Source: Dyella sp. OK004 (GTDB lineage: Bacteria; Pseudomonadota; Gammaproteobacteria; Xanthomonadales; Rhodanobacteraceae). From it: a stretch of 64,000 nt of DNA. Location: NCBI RefSeq assembly GCF_900114495.1, contig NZ_FOZI01000005.1, forward strand, positions 248,001 through 312,000. Direction: 5' to 3'. The notes beneath the pieces are model-generated. The model made no database searches. It saw only the letters and a list, made by a program, of their open reading frames with translations, and was not told the origin of the DNA. The translations under genes were made by a program, and so were the position numbers. Shown piece after piece: positions 1 to 64,000 of this stretch (its first letter is position 1; each line of letters opens with the position of its first letter).

Positions 1-345
1 AGGGTGAGGGTTCGGCCCTTGCAATATCCCTTCCTACTTCGTCATCCCTGCGTAGGCAGGGATCCAGTAGTGGTGCGCTTCGGTTGTCGCGTCTGCGTGC
101 TCTGGCTCGCCTGCCGCGGGCTTCCGAACCGCTGCCGCGGTCCGAGTCACTTTCTCTTTGCTGGCCCAAAGAGAAATGGCCTGAGAGCAGGCGGTGTGCT
201 CTGTAGCTGCGCTTTTTCCAGTGTCAGACGTCGGGATAGTTTTCTTCGGGGCTGGATCGTCTGGCCTTTACCGCTCCGAGCTTTTGCTCCCTCCCCTGCA
301 AGCAGGGGAGGGTTGGGGAGGGGTGTGGGTGCTCGGTTCAACCTG
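1..345 (+). repeat. Composite intergenic repeat, copy 1 (left end cut by window)
   Basis: This gene-free stretch holds one copy of the long repeat family seen eight times in the window. In order it has a REP-type stem (arms ATCCCTGC / GCAGGGAT near 43-62), the conserved core (about 86-238), and a terminal C-rich/G-rich hairpin with the tail GGGTGCTCGGTTC (about 289-342). The core hairpin ACTTTCTCTTTG-CTGGCC-CAAAGAGAAA is shortened at its 3' side. This copy and copy 2 lack 15 bases that the other six copies carry. Open frames inside it are a by-product of the repeat and I do not call them genes. Confidence 0.85.
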
Positions 346-395
346 GCTAATTCACGCGTTTTGATTCGTCCACGCGAGCGGCAATCCACGCCGTC

Positions 396-893
396 TCACG
401 TCAACACCGTCCGCGCATGAAACGGCAGCATCGTCGCTCCGGTGCCGGCAACGGCTGGTTCGGCGCGTTCGAGTTTGTCTCTGTTGGCGTCGATGACGAC
501 GAGGATGTGGCCGGCGTCGAGTTCGCTTTTGAATTTGCGGTGGATGACGTCGGGGACTTCGGTTCCGATGAGGGCGCCGGTCCAGCAGCCGACGGCGGCG
601 CCGGCGAGGGTGATGGCGCCGGCGCCGGCGAGTGTTACGCCCAGCGGCGGTATGGCGGCGGCGACGAGACCGAGCAGCAGGCCACTGCCGCCACCGCAGG
701 CGACACCGCGGAGGGCGGAGGGGGCGAAGTCGGTGCGGCCGGTGAGGAGGTGGTCGGGGATGCGTTCGAGTTCGATGTCGTCGCGCGCGACCAGCGAGAT
801 GTCGTAGTCGTCAACGCCTGCATCGCGTGCCGCCTGCATGGCGGCGCGTGCGCCGTCGAGATCGTTGGTGCTGAAGATGCAACGGGTTTTCAT
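396..893 (-). CDS. Glycine/alanine-rich membrane protein, hypothetical
   Basis: Protein of 165 residues. Residues 1-60 are charged and soluble-looking. Residues 64-110 form two Gly/Ala-rich hydrophobic segments joined by a PPLG turn, typical of glycine-zipper hairpins. The C-terminal part (about 118-145) is again soluble, with a beta strand HILVVIDA. The layout resembles small stress-related membrane proteins with a soluble-zipper-soluble pattern, but I do not recognise a named family. The start is an ATG preceded by GGGAG. Third codon positions are strongly C-rich, which makes the plus strand G-rich beside repeat copy 1. The function is unknown. Confidence 0.7.
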   Translation of the reverse strand: MKTRCIFSTNDLDGARAAMQAARDAGVDDYDISLVARDDIELERIPDHLLTGRTDFAPSALRGVACGGGSGLLLGLVAAAIPPLGVTLAGAGAITLAGAAVGCWTGALIGTEVPDVIHRKFKSELDAGHILVVIDANRDKLERAEPAVAGTGATMLPFHARTVLT

Positions 894-1119
894 GGCGGAC
901 TCCCACCGTTTCCGGCGTGGCGCGCCTCGCGTGTGACCGCGCCGTTCGGTGCGGCCGGCGGGCGGGGGTTACGGGAATATCATTTTCCTGTGGTTGTAAC
1001 GGGTGTGTGACCTACTTGTTAATGCTGGATACCTTCTCAAAGGTTCATTCGGCATGACGGTGTTGTGGTCAGGAAGGTAGTCTTTGCAGGGCAGACCGCC
1101 ACAAGCTATTCACTCGATC

Positions 1120-1728
1120 ATGCCCTCAAGACCCACCTTTGACGCTCAGCAACTCGACCTCCTCGGCGGCGCGCAGTCGGCGCCGGCCGAAGTCCATCGC
1201 CTGTTCTTCGCTCTGATGCCTGACGAAGTAACCCGCAACAGCCTGTCGCGCACGGCGGATGCCTTGAAGGCAGGTCACGCGGCGCTGCGCACGCGCTGGA
1301 TCGCACCGGAGCGCTATCACGCCACGGTGCATTTTCTCGGTGACCATCCGATGCTGCGCCAGGATGTGATCCAGGGGGCCAAGGCCGCCGGGGATGCGCT
1401 GGTCGCGTCGTCGTTCGACTGGTCCCTGGATCTTGCCTCGACATTTCGCGGCCGTGAACCGCCGCTCATCTTGCGCGGCTCCATCGTTCCCGACGCGCTG
1501 CAACAGCTATGGCAGAATCTGCGCGAAAAGCTGATCCGCGCCGGCCAGGGCGCGCAGATGGAGCGCACGTTTACGCCACATGTCACGCTCGGCTACAGCC
1601 GCGGCGGCATGCTGGAGCCGACGCCGATCGAGCCGGTGCCCTGGCGGGTGGAGCGGCTGGCGCTGATTCATAGCGTGGTGGGGCAAAAGGACTATGAGGT
1701 GCTGCAACGCTGGGAGTTGGCCAGATAA
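1120..1728 (+). CDS. thpR: RNA 2',3'-cyclic phosphodiesterase (2H family, LigT/ThpR)
   Basis: Protein of 202 residues from the ATG. It carries the two HxTx signatures of the 2H phosphoesterase fold, HATV at residues 67-70 and HVTL at 154-157, each followed by the expected strand (FLG and GYS). LRTRWIAPERYHATVHFLG is the typical family context. Members hydrolyse 2',3'-cyclic phosphodiester ends of RNA to a 2'-phosphomonoester; the in vivo role is not settled. An alternative TTG start lies 36 bases upstream (1084) with a strong AGGAAGG ribosome site six bases before it, whereas the ATG at 1120 has no clear one. A 12-residue longer product is therefore possible. Confidence 0.88.
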   Translation: MPSRPTFDAQQLDLLGGAQSAPAEVHRLFFALMPDEVTRNSLSRTADALKAGHAALRTRWIAPERYHATVHFLGDHPMLRQDVIQGAKAAGDALVASSFDWSLDLASTFRGREPPLILRGSIVPDALQQLWQNLREKLIRAGQGAQMERTFTPHVTLGYSRGGMLEPTPIEPVPWRVERLALIHSVVGQKDYEVLQRWELAR

Positions 1729-1808
1729 TTGGGATGCCAAAAGTCATGCCACGCGTTGATGGGTTTGGGCGCACAATGCCGCTCCCATCACCCCCAACGG
1801 AGTCCGTC

Positions 1809-2573
1809 ATGCGTACGACCGTTCTTGCTGCGTTGATCGCCCTTGCGTTTCCCGTAGCCGTGCTGGCCCAGTCTGCCGCGCCGAGTGCGCCTTCGTCCTA
1901 CGTCACCGCCGCGGTCAGCGATCCCGCGCGCAAGGACGATGTTGCCAACGATGCGCGGCGCAAGATTGCCGATCTGATGACCTTCGCCGAAGTGAAGCCC
2001 GGCCAGAAAGTGCTAGAGCTGATTCCGGGCAGCGGTTATTTCACGCGTGTGTTCAGCGCCATCGTGGGGCAGGCCGGTCACGTCTACGTGGTGTGGCCGA
2101 ATGAGTACGCCAAGGAGTCGGAGTCCGACGTGGCCGGCTCGAAGGCGCTGGTGGCACAGCCGCATTACGCCAACGTGAGCGTACTGACTCAGCCGGCGAA
2201 CCAGTTGAGCGTGCCGCAGCCGGTGGACGTGGTGTTCACTTCGCAGAACTACCATGACTACCCGGACAAGTTCATGGGCAAGGTGGATCCGGCCGTGCTC
2301 AACAAGCAGGTGTTCGCGACGCTGAAGCCGGGTGGCCTGTATGTGGTCGTGGATCACGTCGCCGAAACGGGTTCCGGCCTACGCGATACGGATACTTTGC
2401 ATCGCATCGATCCCGCCATCGTGAAGAAGGAAGTTGAGGCAGCGGGCTTTGTGTTCGACGGCGAGAGCAGCGTGCTGCGCAATCCGGCCGATCAGCACAA
2501 CATCAAAGTGTTCGACAAGTCGATCCGCGGCCATACCGACCAGTTCGTGTATCGCTTCCGCAAGCCGGGTTGA
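1809..2573 (+). CDS. Exported class I SAM-dependent methyltransferase-like protein
   Basis: Protein of 254 residues. Residues 1-20 form a clear signal peptide ending VLA before Gln. The rest is a Rossmann methyltransferase domain of the type COG annotates as predicted methyltransferase: motif I VLELIPGSGYFT at 68-79, and a later LKPGGLYVVVDH strand-turn. A secreted protein has no obvious access to SAM, so the substrate and even the activity are uncertain. An in-frame ATG upstream (1734) would add 25 residues before the signal peptide; the ATG at 1809 is chosen because GGAG stands seven bases before it. The next small gene follows at once. Confidence 0.8.
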   Translation: MRTTVLAALIALAFPVAVLAQSAAPSAPSSYVTAAVSDPARKDDVANDARRKIADLMTFAEVKPGQKVLELIPGSGYFTRVFSAIVGQAGHVYVVWPNEYAKESESDVAGSKALVAQPHYANVSVLTQPANQLSVPQPVDVVFTSQNYHDYPDKFMGKVDPAVLNKQVFATLKPGGLYVVVDHVAETGSGLRDTDTLHRIDPAIVKKEVEAAGFVFDGESSVLRNPADQHNIKVFDKSIRGHTDQFVYRFRKPG

Positions 2574-2576
2574 GTT

Positions 2577-2789
2577 TTGATCGAAGGGCACGACGACAAG
2601 CCGCTGGAAGGCGCATCGGCGCCTTCCAGCGATCCGCGGCCGGTACGACCGGTTGAACCGGACGCCGGCGACTGCTGCGGCGAGGGCTGCGTGCCCTGCA
2701 TCTTCGATCTCTACGAGGAAGCGCTGGAGCGCTACAAAGTCGAGCTGGCAGCCTGGCTGGCGCGGCATCCGGAAGCCGGCGACTCGTAA
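2577..2789 (+). CDS. Oxidoreductase-like domain small protein
   Basis: Protein of 70 residues with a Pro/Asp-rich N-terminus and the conserved block DCCGEGCVPCIFDLYEEAL (residues 32-50), with Cys33, Cys34, Cys38 and Cys41. This is the pattern of the small oxidoreductase-like domain family, whose biochemical role is unknown; the clustered cysteines suggest metal or redox binding. It starts with TTG three bases after the stop of the methyltransferase gene, so it is probably co-transcribed and translationally coupled. The weak start codon is the main uncertainty. Confidence 0.72.
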   Translation: MIEGHDDKPLEGASAPSSDPRPVRPVEPDAGDCCGEGCVPCIFDLYEEALERYKVELAAWLARHPEAGDS

Positions 2790-2796
2790 CACGTAA

Positions 2797-2825
2797 TGTA
2801 GGAGCGCACCCTGTGTGCTCCTACA
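2797..2825. repeat. Short palindromic hairpin between convergent genes
   Basis: Near-perfect inverted repeat: GTAGGAGCGCAC (2798-2809), loop CCT, GTGTGCTCCTAC (2813-2824), with one G-T wobble, flanked by T and A. It has no T tract, so it looks more like a REP-type element than a classical terminator. It sits exactly between two convergent genes and contains the stop codon of the minus-strand HDOD gene. Confidence 0.7.
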
Positions 2826-3858
2826 CGGTAGTGCGGGCGTGCTCGAACTGGTGTTGCAGATCCTGTTGGCAGCGGGCTAGTTGCATCGGCGCAAAGCGCT
2901 CCGGCCACGCCTGGCTGAGGTCGGGGCAGCTGTCGATCACGCGGTGATCGCTGAGCAATTGCGCCATCGCCAGCACATGCGCGGCGCGCAGGGTTTTGCC
3001 TAGCGGTGACGGCGTGGCCGGCATCTCGGACTGGGCGAATTCCGTCAGCGCCTGGATCACGTTCGGCGGCAGTTCCCAATGCCTGGCAGCGCGCAGAGTG
3101 AGTTGCGCGGCGACCTGGGCGCAGCCGTCGAGAAAACCCGCGCTGAGCATTTCCGGCGCCGCCACTTCTTCCATGTCGAGCAGATGGATCACCGCACCGG
3201 TGCCGGTGTTGCACACGATGCCCGCGAGATAGGCCTCGAAGGCATCGCAGCCGGCGTACTTGCCGAGGAAGGCACTGGCATGCGCGCAGCGCTCGGCGTG
3301 ATCCCACAGTCGCTGGCCTGCGACTGCACCACGCGCACCTGCGCTGGCCTGCAGGATCGGTTTCATCATGTGTTGGGTGGCAACGCGGCGCAGTCCATCC
3401 TGGCCGAGCAGCACCACGGCATGCTGCAGGCTCTGGATCGAGTGCAAGGTGCGGTAGTAGATGCTGCGGCTGACCCGCATGACTTCGCCCACGAGCATCG
3501 GATCGCGCCCGACCAATTTGGCCAGTTCGGCGCCGGCCACGTTGTCGTTCTTCAGCGCGTGCAGCAACTGCGGCAACACAGCGGGAAGGCGCGGCAAGCT
3601 GCGTACGTCGAAACGTTCGCTGACAATTTGCAGCCGCCGCAACAAGGCTGGCTCACCCGGATGATCCAGTACGCCGCTTGCCGCATCAGGCAGGCCGAGC
3701 ATGAAGCGCTGATAGCGTTCGGCCAGCTGTGCCAGCGGCAGTTCGATGGCGCCGGCAGTCGGTACGGCCTGCACGTCCGGCAAGCTGCGCAAAGTGATGC
3801 GCGGACGCCGCTCCGGCGTGGGCCGGGTGGCGAAGACGCGCCGCCATAGCCAATTCAT
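2821..3858 (-). CDS. HDOD domain protein
   Basis: Protein of 345 residues. The central part (about 90-285) fits the HDOD fold, a relative of HD phosphohydrolases that lacks the metal-binding residues and often acts in signalling. Recognisable pieces are [38 protein letters not shown] and [20 protein letters not shown], all typical of this family. No GGDEF, EAL or receiver domain is attached, so the partner is unknown. The start MNWLWRR is preferred over an in-frame start 108 bases upstream, whose translation looks like non-coding sequence. The stop lies inside a palindromic hairpin. Confidence 0.82.
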
Positions 3859-4037
3859 TGGTGTGTCGCCCCCATGGCCGCGCGGACACGGCCTCCCCGA
3901 CGGGGTTATCGGCATGGCGGTGGAGAAATGTAGGGCAGCCCCGTGGTGGCGCCACCGATTTGCCAAGTGCGGCGCGCCCGGGCTGGGAATCGCTGCACCT
4001 GCCCCCAGATGAAAGGGCTTGTTACCGAGGACGCCTC

Positions 4038-5033
4038 ATGATTCCGTTTTCTGTACTCGATCTCGCGCCGGTCACCCAGGGCAGCACGCCGACCCAGGCG
4101 TTCGCCAACAGTCTGGATCTGGCGCGGCTGGCCGAGCGCCTGGGCTATACCCGCTACTGGCTGGCCGAGCATCACAACATGCCTGGCATCGCCAGCGCGG
4201 CCACCGCGGTGCTGATCGGCCATATCGCCGGCGGCACGTCGACGATTCGCGTCGGTGCGGGCGGCATCATGCTGCCCAACCATGCGCCGCTGCAGGTGGC
4301 CGAGCAGTTCGGCACCTTGGCTTCGCTGTATCCCGGCCGCATCGACCTGGGCCTGGGCCGCGCACCCGGTACCGACCAGGCCACGGCGCGCGCCTTGCGG
4401 CGCTATTACGAAGGCGCCGAAACCTTCCCCGATGACGTGCTCGAACTGTTGGCCTACTTCGAGCCCGCTGCACCGGGGCAGCCCGTGCGCGCTGTGCCGG
4501 GCGCAGGTATCGAGGTGCCGGTGTGGCTGCTGGGCTCAAGCCTGTTCAGCGCGCGTCTGTCCGCCGCACTGGGATTGCCGTTCGCGTTCGCTTCGCACTT
4601 CGCGCCGGACGCGATGGACGAGGCGCTTGCGCTATATCGTCGCGATTTCAAGCCGTCAGCGCGTCTGTCCGCTCCGTACGCGATGCTGGGCGTGAACGTG
4701 GTGGCTGCGGAGAGCGACCGCGAGGCGACGCGCCTGTTCACCACGCAGCAGCAAAGCTTCATCAATCTGCGCCGCGGCCAGCCGGGATTGATACCGCCAC
4801 CCATCGACGATATCGAAACGTATTGGACGCCGACCGAGAAGTTCGGTGTCGAACGCGCGCTGGCGTGCGCGGTGGTGGGCGATATCAACACTGTGCGTGA
4901 CGGGCTGGCTACTTTCATCGAACGCCATCGTCCTGATGAGCTGATGATCACTGCGAACGTATTCGATCACGAGGCGCGCAAGCGCTCATTCGAGCTGGCG
5001 GCACAGGTGCGTGAAGCGCTGATCAGCGCGTAA
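4038..5033 (+). CDS. LLM-class flavin-dependent oxidoreductase (luciferase-like monooxygenase)
   Basis: Protein of 331 residues with the bacterial luciferase-like TIM barrel. Signature stretches are [15 protein letters not shown] at the N-terminus, [38 protein letters not shown] and [17 protein letters not shown]. These place it in the single-chain MsnO8/YhbW-like group. Such proteins use FMNH2 or F420-like cofactors; the substrate here cannot be read. The ATG is preceded by GAGGA at good spacing. It reads away from the HDOD gene and has no operon partner downstream. Confidence 0.88.
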
Positions 5034-5106
5034 CGCCCTTCTCCCTCTCCCCGCCGGGGAGAGGGTTGGGGTGAGGGGCCGGGTGCTCGGTTCACCGTTT
5101 CTATCT

Positions 5107-5241
5107 CGTCATTCCGGCATAGGCCGGAATCCAGTAGAGACAATGTGTGATTCTCGCCCGGTGCGCCAAGAGCCCGGCCCTGTTGCGTCGCCAATCATCT
5201 AACGCGATCGCTACTGGATTCCGGCCTACGCCGGAATGACG
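5107..5241. repeat. Pair of inverted REP-type stems
   Basis: Two REP-like palindromes of the GTCATTCCGGC...GCCGGAATCCAG type lie head to head: one at about 5108-5138 and its inverted copy at about 5211-5241, with about 72 bases between. A CCCTCTCCCC-type hairpin and the GGGTGCTCGGTTCACC linker stand just upstream (5038-5096). The arrangement matches a BIME-like unit. It lacks the 170-bp core of the large composite repeats. Confidence 0.75.
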
Positions 5242-5243
5242 GC

Positions 5244-6080
5244 TCAGTTATCCACCCGTTTCTGCAACGCGATCGCCGCCGCCGGATTCCGGTGTTTCGC
5301 CGCACTGATAAAAAACACAAACACATCGCGCGCCACGCCAGGCGCATGCGGCGCAGCCACATGCGGTAGCTCTGCCACATCCTCACCAGCCGACCAGCGC
5401 CGCGCTCGCTCCGCCCACTGGTCGAGCGCATCCACCGCATAGCCGGTGGCGACACCATCCTCGCTGCGCATCAGGCGCGCGTAACTGAAATCACCCGTGA
5501 AGTCGGCCAGCGACGGGTAGTCGGGCGAATCGGTGAATACCGTTGGCACCGAATGTGGCCGCACCAGATTCACATAGCTCTCGCTGAGGAAGCTGGGATG
5601 GCGCACTTCCAGCACATGGCGTAGCGGCTGCCCGTTTAACTCGCGCGGCAACAGATCCAGAAACGCTGCGAGATCGTCGGCATCGAAAGGACGCGACGGC
5701 GGCAGTTGCCACAGGATCGGTCCCAGCCGGTCACCCATCTCGGCGAGGCCGCCGTGCACGAAACCGTTGATGCCTTTGCCGGTGGTCGCCAGCCGCTTGC
5801 CTTCGGTGACGTAGCGTGGCGCCTTGAGCGAGAACACGAAGCCGGATGGCGTTTCCGCGGCCCAGCGCGCGTACGTCTCGGCTTTTTGCGCGCCGTAATA
5901 GGTGCCGTTGATTTCGATGGCGCGCAGGTGCTGGCTGGCGTATTCCAGTTCGCGGCGCTGCGGCAATCCGTCAGGGTAGAAGTTCTTGCGCCACGGTGCG
6001 TAGTTCCAGCCGCCGATACCCACGCGGATGCGCGAGGCGGCAGGATGATCCGCAGTGGCGAACAAGTCATCGATGGGCAT
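5244..6080 (-). CDS. DUF72 domain-containing protein
   Basis: Protein of 278 residues with a TIM-barrel-like DUF72 domain: RVGIGGWNYAPWRKNFYP near the N-terminus, EINGTYYGAQKAETYARWA, FVFSLKAPRYVTEGKRL and FTDSPDYPS. The family (E. coli YecE) has no firmly established reaction. Earlier in-frame starts exist at 6119 and 6173; 6080 is chosen because it leaves a family-typical short leader. The stop codon abuts the inverted REP pair. The divergent neighbour begins about 130 bases away, so both promoters share that gap. Confidence 0.82.
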   Translation of the reverse strand: MPIDDLFATADHPAASRIRVGIGGWNYAPWRKNFYPDGLPQRRELEYASQHLRAIEINGTYYGAQKAETYARWAAETPSGFVFSLKAPRYVTEGKRLATTGKGINGFVHGGLAEMGDRLGPILWQLPPSRPFDADDLAAFLDLLPRELNGQPLRHVLEVRHPSFLSESYVNLVRPHSVPTVFTDSPDYPSLADFTGDFSYARLMRSEDGVATGYAVDALDQWAERARRWSAGEDVAELPHVAAPHAPGVARDVFVFFISAAKHRNPAAAIALQKRVDN

Positions 6081-6211
6081 GGCGGGCAGGCGATGAAGAG
6101 TGGGTCGCCATGATGCCATGCTCGTGACTTCAGGCACGCGCCGGCCCCCGGTGGAAGGCGTATCCAGTCGCATCCTTCCCGCCGTTCCACCACTACTATA
6201 AGGTCGGCTTC

Positions 6212-7195
6212 ATGAAACTGCTCGCGTGCACGTCGCTGGTGCTGTTGTTGTCAGTCGCCGCCCCTGCCGGAGCGGATGTGCCGAAGCCGCCCATTCCGGA
6301 AGTGTTCGCACCGGGCGTGATTTCCGGGGCGGCCAATGAAGACTCCGTGGCTTTCGCGCCCGATGGCAAAACCGTTTTCTTCGATCGCATCAGCGGGTCG
6401 AACGCAGTGATCCTGGAATCGCACAAGAACGGTGACAGCTGGTCTACGCCGCGCATCGCTCCGTTCTCGGGACAGTGGCAGGATCACGATCCGGCGATGG
6501 CGCCCGATGGTTCGTTCCTCGTATTCACCTCGAACCGCCCGGATGCGCCCGGCGGCAAGGCGCTCGCGGCGGTGATGGCCAATGGCAAGGTGTATCCGGA
6601 TTTCGGCGGTCATCTATGGCGGGTCGACCGCAAGGGCGATGGTTGGGGCGAGCCCTTGCGTTTGCCCGGTGCGGTCAACAGCAGTACGCGCACCTATGCG
6701 CCCAGCGTTGCCAGTGACGGCAGCGTGTATTTTCAGCGCCCCGGTGAAGATGGCGATTTCCGCTTGTATCGCTCGCAGTATCGCGATGGCACCTATCTAC
6801 CGCCGGTGCCGGTCGCGCTTGGTGAGCCGTCTGGGCACAAACTGGATCCCGCTGTGGCGCCGGATGAATCCTTCATCGTGTTCGACGCGAATGACGCGAA
6901 CAAGAGCGGGCCGGATCGCCTGTACATCGCGTTCCGCGAAGGTGAGGGTTGGGGCAAGCCGATCGATCTCGGCGATACCGTCAATGTCGGCGATCCGTGG
7001 GGCGCGCATCTTGGCCCGGACCACCGCACGATTTACTTCAGCAGCCATCGTGCGACGCGAGTGAGCTACCCGCGCACGCGCGAGCAGGCCGAACGCGATC
7101 TTGCGCGCATGCAGACCTGGGACAACGGTGGCGAGAACATCTGGTCCGTCTCGCTGGCGCCGTGGCTCGATGCGCACCGCGCGTCAGCGCATTGA
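6212..7195 (+). CDS. Exported WD40-like beta-propeller protein (PD40/TolB-like repeats)
   Basis: Protein of 327 residues with a signal peptide at residues 1-21 (ending AGA). The mature part repeats the PD40 pattern xxxPDGxxxxFxS: VAFAPDGKTVFFDR, PAMAPDGSFLVFTSNR, PSVASDGSVYFQR, PAVAPDESFIVFDAND and HLGPDHRTIYFSSHR. That is about five blades of a periplasmic propeller like the C-terminal half of TolB. No peptidase domain is attached, so it is probably a binding or scaffold protein. It is followed by a convergent gene with no gap. Confidence 0.8.
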   Translation: MKLLACTSLVLLLSVAAPAGADVPKPPIPEVFAPGVISGAANEDSVAFAPDGKTVFFDRISGSNAVILESHKNGDSWSTPRIAPFSGQWQDHDPAMAPDGSFLVFTSNRPDAPGGKALAAVMANGKVYPDFGGHLWRVDRKGDGWGEPLRLPGAVNSSTRTYAPSVASDGSVYFQRPGEDGDFRLYRSQYRDGTYLPPVPVALGEPSGHKLDPAVAPDESFIVFDANDANKSGPDRLYIAFREGEGWGKPIDLGDTVNVGDPWGAHLGPDHRTIYFSSHRATRVSYPRTREQAERDLARMQTWDNGGENIWSVSLAPWLDAHRASAH

Positions 7196-7981
7196 TCAGT
7201 GCGCGGTGCGCAGGCGCAGCCATTCGGCGATGCTGATGCATAGCAGCAACCACACCAGACCAAAGGCGTAACCGGCGACGACGTCGCTGAGATAGTGCAC
7301 CTGCAGCAGCACGCGACTGATCCCGATCAGGCCGACCAGCAGCACCGTGGTAAAGATCACGGCGCGGTGCCAGCGCGTCGGCAGCAGTCGCAGCAGTACA
7401 TAGGCCAGCATGCCGTAGAACACCATCGAACCCAGCGCATGTCCGCTGGGAAAGCTCCAGCCGGATTCGGTGACGAAGCCATGGTTGTGTAACGGGCGCG
7501 GGCGCTCGATCAGCGCCTTGATGCCGCTGGTGAGTGGCATGATGCCGAGCTCAGCAAAGGCCCATACGCCGGCCAGTGCCCACTCACGGCACAGCAGCAG
7601 ACAGAGCAGCACCAGCGTGGCCGCGGTGGCAACCCATGGCGTGCCGCCGAGCTGGGTGAGCATGGCGATGATCTGAAGCACGAGTGGTGGCATCTGCATG
7701 CGCAACTGCTCGGCCAGTGAGGCATCGAAGTTCGCCACGCTGCCTGGGCTGCCCGTACCGATGGCGAAAGCGATGCCGCCGAACAGGATCAACATGAGTG
7801 TTGCCAGTGCGATACCGGTGGTCCAGCGCATCACGCCGGGTTGACGGCGTCCGGCCAGCGCAGCGACCCGCAGTCTGGCGCTGCGCCGCCAGGCCAGGTC
7901 GCCAGCCAGCAGGGCCAGCAGCAACAGTGCCGTCCATAGTGAGAGTGCGTGCGCCGCGATCCAGTCCGTCGTCAAAGCCAT
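7196..7981 (-). CDS. PAP2-family membrane phosphatase
   Basis: Protein of 261 residues with about six membrane segments. The three PAP2 motifs are intact: KALIERPRP (K155 to P163), PSGH at 178-181, and SRVLLQVHYLSD with Arg223, His229 and Asp233. The family removes phosphate from lipid substrates such as phosphatidic acid or undecaprenyl pyrophosphate; the substrate here is unknown. The frame stays open far upstream across the divergent serine hydrolase gene, but only the part from the ATG at 7981 looks like protein. The stop touches the stop of the convergent propeller gene. Confidence 0.87.
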   Translation of the reverse strand: MALTTDWIAAHALSLWTALLLLALLAGDLAWRRSARLRVAALAGRRQPGVMRWTTGIALATLMLILFGGIAFAIGTGSPGSVANFDASLAEQLRMQMPPLVLQIIAMLTQLGGTPWVATAATLVLLCLLLCREWALAGVWAFAELGIMPLTSGIKALIERPRPLHNHGFVTESGWSFPSGHALGSMVFYGMLAYVLLRLLPTRWHRAVIFTTVLLVGLIGISRVLLQVHYLSDVVAGYAFGLVWLLLCISIAEWLRLRTAH

Positions 7982-8113
7982 TGTGTTTCCGCAAGTCATG
8001 CCAGGCCGGCATGATCGTTGCCCGCCGGGCCTGCGTCGAGGCTTGTGACTTCCAGCGCTGGCATTAGCCTGGTTTTGCCACGATAGTTGGGCGCTTTCAA
8101 GCCGGTGGAGCCG

Positions 8114-9784
8114 ATGATGTCCCAGCGAATCCTGTCCCCGCGTCTGGCAGGTTGTGCGGCCTTGTTCGTGTTTGCTTCGACGGCATGGGCACAGCCGCCG
8201 ATAGCGCCGCCGGGCGCCGCGCCGGAAATGGCCGTCACCGCCAAGGCTGATGCGCTGCCGCCGCAGCTGCAGGATTTCCAGGCTTACGTGGACAGTGCGC
8301 GCAAGCAATTCGACGTGCCGGGCATCGCGGTCGCCATCGTCAAGGACGGCAAGGTGGTGATGGAGCAGGGCTTCGGCCTGCGCGAGCAGGGCAAGCCGCA
8401 GCCGGTGGATGCGCGCACGCTGTTCGCCATCGCTTCCAATACCAAGGCCTTCACTGCTGCCTCGCTGCAGATGCTGGCGGAGCAGGGCAAGCTGAAGATG
8501 GATGATCGCGTGATCGATCATCTGCCCTGGTTCCAGATGTCCGATCCCTACGTGACGCGCGAGATGCGTATCCGCGACTTGCTCGCGCACCGCAGCGGCC
8601 TGGGTCTTGGCGCGGGCGATCTGCTGTACTGGCCGCCCACCTCATACACCACCAAGGAAGTGGTGCAGCGCCTGCGCGAAGTGCCGCTCGCGACGAGCTT
8701 CCGCAGCGCGTATGCCTACGACAACATCCTGTTCGCGGTGGCGACGCTGGTGATCGAGCAGGTATCGGGACAGAGCTACGCCGACTTCATTCGCAACAAC
8801 ATCTTCAAGCCAGTGGGCATGGACGAGTCGCTGGTCGACATGACCTACCTCAAGCCCGGCATGGATACCGCGATCGGCCATGCCAAGTTCAACTTCAAGG
8901 AATTGAAGCCGGTACCGCCGATGGCCTGGAGCAACAACCCCGGCGCGGGCGGCATCTACGCCAGCGCGCATGACCTGGCCAAGTGGATGAATGTGCAGCT
9001 CGCCGGTGGCCGCTTGCCGGATGTCGATGGCAAGGAACATCGCCTGTTCAAGGAAGAGAGCCAGAAGCAGATGTGGTCGATGCTCACGCCGATGAAGATC
9101 GGCGAGCCGCCCGTGCCCGAACTCGCGGCGGTGAAGCCGAACTTTGCCGGCTATGGCGAAGGCTGGTTTCTTTCCGATTATCGCGGGCAGCGTTTGGTGT
9201 GGCATACCGGCGGCTGGCCGGGCATGGTGTCGCGCCTGACGCTGGTGCCTGAGCTGAAGCTGGGTGTGGTGGTACTGACCAACCAGGAATCCGGCGCGGC
9301 CTTCAACGCGGTGACGTACCGTGTGCTCGACGCGTACCTGGGCAAGGATAAGACTGACTGGGTGGCCGCTTACGCGGCGGCGGTGAAGAAGTCCGAAGGC
9401 AAGGCCGACGACAGCTGGAAGAAGCACGAAGCCGCGCGCGACAAGAATAGCCAGCCGTCGCTGCCGCTGGCCAAGTACGCCGGCAGCTATCGCGATCCGT
9501 GGTACGGCGACGTGGTGGTCAGCCAGGAGGGCGGCAAGATGCGCCTGCGTTTCTCCAAGACGGCGCAGCTGGTCGGCACCATGGAGCCATGGCAGCACGA
9601 CACCTTTATCGTGCGCTGGGACGATCGCTCCTTGAACGCCGATGCCTTCGTCACGTTCTCGCTCGATGCGGACGGTGCGATCCGCGAAGTGCGCATGCAG
9701 CCGATCTCGCCGCTGACCGATTTCAGCTTCGACTTTCAGGATCTGCGCCTGACACCTGTAAAGGTCGATAGCAAAGAAGGTTGA
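8114..9784 (+). CDS. Exported serine hydrolase, beta-lactamase class C fold, with DUF3471-like tail
   Basis: Protein of 556 residues with a signal peptide of about 26 residues (ending AWA). The catalytic domain has SxxK as SNTK at 108-111, the YxN tyrosine as YDN at 202-204, and HTGG in the place of KTG. A further domain of about 100 residues at the C-terminus (KYAGSYRDPWYGDVVVSQEGG) matches the DUF3471 type. Relatives include esterases, D-aminopeptidases and PBP-like enzymes. The HTG box suggests a hydrolase rather than a true beta-lactamase. The start is one of two adjacent ATGs behind GGTGGAG. Confidence 0.87.
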   Translation: MMSQRILSPRLAGCAALFVFASTAWAQPPIAPPGAAPEMAVTAKADALPPQLQDFQAYVDSARKQFDVPGIAVAIVKDGKVVMEQGFGLREQGKPQPVDARTLFAIASNTKAFTAASLQMLAEQGKLKMDDRVIDHLPWFQMSDPYVTREMRIRDLLAHRSGLGLGAGDLLYWPPTSYTTKEVVQRLREVPLATSFRSAYAYDNILFAVATLVIEQVSGQSYADFIRNNIFKPVGMDESLVDMTYLKPGMDTAIGHAKFNFKELKPVPPMAWSNNPGAGGIYASAHDLAKWMNVQLAGGRLPDVDGKEHRLFKEESQKQMWSMLTPMKIGEPPVPELAAVKPNFAGYGEGWFLSDYRGQRLVWHTGGWPGMVSRLTLVPELKLGVVVLTNQESGAAFNAVTYRVLDAYLGKDKTDWVAAYAAAVKKSEGKADDSWKKHEAARDKNSQPSLPLAKYAGSYRDPWYGDVVVSQEGGKMRLRFSKTAQLVGTMEPWQHDTFIVRWDDRSLNADAFVTFSLDADGAIREVRMQPISPLTDFSFDFQDLRLTPVKVDSKEG

Positions 9785-9890
9785 TCTCACGCAGACATGC
9801 CATCGGGTAGAACACCTGATGGCAGCGGCGGAGTGCCAGGGGCCACACCAACCGCCGATGCGACCGGTTCCATGATTGGGGGAGATAGTC

Positions 9891-11555
9891 ATGCTTCGTC
9901 GTCGTCCCGTTGTCGCTTTTTGTCTGAGCGTCGCTTTGCTGTGCAGCGCCGCGCTGGCCCGCACCGATGTGCCGCGTGCGCATCATTTTTTCCGTGTCGA
10001 ACTGGGTGGCGCTGAAACCACTCCTGTTTCCGGCCGTCTGCTGCTGTTCGTGATCGACGCCAAGACGGCCAAGGCGCAGACCAAGGACGGCAAGGTCGAG
10101 GCGGTAGACGTCGATCCGCTGAACCCCGGGCAGACCCTGGTGGCCGCGCGCGAAATTGCCCGATTGGCTCCTGGTGAATCGATCGACGTGGATGCGGACG
10201 CTATGACGTTTCCCGCCGGCGTCGCGCAACTGGCGCCGGGCGATTACCTGGTGCAGGCCGTGCTCGATGCCGATCACAGCTACAACTACACCGGTCGCGG
10301 CGCGGGCGATGTGATCAGCGACGTGGTGCCGATGCGTCTGCCTGAAGCGATCATGCCCAAGTTGTCATTGGTCAAGACCTTGCCGGAGAAAGATGGCTGG
10401 ACGTTGCCGCCTTCCGCGCCGCAGGCCATGCGCGATGCGATGCCGCTGGCGCAGAAACGGGCCGAGTCGATCGATTTCGTCAGCCCCTCGCTATCCGCGT
10501 TCTGGGGCCGCCCGATCCACATGCGTGGCCTGGTGCTGGTACCGCCGGGTTACGATCCGAAGGGCAAACAGCGTTTTCCGGTGGTGTATTACACCCATGG
10601 TTTCGGCGGTGGCCTTGCGCGCTTCGCGGGTCCCGTGACCACCGCTTTCGCCGCGATGGAGAAGGGCGAGATGCCGCCGATGATCTGGGTGTTCCTCGAT
10701 CAATCCAGTCCCACCGGCACGCACGAATTCGCCGACTCGGTGAACAATGGTCCCTGGGGCAAGGCGCTGACCGAAGAACTGATTCCGCATCTGGAATCGC
10801 AGTACCACATGGACGGCAAGGCGCGTGGGCGTTTCCTCAACGGCCATTCCTCCGGCGGCTGGGCCACGCTGTGGTTGCAGACGCGCTATCCGAAAGTGTT
10901 CGGCGGTACCTGGTCGACCTCGCCCGATCCCAGCGATTTCCACGACTTCACCGGCATCGACTTGTATGCACCGAACGCTAACGCGTACCGCGAGCCGGAC
11001 GGTTCGGCCTATCCGCTGATCCGCGACAAGGGCAAGGTGCTCGCCACCTTCCAGCAGTTCGCGCAATTGGAGCGTGTGCTCGGCGGCTACGGTGGCCAGC
11101 TCGCTTCGTTCGAATGGGTGTTCTCGCCGCGCGGCAAGGATGGACGTCCGCAGCCGATGTTCGATCGCGATACCGGCGACATTGATCCTGCCGTGGTGGC
11201 GTACTGGAGCGAGCACTATGACGTCGCCAAGCGCCTGCAGGAGGATTGGCCGAAGCTCAAGCCGGATCTCGACGGCAAGATCCACGTGATCGTGGGCACC
11301 GCCGACACGTTCTATCTGGATGGCTCCGCGCACCGGCTTAAGACTGTGCTGGACGGACTGCACGCGAAGGCGGAAGTGCGCTTTATCCCCGACAAGACCC
11401 ACTTCGATCTTTACGTGGAAGGCGATGACCGTTCCGCCTTGCTCAAGCAGATCACGCGCGAGATGTATGCCGTGGCACGGCCGCCGGCCGAGCAGCCAAA
11501 GCAGCCCAAGGCAAAGCATCCAAAGAGTGGCCACAAGGTCGTGGCCACTCCGTAA
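9891..11555 (+). CDS. Exported alpha/beta-hydrolase, esterase D family
   Basis: Protein of 554 residues with a signal peptide (about 1-22, ending ALA). The C-terminal two thirds is a putative esterase domain of the esterase D / enterochelin esterase group: PVVYYTHGFGGG, a nucleophile elbow GHSSGG with Ser320, and late acid/His candidates IVGTADTFYLDG and KTHFDLY. The first 190 residues form a beta-rich domain that probably binds substrate. The ATG follows GGGGGAG. It lies 106 bases after the serine hydrolase gene, so the two may share a transcript. The substrate is unknown. Confidence 0.83.
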   Translation: MLRRRPVVAFCLSVALLCSAALARTDVPRAHHFFRVELGGAETTPVSGRLLLFVIDAKTAKAQTKDGKVEAVDVDPLNPGQTLVAAREIARLAPGESIDVDADAMTFPAGVAQLAPGDYLVQAVLDADHSYNYTGRGAGDVISDVVPMRLPEAIMPKLSLVKTLPEKDGWTLPPSAPQAMRDAMPLAQKRAESIDFVSPSLSAFWGRPIHMRGLVLVPPGYDPKGKQRFPVVYYTHGFGGGLARFAGPVTTAFAAMEKGEMPPMIWVFLDQSSPTGTHEFADSVNNGPWGKALTEELIPHLESQYHMDGKARGRFLNGHSSGGWATLWLQTRYPKVFGGTWSTSPDPSDFHDFTGIDLYAPNANAYREPDGSAYPLIRDKGKVLATFQQFAQLERVLGGYGGQLASFEWVFSPRGKDGRPQPMFDRDTGDIDPAVVAYWSEHYDVAKRLQEDWPKLKPDLDGKIHVIVGTADTFYLDGSAHRLKTVLDGLHAKAEVRFIPDKTHFDLYVEGDDRSALLKQITREMYAVARPPAEQPKQPKAKHPKSGHKVVATP

Positions 11556-11748
11556 AAGCTTGCGAAACAGCCGCATGAATGATGAACGTGCCTTGCGATG
11601 CGGCATGGCGTGTTCATGGTTTTGATGCATAGTCGCCGCCGCAGGCGCCGCGGAAGCGCGCCTGGGTGCATCGTCGCAGCGAACGACCGCAAGGCGGTTC
11701 CGGCGGGCGGCGATCAACGGAAGTTATTCGCGCTGGAGGGAGTCAAAA

Positions 11749-12282
11749 ATGAAATCGTACGGTTTGATCGCAATCATGGCGGCCTGTCTGTTGGCCGGGC
11801 CTGCAGCGTTCGCTCAGCAAGCGTCGGCACCGGCGGGTTCCACCGGCCAGTGCAAGGACGGCAGCTATACCGACCACGCCGGCAAGAAGGGCGCGTGCGC
11901 GGGTCATAAGGGTGTGAAGGAGTGGTACGCCGCCGCAGCTGCAGCCGCTGCCACAGCTCCTGCCGCCGCTCCGGCGGCAGCGCCGGCCGCCACGCCGGCT
12001 GCACCAGCCGCCGCTGCGCCGAAGACTGCGCCGGCTGCCGCACCTGCTGCGGCTCCGACCGCCGCTGCCGCGCCGGCCGCGAAGAAGGGCATGCCGGAGC
12101 CGGCTGCCGCCGCCGCGCCGGGTGGCGGTCCGGGCATGGTGTGGGTCAACACCAGCAGCAAGGTCTACCACTGCCAGAACGACAAGTGGTACGGCAAGAC
12201 CAAGAAGGGTGAGTACATGAGCGAAGCCGATGCCACCGCCAAGGGCTTCCATGGCGAACATGGCAAGAAGTGCTCGCCGTAA
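11749..12282 (+). CDS. DUF3761 domain protein with long Ala/Pro linker
   Basis: Protein of 177 residues. It has a signal peptide at 1-22, then a small cysteine-containing domain (GQCKDGSYTDHAGKKGACAGHKGVKEW, in pieces from 33 to 59) of the DUF3761 type. A low-complexity Ala/Pro linker covers about 60-118. The C-terminal domain (about 129-177) has WVNTSSKVYHC...WYGKTKKGEYMSEADA and ends in a lone Cys. The cysteines suggest disulfides in the periplasm. GGAGGGAG precedes the ATG. It ends in a strong terminator. The function is not known. Confidence 0.82.
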   Translation: MKSYGLIAIMAACLLAGPAAFAQQASAPAGSTGQCKDGSYTDHAGKKGACAGHKGVKEWYAAAAAAAATAPAAAPAAAPAATPAAPAAAAPKTAPAAAPAAAPTAAAAPAAKKGMPEPAAAAAPGGGPGMVWVNTSSKVYHCQNDKWYGKTKKGEYMSEADATAKGFHGEHGKKCSP

Positions 12283-12307
12283 GCGCACCTGCTGATAGCG
12301 ATGCAAA

Positions 12308-12342
12308 GAAAAAGGGCTGGCGTTTTCGCCAGCCCTTTTTTG
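12308..12342. terminator. Bidirectional intrinsic terminator
   Basis: Stem AAAGGGCTGGCG / CGCCAGCCCTTT around a TTTT loop, with a T tract after it on the plus strand and an A tract before it that serves the minus strand. It lies between the convergent DUF3761 gene and the ester hydrolase gene and can stop both. Confidence 0.92.
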
Positions 12343-12358
12343 TGCCCAGGCAGAAGGA

Positions 12359-14287
12359 TTACTTCCCGCCTGATACCACCGGCAGGCTGATGAAGCTCGC
12401 CGTGCCCGGCGTATGCCACACGCGCTGTGTCGCCTTCTTATAGTCGTTGGCCTTGGCGTCGAAGATATTCGGCACATAGGTCTGCGGGTTGCGGTCGTAC
12501 AGTGGGAACAGGCTGGACTGCACCTGCACCATGATGCGATGCCCCGGTTTGAACACATGGTTGGTGGTAGGCAGGCCGAAGCTATACAGCAGCGGCTGGT
12601 CTGGCGTGATCGCCTGCGGATGTTCGAAGCTGGTGCGATAGCGGCCGCGGAAGATATCCAGCGACACCGCCAGCTCGTAACCGCCCATGGACGGATTCGA
12701 GGCGACCGTGTCGGGATACACGTCGATCAGCTTTACCACCCAGTCGCTGTCGGAGCCGCTGGTGGACGCATACAGATTCACCTGCGGCGCGCCGCCGATA
12801 TGCAGCGGCTCTTTCAGCGGTTCGCTGACATAGGTGAGTACGTCGGGGCGGCCGTCGACGAAGCGCTGGTCATTCACCAGCCAGCGCGTCCACGCGTCGT
12901 GATCGGCGAAATGCACCGGACGCGGCTGATACGGCACCGGCTTGGCGGGATCGGAAACGTATTCGTCGAACTTCGCCGCGGCGTCACCCGGTGCGGTGAA
13001 CGACAGCGCGCCATCGGTGCCGAGATACAAGTCCTTCGGCTTGCTCGCGCAACCTTTGTCGCAGCTCAGCGGCCACGCCTTGTAGCGGTCCCAGCGGTTC
13101 TCGCCGGTGTTGTAGATCAGGACCGGCGGCGTGTTGGCCTTGGGCGCACCGTCCACCAGGTATTGGTCGAAGAAGGGCTTGAGCACGTCGCGGCGGAATT
13201 GCAGTGCGGTGTCGCCATCCCATTGCAGCGGGCCCAGTGAGCTGCCGTCGTAGTTCACCTGGCTGTGGCGCCACGGGCCCATCACCAAGTAGTTCTTGTC
13301 GTTGCCTTTGTCCTTCGACTCGGTGGCTTCGTAGCTGTGAATCGCGCCCCACATGTCTTCCTGGTCCCACAGGCCTTGCAGCCACATGGTGGGTACCTTC
13401 AGCGGCTGCTGCGCCATGATTTTGTCCAGCGACTGGCCCTGCCAGAACGCGTCGTAGGACGGGTGCTCGTCCAGCTTTTTCCAGAACGGCAGCTGGTCGA
13501 AGCCGTTGGCACGCGCGTAGTCGCCGGCGGAACCGGCGGCGAGGAAGTTGCTGTAATCGTCGAAGCCCACGCGCGGCGAACCTTCGCCTTTGCCCTTCTG
13601 CGCCGTCTGGCCGCGGATGTAGTCGAAGTTGGTCTGGCGGTAGGCGCCGTAGTGGAACCAGTCGTCACCCATCCAGCCATCCACCATCGGGCTTTCCGGT
13701 GCGGCCACCTTCAATGCGGGATGCGGATTGATCAGCGCCATCACCACGGTGAAGCCCTCGTACGAGGAGCCGAGCATGCCGACCCTGCCATTCGATTCAG
13801 GCAGGTTCTTCACCAGCCAGTCGATGGTGTCGTAGGCGTCGGTGGAGTGGTCGACCTCGCTCGAATTCAGCGGGCCGCGCAGCGGGCGCGTCATCACGTA
13901 GTCGCCTTCCGAGTCGTACTTGCCACGTATGTCCTGGAATACGCGGATATAGCCGCCGCGCACAAACACCTCGTCGCCCTGCGGCAGCTGCGCCAGCATG
14001 TGGGGCGACTCCGAGCGCGCCGCGCGGCCGCTGGCGTTGTACGGCGTGCGGGTGAGCAGGATCGGCGCGTGCTTGGCGCCCTTGGGAATCACGATCACCG
14101 TGTGCAGCTTCACGCCATCGCGCATCGGGATCATCACCTCGCGCTTGATGTAGTCGCTGCTCTCGGTGGGCGCCGTGAACTTAGCGGGGATATCCGGCGT
14201 GAGCGGGGCGGTCTGCGCCTGGGCGAAGCTGGCGCCGATGGCGGCGGCGAGTATGGCGGCAGCGAGCAGGGGACGACGGATCGGCAT
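12359..14287 (-). CDS. Alpha-amino acid ester hydrolase / CocE-NonD family exported hydrolase
   Basis: Protein of 642 residues with a signal peptide (about 1-24). It has an alpha/beta-hydrolase domain with nucleophile motif GSSYEG (Ser175) and a C-terminal jelly-roll domain of the X-Pro dipeptidyl-peptidase (S15) type. The stretch PESPMVDGWMGDDWFHYG around residues 198-213 and WDQEDMWGA match the carboxylate cluster of alpha-amino acid ester hydrolases, known from Xanthomonas and Acetobacter to hydrolyse and transfer alpha-amino acid esters, including beta-lactam side chains. GGAGG precedes the ATG. I am confident of the family; the ester hydrolase assignment is an inference from these motifs. 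Confidence 0.85.
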   Translation of the reverse strand: MPIRRPLLAAAILAAAIGASFAQAQTAPLTPDIPAKFTAPTESSDYIKREVMIPMRDGVKLHTVIVIPKGAKHAPILLTRTPYNASGRAARSESPHMLAQLPQGDEVFVRGGYIRVFQDIRGKYDSEGDYVMTRPLRGPLNSSEVDHSTDAYDTIDWLVKNLPESNGRVGMLGSSYEGFTVVMALINPHPALKVAAPESPMVDGWMGDDWFHYGAYRQTNFDYIRGQTAQKGKGEGSPRVGFDDYSNFLAAGSAGDYARANGFDQLPFWKKLDEHPSYDAFWQGQSLDKIMAQQPLKVPTMWLQGLWDQEDMWGAIHSYEATESKDKGNDKNYLVMGPWRHSQVNYDGSSLGPLQWDGDTALQFRRDVLKPFFDQYLVDGAPKANTPPVLIYNTGENRWDRYKAWPLSCDKGCASKPKDLYLGTDGALSFTAPGDAAAKFDEYVSDPAKPVPYQPRPVHFADHDAWTRWLVNDQRFVDGRPDVLTYVSEPLKEPLHIGGAPQVNLYASTSGSDSDWVVKLIDVYPDTVASNPSMGGYELAVSLDIFRGRYRTSFEHPQAITPDQPLLYSFGLPTTNHVFKPGHRIMVQVQSSLFPLYDRNPQTYVPNIFDAKANDYKKATQRVWHTPGTASFISLPVVSGGK

Positions 14288-14424
14288 GGAACCTCCGGGC
14301 AGGCGAGCCGCCGGCGGTCCATCAGGGCGGCAGGGTGGGAATGGGCTGCGTCATTGCAAGCGTTCGACTTTAAGGGAGCTGGCGCGGGGTGCCCACCATG
14401 ACTTCCTGCCTATGGGGGGTGTTT

Positions 14425-14690
14425 CTCCCTCTCCCCTCTGGGGAGGTGGTTGGGGTAAGGGGTGGGTGCTCGGTTCACCGCCTCTACTTCGTCACCCCGG
14501 CGTAGGCCGGGGTCCAGTGGCGTTATCGCTCGGTTTTAGCGTCTGCGTGCTCTGGCTCGCCTGCCGCGGGCTTCCGAACCGCTGCCGCGGTCCGGGTCAC
14601 TTTCTCTTTGCTGGCCCAAAGAGAAATGGTCTGAAGAGCAAGCGGTGCGCTCTGTAGTCGCGCCTTTTCCAGGGTCAGGCGTCTGGCCAG
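14425..14690 (+). repeat. Composite intergenic repeat, copy 2
   Basis: It has an upstream C-rich/G-rich hairpin with the linker GGGTGCTCGGTTCACCG, a REP stem (ACCCCGGC / GCCGGGGT, 14493-14513) and the core (about 14537-14690). Like copy 1 it lacks 15 bases inside the core hairpin region. There is no second C-rich hairpin. It fills most of the 400-base gap between two minus-strand genes. Confidence 0.87.
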
Positions 14691-14695
14691 AGCAT

Positions 14696-15007
14696 TCAGT
14701 CAACCGTGCCGCCTACCACCCTGGTTGGTTCGTAATGCCGCATTTCCTCGATTTGCGGCACGTAGGGGCGGATCGCGGCCAGGAATGGGGGGAAATGTTC
14801 GCTGCGGCGGAAGCCTTGCAGGTGGTCGTCGGCTGAGGTCCAGCGGATGCGTAGCACGTATACACCGGGCTCTTCGCTGCAGCGGCTCAGCTCATAGCCC
14901 AGGCAGAACGGGCTGGCCGCCAGGCTGGCGGCGGCGCGCGCATAATCGTGCTCGAAGGCGGCGCTGTCGGCCGCAGGCAATTTGTAACGGATGTATTCCA
15001 CGATCAT
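14696..15007 (-). CDS. Antibiotic biosynthesis monooxygenase (ABM) domain protein
   Basis: Protein of 103 residues, the size of a single ABM ferredoxin-like domain. It begins MIVEYIRYKLP, continues with FEHDYARAAASLAASPFCLGYELSRC, YVLRIRWTS and SEHFPPFLAAIRPYV. The family includes quinol and anthrone monooxygenases and heme-degrading enzymes; nothing here fixes the substrate. GGAGAC precedes the ATG. It is divergent from an HxlR regulator about 95 bases away, a common pairing for redox-sensing control of small oxygenases. The stop codon abuts repeat copy 2. Confidence 0.8.
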   Translation of the reverse strand: MIVEYIRYKLPAADSAAFEHDYARAAASLAASPFCLGYELSRCSEEPGVYVLRIRWTSADDHLQGFRRSEHFPPFLAAIRPYVPQIEEMRHYEPTRVVGGTVD

Positions 15008-15102
15008 GCAGCGTCTCCGCGGGGCACGTTGTTGGATCGGAAAGCATCATGGCGTGAAGCGGTGCCTTGCGATACGCACCGACTGGTAACTGGGGGTCTG
15101 TG

Positions 15103-15459
15103 ATGATCCAGGATGAAGCGACAACCTATGTATGTCCGGTCGAGCTGGCGCTGCAGGCGATCGTGGGCAAGTGGAAGCCGGCGATCCTGTGGGAGCTGAC
15201 TGCCGGTGCGCGGCGCTTCAGCGAGTTGCAGTCCGCGTTGCCGGGTATCGCGCACAAGGTACTCAGCCAGCAGCTGGCACAGCTGCAGCGCGATGGCATG
15301 GTGATGCGCAGCGAGCCGGCGAGCGATGCACCGCCGGGTTATATGCTGACCCTGCTGGGCGGCACGCTGCGTCCGGCGCTCGATGCGCTGGCGCAATGGG
15401 GAAAGGCGCACGGCGACCGGGTCAGTGCGAATGCGCAAGAAATGAACCGTCATCGTTGA
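15103..15459 (+). CDS. HxlR-family winged-helix transcriptional regulator
   Basis: Protein of 118 residues in the HxlR pattern: CPVELALQAIVGKWKPAIL (Cys near residue 11), RRFSELQSALPGIAHKVLSQQLAQLQ and GYMLTLLGGTLRPALDALAQWG. The single conserved cysteine near the N-terminus is the one that senses reactive electrophiles or oxidants in HypR/YodB-type members. It is divergent from the ABM monooxygenase gene, a likely target. The start at 15103 is preferred because it begins just before the conserved domain. Confidence 0.87.
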   Translation: MIQDEATTYVCPVELALQAIVGKWKPAILWELTAGARRFSELQSALPGIAHKVLSQQLAQLQRDGMVMRSEPASDAPPGYMLTLLGGTLRPALDALAQWGKAHGDRVSANAQEMNRHR

Positions 15460-15499
15460 CGGTGCGCGGCAGACTGCTTGCGAGCCAAGGAGCCATGCC

Positions 15500-16384
15500 A
15501 TGAAAAACCGTACCCGCAACGACTATCTGCAACGCATCGACCGCGTCATCGCCTTGCTGGAGCAGGCGGTCAATCAGGGCAGCGATCTGCCCGATCCCAC
15601 CAGACTGGCGGAAGTCGCGCATCTGTCGCCGTTCCACTTCCATCGCGTGTATCGGGCACTGACCGGCGAAACCTTGGGCGGCACGGTGATGCGCCTGCGC
15701 ATGCTGCGAGCGCTGCGTTTGCTGGCCAATCCCGATCAGCCGATTACCGAAGCCGCGCTGGCAGTGGGCTATGAAACGCCGCAGGCCTTCTCGCGCGCGT
15801 TTCGCCAGGTTTTCGATGCCACGCCGAGCGAGTGGCGCGGCCAGGACGAGCGACTGGCCGAGGCCATCGAACGCATGAGTCATGCGCCTGCCGATGCGGT
15901 ACAGGCGCCAGCGCCGTTGCAGGTGGAGGTGGTTTCGATGGAGCCGTTCCGGGTGGTTGTGTTGCGCAATCGTGGCGACTACGCCGACCTCGACAAGGCT
16001 TATGGCCGCCTGTTCGCGTGGGCCGCCGAACAAGGGGTGGTACCGCATATCAGTGGTATCTACGGCTGGCCGGTGAATGACTCGCGCGACACATCGTCGG
16101 CGGACTGCGAATTCGATTGTGCGCTGGCTTTCGATCGCACGGTTGGCGTAGGCGAAGGTATGCGCATGCAGCCATTGGGCGGCGGACGCTGGGCGCGCCT
16201 GCGCCATCTGGGGTCGTATGTGGACACCGGCATCGAAGACGCGACCGACGTGCTGTTGGCGCAGTGGCTGCCGGCCAGCGGGCATGGCCTGCGTGACGTG
16301 CCATTGTTCCATCACTATCTGGATGATCCGGAGCAGACGCCCGAGGCCATGCTGCGCACGGACATCTACATACCTCTCTCATAG
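15500..16384 (+). CDS. AraC-family regulator with GyrI-like effector domain
   Basis: Protein of 294 residues. Residues about 12-115 are the double helix-turn-helix of AraC proteins placed at the N-terminus (LAEVAHLSPFHFHRVYRALTGE and ITEAALAVGYETPQAFSRAFRQVF). Residues about 135-294 form a GyrI-like (Rob/BmrR C-terminal) ligand-binding domain (VEVVSMEPFRVVVLRNRGDYADLDKAYGRLF in pieces). This order resembles Rob and SoxS-like multidrug or stress regulators. AAGGAG stands eight bases before the ATG. The stop lies at the edge of the long palindrome at 16.4-16.6 kb. Confidence 0.87.
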   Translation: MKNRTRNDYLQRIDRVIALLEQAVNQGSDLPDPTRLAEVAHLSPFHFHRVYRALTGETLGGTVMRLRMLRALRLLANPDQPITEAALAVGYETPQAFSRAFRQVFDATPSEWRGQDERLAEAIERMSHAPADAVQAPAPLQVEVVSMEPFRVVVLRNRGDYADLDKAYGRLFAWAAEQGVVPHISGIYGWPVNDSRDTSSADCEFDCALAFDRTVGVGEGMRMQPLGGGRWARLRHLGSYVDTGIEDATDVLLAQWLPASGHGLRDVPLFHHYLDDPEQTPEAMLRTDIYIPLS

Positions 16385-16438
16385 AGCTTGTTCGAAATCT
16401 CTGCGCTGGGAGATTGGGGGTGCTGGGTATTTTTTGTG

Positions 16439-16564
16439 TTCGCGACAATCGATGGGTTGTCGCGACCTGGCCGCTTATGCAGCGGGCATTCCGGCTCGCG
16501 GCAGCGAGGCGGAATGCCCGCTGCATAAGCGGCCAGGCCGCAGTAACGCATCGATTGTCGCGAA
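16439..16564. repeat. Long near-perfect palindrome (MITE-like or structured RNA)
   Basis: The outer arms of 16 bases are perfect (TTCGCGACAATCGATG at 16439-16454 against 16549-16564). The inner arms of 28 bases are perfect (16466-16493 against 16510-16537). They are separated by internal loops of 11 bases on each side. The 16-base apical loop holds a further 5-bp stem (CTCGC GGCA GCGAG). Weaker symmetry (GAGATTGGG / CCCAATTTCTC) continues outward to about 16410 and 16591. It fills the gap between two convergent AraC genes. I see no second copy in the window. Confidence 0.9.
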
Positions 16565-16592
16565 TAGAAAGACATCCCTCCCAATTTCTCAA

Positions 16593-17408
16593 TCAATCCA
16601 ACGGAAGGTGATTCACATAGGGTCCGCGCGCCGCCATGAATGCCATTGGTGTCATTCCGGCGAATTCGCGGAACTCATGCACCAGATGCGCCTGATCGCT
16701 GTAGCCGTTATCGGCGGCTACGCGACTCCAGTCGATCGTATCGACGCGATGTGCTTCCTCCACCACCATGCGGAAGCGCAATAGCCGCGCGTAGCGCTTC
16801 GGCCCCATGCCGATCTGGCGGCGGAACAGTCGGCCGAAGCGATAGTCGGAGAGACCGGTGTCGCGCACCAGGGCACCGATGCGCGCGACGCGCGGTTCGC
16901 GATGCAGTACGGACAAGGCATAGCCTATCGCCTGGTCCAGTTGTGGCAGGTAGATGCGCTCCCGCAGCCAGCGTTCCAGCACGCCGAGTCGCTGCACGGG
17001 GTCGGGCGTATGCAACAGGCGCTCGCGCAGCTGACGCGCGCTGCTGCCGAACATATCCTCCAGGCCGATGTCGCGCTCGATCAGAACACCATGATCCTCG
17101 CCGGTCAGCGCATGCGCGCCGCCGGGACGGAACACCACGCCCATCACACGTACCTGTTCGGCGGTATCGATGATCTGGCTGCGCAGGCAGGGGCCACCGA
17201 TCACCGCCGCCGGCGAGCGTATGCAGGCGCGTGTGGCGTCGTCGCGGTAGACGCGGGTTTCGTTTTCGTGGAGGTTGATGATCAGCGCGGCGCCCGGCGT
17301 CGGCAGCACGCGCTCCAGATGATGCGCGGCTGGCGGCATGTCCCAGTCCCACAGGCGCTCGACCAGGGCATTGAGCGGCGGTGCGGGCAGGGTGGTGCGG
17401 TATCCCAT
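16593..17408 (-). CDS. AraC-family transcriptional regulator (DUF6597-type sensor domain)
   Basis: Protein of 271 residues. The N-terminal half (about 1-140) carries the pattern of the AraC-associated sensor domain DUF6597: PTPGAALIINLHENETRVY and VMGVVFRPGGAHALTG. The C-terminal helix-turn-helix region includes GLSDYRFGRLFRRQIGMGPKRYARLLRF and NGYSDQAHLVHEFREFAGMTP. Ligand and targets are unknown. AGGAG precedes the ATG. It is convergent with the other AraC gene across the long palindrome. Confidence 0.87.
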   Translation of the reverse strand: MGYRTTLPAPPLNALVERLWDWDMPPAAHHLERVLPTPGAALIINLHENETRVYRDDATRACIRSPAAVIGGPCLRSQIIDTAEQVRVMGVVFRPGGAHALTGEDHGVLIERDIGLEDMFGSSARQLRERLLHTPDPVQRLGVLERWLRERIYLPQLDQAIGYALSVLHREPRVARIGALVRDTGLSDYRFGRLFRRQIGMGPKRYARLLRFRMVVEEAHRVDTIDWSRVAADNGYSDQAHLVHEFREFAGMTPMAFMAARGPYVNHLPLD

Positions 17409-17458
17409 CGGCTAGCTCCTCGCGGGCCGCAACAGTCTAGTCCCGTGCCTTGGCCGCG

Positions 17459-19867
17459 TCAGGTTTTCTGCGGCATGGGGGCGTCGGTCGACGGGGGGAT
17501 GGTGCGCACGATCATGTCCTGTGGTGTGGACAGTGGCATGTCGGCCTTGCGCAGCTGATCGATGATCTCGAACAGCAGATCACTCTTCACATTGCTGACA
17601 TCGCGCGGATTGCCCACGTAGGCCGTGCACACAAAGGTCATCGAGCCGCCTTCGAGGTTGTCGAGCTGCACATTCGGCGAAGGCTTTTCCAACGTATTGG
17701 GATGTGCACTCAGTGCGTCGAAGATAATTTTCCGCGTCTTCGATGCGTCAGTGCTCAGCGGCATCGGCAGGCGGATCTGCACGCGCCCCAGCGCGCCAGC
17801 CTGGGTGACGTTGCGCACGTTCTGGGTGATCAGCTGCGAATTGGGCACGATCACAATGGAGCGATCCCACTGCTGGATCTCCGTGGCGCGCACATTGATG
17901 CGTTTGATATCGCCTTCGGCGCCACTGAGGCTCACCCAGTCGCCTACCTTCACCGGCCGCTCGGCGAGCAGAATCAGGCCGGAGATGAAGTTCTGCACGA
18001 TCGCCTGCAGACCGAAACCGATGCCGACAGTCAGCGCACTGGCCACCCAGGTGATGCTCTGCAGATCCACCTTCAGCGCGCCCAGCACCAGCACAAACAC
18101 CAGCACACTGCCGACATAGCCGAGCAGGGTGACGATGGACATCTGCATGCCCGGTTCCAGCGAGGTCTTGGGCAACAGTTCGTGGCCCAGCCAGCGCTTG
18201 ATCAGGCGCATCACCAATGTGCCGACCAGCAGCACCAGCAAGGCGGTGAGGATGTTGCCCGGCACGATGGGCAGGGTGCCGATGGAGCGCACGGCAAACA
18301 GCTTGCCGCCGCGCGTGAGCAACTCTTCCGGACCGGCGCCATAGGGCGCGAGCAACAGCGGCAGCGCCATCAGTAACAGGAAGGCACGCGACAGGCCGGA
18401 CAGCACCACCGCGGCCTGCTCCAGCCGTGCCGGGGTCACGCCGAAGGCTTCCTGGATACGGTTGCCCGCGCGCGAATCCGGCGAGAACAGGGTGGCGAAC
18501 AAGTCGTTGACCAGATGCATCAACAGATACAGCGAGCCCACGATGAAACCGCCGCGCACCATCTGCCGCGCCACGAAGAAGGCAAACGCGATATAGCCGG
18601 TGAGCAGGCCGAGCAGCGAGAGCGCCACGCCGACGAAGGCCGCCGCTACCAGCAGGCCGAACCACAAGGGGCGCTTGGCCGGTGCTTCGCCCGCCGCGAT
18701 CAGCGCGCGCCGCGCACTGCCCATGCGGATCAGCGCGGCCGCGACCAGCGCGGCGATCAACAGGCTGAGCAGACCATTGACCGCCACCGTCGCGGTCAGG
18801 CTGGCGCCGATATGGTGGGTGACCCGTTCGGCCACGCCAAGCAACACGGTGCACCAGGCCAGCAGCCACGGGAACGGATGCAGGCGGCGCGCCAGATCAT
18901 CGGTGATCGCCGGCATGCGCCATGACGGCCGCCCCGCACTCAGCAAGGCACGACCGAGTCCAGCCATGCACGACGTCACTATCGCCAGCCGCACCAGCCC
19001 GAGCGCGAAGTCGCGCAGTTCGTCGTCCAGCGTGTTGTTCCAGTCGATGCCGAGATAGACCAGATAGGCGGCGACGCTATAGGTGAGGGTGGTGCCGAGC
19101 GTGATGAACAGCGCCAGCGCGCTGCGGCGCAGATGCCCAGACGGCATGCGATCGGTGGTGACTTGCACCAGCACGCGCTCCAGCTGCCGTCGCCCCAGCG
19201 CAAGCAGCGCGATCGCGGCGATCAGGCAAAGTATCAGCGGTGTGCGGTTGGGCGATTGCCAGGCCTGGCTCAGCGCGCCGAGCGCATCCGTGCCCAGCAG
19301 TTTCAATCCGGCCCGGTCGTCCGGCACGCTGCGCGACAGCGAGCTCCAGAACGTACCGCTCAGCGGTGACGCTGTGCGCTGGCTGATCTGCGCATCGAAC
19401 AGATCGCGGCGCAGGCCGGCGATCTGCGTGGTCAGCTGCTGCGCTTCCAGGCTGAGCGTCTGCGCCTGCTTGGTCTGTGCATCCAGGTCGGCCTTGGCCT
19501 TGTTGAGCTGCTTGCGCTGGGCGACCACTTCGGCGGCTTCCGGTGGCGCGCCTTTCTCCGGTGCCGGACCGAGCACATCGAGCTTGGCCTTCAACGCATC
19601 GGCCTGTGGTGCGAGGCTGGCGCTGAGCTGGTCGGCCTGCTGCTGCAGTGCCTGCACCTTACCGTGCAGATCCACCAGCACACCGTCGTTGAGCTTGTCG
19701 GTATCGGTGAGCGCCTGCTTGATCTGGTCGAGCTGGCTGTTCAACTGGTCCACGCTGACCGGCGCAGGCTGCGGTGGCACCGTGCCCGAACTGTCCTGGG
19801 CCAGGGCGAGAGAGCTGCAGCCAATGGCCAGCAACAGGATCAGCAGGGAGCGAAGCAGGTTAGACAT
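17459..19867 (-). CDS. Large MscS-family mechanosensitive channel with DUF3772-type N-terminus
   Basis: Protein of 802 residues. It has a signal peptide (about 1-24), then a periplasmic helical region of about 160 residues rich in Gln/Leu coiled-coil patterns (DUF3772 type), about ten membrane segments, and a C-terminal MscS domain. The MscS hallmark is clear: VGIGFGLQAIVQNFISGLILL, AERPVKVGDWVSL, GDIKRINVRATEI and VIVPNSQLITQNVRN. The protein releases solutes on hypo-osmotic shock in the inner membrane. The start at 19867 is used; a start 36 bases upstream is possible. It stands alone, divergent from endonuclease V. Confidence 0.9.
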   Translation of the reverse strand: MSNLLRSLLILLLAIGCSSLALAQDSSGTVPPQPAPVSVDQLNSQLDQIKQALTDTDKLNDGVLVDLHGKVQALQQQADQLSASLAPQADALKAKLDVLGPAPEKGAPPEAAEVVAQRKQLNKAKADLDAQTKQAQTLSLEAQQLTTQIAGLRRDLFDAQISQRTASPLSGTFWSSLSRSVPDDRAGLKLLGTDALGALSQAWQSPNRTPLILCLIAAIALLALGRRQLERVLVQVTTDRMPSGHLRRSALALFITLGTTLTYSVAAYLVYLGIDWNNTLDDELRDFALGLVRLAIVTSCMAGLGRALLSAGRPSWRMPAITDDLARRLHPFPWLLAWCTVLLGVAERVTHHIGASLTATVAVNGLLSLLIAALVAAALIRMGSARRALIAAGEAPAKRPLWFGLLVAAAFVGVALSLLGLLTGYIAFAFFVARQMVRGGFIVGSLYLLMHLVNDLFATLFSPDSRAGNRIQEAFGVTPARLEQAAVVLSGLSRAFLLLMALPLLLAPYGAGPEELLTRGGKLFAVRSIGTLPIVPGNILTALLVLLVGTLVMRLIKRWLGHELLPKTSLEPGMQMSIVTLLGYVGSVLVFVLVLGALKVDLQSITWVASALTVGIGFGLQAIVQNFISGLILLAERPVKVGDWVSLSGAEGDIKRINVRATEIQQWDRSIVIVPNSQLITQNVRNVTQAGALGRVQIRLPMPLSTDASKTRKIIFDALSAHPNTLEKPSPNVQLDNLEGGSMTFVCTAYVGNPRDVSNVKSDLLFEIIDQLRKADMPLSTPQDMIVRTIPPSTDAPMPQKT

Positions 19868-19959
19868 GGCCGGCATCATCCGGGCGCATCCGTGCAGGGT
19901 CAATCAAAACCGCCCGGGCTTTGACGGCTTGTTCAGATGCCGGGCCTCAGCCTGAGCGG

Positions 19960-20673
19960 ATGGACTGGAAAAGCGTGATCGAGTCCGCTCCCGTGTGGCG
20001 CGGCGACGTGGCAGAGGCGCGTGCTGTGCAGAGCGAGCTGGCCGCGCGCGTAAGTCTGGTGGATGACTATCCGCCGCTGCGCGTGATTGCCGGCGTCGAT
20101 GTGGGCTTCGAGGACAGTGGCGCCATCACCCGCGCCGCCGCCGTATTGCTGGATGCGGGCACGCTGGTGCCGATCGCGCAGGTGGTGGCGCGTCTGCCTA
20201 CGTGCATGCCGTACATCCCTGGGTTGCTGTCGTTCCGCGAGTTGCCTGCGGTGTTGCAGGCGCTATCCGGGCTGCCGCAGGTGCCGGATATGGTGTTGGT
20301 GGATGGGCAGGGGATTGCGCATCCGCGTGGGCTGGGTATCGCGGCCCATCTTGGGGTGATCACCGGGCTGCCGACGATTGGTGTGGCGAAGACAATTTTG
20401 GTTGGCAGTCATGCGGCTGTCGGGGAGCGGCGCGGGGATCGTGCTGACCTGGTGTATCAGGGGCGGGTGATCGGCACGGTGTTGCGCAGCAAGGATCGGG
20501 TGAAGCCGTTGATTGTGTCGCCGGGGTATCGGGTGAGTGTGGAAGGGGCGGCGGAGCTGGTGTTGGCTGGGTGTACGCGGTATCGGTTACCGGAGGCTAC
20601 GCGGTGGGCGGATCGGGTGGCGTCGCGGCGTGATCGATCTTCTTCCTTTCCGCTTGGCGATCTGTATAGGTAG
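19960..20673 (+). CDS. nfi: Endonuclease V (deoxyinosine 3'-endonuclease)
   Basis: Protein of 237 residues. The catalytic acidic residues are in place: Asp47 in VIAGVDVGF, Glu94 in SFRELP and Asp115 in LVDGQG. The strand-separating wedge PYIPG is at 84-88, and HPRGLGIAAHLG at 121-132 is the family signature. It cleaves the second phosphodiester 3' to deoxyinosine in deaminated DNA. The last 400 bases of the gene become strongly G+T-rich (runs of GTG, TTG and GGG codons) toward repeat copy 3, unlike the first 200 bases. The C-terminal 20 residues look ragged. Confidence 0.92.
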   Translation: MDWKSVIESAPVWRGDVAEARAVQSELAARVSLVDDYPPLRVIAGVDVGFEDSGAITRAAAVLLDAGTLVPIAQVVARLPTCMPYIPGLLSFRELPAVLQALSGLPQVPDMVLVDGQGIAHPRGLGIAAHLGVITGLPTIGVAKTILVGSHAAVGERRGDRADLVYQGRVIGTVLRSKDRVKPLIVSPGYRVSVEGAAELVLAGCTRYRLPEATRWADRVASRRDRSSSFPLGDLYR

Positions 20674-20675
20674 TT

Positions 20676-21041
20676 CCTGCGGGAGAGTGGGTTGGGGTGA
20701 GGGCTTGGCCCTCGCGACGTCCTTCCCACTTCGTCATCCCTGCGTAGGCAGGGATCCAGTAGTGAAGCACTTCGGTTGTCGCGTCTGCGTGCTCTGGCTC
20801 GCCTGCCGCGGGCTTTCGAACCGCTGCCGCGGTCCGAGTCACTTTCTCTTTGCTGGCCCAAAGAGAAAGTAACCAAAGAGAAATGGCCTGAGAGCAGGCG
20901 GTGTGCTCTGTAGCTGTGCCTTTTCCAGTGTCAGGCGTTGGGATGGTTCTCTTCGAAGTCTGATCGTTATTCCTCATCGAAGCGCAACATCTCCCTCTCC
21001 CCTCCGGGGAGAGGGTTGGGGTGAGGGGTGGGTGCTCGGGG
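20676..21041 (+). repeat. Composite intergenic repeat, copy 3
   Basis: This is the full form: an upstream GGGTGAGGGC segment, a REP stem (ATCCCTGC / GCAGGGAT, about 20735-20754), and the core (about 20778-20948) with the perfect 12-bp hairpin ACTTTCTCTTTG / CAAAGAGAAAGT. A downstream C-rich/G-rich hairpin ends in GGGTGCTCGG. It occupies the 486-base gap between nfi and the ABC transporter. The last 120 bases before that gene show no further structure I can name. Confidence 0.9.
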
Positions 21042-21159
21042 ATGCGTTGCTACTTCGCTGCTTGAGCTCTTGCATCCTTCTAGTTTTGCCCTCAGCTTTT
21101 CTCTCCCTCGACATCTATTTCAGGCACCATGCCGTTCTTGGCATGGCGGGAGCGCCGCG

Positions 21160-23010
21160 ATGATTTTCCGTTGGTTTGAATCGCTCATCGATGCTTTCAA
21201 GGAGCCGGTGGATGGGATGCCGCCGCAGTCGGTGTGGCGTTTTTACGTGTTTTATCTGCGCCAGGTGTGGCCGGTGTTTGCGGCGGCGATCGTGGTGGGT
21301 TTTGGTGTGGCGATTGTTGAGGTGTCGCTGTTCGGGTTTATCGGCAGCATTGTCGATATGGCGAAAGGGGTGCCGACGGCGGATTTCTTCCAGAAGCATG
21401 GGAATGAGTTGCTGTGGATGGGGCTTGTGGCGCTGATCGCACGGCCGGTGTTGATCGGGCTGCATGATTTGCTAGTGAATCAGGCGATCGTGCCGAATCT
21501 CACCAGTCGTATCCGCTGGCAGAACCATCGCTATGTGATCCGCCAGAGTCTGGGGTTTTTCCAGAACGACTACGCGGGGCGCATTGCCAATCGCATCATG
21601 CAGACGGGTGGTTCGCTGCGTGAGTCGGCGGTGCAGATTGTGGATGCGATCTGGTACGTCACCATCTATACCGGCAGCGCCATCGTGATGTTTGCGAAGG
21701 CGGATTTCTGGCTAGCCGCGCCGTTGGTGGTGTGGTTGGTGGCGTATGTCGCCACGCTGGCGTTTTTCGTGCCACGTACCAAGGAGCGTTCCTGGCGGCA
21801 GTCGGAGGCGCGTTCGCGCCTGATGGGGCGCATCGTCGATGGTTACAGCAACATCCTCACGCTCAAGCTGTTCGCGCATACGCGGCGCGAGGAGTCTTAT
21901 GTGGCGGATGCCATGGGCGAGCAGATCAAGCGCATGCGCGCGATGACGCGGCTGACCACGTTGATGGATGCCACCATCACGACGCTCAACGGTTTCCTGA
22001 TTGTCGGCACCTCGGCGCTGGCGATCTGGCTGTGGAGCCAGGGCAAGGTGACGGTGGGCGCGATCGCGCTGAGCACCGGGCTGGTGATCCGCATCAACAA
22101 CATGTCTGGCTGGATCATGTGGGTGGTCAACGGCATCTTCGAGAATGTCGGCACGGTGCAGGACGGCATGGAGACCATCTCGCGTCCGCGCACGGTGCAG
22201 GACAGTGAAGGCGCGATGCCGCTGGAAGTCACCAACGGTGCCGTGCATTTCGACGACATCCATTTCCACTACGGCAAAGAAGGCGGGGTGATCGCCGGCC
22301 TGGCACTGGCCGTGCGTGCGGGCGAGAAGATTGGCTTGGTCGGTCCGTCCGGCGCGGGCAAGTCGACGCTGGTGAACGTGCTGTTGCGTCTGTACGACCT
22401 CGAAGACGGACGCATCCTGATCGATGGTCAGGACATCGCCCACGTCACGCAGGAAAGCCTGCGCTCGCAGATTGGCGTGGTGACGCAGGACACCTCACTG
22501 CTGCATCGTTCGATCCGCGACAACCTGCTCTACGGCAGGCCGGATGCCAGCGAGGCGCAGATCCTTGAGGCGGTGCGCAAGGCGCGCGCCGACGAATTCA
22601 TTCCGCAGCTGGTGGATGGCGAAGGCCGCCATGGCTATGACGCCCACGTCGGCGAGCGCGGCGTGAAACTCAGCGGCGGCCAGCGCCAGCGCATCGCCAT
22701 CGCGCGCGTGCTGTTGAAGGACGCACCGATCCTGGTGCTGGACGAGGCGACGTCAGCGCTGGATTCGGAGGCCGAGGCGGCGATCCAGGACAGCCTGGAG
22801 CTGTTGATGCGCGGCAAGACGGTGATCGCGATTGCGCATCGCTTGTCCACGATTGCGCGGATGGATCGATTGGTGGTGATGGACAAGGGGCATGTGGTGG
22901 AGACCGGCACGCATGCGGAGTTGATTGCGCATGGTGGGTTGTATGCGCGGTTGTGGAGGCGGCAGACGGGTGGGTTTGTGGCGGCGGAGGATGATTCAGT
23001 TGTCGCCTGA
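21160..23010 (+). CDS. ABC exporter, fused permease and ATPase (MsbA-like)
   Basis: Protein of 616 residues. An N-terminal ABC exporter transmembrane domain (about 20-330, six membrane helices) is followed by a nucleotide-binding domain with Walker A GPSGAGKST at 395-403, signature LSGGQ near 504-508, Walker B ILVLDEAT near 525-532 and the H-loop AHRLST. It is a half-transporter that must dimerise to export a lipid, peptide or drug across the inner membrane; the substrate is not readable. The start at 21160 follows GGGAG. Codons at both ends of the gene are G+T-rich while the middle is not, in step with repeat copies 3 and 4 on its flanks. Confidence 0.88.
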   Translation: MIFRWFESLIDAFKEPVDGMPPQSVWRFYVFYLRQVWPVFAAAIVVGFGVAIVEVSLFGFIGSIVDMAKGVPTADFFQKHGNELLWMGLVALIARPVLIGLHDLLVNQAIVPNLTSRIRWQNHRYVIRQSLGFFQNDYAGRIANRIMQTGGSLRESAVQIVDAIWYVTIYTGSAIVMFAKADFWLAAPLVVWLVAYVATLAFFVPRTKERSWRQSEARSRLMGRIVDGYSNILTLKLFAHTRREESYVADAMGEQIKRMRAMTRLTTLMDATITTLNGFLIVGTSALAIWLWSQGKVTVGAIALSTGLVIRINNMSGWIMWVVNGIFENVGTVQDGMETISRPRTVQDSEGAMPLEVTNGAVHFDDIHFHYGKEGGVIAGLALAVRAGEKIGLVGPSGAGKSTLVNVLLRLYDLEDGRILIDGQDIAHVTQESLRSQIGVVTQDTSLLHRSIRDNLLYGRPDASEAQILEAVRKARADEFIPQLVDGEGRHGYDAHVGERGVKLSGGQRQRIAIARVLLKDAPILVLDEATSALDSEAEAAIQDSLELLMRGKTVIAIAHRLSTIARMDRLVVMDKGHVVETGTHAELIAHGGLYARLWRRQTGGFVAAEDDSVVA

Positions 23011-23040
23011 TCCTTTTTGCTCCGGCTCTTTGCTTGATCC

Positions 23041-23330
23041 TTCTCCCTGTGGGAGAAGGTGGCCCGAAGGGTCGGATGAGGGTTCGGTCTCGCGCCATTC
23101 CTCCTACTTCGTCACCCCAGCGTAGGCCGGGGTCCAGTGGCGTTATCGCTCGGTTCTAGCGTCTGCGTGCGCTGGGTCGCCTGCCGCGGGCTTTCGAACC
23201 GCTGCCGCGGTCCGAGTCACTTTCTCTTTGCTGGCCCAAAGAGAAAGTAACCAAAGAGAAATGGCCTGAAGAGCAGGCGGTGTGCTCTGTAGCTACGCCT
23301 TTTCCAGTGTCAGGCGGCGGGATGTTTTCC
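23041..23330 (+). repeat. Composite intergenic repeat, copy 4, with pil upstream region
   Basis: It has an upstream hairpin CTCCCTGTGGGAG, a REP stem (ACCCCAGC / GCCGGGGT, one mismatch, about 23113-23133) and the full-length core (about 23157-23326) with the perfect 12-bp hairpin. There is no downstream C-rich hairpin. The following 270 bases up to the pilV gene must contain the pil promoter, but I could not find a convincing -35/-10 pair or a sigma-54 site there. Confidence 0.88.
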
Positions 23331-23601
23331 TCCGAGCCGTTCCGCCCGGGCCTCGTCGCCACATAGGGGCGGCTACGAGCTCGCTTCGCATTCCCTACTC
23401 AAGCGCAAATAATTGCGTATGTCGCCAGGTGGATTTCGTCTCCGGTCGTCGGTGAACACCTCCCAATCTTGTGATTCACCGCATATTTTCCCTGCCTTCT
23501 CTCTCCGTTCGTCGGGTTTTTGCTGCCGCCTGTCTCATAAACCCTTGCCGTAATTACTTACGATTGTAGGGTTGGCGCAAGCTTTACAGGGGAGACAGGG
23601 G

Positions 23602-24135
23602 ATGCGCGTCGGGTCGCGGCAGCGAGGGGTTTCGCTGATTGAGGTGTTGATGGCGGTGCTGATTTTCAGCATCGGTCTGATTGGGCTGGCCGGGTTGCTG
23701 GTGATGGCGGCGCGGTCGAATCAGGCGGCGTATCTGCGCACGCAGGTGACGTTTCTGGCTGGGAGCATGGCGGATCGCATGCGCGCCAATCCGGTGGCGG
23801 TGTGGAACGGGGCTTACAACGACATCAACTATCCGGTGACCACGGCGAAGAGCTGTGACGCCGCCGCGGCTTGTACGCCGGCGGAAGTGGCGGCGCGCGA
23901 CAAGTTTGCCTGGAGCAGTCTGCTGAGCGCTGCGGTGCCGGGGCCCAAGGCGACCATCCAGTGCACTGGCCGTGATGCGGTGGGTTTCGCGCTGACGAAC
24001 GACCACATCAATATGCGGCCGCCTTATGGCGGCAATTGCGTGATGCGTATCCAGTGGCAGGAGCGCAAGGCGGGCGACAAGGGCGCCAACAGTGAATCGG
24101 CGCAGCAGACGTTTGCCTGGGAGTTCCAGCCATGA
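23602..24135 (+). CDS. pilV: Type IV pilus minor pilin / modification protein PilV
   Basis: Protein of 177 residues with a short leader and the class III prepilin signal QRGVSLIEVLMA: PilD cleaves after Gly and Glu5 of the mature protein is present. A hydrophobic helix of about 20 residues follows (VLIFSIGLIGLAGLLVMA). Next comes the PilV-typical SNQAAYLRTQVTFLAGSMADRMRANP. It is a minor pilin in the priming complex at the pilus tip. The ATG follows GGGGAGAC. It is first in a six-gene operon. Its first codons are G+T-rich next to repeat copy 4. Confidence 0.92.
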   Translation: MRVGSRQRGVSLIEVLMAVLIFSIGLIGLAGLLVMAARSNQAAYLRTQVTFLAGSMADRMRANPVAVWNGAYNDINYPVTTAKSCDAAAACTPAEVAARDKFAWSSLLSAAVPGPKATIQCTGRDAVGFALTNDHINMRPPYGGNCVMRIQWQERKAGDKGANSESAQQTFAWEFQP

Positions 24136-25445
24136 AGGTCGTTCGTACACTTGGCGCCGGCCAGGCTGGTCTGACCCTGATTGAGTTGATGGTGGCGATG
24201 GTGCTGGGGCTGATTGTGGCAGCCGGCATCATCACCGTGTTTCTCTCCACTTCCAGCAGCCATCGCGTGCAAACGCAGCTGGCGCGCTTGCAGGAGGATG
24301 GCCGCTTCGCCATCACGCGGTTGGTCACGGACCTGCGCATGGCGAACGGGCAGTACTGCAGTAATTCCGGTGGCGTGAACACGGAGGGCGGCGGCATTTA
24401 TCTGTCGCAGTTGCGTGCGCCGATGGTGCAGGCTGACAACTTGATGGGCGCGCTGCATGACGTGAGCACGCCGTGGGGCACGGATCCTTATCCGGCCAAA
24501 CCGAGCGAGCCGTACAGCTTCCCGTCGTTTCTCTCGATGCGCGGCTATCAGTGCGGCAAGTCCTCGTGCACGCCGACGGTGCCTGATGGTCTGCCCGCTA
24601 TCGGCAAGAACGTGGATGACCGCGTGGCCGGTTCCGGTGTGCTGACACTGCGTTATCTGGATGCATCGGGTGGCTGGGCGCTGGGCGGCAGCAGCACGAT
24701 GGTTGCCAATGATGACGGGACAGTGCATCACGTCTCGATCAGTCCGGGTACCGGCGAACCGGCGATCGACAAAGATCACTACCAGGCCGGCGATCTGATG
24801 ATGCTGGCCGACTGCTCGAACGGCCAGATCTTCGCGGCTAATCTGCAAGAGACCAACCAGTTCTATCCGGACGCCGTCGACACCGGCAACAACCTGGCGA
24901 TGCCGGTGGCGCAGCAACCGTTGTCCGCGCCGCGCCTGTTCAACTTCACCCGCGATTTCAAGACGGTCACTTACTTCCTGCGTGTGGTCGATCTCGGCGA
25001 TGGCCGCACCACCGGTGCGTTGACGCGCCGGGTCAACGGCGAAACCAGCGAAATCGTGCGCGGCGTCGAGCGGCTGGATTTCCTCTACGGCGTGGAAGAT
25101 GCCAACGGCGCAACGCGGTTCCTTACCGCCGATCAGGTCGACGACCGTGCCGCCGGCACCATCGCCTGCCCGCCGCCGGCACCGAATCCGCTGGGCGACG
25201 ACTACGGCTGCCTGTGGCGTGCGGTGAAGAACATCGAAGTGCATCTGCTGATGAACGGCCAGCAGATCAACGGCGTGCTGACCGGCAACGAGACGCGCTA
25301 CGCCTACGGCATCGACGGCAACAGCTCGCCACAGCTGCCGGACGACGCGAGCAGGGCGATCAAGCCGGCGGATCAAGGTTTCGACAACCGCATGTTGCGG
25401 CGCGAGTTCAACGCGCTGGTCGCGGTGCGCAATTACAACCCCTGA
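24132..25445 (+). CDS. pilW: Type IV pilus assembly protein PilW
   Basis: Protein of 437 residues with the prepilin motif AGLTLIELMVAMVLGLIVAA near the N-terminus, so it is a PilD substrate with Glu5. Then comes a long C-terminal globular part typical of PilW (RLQEDGRFAITRLVTDLRMANG, SEIVRGVERLDFLYGVED). It belongs to the minor pilin set that initiates pili and holds PilY1 at the tip. Its ATG overlaps the pilV stop by four bases (ATGA), so translation is coupled. Confidence 0.92.
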   Translation: MKVVRTLGAGQAGLTLIELMVAMVLGLIVAAGIITVFLSTSSSHRVQTQLARLQEDGRFAITRLVTDLRMANGQYCSNSGGVNTEGGGIYLSQLRAPMVQADNLMGALHDVSTPWGTDPYPAKPSEPYSFPSFLSMRGYQCGKSSCTPTVPDGLPAIGKNVDDRVAGSGVLTLRYLDASGGWALGGSSTMVANDDGTVHHVSISPGTGEPAIDKDHYQAGDLMMLADCSNGQIFAANLQETNQFYPDAVDTGNNLAMPVAQQPLSAPRLFNFTRDFKTVTYFLRVVDLGDGRTTGALTRRVNGETSEIVRGVERLDFLYGVEDANGATRFLTADQVDDRAAGTIACPPPAPNPLGDDYGCLWRAVKNIEVHLLMNGQQINGVLTGNETRYAYGIDGNSSPQLPDDASRAIKPADQGFDNRMLRREFNALVAVRNYNP

Positions 25446-25491
25446 GGCGGGCGCCTTGCGCGCTCCCGCCCGTTAGCGAGTGGAGTTTCCG

Positions 25492-26145
25492 ATGTCGAAG
25501 TCGTATGGCACGCGTGTGTCCCATCGTTCGCGGCAGCAGCGCGGCGTGGTGTTGGTGGTGGCGCTGATCTTCCTGCTGCTGCTGACGATCTTGGCGATCA
25601 GCGCTTCCGGGCACTCGCTGTTGCAAGAGCGCATGGCCGGCGGCCTGCGCAATGCGCAGCAGGCCGAGCTTGCCGCCGAGACCGCATTGCGTGGCGCCGA
25701 ATGGCGTCTATGGAAAGCAGGCAGCGACGGTTCGGTCAATTGCGGCACCACCGTGATCACCGATTGCTACGTACACGACCCGTCCAGCCCGATCACCACC
25801 GTGGTGGCGTTCCGCACCAAGACCGGCTGGGTGACCGATGGCGCTACCGAATACAAGGGCAACAGCGGCGACTACGACTACACCACGCTGTCGAGCAGCA
25901 CGCTCAAGGCGAGCGAGCGCGAGGTGGCGGTGCTGGCGAAGAACCCGCTCTACATCATCGAAGACCTTGGCCCGGAGTTGCCGCCTGGCACCGGTCCCAG
26001 CCATGAATCGGGCGTCACCAGCAGCACCGGCACCGGCCCGTCCAATACGGGGCGCCACGTTTATCGCATCACCGCGCGCGCCACCGGTGGCAACGAGAAC
26101 ACCGTGCGCATGGTGGAAAGCACATTTGCCGCTAAGGGCAATTGA
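25492..26145 (+). CDS. pilX: Type IV pilus assembly protein PilX
   Basis: Protein of 217 residues. The N-terminus has RQQRGVVLVVALIFLLLLTIL, a PilX-type pilin helix in which the usual Glu5 is absent, as is common in PilX. This is followed by HSLLQERMAGGLRNAQQAELAAETALRGAEW. The C-terminal part is rich in Ser/Thr/Gly. It is a minor pilin of the priming complex. The ATG is preceded by GGAG and lies 46 bases after the pilW stop. Confidence 0.88.
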   Translation: MSKSYGTRVSHRSRQQRGVVLVVALIFLLLLTILAISASGHSLLQERMAGGLRNAQQAELAAETALRGAEWRLWKAGSDGSVNCGTTVITDCYVHDPSSPITTVVAFRTKTGWVTDGATEYKGNSGDYDYTTLSSSTLKASEREVAVLAKNPLYIIEDLGPELPPGTGPSHESGVTSSTGTGPSNTGRHVYRITARATGGNENTVRMVESTFAAKGN

Positions 26146-26160
26146 GGATCGGGGGAATCC

Positions 26161-29100
26161 ATGAACATGCGCATTTCGGTTACAGGGCATCAGCGTCTGT
26201 CGGCGTTAATCGGCAGTCTGCTGCTGAGCCTTATGGCGGGCTATTCCGCAGTATCGATGGCAGGCACGGTAGAGCTGAGCCCTGGTCCACCGGCGGCGAC
26301 AATCACCGTGGCGCCGAACCTGGTGCTGACCTTCGATGATTCCGGGTCGATGGGTTCCGACTTTGTCGGTGATTTCCGGCCATACGAATTCAACGCGAAC
26401 GGCACACCGGGTACCGCTGGCTGGAACAGCGACCGCTGGAAGTGTGCGGGAGTCATCGATCCGACCATCACGGACACCACAGATCCCCGCAGTTGGGTGA
26501 TGAACGGTGTCTACTTCAATCCCAAGAATACCTATGCGCTGCCGCTGAAGGCTGACGGTAAGACGACGCTTGCCGCTGCGTCATTCTCTGCGGCCTGGAG
26601 CGACGGCATTACCCAGAACCGTCCGACCAACCCTTCAAATTCATCGAAAACGGATCTGGCGAAGGCGACCTTCTGCGGCAAGACCGGGGCAGGCTACTAC
26701 CGCTACACCGGCCCGGCGTTGAGCAAGGATGCCGATGGCCGCCTGACCACGGGCAGCCAGTCCGCGCTCTATACGAGCGGCAACTGGACCTGGGTTCCGC
26801 TGGACAGCAAGGATCAGCAGAACTTCGCCAATTGGTACTCGTACTACCGCACACGACGCATGGCGGCGGTGAGCGCCATTTCGCTTGCGTTCGCGCCGCT
26901 GAAGGACAACGTGCGCGTGGCTTGGCAGAACATCAATTCCAACGAGCTGTCGAACGCCACCAAGATCTACAAGTTCATCGATGGCGCGGTCACCAGCAAC
27001 GTACGCACGTCCTTTTACAACTGGCTGTTTGCCATTCCGGCCAGCGGCGGCACGCCGAACCGCTCGGCTGCCAAGCGCGTGGGCACCTACTTTACCGATC
27101 GCAGCGGCAGTGACGACAGCAATCCTTATTGGGATCGCGATGTTAACAAGGAGCTGATCTGCCGCAAGAATTTCCACATCCAGATGACCGACGGCCTGTG
27201 GAACGGCGACACGGGTGTAACCACTCCGGGTACGGATACCGCGAACCGCAGTTTGCCGGATGGCGTGCAGAGTTTTTCCACGACCGACCCAGAGAGCAAG
27301 GTCGTCTGGAACGAAGCGAGCAACACCACGCCCACCATGGGTGACATCGCCTTCCACTATTGGGCGACGGATTTGCAGGCCGGCTTGAACAGCAGCACCA
27401 CAAGCCTGTTCGGCAAGGAAACCAATCGGCGGAGGGTGCCGGTGAATATCGTCGATCTTTCCACGACCATGTTCAGCAAGCCATTGGCTGATGGTGCCGA
27501 TCCGCGGAGTAACAAAGAGATTTTCTGGAACCCGGCGAACGACCCGGCGACCTGGCCGCATCTGGTCCAGTACATGATCGGCTTCGGTGCGTCCGGAAAC
27601 CTGATCAACAACGACGCCACCTATGAAAAGTTGCGGAAGGGCAGCCTGGCATGGCCGGTGCCGGCCGTCGGCACCGACGATGGCCGCAAGATCGACGACA
27701 TGTGGCACGCCGCGCTCAACAGCCGCGGCAAATATTTCGGTGTGAGCAGCCCCTCAGCGCTGGTGGATGCTCTCGAGAAGATCATTTCCAGCATTCTCCT
27801 GCAGACCACTACGCCGATGGCGGGCGGCCTCAATGCCGCCGTGCTGACGACAGGGTCGGTCACGTATCTGGCCGGTTTTGATCCGGCGACCTGGAGTGGC
27901 TCGCTCAAGGCCTTTGCCATCGGCCTGGATGGCACTGTCGGCACCGCAGCGTTGTGGGATGGCCGCAGCTTGCTCGATGCGCGTTCGCTGGATTCGCGCG
28001 TGATCCTCACCAGCACGGATGTAGGTGCGGGCAAAGGTGCGGCTTTTACCTGGGCCAATGTGAGTGCGGCGCTGAAAACGGTGGATGCGAACTTCGATGC
28101 GAAAGGCGTCGGCGAGAGCCGCCTGGCCTGGCTGCGTGGTAACCGCAGCAACGAAGGAACCACCTTCCGCAAGCGCGGCTCGATCTTCGGCCCGGTGATC
28201 AACGGCCAGACGGTATATCTGGCTGCGCCGACGGGTGGCTATCTCAATACCTGGCCGAAGGATTCGCCGGAGGCCAAAGGTGCGGAGGCCAAGAAGAGCT
28301 ATGAGCAATTCCGCGCCGATCATCTGAAGCGTGCGCCCACGCTGTATGTGGCCGCCAACGACGGCATGCTGCACGCCTTCGACGCGACCACGTCGACCAC
28401 CGATGCCACCAAGGTCGATGTCACGCCCAGCCCGGGCAAGGAGCGCTGGGCCTATGTGCCGTACTCGGCCTACGGACGACTCAGGGGCTGGTCGTCGCTG
28501 ACCGACTTCAGCTTCATGCCCTCGGTGGATGGCACGCCGGTGACCCGCGATGTGTACTTCGGGACGGGCAGCAAGCAGGGTTGGCACACCATCCTGGTGG
28601 CGGGCCTGCGTCTGGGCGGTCGTGGTGTGTATGCGCTGGACGTGACCGAGGCGGCATCCACCGAAAGCAGCACGTCGGGCAAGGTGATGGGGCCGGCCGA
28701 CCGCGTGCTGTGGGAGTTCAACAACACCAGCACCGGTGGCGCCAATCTCGGCTACACCTTCGGCCGTCCGAACATCGGTCGTCTCGCCAACGGCAAGTGG
28801 GTGGTGCTAGTGCCGGCAGGGTATTTCCCGGAAGGCAGCACGGAGACGGCGGCGGCGAACGCTTTCAGCTCGTTGTTTGTGCTGGATGCACAGACCGGCG
28901 AGCTGCTGCGCGAGCTGAAAACGCCCACCACGGTCACTGGCATCACGGACGCCATCGAGAGCTATGGTCTGTCGACACCGGTGATGGGCGACTACAACAG
29001 CGACCAGGTTGACGATGTGGCCTTCGCTGGCGATCTGCTCGGCAACATGTGGCGCTTCGACCTGACCGACGGCGATCCGTCCAATTGGACGACCGAACTG

Positions 29101-29826
29101 TTCTTCCGCCCCAAGAACCCCGGCTACCGACCGGTGACGGTGATGCCGCGCCTGTTCCCGACACCGGGCGCGAGCGGTTTCACCGTGGTGTTCGGCACCG
29201 GCAAATACCTTGGTGGCAAGGACAACGTGGTCGACGACAACACGCGCGTGCAGGCGGTGTATGGCATCCGCGACAGCGGCAAGGCCGGGCAGGCCGTGGT
29301 GGTGGAGGGCAAGACGCTGCTGGTGCAGCAGACACTGGTGGAGGCGGACAACGTGCGCGGTCTCACCACCCGGACGGTACCCGCCGCCGATGCCGACAAG
29401 AAACCGATCCGCGGCTGGTATTTCGACCTCGATATCGCGGCCGCCAAGGGCGAGCGCGTGGTGGTGGATGCCACCGCGCTGTTCGATTCCGGCCGCGCCA
29501 TCATCACTACGTTGATTCCGCAGACTAACGACCCTTGCGACCCTGCGCCGCGCGGCGCGCTGATGGTGATCGATGCCGCTACCGGCGGAGCGGCTCAAGG
29601 CGTGGATTTCGGTGCCATCGCCGGCTGGCCCGCCGGCTACACCCAGGCCGGTGCGCGCGTCACCAATCCACCCACCGGCGGCTTCCTGCCGGCCACCGTC
29701 TCCATGGGCGGCGGCAAGGTCTTTGTGCCGGGCGTCGACGTCGACAAAGAACCCAAGGAAACATTCTCGTTCGGCGACACCGTGTGGCGCCGGCGTTCGT
29801 GGAGGGCACTCAACAATGATCGCTAA
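26161..29826 (+). CDS. pilY1: Type IV pilus tip adhesin / PilC-type protein PilY1
   Basis: Protein of 1221 residues with a signal peptide (about 1-34). A von Willebrand A-like region starts with a MIDAS motif DDSGSMG (residues 59-65). The C-terminal half is the PilY1 beta-propeller (FVPYSAYGRLR-type context, VAANDGMLHAF, LGYTFGRP). A calcium site is visible as D944-x-N946-x-D948-x-x-x-D952, the element that controls pilus retraction in Pseudomonas PilY1. The protein sits at the pilus tip and helps adhesion and surface sensing. It starts 15 bases after pilX and overlaps the pilE start by 11 bases. Confidence 0.93.
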   Translation: MNMRISVTGHQRLSALIGSLLLSLMAGYSAVSMAGTVELSPGPPAATITVAPNLVLTFDDSGSMGSDFVGDFRPYEFNANGTPGTAGWNSDRWKCAGVIDPTITDTTDPRSWVMNGVYFNPKNTYALPLKADGKTTLAAASFSAAWSDGITQNRPTNPSNSSKTDLAKATFCGKTGAGYYRYTGPALSKDADGRLTTGSQSALYTSGNWTWVPLDSKDQQNFANWYSYYRTRRMAAVSAISLAFAPLKDNVRVAWQNINSNELSNATKIYKFIDGAVTSNVRTSFYNWLFAIPASGGTPNRSAAKRVGTYFTDRSGSDDSNPYWDRDVNKELICRKNFHIQMTDGLWNGDTGVTTPGTDTANRSLPDGVQSFSTTDPESKVVWNEASNTTPTMGDIAFHYWATDLQAGLNSSTTSLFGKETNRRRVPVNIVDLSTTMFSKPLADGADPRSNKEIFWNPANDPATWPHLVQYMIGFGASGNLINNDATYEKLRKGSLAWPVPAVGTDDGRKIDDMWHAALNSRGKYFGVSSPSALVDALEKIISSILLQTTTPMAGGLNAAVLTTGSVTYLAGFDPATWSGSLKAFAIGLDGTVGTAALWDGRSLLDARSLDSRVILTSTDVGAGKGAAFTWANVSAALKTVDANFDAKGVGESRLAWLRGNRSNEGTTFRKRGSIFGPVINGQTVYLAAPTGGYLNTWPKDSPEAKGAEAKKSYEQFRADHLKRAPTLYVAANDGMLHAFDATTSTTDATKVDVTPSPGKERWAYVPYSAYGRLRGWSSLTDFSFMPSVDGTPVTRDVYFGTGSKQGWHTILVAGLRLGGRGVYALDVTEAASTESSTSGKVMGPADRVLWEFNNTSTGGANLGYTFGRPNIGRLANGKWVVLVPAGYFPEGSTETAAANAFSSLFVLDAQTGELLRELKTPTTVTGITDAIESYGLSTPVMGDYNSDQVDDVAFAGDLLGNMWRFDLTDGDPSNWTTELFFRPKNPGYRPVTVMPRLFPTPGASGFTVVFGTGKYLGGKDNVVDDNTRVQAVYGIRDSGKAGQAVVVEGKTLLVQQTLVEADNVRGLTTRTVPAADADKKPIRGWYFDLDIAAAKGERVVVDATALFDSGRAIITTLIPQTNDPCDPAPRGALMVIDAATGGAAQGVDFGAIAGWPAGYTQAGARVTNPPTGGFLPATVSMGGGKVFVPGVDVDKEPKETFSFGDTVWRRRSWRALNNDR

Positions 29827-30244
29827 ACACACGCACGCACACGGCTTCACCCTGGTCGAGCTGATGATCGTGGTGGCGGTGATCGCCATCCTCGCCGCCG
29901 TCGCGATTCCTTCCTATGGCCGCTACGCCTATCGCGCGCGCCGCGTTGACGGCAAGGAACTGCTCCTGCGCATCGCCAATGCGCAGGAGCGTTATTACGC
30001 CACTTTCAATCGTTACGGTGCGTTGACGGATATCGGGTACACCAACCCGGCACCGTCGGAGAAGGGCTACTACTCGGTGACTATTGCGACATCTGCCTCT
30101 GCCGCGCAGGCGTACACCGCCACGGCCAGTCCGGCTGGCGTGCAGGTGAAAGATGTCTGCAAGCAGTTGTCGATCACCAACGCAGGCGTTAAGCAACCCG
30201 ACGCCAGCAACCTCACGGCGAACAACAACGGCCCCTGCTGGTGA
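29816..30244 (+). CDS. pilE: Type IV minor pilin PilE
   Basis: Protein of 142 residues. The prepilin signal is HGFTLVELMIVVAVIAILAAVAIPSY, with cleavage after Gly and Glu5 present; the full hydrophobic helix follows. The body has KELLLRIANAQERYYATFNRY and GYYSVTI, typical of the PilE minor pilin of Pseudomonas and Xanthomonas operons. Two cysteines near the C-terminus (CKQL and the final CW) probably form the pilin disulfide loop. GGAGGG lies before the ATG. The start overlaps the end of pilY1. Confidence 0.9.
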   Translation: MIAKHTHAHGFTLVELMIVVAVIAILAAVAIPSYGRYAYRARRVDGKELLLRIANAQERYYATFNRYGALTDIGYTNPAPSEKGYYSVTIATSASAAQAYTATASPAGVQVKDVCKQLSITNAGVKQPDASNLTANNNGPCW

Positions 30245-30249
30245 ACGCC

Positions 30250-30855
30250 ATGCGCAGACCTCCATCCCGCCAGCGCGGCCTGAGCCTGATCGAGCTGATG
30301 ATCACCATCTTCGTGCTCGCGATTCTGTCGGCGATAGCCGTACCCAACTTCCGCAACCTCATCCACCGCCACCAGATCACCACCGCCACCAACAGCCTCC
30401 TTGCCGCTTTCGCCTATGCACGCAGCGAAGCCGTCACCCGCGGCACCTTCGTCTCCCTCTGCCCCAGCGCTGACGGCAAAACCTGCGCCACCACCACTGC
30501 CTACGACACCGGCTGGCTCATCTACGCCTACCCTGTCGGCACTGACGGTGCTGACCAGGTCTACGACAGCGACCCAAAGAGTGGCTTCCAACTTTTACGC
30601 AACACCTCTGGCCCGCAAAACGTCAGCGTCATCGCCAAAGACAACAAGATCATCAGCTACGGCCAACAAGGCCAACTCAAACGCACCGTCCCCAGCGATG
30701 GCGGCCCATCCCTCAGCTTCGTTGTATGCAACAAAAACGGCGACGGCCAAGCCAGCAATACCTCCGGCGCACCAGGCACGCGGATTGATGTGAGCGGAGC
30801 GGGCGGGGCGAGGAGCAAGACGCTGGCGGGGGATGCAGGGTGTGGGTTCGATTGA
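30250..30855 (+). CDS. FimT/GspH-type pseudopilin
   Basis: Protein of 201 residues with prepilin motif QRGLSLIELMITIFVLAILSAIAVPNF and the GspH/FimT body (SLLAAFAYARSEAVTRGTFVSLC, GWLIY, ISYGQQGQL, ending SKTLAGDAGCGFD). It may bind DNA or prime the pilus, by analogy with FimT of Legionella and Pseudomonas; that is an inference. It ends the operon, whereas fimT/fimU usually comes first. A GTG nine bases earlier (30241) is an alternative start that overlaps the pilE stop. The coding strand here is C+A-rich, opposite to the genes near plus-oriented repeats, and the inverted copy 5 follows. Confidence 0.86.
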   Translation: MRRPPSRQRGLSLIELMITIFVLAILSAIAVPNFRNLIHRHQITTATNSLLAAFAYARSEAVTRGTFVSLCPSADGKTCATTTAYDTGWLIYAYPVGTDGADQVYDSDPKSGFQLLRNTSGPQNVSVIAKDNKIISYGQQGQLKRTVPSDGGPSLSFVVCNKNGDGQASNTSGAPGTRIDVSGAGGARSKTLAGDAGCGFD

Positions 30856-30905
30856 GGGTGGTCTACTGCGGACCGCAGAGCAAGAATGCTAGATAGCAGC
30901 GCGTT

Positions 30906-31311
30906 CCCGAGCACCCATCACCCCACCCCAACCCTCCCCTGTCCCACGGGACTAGCTTCGCGTCGCAAGCAGGGAGGGAGCAAAAGCTCTGCACGGTAGT
31001 GAGTGCTGGACGATCAGGCCGAGAAGAGAGCCATCCCGACGCCTGACACTGGAAAAGGTGTAGCTACAAAGCACACCGCCTGCTCTCAGGCCATTTCTCT
31101 TTGGTTACTTTCTCTTTGGGCCAGCAAAGAGAAAGTGACTCGGACCGCGGCAGCGGTTCGAAAGCCCGCGGCAGGCGAGCCAGCGCACGCAGACGCTAAA
31201 ACCGAGCGACAACGCCACTGGATTCCGGCCTTCGCCGGAATGACGGAGTAGGTGTGTACATCGCAAGGGTCGAACCCTCACCCCGGCCCTCTCCCGAAGG
31301 GAGAGGGAGAA
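30906..31311 (-). repeat. Composite intergenic repeat, copy 5 (inverted)
   Basis: This is the only copy in minus orientation. Read on the minus strand it has a GGGAGAGGG hairpin segment, a REP stem (ATTCCGGC / GCCGGAAT), the full core (complement of about 31031-31200) with the perfect 12-bp hairpin, and a downstream CCCTCCC...GGGAGGG hairpin ending GGGTGCTCGG. It fills the 468-base gap between the convergent fimT-type gene and recD. Confidence 0.9.
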
Positions 31312-31323
31312 GGGCGCAAAGCG

Positions 31324-33273
31324 TCAGCGCAACCGATCCCTCAACCCCGAATGCCTAAACGTCACCCTCCCCACCGCCTCAGCCACCACATCTCCCCCAC
31401 CCACCAACGTAAACCACCGCCGCGCCCGCGTAACCCCCGTATACAAAAGCTCCCGCGTCAGCACGCCGCTAGCCCGCTCCGGCAACACCAGCGCCGTATG
31501 CTCGAACTCGGAGCCCTGCGACTTATGCACCGTCATCGCAAACACCGTCTCCAGCTCGCCCAGCCGCGAAGGCAGGATGAAGCGGATACGTTCCGTCTGC
31601 GCACCGCCACGCGAACCATCGGCGACCAAAAACGCTACACGCAAACGCGGTTCGCCATCGGTGGAAGGCACGCGCAGCGCAATGCCGACGTCGCCATTCA
31701 TCAGGCCGAGGTTGTAGTCGTTGCGCGTCATCAATACCGGCCGGCCTTCGTACCAGTCGTGGCCGGCGTCGATCAGCTGGGTGCGTTGCAGGATGCCGGC
31801 GATCTGCTGATTGAGACCTTCCGTGCCGTAAGGTCCGCTGCGCAGCGCGCATAGCAGCTGGAAGCGGTGAAAGGCGTCGAGTACGTGGCGTGCCCACTGC
31901 GCATGTGCCTCGTCGCCGGCATCGATGGCCGGCCGTTCGCGGCGCAGCTGTTCGAGATAGTGGCGATAGCCCTGCGGAGCATCACCGTCCTGCACAGCGA
32001 AGTGTTCGCGGCCGCCGTGCAGTACGAGGGTGGAAAGTTCGTTTGCATCCGCGACGCCATCGATCCAGGCGATATCCATCTGCGGTGACTGAAACAAGGT
32101 GCGCACACTGCCGAGATCTCCCGCGTTCACGGCCTGCGCCAGGCGGCCGATGCCGCTGGCGGCGTCGAAGCGATGGCTGTGCCGCAGCATCACTACATGC
32201 TGATCCAGTGCGCGGGCATCGCTGCTCACCCATGGCTGCACGTTGTCGCCGGTGGTCGTGCGCAGCCAATCGGCCGTGGTCTGCTCGTAGTGACCGCCTT
32301 CGGCGCGGCGGCATAGATCGCCGAGCACGGCGCCGGCTTCCACCGAGGAAAGCTGATCCTTGTCGCCAAGCAGGATCAACCGTGCGGACGATGGCAGCGC
32401 GGTGAGCACGGCGGACATCATTTCCAAATCGACCATCGAGGCTTCATCGATCACCAGCACGTCCAGCGCCAACGGGTGCGAGGCGTCGTGGCGGAAGCTG
32501 CGGGTGTCGGGGCGCGCGCCGAGCAGGCGGTGCAGTGTGTCGACGGTGGCGGGAATGGCTGCGCGCACGGCGTCGTCGACATCAAGGCGCGCCAGCTGGC
32601 CGTGGATGGACGCGTTGAGCCGCGCGGCGGCCTTGCCGGTGGGTGCGGCGAGACGGATGCGCAGCGGCCGCGGCTGTTCGCGCAGATGCAAGGTCTGCAG
32701 CAGTCCGAGCAGGCGCACCACGGTGGTGGTCTTGCCGGTGCCCGGGCCGCCGGTGATCACGGTGAAGGCGCCATGCGCGGCTAGCGCACAGGCGACACGC
32801 GGCCAGTCCGGCTGTGCGGCGGAGGCGGGAAACAGGCGGGCCAGTTCTTCGCCGAGGTGTGTCGGCACCGCCTGTATTACCGACCAGCGTTCGCTGATTG
32901 CCTGCGCCACCTGACGCTCATGGTTCCAGTAGCGCCGCAGGTACAGTCGTATGCCGTCCAGCACCAGTGGCGTGGCGCCTTCGCCGCTGCCGATCCATAC
33001 AGGCAGGACTTGTGCCTGCAAGGTTCGCTCAATCGCATCGCGCCAGTGCGAGGGCCAGGATTGCTCGTCGGCGAGCGTCCGCCACATGGAAAGGTCGAGA
33101 CAGAGATGGCCGTCGGCCAGCTGTCGGCTGAGCAGGGCGGCGAGCAACAGCCAGCCGGCATCGGCTTGTGCATCCTGTTCGGCGAGGAAGCGCGCGAACG
33201 CGATGTCGAGCGCGCGCAGGCGCTTTTGTTCGGTGGCATGGGCGAGCAGGGCAAGGCGGGAATCAGGCTGCAT
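31324..33273 (-). CDS. recD: Exodeoxyribonuclease V alpha subunit (RecD helicase)
   Basis: Protein of 649 residues, a superfamily 1B helicase. It has Walker A GGPGTGKTT (175-183), VLVIDEASMVDLEMM (motif II), LILLGDKDQLSSVEAGAVLGDL (motif III) and MTVHKSQGSEF (motif V), with the C-terminal VTRARRWF. RecD is the 5'-3' motor of RecBCD in double-strand break repair. It starts 11 bases inside the end of recB. The last 250 bases are extremely C+A-rich on the plus strand, that is G+T-rich on the coding strand, next to the inverted repeat copy 5. Confidence 0.93.
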   Translation of the reverse strand: MQPDSRLALLAHATEQKRLRALDIAFARFLAEQDAQADAGWLLLAALLSRQLADGHLCLDLSMWRTLADEQSWPSHWRDAIERTLQAQVLPVWIGSGEGATPLVLDGIRLYLRRYWNHERQVAQAISERWSVIQAVPTHLGEELARLFPASAAQPDWPRVACALAAHGAFTVITGGPGTGKTTTVVRLLGLLQTLHLREQPRPLRIRLAAPTGKAAARLNASIHGQLARLDVDDAVRAAIPATVDTLHRLLGARPDTRSFRHDASHPLALDVLVIDEASMVDLEMMSAVLTALPSSARLILLGDKDQLSSVEAGAVLGDLCRRAEGGHYEQTTADWLRTTTGDNVQPWVSSDARALDQHVVMLRHSHRFDAASGIGRLAQAVNAGDLGSVRTLFQSPQMDIAWIDGVADANELSTLVLHGGREHFAVQDGDAPQGYRHYLEQLRRERPAIDAGDEAHAQWARHVLDAFHRFQLLCALRSGPYGTEGLNQQIAGILQRTQLIDAGHDWYEGRPVLMTRNDYNLGLMNGDVGIALRVPSTDGEPRLRVAFLVADGSRGGAQTERIRFILPSRLGELETVFAMTVHKSQGSEFEHTALVLPERASGVLTRELLYTGVTRARRWFTLVGGGDVVAEAVGRVTFRHSGLRDRLR

Positions 33274-36200
33274 GCGCTTGCTCCCCCTCGGCGAACAGCA
33301 CGTCCATCGCCTCGATCAGCTGGCGTGGCAGACGTTCGCGATGCACGCCATGGCCTTGCGCGTCGACGCCGCGCAGATACAGATACAGCACGCCGCCGAC
33401 ATGGCGGTCATAGTCGTAGTCAGGCAGGCGCACGCGCAGCTGGCGGTGCAGCGCCAGGGTGTAGATGGCGTACTGCAGGTCGTAGCGCTCGCGCAGCACG
33501 GAGTCGCGCATGGCTTCGGTGGTGTAGGCGCTGGCGTCCGGACCCAGCCAGTTCGATTTGTAGTCGACCACGTAGTAGCGGCCATCGTGTTCGAACAGGA
33601 GATCGATAAAACCCTTGAGCATGCCGTTGAGCTGGTCGCGCAACAGCGGCAGGCGCGGGCGGGCGTCCAGCGTGTGCGCGGTGACCAGTCGATCCAGCAC
33701 GGTGGTGTCCACCCGGTGCGCGGCGAACCAGAATTCCAGTTCGGCGCGATAGCTGGTGGTGCGCTTCAGGTCGCCCAGTGCGAGCGAACGTTCACTGGCT
33801 AGTGGCAGCGGCATGCGCAGCAGTGACGGCAGCCAGCGCGACAGGGTTTCCACCTGATCCTGCCAGGCGTGGCGCTGGCAGCGGCGCACGATCTGCTCCA
33901 TGGCCAGCGACGGATCTTCCGCTACGCGGGCGAAGCCTTCCTCCGCGGCCCATTCCAACAGGTCGTGCAGGAAGGTGCCCGCCATCGCACCGCGAGGGAA
34001 TGCATGAATGCCGCTGCCTACGCTGCTGACCGGAGCCATCGTCGGTTCCGCTTGTTCGATGCTGGCCTCGGCGAGTACATCCTGCGTGGCGGTTTCCGGC
34101 GCGGCGGGTGTGTCGCCGCTGTTGTCCTCGCCATAGCGTAGGGCGCTGTAGCTGGCGATCCACCAGCGCTCGCCGGGCTGGCCGGGATAGCTGCGCGCCG
34201 GCTGCAGTTCGGTAGTTCCGGCGATGGCCAAACGGTATACCGAGGGTTGTGGCATATCGGGCAACGCTTCGATCCGGATCGCTGGCTGATCGCTGGCCAG
34301 TGCGCGCAGCACGGGCATCAGTTCAGTCGGTTCGATCATCTCTCCGCCGGAGAGCAGGTAGCCCAAGGCGGATTTGTGCAGCGATGGTGCCTTCTCATTG
34401 CCCACTCGCACGCAGGCCACGCCCAGCCAACAGGCGTGGCGCGCACGTGTCAGCGCGACATAGAGCAGGCGCAGATCTTCCTGCAGGCGTTCGCGTTCGG
34501 CGCGGCTCCAGGCGTGTTCATCCGGTTGCAGGTCTGCATGCGGCTGGCCTTCGTCGTCGTGCCATACAAAGCTGTCAGTGCGTTTGAGTTCGCGCAAGCT
34601 ACACGCGAACGGCAGCAGCACCAGCGGATATTCCAGACCCTTGGATTTGTGGATGGTCACCACCTTGATCAGTTCCGCCTCGCTTTCCAGGCGCACGATC
34701 TGTTCCTCGGCGGTGTCGGCCTCACCGTCGCGGGCGGCGGCGATCTGTTCGCCGAGATGGCGGATCAGCGCATGTTCGCCGTCCAGCATGGCGGCGGCCT
34801 GCTGCAACAGCTCGGCCAGATGCAGCAGGTTGGTCAGTGCGCGCTCGCCGTCGTCACGCGCCATCCAGCGCGAGGGCAGGTCGAAGCGATGCAGCATGTC
34901 GTGCAGCATCGCCAGCACGCCGTGGCGCAGCCAGGTGTCGTGGAAACGGCGGAAGCGTTCGCCGCATTGTTCCCAATAGCGCTCGTCGCTGTTGAGGCGG
35001 TCGAGTTCGGCATAGCTCTGATCGAGGCTGGGCGTGGCGAGCGCCGCGCGCATGGCGCGATCGGAGCCGGGCTCGGCGCAGGCCTTCAGCCAAAGCAGCA
35101 AATCCTCCGCTTCGGATGAGGCATAGACGGAGTCGCGGTCGGACAGGTACACGCTCTTGAGTCCATGCTCGCGCAGGGCCGAACGTATCGCCGCCGCTTC
35201 TTTGCCGTTGCGCACCAGCACGGCGATATCGCCGGGCTTCAGCGGTACCAGCGGTCGGTCCTTGGCCTGGAGGCCGCAGCGCCCGTGTTGCGCGGCGTCG
35301 AGCAACTGCACCAGCCAGGCCGCGGCTTGCGTGGACAGGCGCAGGCGATAGGCGGTGCTGCCGACGGTCTGGTCCGGGTCCAGCACGGCGAATTGCAGCG
35401 CGGGCAATGGCGCGCCGTCGAGCAGCAGTTGGTCGTCGCGTCCGCGAGCCAGCACCGGCTGGAACGGCAGGCCGTGTTCGCCATGACCGAAGCCGAAGGC
35501 GCCCTGCGGGTGCGAGTCGGCATATTCGTAGACGCTATTCACCGCATCGACCAATGCGGTGGTGGAGCGGTAATTGGTGGTCAGTGTCCAGGTCGGCCGG
35601 CTGGCGGTGTTGCGCGCTTGCAGATACGTATGGATATCAGCGCCGCGAAAACCGTAGATGGCCTGTTTGGGATCGCCGATCAACAGCAGGCTAGTGTCGG
35701 CGCGCTGGGCATAGATGCGACGGAAGATCTGCCACTGCAGCGGGTCGGTGTCCTGGAATTCGTCGATCAGCGCCACCGGATACTGCGTGGCGATGGTGTT
35801 GGCCAGCCGCTCGCCGCTGGGACTCCGCAAAGCGTCGTCCAGGCGCGTGAGCATGTCGTCAAAGCCGAGCTGCGCGCGCTGTCGCTTGGCTTGGTCCCGT
35901 CGCGCGGCGACCCAGGGCGCGGCGTGGGCAAGCACCAGCGGCCTGGCCTGATCGAGTGCGCCCAGGCTTTCGACGGCCTCGTCGATGGCGGCGAAAGCGG
36001 CATGCGCTGGCGCCGTCTTGTTCTTGTTGGCCGAGTTGCTGAGCTTGGTCTGGGTGAAGCGGCGCAATACGGCTTCATCGATGGCTTCGCCCTGAGCCCA
36101 TGTGCGCATGGCGGCCAGATCGTCGGGCATGCGCTTGGCGGGATAGCTGCGTCCGTTGAGCGCTCCTTTGCTCATCGCGGCGCCAATCGCAGTCTCAATC

Positions 36201-36940
36201 GCGACGATGTCGTGCAGCCATAGCGCACGCGCGTGCGCTTGCGCCTGCTGCGAACGTGCCAGCGGCGCCTGAAGGGCAGTGCGCACGTCGTCGACGTCCG
36301 GCAGTGGGCGGCCATGCAGGCGCAGTTGATCCGCCGGCTGGCGCAGCAGCGGCTTGAGTGTGCGCTGCAAGTCCTGCGGAGTCTGCCACCAGCGTGCGAG
36401 CAGGGCGGCACCGTCGCGATCAAGGGTGAGGCATTGCAGTCGCCAGTAGTCGCGCACCGCCTCTGCCAGCAGTTCGCTTTCGTCGGTGTCGGTGTCCTGG
36501 ACGAAGGGATGGCCGCTGTCGAACGCGTGCTGGCCCAGCATGCGTTGCGACCAGCCGTGAATGGTGTGTACCGCCGCTTCGTCCATCCATTGCGCGGCCA
36601 GCTCCAGCTGGCGCGCGGCTAGGGCGCGGCCGTGCTGGTCGGGGTATTCGGCGATCAGCGCGGCGAGGAATTCATCGGGCGTGCCATGGCCGCGGAACAG
36701 GCCGGCGGCTTCCGCTAGCCGTGCGCGGATGCGGTCGCGCAGTTCCGCCGTAGCGGCCTTGGTGAAGGTGAGTACCAGGATTTGCGCGGGCAGCAGCGGC
36801 ACGCCGGTACCGTGGCCGAGTACCAGACGCAGATAGAGCGCGGCGATGGTCCAGGTCTTGCCGGTGCCGGCGCTGGCTTCGATCAGCTGCACGCCGCGCA
36901 ACGGCAGGCGCAACGGTTGGAGCGGCGCGCTGGCGCTCAT
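33263..36940 (-). CDS. recB: Exodeoxyribonuclease V beta subunit (RecB helicase-nuclease)
   Basis: Protein of 1225 residues. The N-terminal UvrD-like helicase has Walker A EASAGTGKTWTIA (21-33), motif II LIDEFQDTDPLQW, motif III LLIGDPKQAIYGFRG and VVTIHKSKGLEYPLV. The C-terminal nuclease domain has GFIDLLFEHDGRYYVVDYKSN, with Asp1126 and Lys1128 of the DYK active site. RecB provides the 3'-5' motor and the nuclease of RecBCD. It overlaps recC by four bases and recD by eleven, a tightly coupled operon. Confidence 0.94.
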   Translation of the reverse strand: MSASAPLQPLRLPLRGVQLIEASAGTGKTWTIAALYLRLVLGHGTGVPLLPAQILVLTFTKAATAELRDRIRARLAEAAGLFRGHGTPDEFLAALIAEYPDQHGRALAARQLELAAQWMDEAAVHTIHGWSQRMLGQHAFDSGHPFVQDTDTDESELLAEAVRDYWRLQCLTLDRDGAALLARWWQTPQDLQRTLKPLLRQPADQLRLHGRPLPDVDDVRTALQAPLARSQQAQAHARALWLHDIVAIETAIGAAMSKGALNGRSYPAKRMPDDLAAMRTWAQGEAIDEAVLRRFTQTKLSNSANKNKTAPAHAAFAAIDEAVESLGALDQARPLVLAHAAPWVAARRDQAKRQRAQLGFDDMLTRLDDALRSPSGERLANTIATQYPVALIDEFQDTDPLQWQIFRRIYAQRADTSLLLIGDPKQAIYGFRGADIHTYLQARNTASRPTWTLTTNYRSTTALVDAVNSVYEYADSHPQGAFGFGHGEHGLPFQPVLARGRDDQLLLDGAPLPALQFAVLDPDQTVGSTAYRLRLSTQAAAWLVQLLDAAQHGRCGLQAKDRPLVPLKPGDIAVLVRNGKEAAAIRSALREHGLKSVYLSDRDSVYASSEAEDLLLWLKACAEPGSDRAMRAALATPSLDQSYAELDRLNSDERYWEQCGERFRRFHDTWLRHGVLAMLHDMLHRFDLPSRWMARDDGERALTNLLHLAELLQQAAAMLDGEHALIRHLGEQIAAARDGEADTAEEQIVRLESEAELIKVVTIHKSKGLEYPLVLLPFACSLRELKRTDSFVWHDDEGQPHADLQPDEHAWSRAERERLQEDLRLLYVALTRARHACWLGVACVRVGNEKAPSLHKSALGYLLSGGEMIEPTELMPVLRALASDQPAIRIEALPDMPQPSVYRLAIAGTTELQPARSYPGQPGERWWIASYSALRYGEDNSGDTPAAPETATQDVLAEASIEQAEPTMAPVSSVGSGIHAFPRGAMAGTFLHDLLEWAAEEGFARVAEDPSLAMEQIVRRCQRHAWQDQVETLSRWLPSLLRMPLPLASERSLALGDLKRTTSYRAELEFWFAAHRVDTTVLDRLVTAHTLDARPRLPLLRDQLNGMLKGFIDLLFEHDGRYYVVDYKSNWLGPDASAYTTEAMRDSVLRERYDLQYAIYTLALHRQLRVRLPDYDYDRHVGGVLYLYLRGVDAQGHGVHRERLPRQLIEAMDVLFAEGEQAHAA

Positions 36941-39900
36941 GCGTCCTCTCCTTGCTGTTGCACGTAGGTGGCGAGCGAGCGATACAGCGGTAGCCAGTGT
37001 TCAAAGCCGGCCTGTTGCATGGTCTGGAAGGTTGGCCATGCGCGTTGCAGGTAGGGATCTTCATCGACCTCGCCTGCGCGCTGGCTGGCGTCGTCGCTGT
37101 CATACGAAAGCCGGGCCGCGGCGAAGGTGTCCTTGCCTTCGCTCTCGGCCTGCAGCCAGGCGAAGGCGGTCTTGCGGGCGATCGGCAGCGGCGAGCGCAT
37201 GCCGCTCATCACGGCATGCAGCAATGCATCGAGCAGCGACGCGGCCTGTGGTCGCTCCATCACTGGCAACCAGGGCTGGGCGTCGATGCCTACGATGCGC
37301 GTCTGCAAGGGCAGGCCATTGGCATTCGCGAACAGATGCGACACCCATGCCGGAATAAGCTTGTCCAGACGTAATACGCGCTGGCGCAGCAGCGGGCCCT
37401 GGATCAGCTCAAGCCGCAGATAGTTGCCCCCATCACCGTCATGCAGGTCGGCCAGCCAGTCTTCCATCATCACGCCATGCGCGGCATAGCGGAGTTCGTA
37501 TTTGTCTTCCAGGCGCGGCCAGCGTTGTTCCGCTTCTCGCCACAGGCTCGCGAGTGCGCGGGCTTCGGTGGCGATGTTGTCCTGCCACAGTTCGCCGAAG
37601 CCGCCTGGCGGCAGCCGGCCTTGCTCGCGCAGGCGCTGCACGGCCTCCGTTACTGCGTCATGCATGCCGGTCTGCGCGGGATCGGCCAGGGCAGCATGCA
37701 GCACCGACTGGATCGCGCCATAGCGCTCCAGGCCGTCGAGCGCGAACGGCTCTTCGTCGGCTGTCTCCGCATCCTCGGCGGTGAAATGCACTTTCAGGCG
37801 CTGGTTGAAGAAATAGCGCACCGGTCGCGCCAGGAAGCTCTGCAGCTGGCCCAGGCTCAGCGCGGCATCGGGCTCCCAGGGTGCGAGCGTGTTGTCGCTG
37901 TCGTCTTGGTTGGCGGCGCGGTGCGCCTGCTGCCATTCGTGCGCATAGGTGAAGACGCGCGGGTCGTGGCCGGCGCCGAAATAGCGTTTGCTGAAAGGTT
38001 GCAGCGGGTATTCGGTGGTCAGCGCGTCGAGCAGGTTCGCGGCTTCCGCTGGATGCTGCCAGCCGGCGGCCAGATAGTCGCGCAGCTGGCCGACCAGGAC
38101 GGATGGCGGCAGTGTGGTGTTGTCGCGCGCGCTGCGTCCCACCCAGCTCACATGCAGCGCATCGCGCGCGGAGAGCAGGGCTTCGAGGAACAAATAGCGG
38201 TCATCCTCGCGGCGCGAGCGGTCGCCAGGACAGGCGTGGCCGGGCAGCGCCATCAGATCGAAATCGGCAGGCGCGTGGTGGCGCGGGTAATCGCCATCGT
38301 TCATGCCGAGCAGGCACACCACGCGGAACGGAATCGCGCGCATCGGCATAAGGGTGCCGAAGCTCACCGCGCCACCCATGAAGCGTTGCGACAGGCGCGT
38401 GGCGTCGATGCTCTCCAGCCAGTACTCGCGCACGATGTTGAGCGGCAGCGGTTCGACCAGGGCGGCTTCGTTGCAGGCTTGCAACCACTCATCCAGCGCG
38501 TCGTCCAGGCGGCCGAGGCGGTCGCCGTCGTCGCTGTCATCGGTGGCGAAGAATGCAAGCAGCAGGGCACGCAGGCGTGTCACCCACTCCGTTGGCGTGG
38601 CGGTGCCACGCAGGGATTGCCAGGTCTGTTCGAGCTGTTCGAGCAGTTCAGTCAGCGGGCCGAGCAGGGCGGCGTCGAGACCGCCCACTTCGCCGTAAGG
38701 CGCCATCGCCTGCCAGGTTTCACCATTGCCCACGGCATAGCCGAGCAGCAGGCGGCGCAGGCCGAAATGCCAGCTGTTCTGTGCCTGCGCCGGCAAGCCG
38801 AGACTCTCTTTCTGCGCACCGTCGAGACCCCAGCGGATACCGGCGCCTTCGATCCAGCGGCGCAAGGTGGGCAGGCCGGCTTCGTCGAACCCGAAGCGTT
38901 TGCGCAGCGCGGGCACATCGAGCAGGTCGAGGATATTGCTGACGGTGAAGCGCGACTCCGGTAGCGATAGCAGATGCTCCAGCGCCACCAGTAGCGGCGC
39001 GGTGCTGCGATCGGGCTGGTCGGCCACGGAATAGGGCAGATAGCGCGGATCGTCCGCCGCGATGCGCCCGAATACGGCTTGCACATGCGGCGCATAGGTC
39101 TGGATATCCGGCACCATCACGATCACGTCGCGCGGCGCCAGCGGACGGTCTTCGCTGGCGGCCTGGGCGAATAGCGCAAGCAGCTGGTCGTGCAGGATTT
39201 CCACTTCGCGCTGTGGGTTGTGCGCGATGTGGAAGCGCAGCGAGTCATCGCCTTCGCGCCAGTGCTGTCGCTTGGTCGGATTGGCCGGCAGCGGTTCCAG
39301 ATCGAGTATGGCCTGCTGCACCTGATGCAGCAGCGTGTCCTTACCTACGTCGGAGAACAGATCGATACCGCGGCTCCAGGCGGCGAAGCGGCGGCGATAG
39401 TCGTCGGGGCGATCGAAGCTGTCGAGCAGGCGGATGTAATCGCGACCCTGCTTGCCCCATGCGGCCAGCAGGGGGTTGGCATGCAGATGCAGATCTTCGA
39501 AGCGCGGCTCGTCCGGCAGGCCGGGCTTGCCGGAGTGGCGCCGCTGGCGGGCCTTGAGCAGCTCGCGGTCTTCGATGATGTCGGCCCAGTAATGGCGGCA
39601 GGGATTGGCCACCACCAGCAGGATCTGGCAATGCCGCGCCAGCGCGGTGAGCGCTTCCAGCGTCTGTTGCGGCAGCGAGGAGATGCCGAACACCACGATG
39701 CGGCGGGGCAATGCTTCCGGCCGTGTCGTCAGCGCCTGCGCGCGTTCGACAAAAGCCTGATGCACGGCGGCGCGGTGGCTATGACGTTCCGCCGTACCGA
39801 CGTCCTGCAACAGCAGGCGCCATAGCTGCGCCTGCCAGCGTTGCTCGGAAGAAAGCGGCGTGACTCGACTGCGCCAGTCATCGGCCAGCACGTCGCGGCC

Positions 39901-40416
39901 ATGCTCCCAATCCGCCAGCCAGTGCGCGCGGTACACCTGATACTGGTCGAACAGGTCGGCGACGCGCGCCGCCAGTTGGTAGCGCTTGCGCCAGTCCGGG
40001 TCGCTGCCGAGGAAGTCGCGCAGCGGGCGGAAATCCGCGTCGTCGAGGTGTTGTGGGATCAGGCGCAGCAGGCGCCAGGCGAGGCGCGATTTGTCGAAGG
40101 GCGAGGTGGGCGGCACGGCGTCTCGCCCGAGTACGGCACGGTAGGCTTCCCACAGGAAGCGGCCTGGCAGTTGTACTTGTACGGCGGCGCTGATGCCGAG
40201 TCCGCCCTGGTTTGCTGGACGCGCCAGCGCGAGTTTCAGCCACTGGGCGATGCCGTTGCTCTGCACGAGCATGAGTTCGTCTTCGAGCGGGTGCAGCGGT
40301 GTGCGTGCGAGCCAGGCGGTGAGCAGGTCGCGCAGGTCTTCCAGGCGGTTGCCGTGGATGACCATCAGGCCCGGTTCGATGGGTATTTCTAAGGGGAGGG
40401 CCAGGGTGCTGGTCAC
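36937..40416 (-). CDS. recC: Exodeoxyribonuclease V gamma subunit (RecC)
   Basis: Protein of 1159 residues. Recognisable family segments are GLMVIHGNRLEDLRDLLTAWL near the N-terminus, LVQSNGIAQWLKLALA, FGISSLPQQTLEALTALA, DVIVMVPDIQTYAPHVQAVFG, RAIPFRVVCLLGMNDGDYPR and DRYLFLEALLSARDALHVSWVGRS. RecC recognises Chi and holds RecB and RecD together. It is first in the recC-recB-recD operon. The start is GTG; an internal ATG at residue 18 is less likely because conserved sequence begins before it. Only about 80 bases separate it from repeat copy 6. Confidence 0.93.
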   Translation of the reverse strand: MTSTLALPLEIPIEPGLMVIHGNRLEDLRDLLTAWLARTPLHPLEDELMLVQSNGIAQWLKLALARPANQGGLGISAAVQVQLPGRFLWEAYRAVLGRDAVPPTSPFDKSRLAWRLLRLIPQHLDDADFRPLRDFLGSDPDWRKRYQLAARVADLFDQYQVYRAHWLADWEHGRDVLADDWRSRVTPLSSEQRWQAQLWRLLLQDVGTAERHSHRAAVHQAFVERAQALTTRPEALPRRIVVFGISSLPQQTLEALTALARHCQILLVVANPCRHYWADIIEDRELLKARQRRHSGKPGLPDEPRFEDLHLHANPLLAAWGKQGRDYIRLLDSFDRPDDYRRRFAAWSRGIDLFSDVGKDTLLHQVQQAILDLEPLPANPTKRQHWREGDDSLRFHIAHNPQREVEILHDQLLALFAQAASEDRPLAPRDVIVMVPDIQTYAPHVQAVFGRIAADDPRYLPYSVADQPDRSTAPLLVALEHLLSLPESRFTVSNILDLLDVPALRKRFGFDEAGLPTLRRWIEGAGIRWGLDGAQKESLGLPAQAQNSWHFGLRRLLLGYAVGNGETWQAMAPYGEVGGLDAALLGPLTELLEQLEQTWQSLRGTATPTEWVTRLRALLLAFFATDDSDDGDRLGRLDDALDEWLQACNEAALVEPLPLNIVREYWLESIDATRLSQRFMGGAVSFGTLMPMRAIPFRVVCLLGMNDGDYPRHHAPADFDLMALPGHACPGDRSRREDDRYLFLEALLSARDALHVSWVGRSARDNTTLPPSVLVGQLRDYLAAGWQHPAEAANLLDALTTEYPLQPFSKRYFGAGHDPRVFTYAHEWQQAHRAANQDDSDNTLAPWEPDAALSLGQLQSFLARPVRYFFNQRLKVHFTAEDAETADEEPFALDGLERYGAIQSVLHAALADPAQTGMHDAVTEAVQRLREQGRLPPGGFGELWQDNIATEARALASLWREAEQRWPRLEDKYELRYAAHGVMMEDWLADLHDGDGGNYLRLELIQGPLLRQRVLRLDKLIPAWVSHLFANANGLPLQTRIVGIDAQPWLPVMERPQAASLLDALLHAVMSGMRSPLPIARKTAFAWLQAESEGKDTFAAARLSYDSDDASQRAGEVDEDPYLQRAWPTFQTMQQAGFEHWLPLYRSLATYVQQQGEDA

Positions 40417-40499
40417 GGGGCGACTGCGGGGTTGTTCATGTGGGGATTGTGGCGGACATCGTTGTTGCGGGCGAGTGGTGGGGCACTAGATTCCGCCAA

Positions 40500-40840
40500 A
40501 CTTCGTCATTCCGGCGCAGGCCGGAATCCAGTGCCTTATCGCTCGGTTGTCGCGTCTGCGTGCGCTGGCTCGCCTGCCGCGGGCTTCCGAACCGCTGCCG
40601 CGGTCCGGGTCACTTTCTCTTTGCTGGCCCAAAGAGAAAGTAACCAAAGAGAAATGGCCTGAAGAGCAGGCAGTGTGCTCTGTAGCTGTGCCTTTTCCAG
40701 TGTCAGGCGTCGGGATGGTTTCTTCTCGGCCTGATCGTCCTCCACTCACCGCCGCACCAAGCTTTGCTCCCTCCCCTGCTTGCGACGCGCAGCTAGTCCC
40801 GTGGGACAGGGGAGGGTTGGGGAGGGGTGTGGGTGCTCGG
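40500..40840 (+). repeat. Composite intergenic repeat, copy 6
   Basis: It has a REP stem (ATTCCGGC / GCCGGAAT, about 40508-40529), a full core (about 40549-40720) with the perfect 12-bp hairpin, and a downstream C-rich/G-rich hairpin of the long type (CCCTCCCCTG ... CAGGGGAGGG with 20 or so bases between), then GGGTGCTCGG. It lies upstream of both the recC operon and the DUF3574 gene. The remaining 270 bases up to that gene contain only the separate hairpin at 40932 and no recognisable gene. Confidence 0.88.
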
Positions 40841-40931
40841 TAGAGCGTGGCTACTTTGCGCGTTGCTTTGTGCTCTCGAATCCACGACGCCGTCATCCGC
40901 TCATAAGCAAATAACGCACCGCCATAACGAA

Positions 40932-40962
40932 CATCGCCGCATGCTTTTGGCATGCGGCGATG
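40932..40962. repeat. Isolated perfect 13-bp hairpin
   Basis: Stem CATCGCCGCATGC (40932-40944), loop TTTTG, stem GCATGCGGCGATG (40950-40962). No run of T follows on either strand, and there is no gene just upstream in either direction to terminate, since the flanking genes diverge. It may be an orphan terminator, a regulatory site or a transcript end for the repeat. Confidence 0.7.
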
Positions 40963-41110
40963 GGTGTTGCGGGTGTTACTGGCAGTGGGCCCGCGTGTGT
41001 TTAGTACGCGAGTAATGCATTTGTTGCATTGCATGAGGTTGATGTCAATACTTTGATGCATCTGACGTTCATCGGCGATGGACGTCCAAATATTCTGGAA
41101 GGGGATGTCG

Positions 41111-41560
41111 ATGCGATTTTTTCGTGTGTTGCCGATCGTGTTGACGCTGGGTTGGATGACGGCGTGTGCGGTGCAGCCGACGACGACGGGCTCGACGTTG
41201 CAGGGGGATGCGGCGCATCCAGCGGCGACGCAGGGTTGGGTGGAGACGCGGCTTTATTTTGGTCTGGGTGCGGCGGACGATCCGGTAAATGGCATGAGCG
41301 AGCAGGCGTGGCGGGCGTTTCTGGATAAGGAAGTGACGCCGCGTTTTCCGGATGGGTTGAGCGTGCTGGATGTGTATGGGCAGTGGCAGGGCAAGCAGCA
41401 GGTGGTGCCCGAGCGGTTGCGTTCGAAACAGTTAGTGATCGATTACCCGGATACGCAGGAGAACCGCGCACGGATCGAGGCGATCCGCGCGGCGTGGAAG
41501 CAGCGCACGGGGGATCAGTCGGTGATGCGGGTGACGCAGCCGGCGGATGTGTCGTTCTGA
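41111..41560 (+). CDS. DUF3574 domain lipoprotein
   Basis: Protein of 149 residues. The leader MRFFRVLPIVLTLGWMTAC ends in a lipobox-like MTAC with Cys19, so it is probably a lipoprotein. The body GWVETRLYFGLGA, WRAFLDKEVTPRFPDGLSVLDVYGQW and SKQLVIDYPDTQENRARIEAI is the DUF3574 pattern; the role of this family is unknown. The ribosome site GGAAGGGG lies directly before an ATG at 41105 and seven bases before the one at 41111, which is therefore preferred. Codons are G+T-rich, in line with repeat copy 6 upstream. Confidence 0.83.
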   Translation: MRFFRVLPIVLTLGWMTACAVQPTTTGSTLQGDAAHPAATQGWVETRLYFGLGAADDPVNGMSEQAWRAFLDKEVTPRFPDGLSVLDVYGQWQGKQQVVPERLRSKQLVIDYPDTQENRARIEAIRAAWKQRTGDQSVMRVTQPADVSF

Positions 41561-41629
41561 TCGGCGCGGTGCCGGAACGATGTGCTTGAACTACCTCCAT
41601 ACACGCCGCCATCACACAGGGAATTCCCT

Positions 41630-43231
41630 TTGAACCCTTCTTCTTCGCGTCGCTGGCTCACTCCCGGCGACCTCAACGGCTTTCTCGGGCTGGTGGTGGA
41701 CAACCTGTCCATCATGGCGTTTCTAGCCACGGCGCTGATCGGCATCTTCGGGTTCCCGGCCGATATCGTGTTCCTGCACATGTTCCCCGGCACGGCGCTG
41801 GGCGTGCTGCTGGGCAACCTGGCTTACACCGCAATGGCGCGGAAGTTGGCACGGCGAACTGGGCGCGATGACGTCACGGCGATGCCGCTGGGCCTGGATG
41901 CGCCAACCAGTATCGGCATGGCGCTGCTGGTACTCGGTCCGGCGTTTCTGCATTTCAAGCAGGGCGGGATGGACGAGCATGTCGCGGCGGTGGCGACCTG
42001 GCAGCTGGGCATGGCCTCGCTGGTGGTGATGGGTGTGCTGAAGTTCGTGCTGTCGTTCTTTGGCGCGGCGGTGCAGCGGCACGTGCCGCGCGCCGGGTTG
42101 CTCGGTTCGATCGCCGGCATCGCGCTGGTGTTGATGGGCTTCCTGCCGCTGGTGGAGATTCTGAAGGTGCCGGTGGTGGGCTTCGCCGGGCTTGGTGTGG
42201 TGCTGTATGCGCTGGTGGCACGCGGTCGCCTGCCGTTCGGTTTGCCGGGTGTGCTGGTGGCATTCGTGATCGGTGCCTTGCTGTATTACGTGCTGGGGCC
42301 GCTGGGTTGGCTGGGCACGGGTTACCACGCACCGGCCGCATGGCAATGGCGCTTCGCGTTGCCGCTGCCGACGTTGCAGTGGATGCAGGGCACTGCATAT
42401 ACCGTGCCTTACCTGCCGCTGATTCTTCCGTTCGGTCTGCTGATGGTGGTGGGCGGCATCAATGTCACCGAGAGTGCGCGCGCGGCGGGTGATGACTACT
42501 CGACCCGCGACATTCTGCTGGTGGAGGCGCTGGCGACGTTGGTCGCGGGCTTTTGCGGCGGCGTGGCACAGACCACGCCGTATATCGGCCAGCCTTCGTA
42601 CAAGGCGATGGGTGCGCGCAGCGGCTATACCTTGCTGACCGGTGTGGTGATCGGGCTGGGCGGGGTGTTCGGTTATCTGTCCAATCTGGTGGAACTGGTG
42701 CCGCTGTCGGTGCTGGCGCCGATCCTGGTGTTCGTTGCCATCGGCATCACCGTGCAGGCGTTCGAGGCGACGCCGATGCGTTATGCGGCTGCGGTGGTGT
42801 TCAGTTTCTTTCCGGCTATCGCGCGCATGGTGACGATCAAGCTGAGCGATCCCACCTACGTGTCGCCCGAGCATTTCGGCGCCTTGTTCAACGACCGCGC
42901 GCACGGCATTTCCGAACTGGCGGTGATCACCGTGCTGGGCAACGGCTTCATCATCACCTCGATGATCTGGGCCAGCTTCGTGGTAGCGCTGATCGACGGC
43001 AAGACGGCGCGCGGCGCGTTGATTCTTTTGCTGGGTGGCGCGCTCAGCCTGTTCGGGCTGATCCATTCGGTGGAGCCCGCGGGCGGAGTGTATCTGCCCT
43101 GGTTGCTGGATGCCGGCGAGCGCAGTGTGGTGTGGCAATTTGCCGGTGCTTATCTGGTGCTGGCGGTGGTGTTGTTGCTGTTGTCATTGCAGCGGGCTGA
43201 CGTGAACAGAGCGTCGAAATTCACAACCTAA
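41630..43231 (+). CDS. NCS2-like (xanthine/uracil permease-type) membrane transporter
   Basis: Protein of 533 residues with about 12-14 membrane segments. LTPGDLNGFLGLVVDNLSIMAFLATAL, MPLGLDAPTSIGMALLVLGPAF, GGINVTESARAAGDDYSTRDILLVEALATLVAGFCGG and TPYIGQPSYKAMGARSGYTLL are in the pattern of NCS2/SulP-like permeases, with the conserved acidic helix (INVTESARAAGDD). The substrate is not clear; it may be a purine or an anion. The start is uncertain: a TTG at 41630 has AGGGA about six bases before it, while a GTG at 41582 would add 16 residues. It is downstream of the DUF3574 gene and may share its transcript. Confidence 0.78.
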   Translation: MNPSSSRRWLTPGDLNGFLGLVVDNLSIMAFLATALIGIFGFPADIVFLHMFPGTALGVLLGNLAYTAMARKLARRTGRDDVTAMPLGLDAPTSIGMALLVLGPAFLHFKQGGMDEHVAAVATWQLGMASLVVMGVLKFVLSFFGAAVQRHVPRAGLLGSIAGIALVLMGFLPLVEILKVPVVGFAGLGVVLYALVARGRLPFGLPGVLVAFVIGALLYYVLGPLGWLGTGYHAPAAWQWRFALPLPTLQWMQGTAYTVPYLPLILPFGLLMVVGGINVTESARAAGDDYSTRDILLVEALATLVAGFCGGVAQTTPYIGQPSYKAMGARSGYTLLTGVVIGLGGVFGYLSNLVELVPLSVLAPILVFVAIGITVQAFEATPMRYAAAVVFSFFPAIARMVTIKLSDPTYVSPEHFGALFNDRAHGISELAVITVLGNGFIITSMIWASFVVALIDGKTARGALILLLGGALSLFGLIHSVEPAGGVYLPWLLDAGERSVVWQFAGAYLVLAVVLLLLSLQRADVNRASKFTT

Positions 43232-43446
43232 GACCATCACGCGATTTGCACAGCGACGCTTCACGCTGCTTTCGCGCGTCATCGGGCATTCAATGACATG
43301 TCGAAGGGGAATCTTGCTTGCGTCCGGCCGGGTGCGGTGAAGTGGCCCGGTGTCGGGACGTGGGTCCGTTGTTGCTTGCTTCGGGCGCGTCTAGCTAAGC
43401 GCTGCCGCGCACTGAGCCTACCTTGGGCTGGATCCGGGGGCTGCTC

Positions 43447-44814
43447 CTACGGGGTTGTTGAGTTGGCTTCGGGCCATGACAGCGAAACGCAGCAACCGGG
43501 TGCTGCGTCGGTGATGTCGACTTTCATGTCGTGCAGGTGGGCAATCACCGCGACCAGGCTCAGACCGAGGCCGTTGCCTGGGGTGCTGCGGCTGGGTTCG
43601 CTGCGGTGGAAGCGGTTGAGTACGGCTTTGCGTTCGCTGGGCAGGATGCCGGGGCCGTTGTCGGTCACGCTTAGCAGATGATGCTGTCCATCCAGCCGCA
43701 CCACGACCTTGCCGCCGGGTGGCGTGAATTTGATGGCGTTGTCGACCAGGTTGCCGATGGCGTCGAACAGCAGGCTGGGGTCGCCGGGCAAGGTGGCTTC
43801 GGTGGGCGTGGCGCCGCCGACGAGTTCCAGACTGAGCTGTTTTTCTTCCGCCAGCGGCTGGTAGAACTCGACCACATCCGCAAGCACCGTAGACAGCGAC
43901 ACCTGGGTGAAGCCGGCACGGCGCGCGCCGGCCTCGATTTCCGAGATGCGCAGCAGGGCGTTGAAGGTCTTGAGCAGGGCGCTGACTTCATCGATGGCGT
44001 CGGCGATGGAGCTGCGGAACTCCTCTGGCGTGGTGGCGCGGCGCAAGGCGCGCTCCAACCCACCGAGCAGACGGGTCAACGGCGTGCGCAGGTCGTGCGC
44101 GATGCTGTCGCAGACGCCTTTGACTTCGTGGACCAGCCGCTCGAGGTTGTCGAGCATGCCGTTCACTTCGTGGGTGAGCCGGTTCAGGTCGCCGCCGCCG
44201 CTTTCGACCGGCAGGCGCTCGCTGAGGTCCCCAGTGACGATGCGCCGGATCGCCAGGGTGATCGCGTCAATGCGGCGCATCGACGAGACACCCACGGCTA
44301 CCGCGCCGGCGAACCCGAAGATTAGCGTGAGCAGGCCAGCGCCGAACATGGCGCGCACCATCAGCTCTTCGAACTCGCGCGGCTCGTGTACGTTCTGCGC
44401 GACCACCAGCCAGTGGCCGTTCGGCAGCCGCGTGGCGTAGCCACGGAACGGCGTGCGCGCGTCTGCGCTGAATAGACTGAAATTGATTGGCTGATCGGTG
44501 GCGTGCAGTTCCGTAGGCAGGCTGGCGAGGTTGCCGGCCAGCCAGCGGCCGTCGGCATCGAATTCGCCGAAGGGCCGGCGCCCACCGGGATCGCCGCGCG
44601 TGTGCTCGCGCAAGCGCAGCTGGCGGTCGTCGGGTGAAAGCGTGCTGAAATTCGCCGACTCGCGGCGCAGCCAACCATCCTGTTCGCGCGCCATGTAGCC
44701 CACGGTCTGCCAGTAAACGAAGGCGAACAGCAGCAGCGAGCAGGTGCCGAACAACACCAGGAACATCAGCGCCAGCCGGAAGCCGGTGGTGCGTGGCAGC
44801 TCAGTCAGTCGCAT
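43447..44814 (-). CDS. Sensor histidine kinase of a two-component system
   Basis: Protein of 455 residues. Membrane segments lie at about 13-35 and 156-178, with a periplasmic sensor of about 120 residues between them. A HAMP linker follows (about 178-230). The dimerisation box has His240 in SIAHDLRTPLTRL. The ATPase domain has NLVDNAIKFTPPGGKVVV, VTDNGPGIL and GNGLGLSLV. The signal is unknown. It overlaps the response regulator gene upstream by 14 bases, so the pair is co-translated. Confidence 0.92.
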   Translation of the reverse strand: MRLTELPRTTGFRLALMFLVLFGTCSLLLFAFVYWQTVGYMAREQDGWLRRESANFSTLSPDDRQLRLREHTRGDPGGRRPFGEFDADGRWLAGNLASLPTELHATDQPINFSLFSADARTPFRGYATRLPNGHWLVVAQNVHEPREFEELMVRAMFGAGLLTLIFGFAGAVAVGVSSMRRIDAITLAIRRIVTGDLSERLPVESGGGDLNRLTHEVNGMLDNLERLVHEVKGVCDSIAHDLRTPLTRLLGGLERALRRATTPEEFRSSIADAIDEVSALLKTFNALLRISEIEAGARRAGFTQVSLSTVLADVVEFYQPLAEEKQLSLELVGGATPTEATLPGDPSLLFDAIGNLVDNAIKFTPPGGKVVVRLDGQHHLLSVTDNGPGILPSERKAVLNRFHRSEPSRSTPGNGLGLSLVAVIAHLHDMKVDITDAAPGCCVSLSWPEANSTTP

Positions 44815-45484
44815 GCAGGATGTACCCCGAGCCGCGCATGGTCTGGATCAAGGAGGGACGGCCTTCCACGTCGATCTTCTGGCGTAGCTTGCTGATATGT
44901 ACGTCGATGACGTTGGTGCGCTCTTCCGAGCGATAGCCCCATACCTCCTCGAATAGCATGGTGCGCGTCACTACCTGGCCGGCATGGTGCATCAGGAAGG
45001 CCAGCAGGTTGTATTCGCGCGGGAGCAGGCTGATCGTTTCGCCGTCGCGGCGAACGGCGCGTGTCAGCAGATCGATCTCCAGCGAGCCGGCGCGCAGCGT
45101 AGTTTCCTGCGCGGGCACATGGCGGCGGCGCAGCAAGGCGTCGAGGCGCGCGGTGAGTTCGATCGCTTCGAACGGTTTGGTGAGGTAGTCGTCACCACCG
45201 GCGCGCAGGCCGCGCACGCGTTCGTCCAGCGCGGAGAGTGCGCTGAGGATCAGCACCGGCATCTGTGCGCCGGTGGCGCGCAGCGTCGCCAGCACGCCGA
45301 GTCCATCGGGTGTGCCGGGAAGCATGCGGTCCAGCACGACAGCATCGAAGCCGCCGGCCACGGCTTTCACCAGGCCTTGCCGGCCGTCCTCCGCGTGCTC
45401 GACGCTGAAACCATGGTCGAGCAGCGCGTCGACGATCTCGGCGGCGGTCTGTGCGTCGTCTTCGACCACCAGAATGCGCGACAT
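44801..45484 (-). CDS. OmpR-family response regulator
   Basis: Protein of 227 residues. The receiver has acidic pair Glu8-Asp9, phospho-acceptor Asp52 in VVLDRMLPG and Lys103 in LTKPFEA. The winged helix follows (LLPREYNLLAFLMHHAGQVVTR, VWGYRSEERTNVIDVHISKLRQKID, IQTMRGSGYILHA). It is the partner of the histidine kinase it overlaps. GGAGATATCG precedes the ATG at 45484. About 97 bases separate it from a second, divergent response regulator gene. Confidence 0.93.
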   Translation of the reverse strand: MSRILVVEDDAQTAAEIVDALLDHGFSVEHAEDGRQGLVKAVAGGFDAVVLDRMLPGTPDGLGVLATLRATGAQMPVLILSALSALDERVRGLRAGGDDYLTKPFEAIELTARLDALLRRRHVPAQETTLRAGSLEIDLLTRAVRRDGETISLLPREYNLLAFLMHHAGQVVTRTMLFEEVWGYRSEERTNVIDVHISKLRQKIDVEGRPSLIQTMRGSGYILHATD

Positions 45485-45581
45485 CGATATCTCCGGGTTG
45501 TTCTGGGCATTATTGTCGCCGGAGCATCCGTAGCCGGCTTTGGCCTGCAGATTAATTCCATTTAAGAATCGCCACGACTCC

Positions 45582-46271
45582 ATGCGCCTGCTGATCATCG
45601 AGGACGACGAGCGCGCCGCCAGCTATCTGGCCCGCGGCCTGACCGAAAGCGGCCATGTGGTGGACGTGGCCAGTGACGGTGCGCTGGGTCTGGCGCTGGC
45701 GCGCGAGGGGATCTACGACGTGCTGGTGGTGGACCGGGGTCTGCCGGGTATAGATGGCATCGAACTGGTCCGGACGCTGCGTCGCGACGATCCGCGTGTA
45801 GGCGTGCTGATGCTGAGCGCTCTTGCCAGCACTGCCGATCGTGTGGAGGGCATGCAGGCGGGTTGTGACGATTACCTGGTGAAACCGTATGCCTTCGCCG
45901 AGGTGTTGGCGCGGATCGAGGCGCTGGCCCGGCGCAGCGACCCTTCGCGCGGGGCGCAGCAGTTACAGGTCGGTGATCTGCGGCTGGATGTTTTGGCGCG
46001 GCAGGCGCGGCGCGGCGATGTGCTGATTCCGCTGCAACCCAGGGAGTATCTGCTGCTGGAGTATCTGATGCGGCATGCGGGGCAGGTGGTGACGCGCGGG
46101 ATGCTGCTGGAGGCGGTGTGGGATTACGACTTCGATCCGCAGGGGGCGGTGGTGGATATGCATGTGCATCGGCTGCGGCGGAAGATTGAGGGGGAGGGGG
46201 AGGGGGAGGGGGAGGGGGAGGTGTTGTTGAGGACGTTGCCGGGGGTGGGGTATGTGTTGGGTGCGCTTTAG
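45582..46271 (+). CDS. Orphan OmpR-family response regulator with Glu-Gly repeat in the wing
   Basis: Protein of 229 residues. The receiver has Glu7, Asp8, Asp51 (VVDRGLPG) and Lys101 (LVKPYAF). The winged helix has LQPREYLLLEYLMRHAGQVVTR and VWDYDFDPQGAVVDMHVHRLRRKIE. Residues 203-213 are a tandem Glu-Gly run coded by hexamer repeats, inserted just before the final beta hairpin (LLRTLPGVGYVLGAL). No histidine kinase follows; repeat copy 7 does. Its kinase may be the divergent one or a distant gene. Confidence 0.88.
   Translation: MRLLIIEDDERAASYLARGLTESGHVVDVASDGALGLALAREGIYDVLVVDRGLPGIDGIELVRTLRRDDPRVGVLMLSALASTADRVEGMQAGCDDYLVKPYAFAEVLARIEALARRSDPSRGAQQLQVGDLRLDVLARQARRGDVLIPLQPREYLLLEYLMRHAGQVVTRGMLLEAVWDYDFDPQGAVVDMHVHRLRRKIEGEGEGEGEGEVLLRTLPGVGYVLGAL
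46188..46220 (+). repeat. Hexanucleotide tandem repeat (GAGGGG)n inside the response regulator gene
   Basis: Five units of GAGGGG plus a final GAG, in frame, coding (Glu-Gly)5-Glu. The G-runs of four or five separated by single A bases also fit a G-quadruplex on the coding strand. Slippage by one unit would add or remove two residues without a frameshift. Confidence 0.95.
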
Positions 46272-46317
46272 GCTTTAGCTCCCTCTCCCTCTGAGACCTT
46301 TGGGATGGCTCGCTTTT

Positions 46318-46600
46318 CTCCCTCTCCCCTTCGGGGAGAGGGTTGGGGTGAGGGATGGGTGCTCGGTTCACCGCCTCTACTTTGTCATCCCTGCGCAGGC
46401 AGGGATCCAGTAGTGGTGTGCTTCAGTTGTCGCGTCTGCGTGCGCTGGCTCGCCTGCCGCGGGCTTCCGAACCGCTGCCGCGGCTCGGGTCACTTTCTCT
46501 TTGCTGGCCCAAAGAGAAAGTAACCAAAGAGAAATGGCCTGAGAGCAGGCGGTGTGCTCTGTAGCTGCGCCCTTCCCAGTGTCAGACGTCGGGATGGTTC
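46318..46600 (+). repeat. Composite intergenic repeat, copy 7
   Basis: It has an upstream hairpin CCCTCTCCCC-TTC-GGGGAGAGGG with linker GGGTGCTCGGTTCACCG, a REP stem (ATCCCTGC / GCAGGGAT, about 46387-46407), and a full core (about 46429-46600) with the perfect 12-bp hairpin. There is no downstream C-rich hairpin. The 140 bases left before the efflux adaptor gene hold no other feature I can name. Confidence 0.9.
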
Positions 46601-46741
46601 GCCCTTACCCTCCGCACGCTCTCAAGCAGAGCAAAAGAAACGGAAAGCCTTAATTCTTTTTAATGTCGCGGCGAAAGGGAGTGGAGGCGGGGGGCGGCAT
46701 GCTTTGACGGCAGGGCTTAGGGCTCGTTATGGATTGCCGTT

Positions 46742-47926
46742 ATGTCTTCTCCGCTTGTTGCTGAATCTACTTCGCGGCCGCGCCGTTCCCGGCGTGTTCT
46801 TCTTATTGGCTCGGCGGCTGCGCTGATCGTGGTGGTATTCGCGTTTGTGTATGCGCCGCGTTCGAGTGGCGAGGCCAATACCACGCCGAAGGTCGCGACG
46901 ATCCCGGTCAGCGTGGGCCAGGCGGAGCAGCGGGATGTGCCGGTGTGGGTGAGTGCGATCGGTACGGTGCAGCCGTTGAATGTGGTGACGGTGAAGACGC
47001 GGGTGGATGGGCAGCTGGACAAGGTTGCGTTCACCGAAGGGCAGATGGTGAAGGCGGGTGATGTGTTGGCGCAGATCGATTCGCGGCCGTTCCAGGCGGC
47101 GCTGGATCAGGCGCAGGCGAATATGCGCAGGGACGATGCGCAGCGGGCGAATGCGGAACTGGATCTGCAGCGGTATGCCAAGTTGTCGAGTCTGCAGGTG
47201 GTGCCGCAGCAGCAGCTGGATGCGCAGAAGGCGCAGGCGCAGTCGTTGCTGGCGTCGGTGGCGAGCGATCGCGGCGCGGTGGACAGCGCACGTTTGCAAA
47301 TGGGCTTTACGCGCATTACGGCGCCGATCAGCGGACGCGTGGGCCAGCGTCTGGTGGATCAGGGCAGCCAGGTGCATGCCAGCGATACCACGGGGCTGGT
47401 CACCATCACTCAGTTGCAGCCAATCACGGTGACCTTCCAGGTGCCGCAGGATGTGTTGCCGGAGGTGATGCAGGCGCAGGCGGCAGGCCAGGCCAAGGTA
47501 GTGGCAAGTACGCGCGACGGCAGTCGTCATTTGGCGGATGGCGAGCTGGTGTTTGTCGACAGCCAGGTGGATGCCGGTACCGGGCAGATCCTGTTGAAGG
47601 CGCAGTTCACCAATGAGAATCGCATGCTGTGGCCGGGCGAGTTTGTTGCCGCACGCCTGCTGCTGCGCGTGCAGCCGCAGGCCGTGGTGGTGCCGTCGCG
47701 TGCGGTGCAGCGCGACCAGAACGGCGCGTATGTCTACGTGGTGGATGCGGATCACGCGGCGCAGTCGCGTCCGGTGAAGCTGGGTGTCGCCAATGGTGAC
47801 CAGCAGGTGGTGGAGCAGGGCATCCATGTGGGCGACACCGTGGTGCTGGACGGCCAGTCGCAGTTGACGCCGGGCGCCAAGGTCAACGTTGTTCAGCCCG
47901 GTGCGGCTGCAGGCGCTTCCTCATGA
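46742..47926 (+). CDS. RND efflux periplasmic adaptor subunit (MdtA-like)
   Basis: Protein of 394 residues, anchored by one membrane helix at about 18-40 instead of a lipobox. Next come a barrel-sandwich/lipoyl domain (VTVKTRVDGQLDKVAFTEGQMVKAGDVLAQID), a helical hairpin (about 115-185), the second lipoyl half (MGFTRITAPISGRVGQRLVDQGS) and a membrane-proximal domain (VPSRAVQRDQNGAYVYVVD). The order is that of MdtA. It joins the inner-membrane pump to an outer-membrane factor. Its end overlaps the pump gene by four bases. The first part of the gene is G+T-rich beside repeat copy 7. Confidence 0.9.
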   Translation: MSSPLVAESTSRPRRSRRVLLIGSAAALIVVVFAFVYAPRSSGEANTTPKVATIPVSVGQAEQRDVPVWVSAIGTVQPLNVVTVKTRVDGQLDKVAFTEGQMVKAGDVLAQIDSRPFQAALDQAQANMRRDDAQRANAELDLQRYAKLSSLQVVPQQQLDAQKAQAQSLLASVASDRGAVDSARLQMGFTRITAPISGRVGQRLVDQGSQVHASDTTGLVTITQLQPITVTFQVPQDVLPEVMQAQAAGQAKVVASTRDGSRHLADGELVFVDSQVDAGTGQILLKAQFTNENRMLWPGEFVAARLLLRVQPQAVVVPSRAVQRDQNGAYVYVVDADHAAQSRPVKLGVANGDQQVVEQGIHVGDTVVLDGQSQLTPGAKVNVVQPGAAAGASS

Positions 47927-50900
47927 GTCTTTCCGATACCTTCATCCGCCGCCGTGTCGGCAGCAGCTTGCTGGCGATTGGTCTGATCCTGGTTGGCCTG
48001 GTGGCATACCGCATGCTGCCAGTGGCGCCGCTGCCGCAGGTGGACTTTCCGACCATCAGCGTCAGCGCAAGTCTGCCGGGAGCGAGTGCGGAGACCATGG
48101 CGTCGTCGGTGGCGACACCGCTGGAGCGTTCGCTGGCGAACGTACCGGGCGTGACGCAGATGACGTCGTCGAGTTCGCTGGGTACCACGCAGGTGGTGTT
48201 GCAGTTCGACCTGTCGCGCAATATCGATGGCGCTGCTCAGGACGTACAGACCGCCATCAGTGCGGCCGGTGGCCTGCTGCCGAAGAACCTGCCGAACCCG
48301 CCGACCTATCACAAGGTGAATCCGGCGGACTTCACCATCATGTCGATCGCGCTTACTTCGGACTCGCTGCCGCTGACCGAGCTGGATCGCTACATGGAGG
48401 ATTTCATCGCGCCGCAGGTGTCACAGATGCCCGGCGTGGGTCTGGTCGATTTTCACGGACAACAGCGTCCGTCGGTGCGTATCCAGCTTGATCCGGACAA
48501 AGTCGCCGGGCTGGGCCTGACCATGGATGAAGTGCGCACGGTGGTGGGCACCCAGACGGTGAATGCGCCCAAGGGCACCTTGAATGGCACGCACCAGACC
48601 ATCGTGCTCAACAGTACCGACCAGATCGTGAGCCCGGATGCCTACGCGAACCTGGTGGTGGCGTATCGCAACGGCGCGGCGATCCGCGTCGCCGATATCG
48701 GTCAGGTGGTGCAGGCAGCGGAGGACGTGCGCGAAGCCGCGTGGCTGGAGGGCAAGCGCGCCATCATCATGGATGTGCACAAGCAGCCCGGCTACAACGT
48801 GGTGGATACCATCAAGGCCATCAACGACCGGCTGCCGGCGCTGACTGCATCGATTCCGCCGACGGTGAAAGTGCAGGTGGTTGGCGACCGCACGCAGACC
48901 ATCCAGGCTTCGGTCGCAGATGTGCAGTTGACCATGATGATCACCATCGCGCTGGTGGTGATGGTGATCGCCTGCTTCCTGCGCAACCTATGGGCGACGG
49001 TGATCCCCAGTCTCACCATTCCGCTGTCGCTGATCGCCACCTTCGGCGTGATGTACCTGCTCAATTACAGCCTGGACAATCTGTCGCTGATGGGTCTGAC
49101 CATCGCGGTCGGCTTCGTGGTGGACGACGCCATCGTGGTGATCGAAAACGTGGTGCGTCATATGGAAATGGGCAAGGGGCCGGTACAGGCCGCCATCGAT
49201 GGCACGCGGGAAGTGGGCTTCACCATCGTGTCGATGACCATCTCGTTGATCGCGGTGTTCATACCGATCCTGCTGATGGGCGGCATCGTCGGCCGTTTGT
49301 TCCGTGAGTTCGCGGTGACGGTGAGCGCGGCCATCGTAGTCTCCGGCATCGTGTCGCTAACGGTGACGCCGATGCTCTGCGCATGGCTGATCCGTCCGCA
49401 CCATGACCAGAAACATGGGCGGGTCTATACCGCGCTGGAAAACTTCTTCGAAGGCATGACGCGTTTCTACGTGCGTACGCTGGATGTGACGCTCAATCAC
49501 CGGCGCCTGGTGCTCGGTATTGCCATGGTCACGTTCGCCGCCACCATCGCGCTGTACGTGTTCATTCCCAAGGGCTTCTTCCCGCAGGAGGATGCCGGCC
49601 TGATTATCGGTACGGCACAGGCTTCGTCCAGCATCTCCTATGACGCTATGACCGGTCGCATTCAGCAGCTGGGCAATATAGTGATGGCCGACCCGGACGT
49701 GGACAACGTCTATTACTGGATTGGTCCCAACCCGACCCTGAGCCAGGGCCGCATGATGATCAACCTCAAGCCGTTCGGTCAGCGCACGACCCCTGCCGAC
49801 GTGGTGATGGCGCGCCTGAAGAAGGCCACCAAGAACATCGAGGGCGTGCAGCTGCAGATGCAGGTGCGCCAGGACATCCAGGTCGGCGGCCGTTTAAGTG
49901 CTGCCCAGTACCAGTACACCTTGCAGAGTGCCGACGTCACCACACTGGACCACTGGGCCGGCGAGCTGGCTGCGAAGATGAAAGCGATGCCGCAGCTGCG
50001 CGACATCAGCTCCGACCGCCAGCCTTCGGCGATGACGGCGACATTGAATATCCACCGGGATACGGCGGCGCGTCTCGGCGTGAGCGTGCAGGCCATCGAC
50101 GATGTGCTGTACGACGCGTTTGGCCAGCGCCAGGTGGCGACGCTGTTCACGCAGACCAACCAGTACCACGTGATTGAAGAGGCCGATCCGCGCTTCCAGC
50201 TCAGCACCGACGCCCTGGCGCATCTGTATGTGCGTTCTTCGCTGACCCAGCAACTGGTGCCGCTGAGCATGCTGGCGACGATCGACAATGGGGTGTCGCC
50301 GGTGACGGTGAACCATCAAGGGCTGTTCCCGGCGATAACGCTGTCTTTCAATCTTGCGCCCGGTGCATCGTTGGGCGATGCCGTCACCGCGATTCACACG
50401 GCGGAGCAGGGCATGGGTATGTCGGCGACGGTCACCGGTTCATTCCAGGGTACAGCGCAGGCGTTCCAGAGTTCGCTGGCGAGCCAGCCGTGGCTGATTC
50501 TCGCTGCCTTGGTGACGGTCTATATCGTGCTGGGCGTGTTGTATGAGAGCGCCATCCATCCGCTCACCATCATCTCTACCTTGCCGTCGGCGGGTATGGG
50601 CGCGCTGGTGGCGCTGATCCTGTGCCGGCAGGATCTGTCGGTGATGGGGTTGATCGGCATTATTCTGTTGATCGGCATTGTGAAGAAGAACGCGATCATG
50701 ATGATCGACTTTGCCTTGGTGGCGGAGCGCGAGGGGTTGGATCCGTTGAGTGCGATCCGCCAAGGCTGCGCGCTGCGTTTCCGGCCCATCATGATGACGA
50801 CATTGGCGGCCTTGCTGGGAGCGTTGCCATTGGCGCTGGGGCATGGCGCTGGCGCCGAGCTGCGCGTGCCGCTGGGTATTTCTATCGTGGGTGGCCTGGT

Positions 50901-51024
50901 GGTTTCGCAGGTGTTGACGCTTTACACGACACCGGCGATTTATCTTTGGTTTGATCGGTGGGCGCGGCGGTTTGGTGGGGATGTTCGTGTTGAGCATGGG
51001 CATGTGTTGCCGGCTGCGGAGTGA
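47923..51024 (+). CDS. RND multidrug efflux permease (MdtB/MdtC-like)
   Basis: Protein of 1033 residues. The RND N-terminal segment FPTISVSASLPGASAETMASSVATPLER is of the MdtB/MdtC type. The proton-relay residues are present: an Asp-Asp pair in GFVVDDAIVVIENV (membrane helix 4) and the lysine in GIVKKNAIMMIDFAL (helix 10). A duplicated halves layout with 12 membrane helices is expected. It exports drugs by proton antiport. Only one permease gene is present, whereas E. coli needs MdtB and MdtC together, and no outer-membrane channel gene is adjacent. Confidence 0.92.
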   Translation: MSLSDTFIRRRVGSSLLAIGLILVGLVAYRMLPVAPLPQVDFPTISVSASLPGASAETMASSVATPLERSLANVPGVTQMTSSSSLGTTQVVLQFDLSRNIDGAAQDVQTAISAAGGLLPKNLPNPPTYHKVNPADFTIMSIALTSDSLPLTELDRYMEDFIAPQVSQMPGVGLVDFHGQQRPSVRIQLDPDKVAGLGLTMDEVRTVVGTQTVNAPKGTLNGTHQTIVLNSTDQIVSPDAYANLVVAYRNGAAIRVADIGQVVQAAEDVREAAWLEGKRAIIMDVHKQPGYNVVDTIKAINDRLPALTASIPPTVKVQVVGDRTQTIQASVADVQLTMMITIALVVMVIACFLRNLWATVIPSLTIPLSLIATFGVMYLLNYSLDNLSLMGLTIAVGFVVDDAIVVIENVVRHMEMGKGPVQAAIDGTREVGFTIVSMTISLIAVFIPILLMGGIVGRLFREFAVTVSAAIVVSGIVSLTVTPMLCAWLIRPHHDQKHGRVYTALENFFEGMTRFYVRTLDVTLNHRRLVLGIAMVTFAATIALYVFIPKGFFPQEDAGLIIGTAQASSSISYDAMTGRIQQLGNIVMADPDVDNVYYWIGPNPTLSQGRMMINLKPFGQRTTPADVVMARLKKATKNIEGVQLQMQVRQDIQVGGRLSAAQYQYTLQSADVTTLDHWAGELAAKMKAMPQLRDISSDRQPSAMTATLNIHRDTAARLGVSVQAIDDVLYDAFGQRQVATLFTQTNQYHVIEEADPRFQLSTDALAHLYVRSSLTQQLVPLSMLATIDNGVSPVTVNHQGLFPAITLSFNLAPGASLGDAVTAIHTAEQGMGMSATVTGSFQGTAQAFQSSLASQPWLILAALVTVYIVLGVLYESAIHPLTIISTLPSAGMGALVALILCRQDLSVMGLIGIILLIGIVKKNAIMMIDFALVAEREGLDPLSAIRQGCALRFRPIMMTTLAALLGALPLALGHGAGAELRVPLGISIVGGLVVSQVLTLYTTPAIYLWFDRWARRFGGDVRVEHGHVLPAAE

Positions 51025-51031
51025 CTGATGT

Positions 51032-51410
51032 TCTCCCTCTCCCCTTCGGGGAGAGGGTTAGGGTGAGGGGTGGGTGCTCGGTTCACCGCTTCTACTTCGT
51101 CATCCCTGCGTAGGCTGGGATCCAGTAGTGGTGCGCTTCGGTTGTCGCGTCTGCGTGCTCTGGCTCGCCTGCCGCGGGCTTCCGAACCGCTGCCGCGGCC
51201 CGGGTCACTTTCTCTTTGCTGGCCCAAAGAGAAAGTAACCAAAGAGAAATGGCCTGAAGAGCGGGCGGTGTGCTCTGTAGCTACGCCTTTTCCAGTGTCA
51301 GGCGTCGGGATGGTTTTCTTCTCGGCCTGATCGCTCAGTCCTCATCGGCTATAGAGCAACTTCTCCCTCTCCCCTTCGGGGAGAGGGTTGGGGTGAGGGG
51401 TGCGTGCTCG
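51032..51410 (+). repeat. Composite intergenic repeat, copy 8
   Basis: This is a complete copy: an upstream hairpin CCCTCTCCCC-TTC-GGGGAGAGGG with linker, a REP stem (ATCCCTGC / GCTGGGAT, one mismatch, about 51103-51122), a full core (about 51143-51315) with the perfect 12-bp hairpin, and a downstream identical C-rich/G-rich hairpin ending GGGTGCGTGCTCGG. It lies between the convergent efflux and MFS genes. Confidence 0.9.
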
Positions 51411-51459
51411 GGATAGTGTTGCTACTTGTTGGTCGCACAGTTAAGGCTTGCACAAATAG

Positions 51460-51489
51460 AAAAAGGCCCGGCGATGCCGGGCCTTTTTT
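51460..51489. terminator. Bidirectional intrinsic terminator
   Basis: Stem AAAAAGGCCCGGC / GCCGGGCCTTTTT around a GAT loop, with A and T tracts on the two sides. It directly follows the minus-strand MFS gene and can also stop transcripts coming from the efflux operon and repeat copy 8. Confidence 0.93.
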
Positions 51490-51491
51490 CA

Positions 51492-52835
51492 TCAATCGCG
51501 AGCTTCGAGGGCTCGATTGAGTCGCAATGCGCCTAGGGTGCAGATGGCGCCGGAGAGTAGGTAGAGGCTTACCGCACCGAGTCCGAATTTGGATGACAGG
51601 CTCAACGCTACCAGCGGTGCGAATGCGGCGCCGATGAGCCAGGCGAGGTCGGAGGTGAGGGCGGCGCCGGCGTAGCGGAAGCGGATCGGGAAGTTGGAGG
51701 TGACGGTGCCGGCGGCCTGGCCGTAGGAGAGGCCGAGCAGGGCGAAGCCGATCAGGATGAAGGCGTCTTGCGCGGCCTGCTGGCCGCCGAGCAGCCACGG
51801 GGCGAAGAAGCTGAAGATGCCGATCAGGATCGCGAGCAGGCCGAGTGTGGTGCGGCGGCCGATGCGGTCCGCGATGAAACCGGAGGCGATGGTGCCCAGG
51901 ATGCCTACGACGGCACCGACGACCTGCACGATCAGCACATTGTTGACTGACTGCGTCGCGTTGAGGGTGATCCACGACAGCGGGAACACGGTGACGAGGT
52001 GGAACAAAGCGTAGCTCGCGAGCGCGGCGAACGCGCCGAGGAAGATGTTGTGATCCTGCTTGCGCAGCATCTCGAACATGCCGATGGGTTCCAATTCGCG
52101 CTCTTCCAGCAGCTTGGTGTATTCCTCGGTCACCACCAGGCGCAGGCGCGCGAACAGCGCCACCACGTTGATGGCGAAGGCGACGAAGAAGGGATAGCGC
52201 CAGCCCCAGTTGAGGAAATCGTCGTTCGACAGGTTGGCATGCAGGAACAGGAACAGTGCGCTGGCGAGCATGAAGCCGATCGGCGCACCGAGCTGGCCGA
52301 GCATGGCGTACCAGCCGCGACGGCCCGGCGGGGTGTTGAGCGCGAGCAGTGAGGGCAGGCCATCCCACGAGCCGCCCAGGGCAATACCCTGCAGGATGCG
52401 GAAGAAGGCCAGCAAGGCGATAGCATGGCCGCCGAGCGTGTCATAACCCGGCAAGAAGGCCATACCTACGGTAGAGCTGCCAAGCAAGAACAGGGCCGCC
52501 GTGAGCTTGGTGCCGCGGCTCCAGCGGCGCTGGATCGCCATGAACAGAGCGGTGCCGAACGGGCGTGCGACAAACGCCAACGCGAAAATCACAAAGGAAA
52601 GTAACAATCCGTCAAGGCGATTCTCGAAGGGGAAGAACACCGACGGAAACACCAGCACCGAGGCGATGCCGAATACGAAGAAGTCGAAGTATTCGGACGC
52701 GCGGCCGATGACCACGCCCACGGCGATCTCGCCCGGGGCGACCGTCGAATGGTCGGTGTGCTGCGGCGCGGCGCCTTGCGCCAGGGGGCCTGCCGACGGA
52801 TCGGGGTGGTGCTCAAAAGTGCTCGACATCGTCAT
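51492..52835 (-). CDS. MFS transporter, metabolite:proton symporter type
   Basis: Protein of 447 residues with twelve predicted membrane segments. EIAVGVVIGRASEYFDFFVFGIASVLVFPSVFFP (N-terminus), FVARPFGTALFMAIQRRWSRG, RILQGIALGGSWDGLPSL and GFIADRIGRRTTL are the pattern of the MHS group (ShiA, KgtP, ProP relatives). The substrate, perhaps an organic acid, is unknown. The conserved Asp/Arg motif between helices 2 and 3 is recognisable. An ATG two codons later is an alternative start. The 3' end is G-rich on the plus strand near repeat copy 8, although the gene is on the minus strand. Confidence 0.88.
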   Translation of the reverse strand: MTMSSTFEHHPDPSAGPLAQGAAPQHTDHSTVAPGEIAVGVVIGRASEYFDFFVFGIASVLVFPSVFFPFENRLDGLLLSFVIFALAFVARPFGTALFMAIQRRWSRGTKLTAALFLLGSSTVGMAFLPGYDTLGGHAIALLAFFRILQGIALGGSWDGLPSLLALNTPPGRRGWYAMLGQLGAPIGFMLASALFLFLHANLSNDDFLNWGWRYPFFVAFAINVVALFARLRLVVTEEYTKLLEERELEPIGMFEMLRKQDHNIFLGAFAALASYALFHLVTVFPLSWITLNATQSVNNVLIVQVVGAVVGILGTIASGFIADRIGRRTTLGLLAILIGIFSFFAPWLLGGQQAAQDAFILIGFALLGLSYGQAAGTVTSNFPIRFRYAGAALTSDLAWLIGAAFAPLVALSLSSKFGLGAVSLYLLSGAICTLGALRLNRALEARD

Positions 52836-52981
52836 GGCTCGGTTCGAAAAGAATGACTTGGACTGCTAAAGCATCTCACTGACGGGGTTCCGCTGCCATG
52901 AGACAAAGTGTCCTATTCCTGCATTGCAGCAAAAGGGTTAATTTTCCGGCTCCCCCTACGCTTTGGGTTGCTCCCCCGGCC

Positions 52982-53941
52982 ATGTTCATCAAGGCTCTCC
53001 GCGGACTGCTGCTGCCTGCCGTCCTGCTGTTGACGGGTTGTCAGACGGTTCTGATGTCACCCTCCGGCGACATGGCGCTCCAACAGCGCGATCTGATCGT
53101 CATCTCCCTGATATTGATGTTGCTCATCATCGTGCCGGTGATCGCGCTCACTCTGTTCTTCGCCTGGCGTTACCGCGCGTCTAACAAGAAAGCTATTTAT
53201 CGTCCGGATTGGGATCACTCCACTGTGCTGGAGCTGCTGATCTGGTCGGCGCCGCTGCTGATCATCATCGCACTCGGCGCACTGACCTGGGTAAGCACGC
53301 ACAAGCTGGACCCGTTCCGTCCGCTCGAGCGTCTGTCGCAGGGTCGCGAGGTGCCGGCCGACGTCAAGCCGCTGGTGGTCGAAGTGGTGGCGCTCGACTG
53401 GAAATGGCTGTTTATCTACCCGGAGCAAGGTATTGCGACGGTGAACGAGCTGGCCGCGCCGGTCGATCGCCCGATCCAGTTCAAGATCACCGCCTCGACC
53501 GTGATGAACTCGTTCTTTATCCCCGCGCTGGCCGGCCAGATCTACGCCATGCCCGGCATGGAGACCAAGTTGCACGCGGTGATCAACAAGCCTGGTGTGT
53601 ACGAGGGCTTTTCGGCCAACTACAGCGGTGCAGGTTTCTCCGGCATGCACTTCAAGTTCCATGGCGTGAGCGAAAGTGAGTTCACGCAGTGGGTGGCGCA
53701 GGCGAAGCAGGGCAGTGCGCTGAACCGCGACGCCTACCTGCGCCTGGAAAAGCCCAGCGAGAACGAACCGGTGAGTCGCTTCTCCAGCGTGGCGCCGGAT
53801 CTCTACGAAGCGATCGTCAATCTTTGCGTCAAGCCCGGCACGCCGTGCATGCACGAAACCATGATGAAGGATGCCGCCCGTGCAGGGCAGCCCGCCGCTG
53901 GCGAGCATGGCATGCACGACATGGCGAACATGGAGCATTGA
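52982..53941 (+). CDS. cyoA: Ubiquinol oxidase subunit II (cytochrome bo3-type)
   Basis: Protein of 319 residues. A lipoprotein leader (LLPAVLLLTGC, Cys19 or so) is followed by two membrane helices (about 38-60 and 80-102) and a periplasmic cupredoxin domain. WDHSTVLELLIWSAPLLIII, LDWKWLFIYPEQGIATVNEL, VMNSFFIPALAGQIYAMPGM and SGAGFSGMHFKFHG are typical of CyoA; the copper-A ligands of cytochrome c oxidases are absent, so electrons come from quinol. The C-terminal tail is His/Met-rich (GEHGMHDMANMEH). The start MFIKALRG is preferred because it gives the lipoprotein signal. The ribosome site before it is weak. Confidence 0.92.
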   Translation: MFIKALRGLLLPAVLLLTGCQTVLMSPSGDMALQQRDLIVISLILMLLIIVPVIALTLFFAWRYRASNKKAIYRPDWDHSTVLELLIWSAPLLIIIALGALTWVSTHKLDPFRPLERLSQGREVPADVKPLVVEVVALDWKWLFIYPEQGIATVNELAAPVDRPIQFKITASTVMNSFFIPALAGQIYAMPGMETKLHAVINKPGVYEGFSANYSGAGFSGMHFKFHGVSESEFTQWVAQAKQGSALNRDAYLRLEKPSENEPVSRFSSVAPDLYEAIVNLCVKPGTPCMHETMMKDAARAGQPAAGEHGMHDMANMEH

Positions 53942-53987
53942 CCCGTGAGCCGCCCTATCCGCAGTACCGCCTTCCCAGGTGTCCAAG

Positions 53988-55991
53988 ATGTCTGACCATC
54001 CCGACCTCGCCAAACTGATTTTCGGTCGCCTCACCTGGGAGGCGATTCCGCTCCACGAGCCGATCCTGCTGTACACCTTTATCGCGGTGGCGCTCGGCGG
54101 CATCGCGGTGCTCGGCGCGATCACCTATTTCCGCCTGTGGGGTTATCTCTGGCGCGAATGGTTCACCAGCATCGATCACAAGAAGATCGGCATCATGTAC
54201 ATGGTGTTGGGCCTGGTGATGCTGCTGCGTGGTTTTGCCGACGCGATCATGATGCGTCTGCAGCAGGCTGTCGCTTTCGGCGACTCGGCGGGTTATCTGC
54301 CGCCGCACCACTACGACCAGATCTTCACCGCGCACGGCGTGATCATGATCTTTTTCGTGGCGATGCCCATCGTCACCGGCCTGATGAACTACATCGTGCC
54401 GCTGCAGATCGGCGCGCGCGATGTGGCGTTCCCGTTCCTCAATAATTTCAGCTTCTGGATGACCACGGCCGGCGCCGTGCTGGTGATGATGTCGCTGTTC
54501 GTCGGCGAGTTCGCGCGCACCGGCTGGCTGGCGTATCCGCCGCTGTCCGGCATCGCGGCCAGTCCAGATGTGGGTGTGGACTACTACATATGGGCGTTGC
54601 AGATAGCCGGCGTGGGAACGCTGTTATCAGGCGTCAATCTGCTGGTCACCATCATCAAGATGCGCGCGCCGGGCATGAAGCTGATGCAGATGCCAGTGTT
54701 CACCTGGACCGCGCTGTGCACCAACGTGCTGATCGTGGCGGCCTTCCCGGTGTTGACCGCAGTGCTGGCGTTGCTGTCGCTGGATCGTTACCTAGGCTTC
54801 CACGTGTTCACCAACGAGCTTGGCGGCAACGCCATGATGTACGTGAACCTGATCTGGATCTGGGGCCATCCGGAGGTCTACATCCTGATCCTGCCGATGT
54901 TCGGCGTGTTCTCGGAAGTGGTCTCCACCTTTAGCCGCAAGCGCCTGTTCGGCTACACCTCGATGGTCTACGCCTCGATCGTGATCACCGTGCTGGCCTA
55001 CCTGGTGTGGCTGCATCACTTCTTCACCATGGGTTCGGGCGCCAGCGTCAACTCGTTCTTCGGCATCACCACCATGATCATCTCGATCCCCACGGGAGCG
55101 AAGATTTTCAACTGGCTGTTCACCATGTATCGCGGCCGCATCACCTTCGAGCTGCCGATGATGTGGACGGTGGCCTTCATGGTGACCTTCGCCATCGGTG
55201 GCATGACCGGTGTGCTGCTGGCGGTGCCGCCGGCGGACTTCTCGCTGCATAACAGCCTGTTCCTGATCGCGCATTTCCATAACGTGATCATTGGCGGCGT
55301 GCTGTTCGGTGCCTTTGCCGCGATCAACTTCTGGTTCCCCAAGGCCTTCGGTTTCAAGCTCGATCCGTTCTGGGGCAAGTGCTCGTTCTGGCTGTGGGTG
55401 GTGGGTTTCTACTTCGCCTTCATGCCGCTGTACGTGCTGGGCCTGATGGGTGTAACCCGCCGCCTGAATCATTTCGAGGATCCGTCGCTGCAGATCTGGT
55501 TCCAGATCGCCGCGTTTGGTGCCGTGCTGATCGCATTGGGCATTGCCTGCATGCTGATTCAGTTCGTGGTGAGCTTCCGCCGCCGCGAGGCATTGCGCGA
55601 TGTCACCGGCGATCCGTGGGGTGGCCGCACGCTGGAGTGGTCCACTTCGTCGCCGCCGCCGGCCTACAACTTCGCTTTCACCCCGCAGGTGCACGACAGC
55701 GATGCCTGGTGGCAGATGAAGGAGCATGGCTATCGCCGGCCGCTGTCCGGGTTCATCGACGTGCACATGCCGAAGAACACCGGCGCGGGCATCATCCTCG
55801 CCGGCATCAGCACGGTGCTGGGCTTTGCCCTGATCTGGCAGATGTGGCCGCTGGTGGTGCTGGCGTTCGTGTCGCTGCTGGCGACGGCGATCGGTCATAC
55901 CTTCAACTACAAGCGCGACTTCTACATCCCGGCCACGGAAGTGGCTGCGGTCGAGGCGGCGCGTACGGAGCAGCTGGCCAGCCATGTCTAA
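53988..55991 (+). CDS. cyoB: Ubiquinol oxidase subunit I (catalytic heme-copper subunit)
   Basis: Protein of 667 residues with about 15 membrane helices. Heme-copper oxidase hallmarks are visible: [15 protein letters not shown] (low-spin heme His), [19 protein letters not shown] (Cu-B His and the cross-linked Tyr), [10 protein letters not shown] (two Cu-B His) and [12 protein letters not shown] (His ligands of both hemes). The long C-terminal extension is that of CyoB. It reduces oxygen to water and pumps protons. A GTG nine bases earlier (53979) is an alternative start. It overlaps cyoC by eight bases. Confidence 0.95.
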
Positions 55992-56619
55992 TTCAACCTC
56001 TATCGCCATGGGCGCCGAGGCGCGCGAGCCGCTCCAGTTCCATCTGGAGACCGAGCACCATCCGCAGAACGGTACGCTGCTGGGCTTCTGGCTGTACCTG
56101 ATGAGCGACTGCCTCATCTTCGCCTGCATGTTCGCCGTGTACGGCGTGCTGGGCCGCAGCTATGCCGGTGGCCCCACTGGCGCCGAGATATTCGAACTGC
56201 CGCTGGTGGCAGTGAATACCTCGTTGCTGCTGCTGTCGTCGATTACCTACGGTTTTGCGATGCTGGAAATGCAGCGCAACCGGCAGCGCGGAACCCTGAT
56301 CTGGCTGGCCATCACCGGGCTGCTCGGCGCCGGCTTTATTGGCATCGAGCTGTATGAGTTCACGCATTTGATCGCCGATGGCGCGGGCCCGCAGCGCAGC
56401 GCGTTCCTGTCGTCGTTCTTCACCCTGGTGGGCACGCATGGTCTGCACGTCAGCTGCGGCATCATCTGGCTGATCACCCTGATGGTGCAGGTGTCGAAGA
56501 AGGGTTTGATCGCCGAGAACAAGCGCCGTCTGTGGTGCCTGTCGATGTTCTGGCACTTCCTCGACGTGGTGTGGGTCGGTGTCTTCAGCTTTGTCTATCT
56601 GATGGGAGTGCTGCCATGA
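55984..56619 (+). CDS. cyoC: Ubiquinol oxidase subunit III
   Basis: Protein of 211 residues with five membrane helices. [55 protein letters not shown] and [26 protein letters not shown] are subunit III signatures with the conserved Glu and His residues. It stabilises subunit I. The start overlaps the cyoB stop, and the cyoD start overlaps its own stop by four bases. Confidence 0.95.
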
Positions 56620-57017
56620 GCGCACACGCCGATACGCATGCCACCCACGGCGGCCACGACCATGATCATGACCACGACGAGGGCGCCGCCCACGTCTCGT
56701 TCAAGGGTTACATGATCGGCTTCGTGCTGGCGGTGATCCTCACCGCGATTCCGTTCTGGCTGGTGATGAGCGGCGGCTTCAAGACATCCAGCACGACCGC
56801 GCTGGTGGTGCTGGGCTTTGCCGCCGTGCAGATCGTGGTGCACATGGTGTACTTCCTGCACATGAACACCAAGTCGGAGGGCGGCTGGAACATGCTGGCT
56901 CTGATCTTCACCGCCGTGCTGGTGCTGATCACACTGAGTGGGTCGATCTGGGTGATGTACCACCTCAACCACAACATGATGCCGGCGCTGATGCAGGACG
57001 TGCGGAACCTGCCATGA
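56616..57017 (+). CDS. cyoD: Ubiquinol oxidase subunit IV
   Basis: Protein of 133 residues. Three membrane helices ([63 protein letters not shown]) match CyoD. The N-terminal 25 residues hold an unusual His/Asp run ([12 protein letters not shown]), longer than the E. coli protein has, with possible metal affinity. It overlaps cyoC by four bases (ATGA). Confidence 0.93.
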
Positions 57018-57051
57018 GCAGGCGCCTGTCTGTGGTGCGAGCCACAAGGCC

Positions 57052-57834
57052 ATGCCTGGACTAGGCGTCGCTCCGAAAGCATCGACGGAACGCGGCCCGC
57101 GCGGGCCGCTGGCGCTCACCGCATTGGCGCTGTTCGCGCTGGTGGCCTTTGCGGGCTTTGTCGCCCTTGGCACCTGGCAGGTGCATCGCCTCGCGTGGAA
57201 ACGCGACCTCATCGCACGCGTGGACGCGCGCGTGCACGAAACCGCAGTCGCGGCGCCCGCGCTATCTCAATGGCCGCAAGTAACCGCCACCGCCGACGAA
57301 TACCGGCACGTACGTTTGAGCGGCGTGTTCCTGCACGATCAGCAGACGCTTGTTACCGCGAGCACCGCGCTCGGCAGTGGCTACTGGCTGCTGACCCCGT
57401 TGCGCACGGCCGATGGCACCGTGGTGCTGATCAACCGCGGTTTTGTTCCGCCTGACTGGTGCGGCCGCAACGCAACCTGCGCGCTGGGGCCGGAAGGCGA
57501 GACGACGGTGACTGGGCTGCTGCGCATGCCGGAGACCAAAGTTTTTCTGCGGCACAACGATCCCGCGAAGGGACGCTGGTATGCACGCGACGTGCAAGCC
57601 ATCGCCGCTGCGCACGGCTTCACGAAGGTCACGCCGTATTTCGTGGATGCGGATGCTAATCCCGCCGATACGGCCGGCTGGCCGCGGGGAGGGCTGACAG
57701 TGATCAGCTTTCCCAACAATCATCTGGTGTATCTGATTACCTGGTATCTGCTGGCGTTGATGACGGCGGTGGGGGCGGTATACGTGGGTTATCACGAAGT
57801 CCGCTTGCGCCGCAGAGAGCGGGGCGCCTTCTGA
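57052..57834 (+). CDS. SURF1 family oxidase assembly protein
   Basis: Protein of 260 residues with the SURF1 layout: a membrane helix at about 19-42 (FALVAFAGFVALGTWQVHRLAWK), a large periplasmic domain (VRLSGVFLHDQQTLV, YWLLTPLRTADGTVVLINRGFVP, TVTGLLRMPE, RWYARDVQAI) and a second helix near the end (NNHLVYLITWYLLALMTAVGAVYV). SURF1 helps insert heme a in aa3-type oxidases. Here it closes a quinol oxidase operon with 34 bases after cyoD, so it may serve this oxidase. A strong terminator follows. Confidence 0.9.
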   Translation: MPGLGVAPKASTERGPRGPLALTALALFALVAFAGFVALGTWQVHRLAWKRDLIARVDARVHETAVAAPALSQWPQVTATADEYRHVRLSGVFLHDQQTLVTASTALGSGYWLLTPLRTADGTVVLINRGFVPPDWCGRNATCALGPEGETTVTGLLRMPETKVFLRHNDPAKGRWYARDVQAIAAAHGFTKVTPYFVDADANPADTAGWPRGGLTVISFPNNHLVYLITWYLLALMTAVGAVYVGYHEVRLRRRERGAF

Positions 57835-57841
57835 TCGCATG

Positions 57842-57870
57842 AAAAAGGCCACCCGATGGGTGGCCTTTTT
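57842..57870. terminator. Bidirectional intrinsic terminator
   Basis: Stem AAAAAGGCCACCC / GGGTGGCCTTTTT around a GAT loop. It ends the cyoABCD-SURF1 operon on the plus strand and lies just past the 3' end of the minus-strand tRNA-Val gene, so it can end that transcript too. Confidence 0.94.
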
Positions 57871-57880
57871 CTAATCTGAG

Positions 57881-57955
57881 TGGTGGGCGGTACAAGGATC
57901 GAACTTGTGACACCTGCCGTGTGAAGGCAGTGCTCTACCGCTGAGCTAACCGCCC
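57881..57955 (-). tRNA. tRNA-Val (anticodon CAC)
   Basis: On the minus strand the 75-base sequence folds as a full cloverleaf: acceptor GGGCGGT / ACCGCCC, D arm GCTC-AGCGGTA-GAGC, anticodon stem CTGCC / GGCAG around TTCACAC (anticodon CAC), and T arm ACAAG-TTCGATC-CTTGT. The discriminator A and the terminal CCA are encoded. The anticodon reads GUG valine codons. Confidence 0.97.
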
Positions 57956-58111
57956 GCCGAGAGCGCGCAAATATACGGGGTGTTTTGTCTCAGGTCAATG
58001 CCCTGGGGTGAGGCCCAGGCTGGCCTGGGGCGTTTTTGCCGCAGGGTGGGGGAAGTGAGAGCAAAGGAGCCGGCGGGTACAATGCGCCGGCCTCAAGAAC
58101 GGAACCGACTC

Positions 58112-58441
58112 ATGCACGACGCCCTCGCCAACCTGCACATGATCACACTGACGCCGTGGAAGCTCATCGGCCTGCTTGGCACACTGCTTTTCACCGCGCG
58201 TTGGTTCGTGCAGTTCTATGCGACCAAGAAGCAGAAGAAGGTGGTGGTACCCATGTCGTTCTGGTACCTCTCGGTGGCGGGCAGTGTGCTGACGCTGGCG
58301 TATTTCATCTGGGGCAAGAACGACTCCGTTGGCATCATCCAGACGGCGTTTCCGATGCTGGTTTCGATCTACAACGTGTTCGCCCATCTGAAGCAGCACA
58401 AACCTGAGACGGTGCGTCCGGGCGGTCCGGAAGAGACCTGA
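58112..58441 (+). CDS. Lipid A biosynthesis N-terminal domain (LAB_N) membrane protein
   Basis: Protein of 109 residues with three membrane segments in the LAB_N pattern: LTPWKLIGLLGTLLFTARWFVQFYATKK, VVPMSFWYLSVAGSVLTLAYFIW and SVGIIQTAFPMLVSIYNVFAHLK. The domain is found free-standing or fused to LpxB and glycosyltransferases and is thought to act in envelope lipid handling; the exact role is unknown. The start at 58112 follows CGGAA. It is convergent with the metH C-part. Confidence 0.85.
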   Translation: MHDALANLHMITLTPWKLIGLLGTLLFTARWFVQFYATKKQKKVVVPMSFWYLSVAGSVLTLAYFIWGKNDSVGIIQTAFPMLVSIYNVFAHLKQHKPETVRPGGPEET

Positions 58442-58489
58442 GCGCGTGATGTTCCTCCCTCTGCCTGAGAGGGAGGAACAAAGCAGCCA

Positions 58490-61180
<2,691 letters not shown>

Positions 61181-61214
61181 GCGCAGTGGAAGCCTTCAAG
61201 CAAAACGATGTGCT

Positions 61215-61241
61215 CCCTCCCCTGCGTGCAGCAGGGGAGGG
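61215..61241. repeat. C-rich/G-rich hairpin between the two metH genes, first
   Basis: Perfect stem CCCTCCCCTGC (61215-61225), loop GTGCA, GCAGGGGAGGG (61231-61241). This is the same kind of hairpin that caps several of the composite repeats, here alone inside an operon. Confidence 0.85.
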
Positions 61242-61303
61242 TAGGGGTGGGGTCAAGCCCCGCAAGCTGTGCGGCGGTGTCGCAAGGGTTTCCCCCCTCC
61301 CAG

Positions 61304-61327
61304 CCTCCCCCTGCGAGCAGGGGGAGG
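61304..61327. repeat. C-rich/G-rich hairpin between the two metH genes, second
   Basis: Perfect stem CCTCCCCCTGC (61304-61314), loop GA, GCAGGGGGAGG (61317-61327). It stands close after the stop of the metH N-part as read on the minus strand, with no T tract. Confidence 0.85.
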
Positions 61328-61340
61328 GGTATGCATGCGC

Positions 61341-62423
61341 TCATGCGGCCTCCTGTTTGGCGACAGGAAGAGCACGCGGCGGACAGTGCCGCACGGCTTC
61401 AGCAATGGCTTTGATGTGCGCCGGCGTGGTGCCGCAGCAGCCGCCGACCAGGTTGAGCAGGCCGTCGCGGGCGAAGCTGCCGATCACCGAGGCCATTTGT
61501 TCCGGGGTTTCGTCGTATTCGCCGAAGGCGTTGGGCAGGCCGGCATTGGGGTGCGTGCTGATAAAGCAGTCGGCGACGTTGGACAGGGTCTGCACGTGGG
61601 GGCGCAGATCGGCGGCGCCTAGCGCGCAATTGAGACCGACGGTGAGGGGCCGCGCGTGGGCCACCGAGTAATAGAACGCCTCGGCGGTCTGGCCGGAGAG
61701 AGTGCGGCCGGAGCGGTCGGTGATGGTGCCGGAGATCATCACCGGCAGGCGCGCACGGCGCTGATGGAACAGCTCGCTCAGCGCGAACAGTGCGGCCTTG
61801 GCATTGAGTGTGTCGAAAATGGTTTCGACCATGATGACGTCAGCGCCGCCATCGATCAGGCCATTGGCCGATTCGGTGTAGTTGGCCGCGAGTTCTTCGA
61901 AGGTGACATTGCGGAAGCCGGGGTCGTTGACGTCCGGCGACAGTGAAGCCGTGCGGCTGGTGGGACCGAGCACGCCGATCACGAAGCGCGGCTTGTCCGG
62001 CGTCTTCGCGGTGTACGCATCGCAGGCTGCGCGCGCCAGGCGTGCGCCTTCGCGGTTCAGCTCGTACGCAAGGTGTTCCAGGTGATAGTCGGCCTGGCTG
62101 ATGCGGGTGGAGTTGAAAGTATTGGTTTCGACCAGATCGGCACCGGCTTCGAGATAGGCCTCGTGCACGCCGCGGATAATCTCCGGCTTGGTCAGCGTGA
62201 GCAGGTCGTTGTTGCCTTTGAGGTCGCAACTGCCGGGGTGGTCGTGGTGATGTTCGTGCGCGCTGTCGCGGCCTTCGGCGAAGCGGTCGCCGCGGAAGCC
62301 GTCCTCATCGAGTTGATGGCCCTGCAACATGGTACCCATGCCGCCGTCGAGGATCAGGATGCGTTGGCGCAATGCGTTTTCAAGCAACGCAACGCGATCG
62401 GGGTGGAGCCAGGGGGTGCTCAT
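61341..62423 (-). CDS. metH: Methionine synthase, homocysteine-binding module (separate gene)
   Basis: Protein of 360 residues forming the homocysteine S-methyltransferase barrel of Met[23 protein letters not shown] is at the N-terminus. The zinc ligands are Cys266 (GLNCALG) and Cys329-Cys330 ([10 protein letters not shown]), spaced as in E. coli MetH. An insertion with [12 protein letters not shown] lies before [14 protein letters not shown]. It must work with the 896-residue partner encoded downstream. GAGGA precedes the ATG. The gene starts 10 bases after the ArsR-methyltransferase stop. Confidence 0.93.
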
Positions 62424-62433
62424 GATTCGGTCC

Positions 62434-63360
62434 TCACGGTTTGCGCGCGAGCAGGCTGATGACTTCAAAATGCGGGGCCTTGCGCTCGCGGCTCAGGCGC
62501 GTGCAGCTCAGTACGTCGAGACCGGCGCTCTTGGCGTAGCGGTCCAGTTCATCGCGCGAAAAGCCCAGGTTGCGGTGATCGAACGGTTCTACCACCGCGC
62601 GGTGGTCGTGCTTGCCCAAGGTCACGGCGAGCAGGCGGCCACCGGGGCGCAGCAGGCGCGAGGCTTCCGCTACGGCTTTCGCCGGCTGTTCCGCATAAGT
62701 AAGGGCGTGCAGCATCAACACCAGATCGAAGCGGCGCTCGCCGAGATCGAGTGCATGCATGTCGCCCTGGCGTACCTCGACATTGGTGAAAGGCTTGAGG
62801 CGCTGTGCGGCGGCCTCGGCCACGCGCTCGCTGGAGTCGACGCAGACGATCGAGCGCGCATGCGGCGCCAGCAGTTCGGCGGTGATGCCGTCGCCGGAGG
62901 CGATATCCAGCACGTCGCCGGTTTCCAGTAACTGCAGCAGCGAGCGCGCCAGGGTTTCCCAGGTGCGGCCGGGGGAATAGTGGCGCTCCATGTCGCCGGC
63001 CACGGTATCGGCCCAGCCTTCCTCGCGGGCGCGCTGGGCGAGCACGCCGGGCAGGCGCGCGGCGTCGTCGCGCAGCAGGGCGTCGTCGATGCTGTCGCGC
63101 AGCGAGCGGATCAGGCTGTGCTGGTGTTCGTCGCCTTCGCTATTGGCACGGTAGTAGGCGGAGACACCCGCGCGGCGGTCGCGCACCAGCTCGGCTTCCT
63201 TGAGCTTGGCCAGGTGGGTGGACACGCGCGGCTGTGCCAGATGCAGCACGGAGGCCAGTTCGGCGACGGTCAATTCTTCGCGTTCGAGCAAGGCCAGCAG
63301 GCGCACCCGGGTGGGGTCGGCCAGCAACCGCAGGACGCTGGAAGCGGTGGCGAGATCCAC
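62434..63360 (-). CDS. ArsR-family regulator fused to a SAM-dependent methyltransferase domain
   Basis: Protein of 308 residues. Residues 1-95 are an ArsR winged helix ([42 protein letters not shown]). Residues about 115-308 are a class I methyltransferase fold ([15 protein letters not shown] at 150-164, [30 protein letters not shown]). Fusions of this kind include SahR-type regulators that sense S-adenosylhomocysteine and control the methionine cycle. Here it heads the metH operon, which supports that role by inference. The start is GTG behind AAGGA, and a palindrome lies 13 bases upstream. Confidence 0.88.
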
Positions 63361-63372
63361 GCTGCATCCTTA

Positions 63373-63382
63373 TATCGCGATA
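63373..63382. promoter_or_regulatory. Candidate operator palindrome upstream of the metH operon
   Basis: Perfect palindrome TATCGCGATA embedded in TTTATCGCGATATAAGG (minus strand), ending just before the ribosome site of the ArsR-methyltransferase gene. Its size and place suit autoregulation by an ArsR dimer. I have not matched it to a published motif. Confidence 0.55.
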
Positions 63383-63542
63383 AAGAGATGCGTAAGGCTA
63401 GGCGCCTAGGCCCAGTGCGTCAAGATGCTGTGGGGGCGGCTCGGGGGGCGCTCCTATTCGGACGGCCTTGCTGCGGTCGCACAAAGGGTTTTCGGCCCCT
63501 CCCGCTAAAATGGGCGGCTAGCCTCACTCTGGAGCCCTCCCC

Positions 63543-64000
63543 ATGGATTTCCGCTTTACCGAAGATCAGCTGTCGATCCAGTCCATTGCCCGCGATTTCG
63601 CCCAGAAGCGCATCGTGCCGGTTGCCGCCGAGCTGGATGCGAAAGGCGAATTCCCGCTGGAGAACATTCGCGAGATGGGCCAGCTGGGCCTGATGGGCAT
63701 CGAGGTGCCGGAGGCGTACGGCGGCGCGGGCATGGATCCGATCGCCTATGTGCTGGCGATGATCGAGATCGCTGCGGCCGATGCCGCCACCTCCACGATT
63801 ATGTCGGTGAACAATTCGCTGTTCTGCAACGGCATCCTCAAGCACGGCACGGAGGAGCAGAAGCAGAAGTATGTTCGCGCCATCGCGCAGGGCGAGGCCA
63901 TTGGCGCCTACGCGCTGACCGAGCCGCAGTCGGGTTCCGATGCGTCGGCCATGCACACGCGTGCCACCAAGAACGCCAACGGCGACTGGGTGATCAACGG
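63543..64000 (+). CDS. Acyl-CoA dehydrogenase (3' end cut by window)
   Basis: Only the first 152 residues are in the window. MDFRFTEDQLSIQSIARDFA, LGLMGIEVPEAYGGAGMDPI and the acyl-CoA dehydrogenase signature AYALTEPQSGSDA (residues 122-134) show the N-terminal and middle domains. The protein is an FAD enzyme that oxidises acyl-CoA to enoyl-CoA in fatty acid or branched amino acid breakdown. It resembles the short-chain (butyryl) group, but the catalytic glutamate lies beyond the edge. GGAG stands about ten bases before the ATG. It is divergent from the metH operon. Confidence 0.9.
   Translation, partial: MDFRFTEDQLSIQSIARDFAQKRIVPVAAELDAKGEFPLENIREMGQLGLMGIEVPEAYGGAGMDPIAYVLAMIEIAAADAATSTIMSVNNSLFCNGILKHGTEEQKQKYVRAIAQGEAIGAYALTEPQSGSDASAMHTRATKNANGDWVIN

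What the first reader, a model, noticed from the sequence alone, without database searches (positions are those of the whole stretch)
20200..51800. Repeat-oriented G+T strand skew in the genes on both sides of each composite repeat
Beside plus-oriented copies the plus strand is rich in G and T whichever way the gene reads; beside the inverted copy it is rich in C and A. Hand counts of single 60-base lines (G+T of 60): 22921 has 47; 22861 has 38; a mid-gene control at 22261 has 32; 51661 (gene on minus) has 38; 601 (gene on minus) has 36; 30421 and 31381 around inverted copy 5 have 23 and 13. The skew fades toward gene centres (nfi, the ABC gene). The REP pair at 5.1 kb without a core shows no such halo. 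This points to a strand-biased mutation or repair process tied to the element.
Basis: partly seen in the sequence, partly recalled or inferred. Interest (0 to 1): 0.78.

Follow-up and report, generated by a model that had tools for sequence, protein, structure and literature searches.

The report
Strand-biased mutation halo around repeats
Around each of many copies of a short DNA repeat in this soil bacterium, the neighbouring genes have drifted toward G and T on the strand that carries the repeat's triple-helix motif, whichever way the genes read, which points to a repeat-anchored, strand-specific mutation process.

Summary
In about 1.2 Mb sampled from this 4.96-Mb Dyella-like genome, 59 of 62 single cores have more G+T at fourfold-degenerate sites of their flanks than far away, on the core's strand, for 33 plus and 29 minus copies alike. 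It holds for genes on either strand and both sides of the core, decays over about 260 bp upstream and 575 bp downstream, mostly cancels at 13 inverted pairs, is nearly absent at core-free gene ends and absent at orthologous sites of a core-poor relative, and recurs in a second species (14 of 14 copies fetched). A substitution model fits C>T, C>G and A>G raised about 3- to 4.5-fold on the core strand, reverse changes unchanged. The core is a perfect class II intrastrand-triplex motif (TTTCTCTTT / AAAGAGAAA / AAAGAGAAA); the accompanying "REP" is the known TM_ECO/BoxC triplex motif. I propose that the triplex blocks copying of its own strand and leaves it single-stranded, where it mutates. That step is inferred. 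Weak points: the long downstream side, no clear halo in a G004 sample, strong halos in a species with imperfect third strands, and total substitution rates not significantly raised.

The parts
20702..20953 (+). composite repeat copy; perfect A/T-rich triplex core at 20843-20883
23080..23331 (+). composite repeat copy (reference); triplex core at 23221-23261
31009..31252 (-). inverted composite copy; triplex core at 31094-31134 on the minus strand; flanks C+A rich on plus
40473..40724 (+). composite repeat copy; triplex core at 40614-40654
46353..46604 (+). composite repeat copy; triplex core at 46494-46534
51068..51319 (+). composite repeat copy; triplex core at 51209-51249
32..244 (+). degenerate copy of the core element (no perfect 9-nt A/T-rich triplex found), with halo
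   Evidence: (C2:248032-248244)
14484..14681 (+). degenerate copy of the core element, weak halo
   Evidence: (C2:262484-262681)
20993..21027 (+).
46320..46354 (+). TM_ECO-type G/C-rich triplex motif
51035..51069 (+). TM_ECO-type G/C-rich triplex motif
51365..51399 (+). TM_ECO-type G/C-rich triplex motif
31275..31307 (-). TM_ECO-type G/C-rich triplex motif beside the inverted copy
5043..5077 (+). TM_ECO-type motif without an A/T-rich core; no halo
20201..20700 (+). upstream halo in the 3' end of the endonuclease V gene (19921-20673 +), raw G+T .63-.68
21060..21800 (+). downstream halo in the 5' part of the ABC transporter gene; first 300 nt of the gene have 4D G+T .90
22801..23010 (+). upstream halo in the 3' end of the ABC gene; last 300 nt have 4D G+T .76
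30201..30780 (-). C+A-rich halo left of the inverted copy, in a plus-strand GspH-like gene (raw G+T .36-.41)
31320..31600 (-). C+A-rich halo right of the inverted copy, in the minus-strand recD gene (raw G+T .37)
50601..51030 (+). upstream halo in the 3' end of the AcrB-type gene (raw G+T .61-.69)

Best explanation
Shown: an element whose centre is an A/T-rich class II intrastrand-triplex motif sits in a halo of strand-asymmetric substitution. On the strand carrying the Y-R-R motif the best fit is C>T, C>G and A>G raised about 3- to 4.5-fold, on both sides, whichever way the genes read. Inferred: when that strand serves as a template it folds into a purine-motif triplex, which stops the polymerase making the complementary strand. 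The template strand is then left as a gap of several hundred bases. Bases damaged in that single strand (deaminated C and A, abasic sites) are copied or bypassed in an error-prone way, giving C>T, C>G and A>G. Re-priming upstream would set the upstream reach; trimming or repeated re-synthesis of the stalled nascent strand would expose the downstream side. Only the purine-rich strand forms this triplex, so the sign follows element orientation rather than fork or gene direction, and inverted pairs cancel.
For: 59 of 62 single cores, + and - alike (.163.151). Smooth decay with distance, codon positions 1 and 2 shifted too. Four gene classes all raised: up-same .73, up-opposite .62, down-same .67, down-opposite .71. 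13 inverted pairs mostly cancel, roughly as adding the two single-core curves predicts. Orthologues: own .72-.79 vs G005 .50-.51; ABC gene with a core at both ends .90/.76, upstream only .82/.53 (G004), downstream only .53/.77 (G002). Second species G001: 14 of 14 single cores fetched. Likelihood: C>T x3.6, C>G x4.5, A>G x2.9; reverse multiplier within 2 lnL of best from .7 to 1.7 on the grid. Core is a zero-mismatch class II motif in six window copies; 63 of 64 own cores with an intact hairpin arm carry AAAGAGAAA as third strand. A/T-rich cores without a G/C-rich motif within 1.5 kb still have the halo (18 motifs.656/.720 vs .526 far); G/C-rich motifs alone are weak (26.555/.526 vs .491). Holder et al. 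2015 (passages) report that PIT elements block DNA polymerase in vitro and that R-type triplexes can arrest replication.
Against: A block on one template predicts mainly an upstream gap, yet the downstream halo is as strong and longer (575 vs 257 bp). Total 4D change is not significantly higher near cores (own:G004 52:44 near, 682:724 far, p = .29) and amino-acid change is relatively lower (27:199 vs 371:1522). Variants inside the core show no excess in the halo direction (C>T .024, G>A .018, A>G .011, T>C .024). Halo size does not follow core integrity over 49 blast hits (Spearman .05; 14 without the exact 15-mer average .159, 35 with it .131). In G001, 11 of 14 cores have an imperfect third strand yet all 14 loci show the halo. 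In a 400-kb G004 stretch opposite-strand genes show none and two A/T-rich motifs give .375/.454; in G002 only 6 of 9 copies exceed their outer flanks, and only the upstream side is raised. A three-parameter fixation model gains 79.6 lnL against 82.9 for the three-rate mutation model. PIT elements had no effect in vivo in E. coli (Holder et al. citing Hoyne and Maher, passage).
Confidence: 0.5

Rival explanations
1. A nickase cuts the complementary strand at the core; exonucleases widen the nick both ways (as in mismatch-repair excision), exposing the core strand, and gap filling is error-prone. Same mutagenic substrate, different trigger.
For: Explains a same-sign halo on both sides better than a one-way block. 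The core is strongly palindromic (DNA fold z -3.5 to -4.7) and its centre is the most conserved part of the element. Does not need a perfect third strand, as G001 lacks one in 11 of 14 cores.
Against: No nickase identified; the only Y1_Tnp-type transposase found in the genome has no core in its 3.3-kb locus, and three of five relatives (G001, G003, G004), all with cores, gave no match.
Confidence: 0.2
2. Selection or biased fixation for G and T on the core strand (a DNA-level signal), not mutation.
For: Fits nearly as well: one-parameter form 6.5 lnL below the one-parameter mutation model, three-parameter form 79.6 against 82.9 lnL. Total rate not significantly raised. G+C content of 4D sites stays about constant. 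Runs of G are enriched on the halo's core strand (GGGG 9.1 against 2.5 per kb).
Against: Reverse changes are not depressed: a multiplier of .5 costs about 3.3 lnL.3 about 6.7. Mutation model preferred in 96% of 150 bootstraps over 15 cores, interval -0.5 to 17.8 lnL. Top oligomers beyond Markov expectation look like remnants of the G/C-rich motif (my reading). Would need weak selection over hundreds of unrelated codons per copy.
Confidence: 0.15
3. R-loop or transcription-linked asymmetry: an RNA running in the core direction displaces the core strand.
For: G-rich non-template strands favour R-loops (general knowledge).
Against: Genes reading against the core have the halo too; transcripts would have to start inside unrelated upstream genes.
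Confidence: 0.07
4. The repeat inserts into, or is kept in, places already rich in G+T.
For: Element orientation follows the local background skew (C2, same-strand genes far away.54 beside plus copies.46 in core orientation beside minus copies).
Against: Core-poor G005 is flat at orthologous sites; ABC orthologues track presence and side of the core.
Confidence: 0.03
5. Gene-end codon usage or hydrophobic codons mimic a halo.
For: A permease-like gene without a core is G+T rich; last 100 nt of core-free genes rise to .53-.57.
Against: Effect reaches .62-.82 at 4D sites, both gene strands, with nothing comparable at core-free ends and little at inverted pairs.
Confidence: 0.02
6. Break resection or local replication origins at the core.
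For: Both expose single-stranded DNA.
Against: Both predict a sign change across the element; the sign is the same on both sides.
Confidence: 0.02

Closest known systems
Intrastrand triplex motifs of bacteria: TM_ECO / BoxC / PIT elements (Holder et al. 2015, PMC4666352; abstract, sections 15-16 and found passages seen)
   Same: The paper links TM to instability, comparing 500 nt on each side.
   Different: Core is A/T-rich with a 9-nt stem and 8- and 6-nt loops. In the parts I read the paper reports rearrangement, not a base-composition halo, and 'skew' does not occur in its text. Here the G/C-rich motif alone has little or no halo.
Replication-strand asymmetry (leading strand rich in G+T; PMC5291525, abstract start in a listing)
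   Same: Same bases gained.
   Different: Local to hundreds of bases and set by element orientation, with equal size for plus and minus copies.
Mitochondrial strand gradients (C>T and A>G in long-lived single strand; PMC3269015, abstract start in a listing)
   Same: C>T and A>G on one strand.
   Different: Here also C>G, and anchored at many interspersed sites.
Strand-coordinated mutation clusters after break repair (PMC6786661, PMC9262586, abstract starts in a listing)
   Same: Mutations in single-stranded tracts.
   Different: Those are clusters from repair events; here a lasting compositional state at fixed sites.
REP/BIME elements moved by RAYT transposases (recalled; PMC2817692 abstract start in a listing)
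   Same: Interspersed, palindromic, many copies.
   Different: No RAYT beside the core; three relatives with cores gave no RAYT match.

Membership tests
class II intrastrand triplex motif (TM/PIT) | Y-R-R order on one strand, R complementary to Y | tested here: met
   six perfect A/T-rich cores and six TM_ECO-type motifs in the window
class II intrastrand triplex motif (TM/PIT) | third strand triplet-compatible and antiparallel | tested here: met
   AAAGAGAAA is its own mirror; 63 of 64 own matches in the fetched stretches; but in G001 11 of 14 read AAAGAGAGA, one mismatch
class II intrastrand triplex motif (TM/PIT) | loops of 1-6 nt (ITxF rule) | tested here: inconclusive
   core loops are 8 and 6 nt with a 9-nt stem; loop 1 is 6 nt if the hairpin is counted with one more pair, as in the fold
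class II intrastrand triplex motif (TM/PIT) | folds as a triplex and stops polymerase | not testable with these tools
   needs oligonucleotide CD/NMR and primer extension
TM_ECO / BoxC (for the REP) | pattern CCCTCNCCC N3-6 GGGNGAGGG N3 GGGNGAGGG | tested here: met
   five places on plus, one on minus in the window (pattern)
REP/BIME with RAYT | RAYT gene beside elements and present where elements are | tested here: not met
   one Y1_Tnp gene, no core within 1 mismatch in its 3.3-kb locus; no match in G001, G003, G004, which have cores
replication-strand asymmetry | sign follows fork direction | tested here: not met
   minus copies reverse the sign locally with similar size; fork direction itself was not mapped

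The most novel reading that the evidence does not exclude
An interspersed DNA-triplex repeat works as a fixed, orientation-coded generator of single-strand gaps, so well over a hundred sites per genome impose a lasting directional mutation pressure on neighbouring genes. This would be a third source of bacterial strand asymmetry beside replication and transcription, and a record in sequence of non-B DNA forming in living cells.
Probability: 0.45. Interest if true: 0.9.

Novelty: new variant of a known kind. Interest (0 to 1): 0.82.

Why it matters
Bacterial strand skew is usually attributed to replication and transcription. Here a short repeat sets a strong local skew by its own orientation, shifts fourfold-degenerate C from about 41% to about 15% at its edges, and nudges coding positions too. 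If triplex folding is the cause, it gives in-genome evidence that intrastrand triplexes form in vivo, a question left open because PIT elements showed no in vivo effect in E. coli (passage), and a natural series of sites to test it on.

Tried and rejected
Rejected: insertion preference; gene-end or hydrophobic-codon artefact; break resection and local origins (same sign on both sides); G/C-rich motif as sole cause; RAYT link; known RNA family (Rfam gave only a tRNA in the window).

Led nowhere: papers by core sequence (none); DnaE2/ImuB mutation spectrum as support for C>G (the passages of one Caulobacter paper gave no C>G signature); dependence on core integrity (none); a 101-base ABC piece against E. 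coli (no match).

Mended on checking: the reverse-rate estimate is an optimiser artefact (it did not move from 1) and one search replaces it; one search's variant counts were inflated by an optional letter in the pattern and one search replaces them; the raw left flank of the first window copy is 9 bases and is not used. The G003 'single' copies mostly have a degenerate inverted partner (7 of 11). One search compared 47 of 64 copies; the 17 lost equal the number of reverse-hit loci, which that script searched on one strand only. Odds: the fixation rival went from .13 to .15 because its three-parameter form was not weighed before.
Full report
What was checked. Raw G+T is a noisy measure, so I used fourfold-degenerate third positions (4D sites), oriented to the strand of the core, with genes called by a simple codon-usage finder of my own. 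The genome (4,960,986 bases, 8 contigs; window = C2:248001-312000) holds 163 exact copies of the core 15-mer AAAGTAACCAAAGAG, 70 forward and 93 reverse.

The halo. Contig C2 (23 cores): within 250 bp upstream, same-strand genes have A .03 C .16 G .65 T .16 at 4D sites, against about .08/.41/.40/.11 far away; opposite-strand genes reach G+T .66 upstream and .80 at 250-500 bp downstream. Contig C7 (first 400 kb, 21 cores) repeats it, 19 of 20 cores with data. Moving all cores together round the contig never reaches the observed value in 5000 shifts (z 11.3 and 11.5). With 20 more stretches, chosen because they hold cores, 59 of 62 single cores exceed their own far flanks, median +.16, plus (33) and minus (29) copies alike; one of the three exceptions lies at a contig end. 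The 100-bp profile peaks at .82 upstream and .81 downstream, near the element's edges, and decays with fitted lengths of 257 and 575 bp. Codon positions 1 and 2 shift the same way by 1-5 points.

Controls. Core-free gene ends.53-.57 in the last 100 nt, about .50 beyond. Core-free REP and second-palindrome hits.497 and .503 against .504 and .498 far (5 and 12 sites). Thirteen inverted core pairs: left flank .59.49.53 and right .33.44.46 by 250-bp bins; adding the single-core curves to the pairs' own background, which I set by hand, predicts .68.54.47 and .29.43.50, so the cancellation is approximate.

Orthologues. The ABC transporter gene of the window and 40 relatives: own gene with cores at both ends .90 (first 300 nt) and .76 (last 300); G004 with an upstream core only .82 and .53; G002 with a downstream core only .53 and .77; the other 38 have no core hit or only weak hits of 34-43 bits near the gene (four genomes) and range .49-.73 and .43-.73, so the 5' contrast is clear and the 3' one modest. 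Against G005, which has one core hit in the 400 kb compared, aligned 4D sites read .715-.792 versus .500-.514 in the bins within 500 bp outside the element; values are near each other beyond about 2 kb. The halo therefore tracks the core; whether G005 lost cores or never had them was not tested.

Other species. G001: 14 of 14 single copies fetched, out of 65 motif matches in that genome. G003: 9 of 11 apparent singles, but 7 of those 11 have a degenerate inverted partner. G002: 6 of 9, raised on the upstream side only. G004: raised beside same-strand genes, not beside opposite-strand genes, in a 400-kb sample with 13 cores, some of them inverted pairs. The effect is strong in two species and partial or uncertain in three.

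What changes. Three-taxon likelihood (own, G004, G005; 1016 near sites, 268 of them with G004): raising all A/C>G/T rates by one factor gains 78.9 lnL (k = 3.6); C>T, C>G, A>G freed separately give 3.6, 4.5, 2.9 and gain 82.9; C>T and A>G alone gain 49.8, C>G alone 56.9; a one-parameter fixation preference for G/T gains 72.4 and a three-parameter one 79.6. The reverse multiplier peaks near 1-1.3 and loses more than 3 lnL at .5. Bootstrapping 15 cores prefers the one-parameter mutation model in 96% of 150 draws. Polarised counts are small (156 near sites where G004 = G005): C>G .26 against .10 far, C>T .17 against .12, G>C .06 against .10, G>A .04 against .09. Against this reading, a relative-rate test finds no significant rise in total change, and variants inside the core show no such asymmetry.

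What the element is. Six G/C-rich motifs match the TM_ECO/BoxC pattern printed by Holder et al. 2015. The triplex segment is nearly invariant among 47 copies. A/T-rich cores alone carry the halo (18 motifs.656/.720 against .526 far); G/C-rich motifs alone are weak (26.555/.526 against .491), and some of these may sit near cores too degenerate for the scan, as in G001, where 11 of 14 cores have an imperfect third strand.

Mechanism. Same sign on both sides excludes break resection and local origins in their simple form; independence of gene strand argues against transcription; reversal at minus copies argues against fork direction alone. What remains is repeated exposure of the core strand. A purine-motif triplex forms on the purine-rich strand only (recalled), which supplies the asymmetry; a block to synthesis on that template leaves the strand single. 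The upstream gap follows directly; the longer downstream side needs trimming of the stalled end, re-synthesis, or a nick with two-way excision, the main rival. That G001 shows strong halos with imperfect third strands speaks for the rival or for a tolerant triplex. C>G beside C>T would suit bypass of abasic sites left by uracil removal (general knowledge, not tested). Equivalent lesions on the other strand cannot be told apart from sequence.

Print. Nine literature searches listed no title or abstract start that reports a repeat-oriented composition halo; listings are capped and the library holds only open-licence papers. Of Holder et al. I read the abstract, sections 15-16 and found passages; of the Caulobacter paper PMC7198004, passages only.

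Noticed in passing
window 41582-43231: Permease-like gene rich in G+T (.64-.69 in places) with no core hit within about 1 kb; probably hydrophobic GTG/CTG codons, a warning about raw G+T counts.
   Followed up: partly
window 30781-30855: The last 75 bases of the GspH-like gene beside the inverted copy are G-rich, opposite in sign to the C+A halo just before them.
   Followed up: no
window 16433-16570: 67-base inverted repeat, arms 88% complementary with a 4-base spacer.
   Followed up: no
window 19921-20673 and 31324-40416: Endonuclease V (acts on deaminated adenine, recalled) and the recD-recB-recC genes lie right beside halo-bearing repeats; probably chance.
   Followed up: no
G001 loci L178-L191: Third triplex strand is AAAGAGAGA in 11 of 14 cores, one mismatch from the mirror, yet halos are strong.
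   Followed up: partly
G003 loci L279-L291: Cores come as inverted pairs about 620 bases apart; in this genome pairs are about 250-375 apart.
   Followed up: partly
L155 (G000:C6:866309): Lone Y1_Tnp transposase gene with its own CAACCTGACCCCTGTTTT-like flanking repeats, no core beside it.
   Followed up: partly
window 289-324 and 61292-61327 (minus): Two further G/C-rich class II triplex motifs outside the TM_ECO pattern (the second with one mismatch).
   Followed up: no
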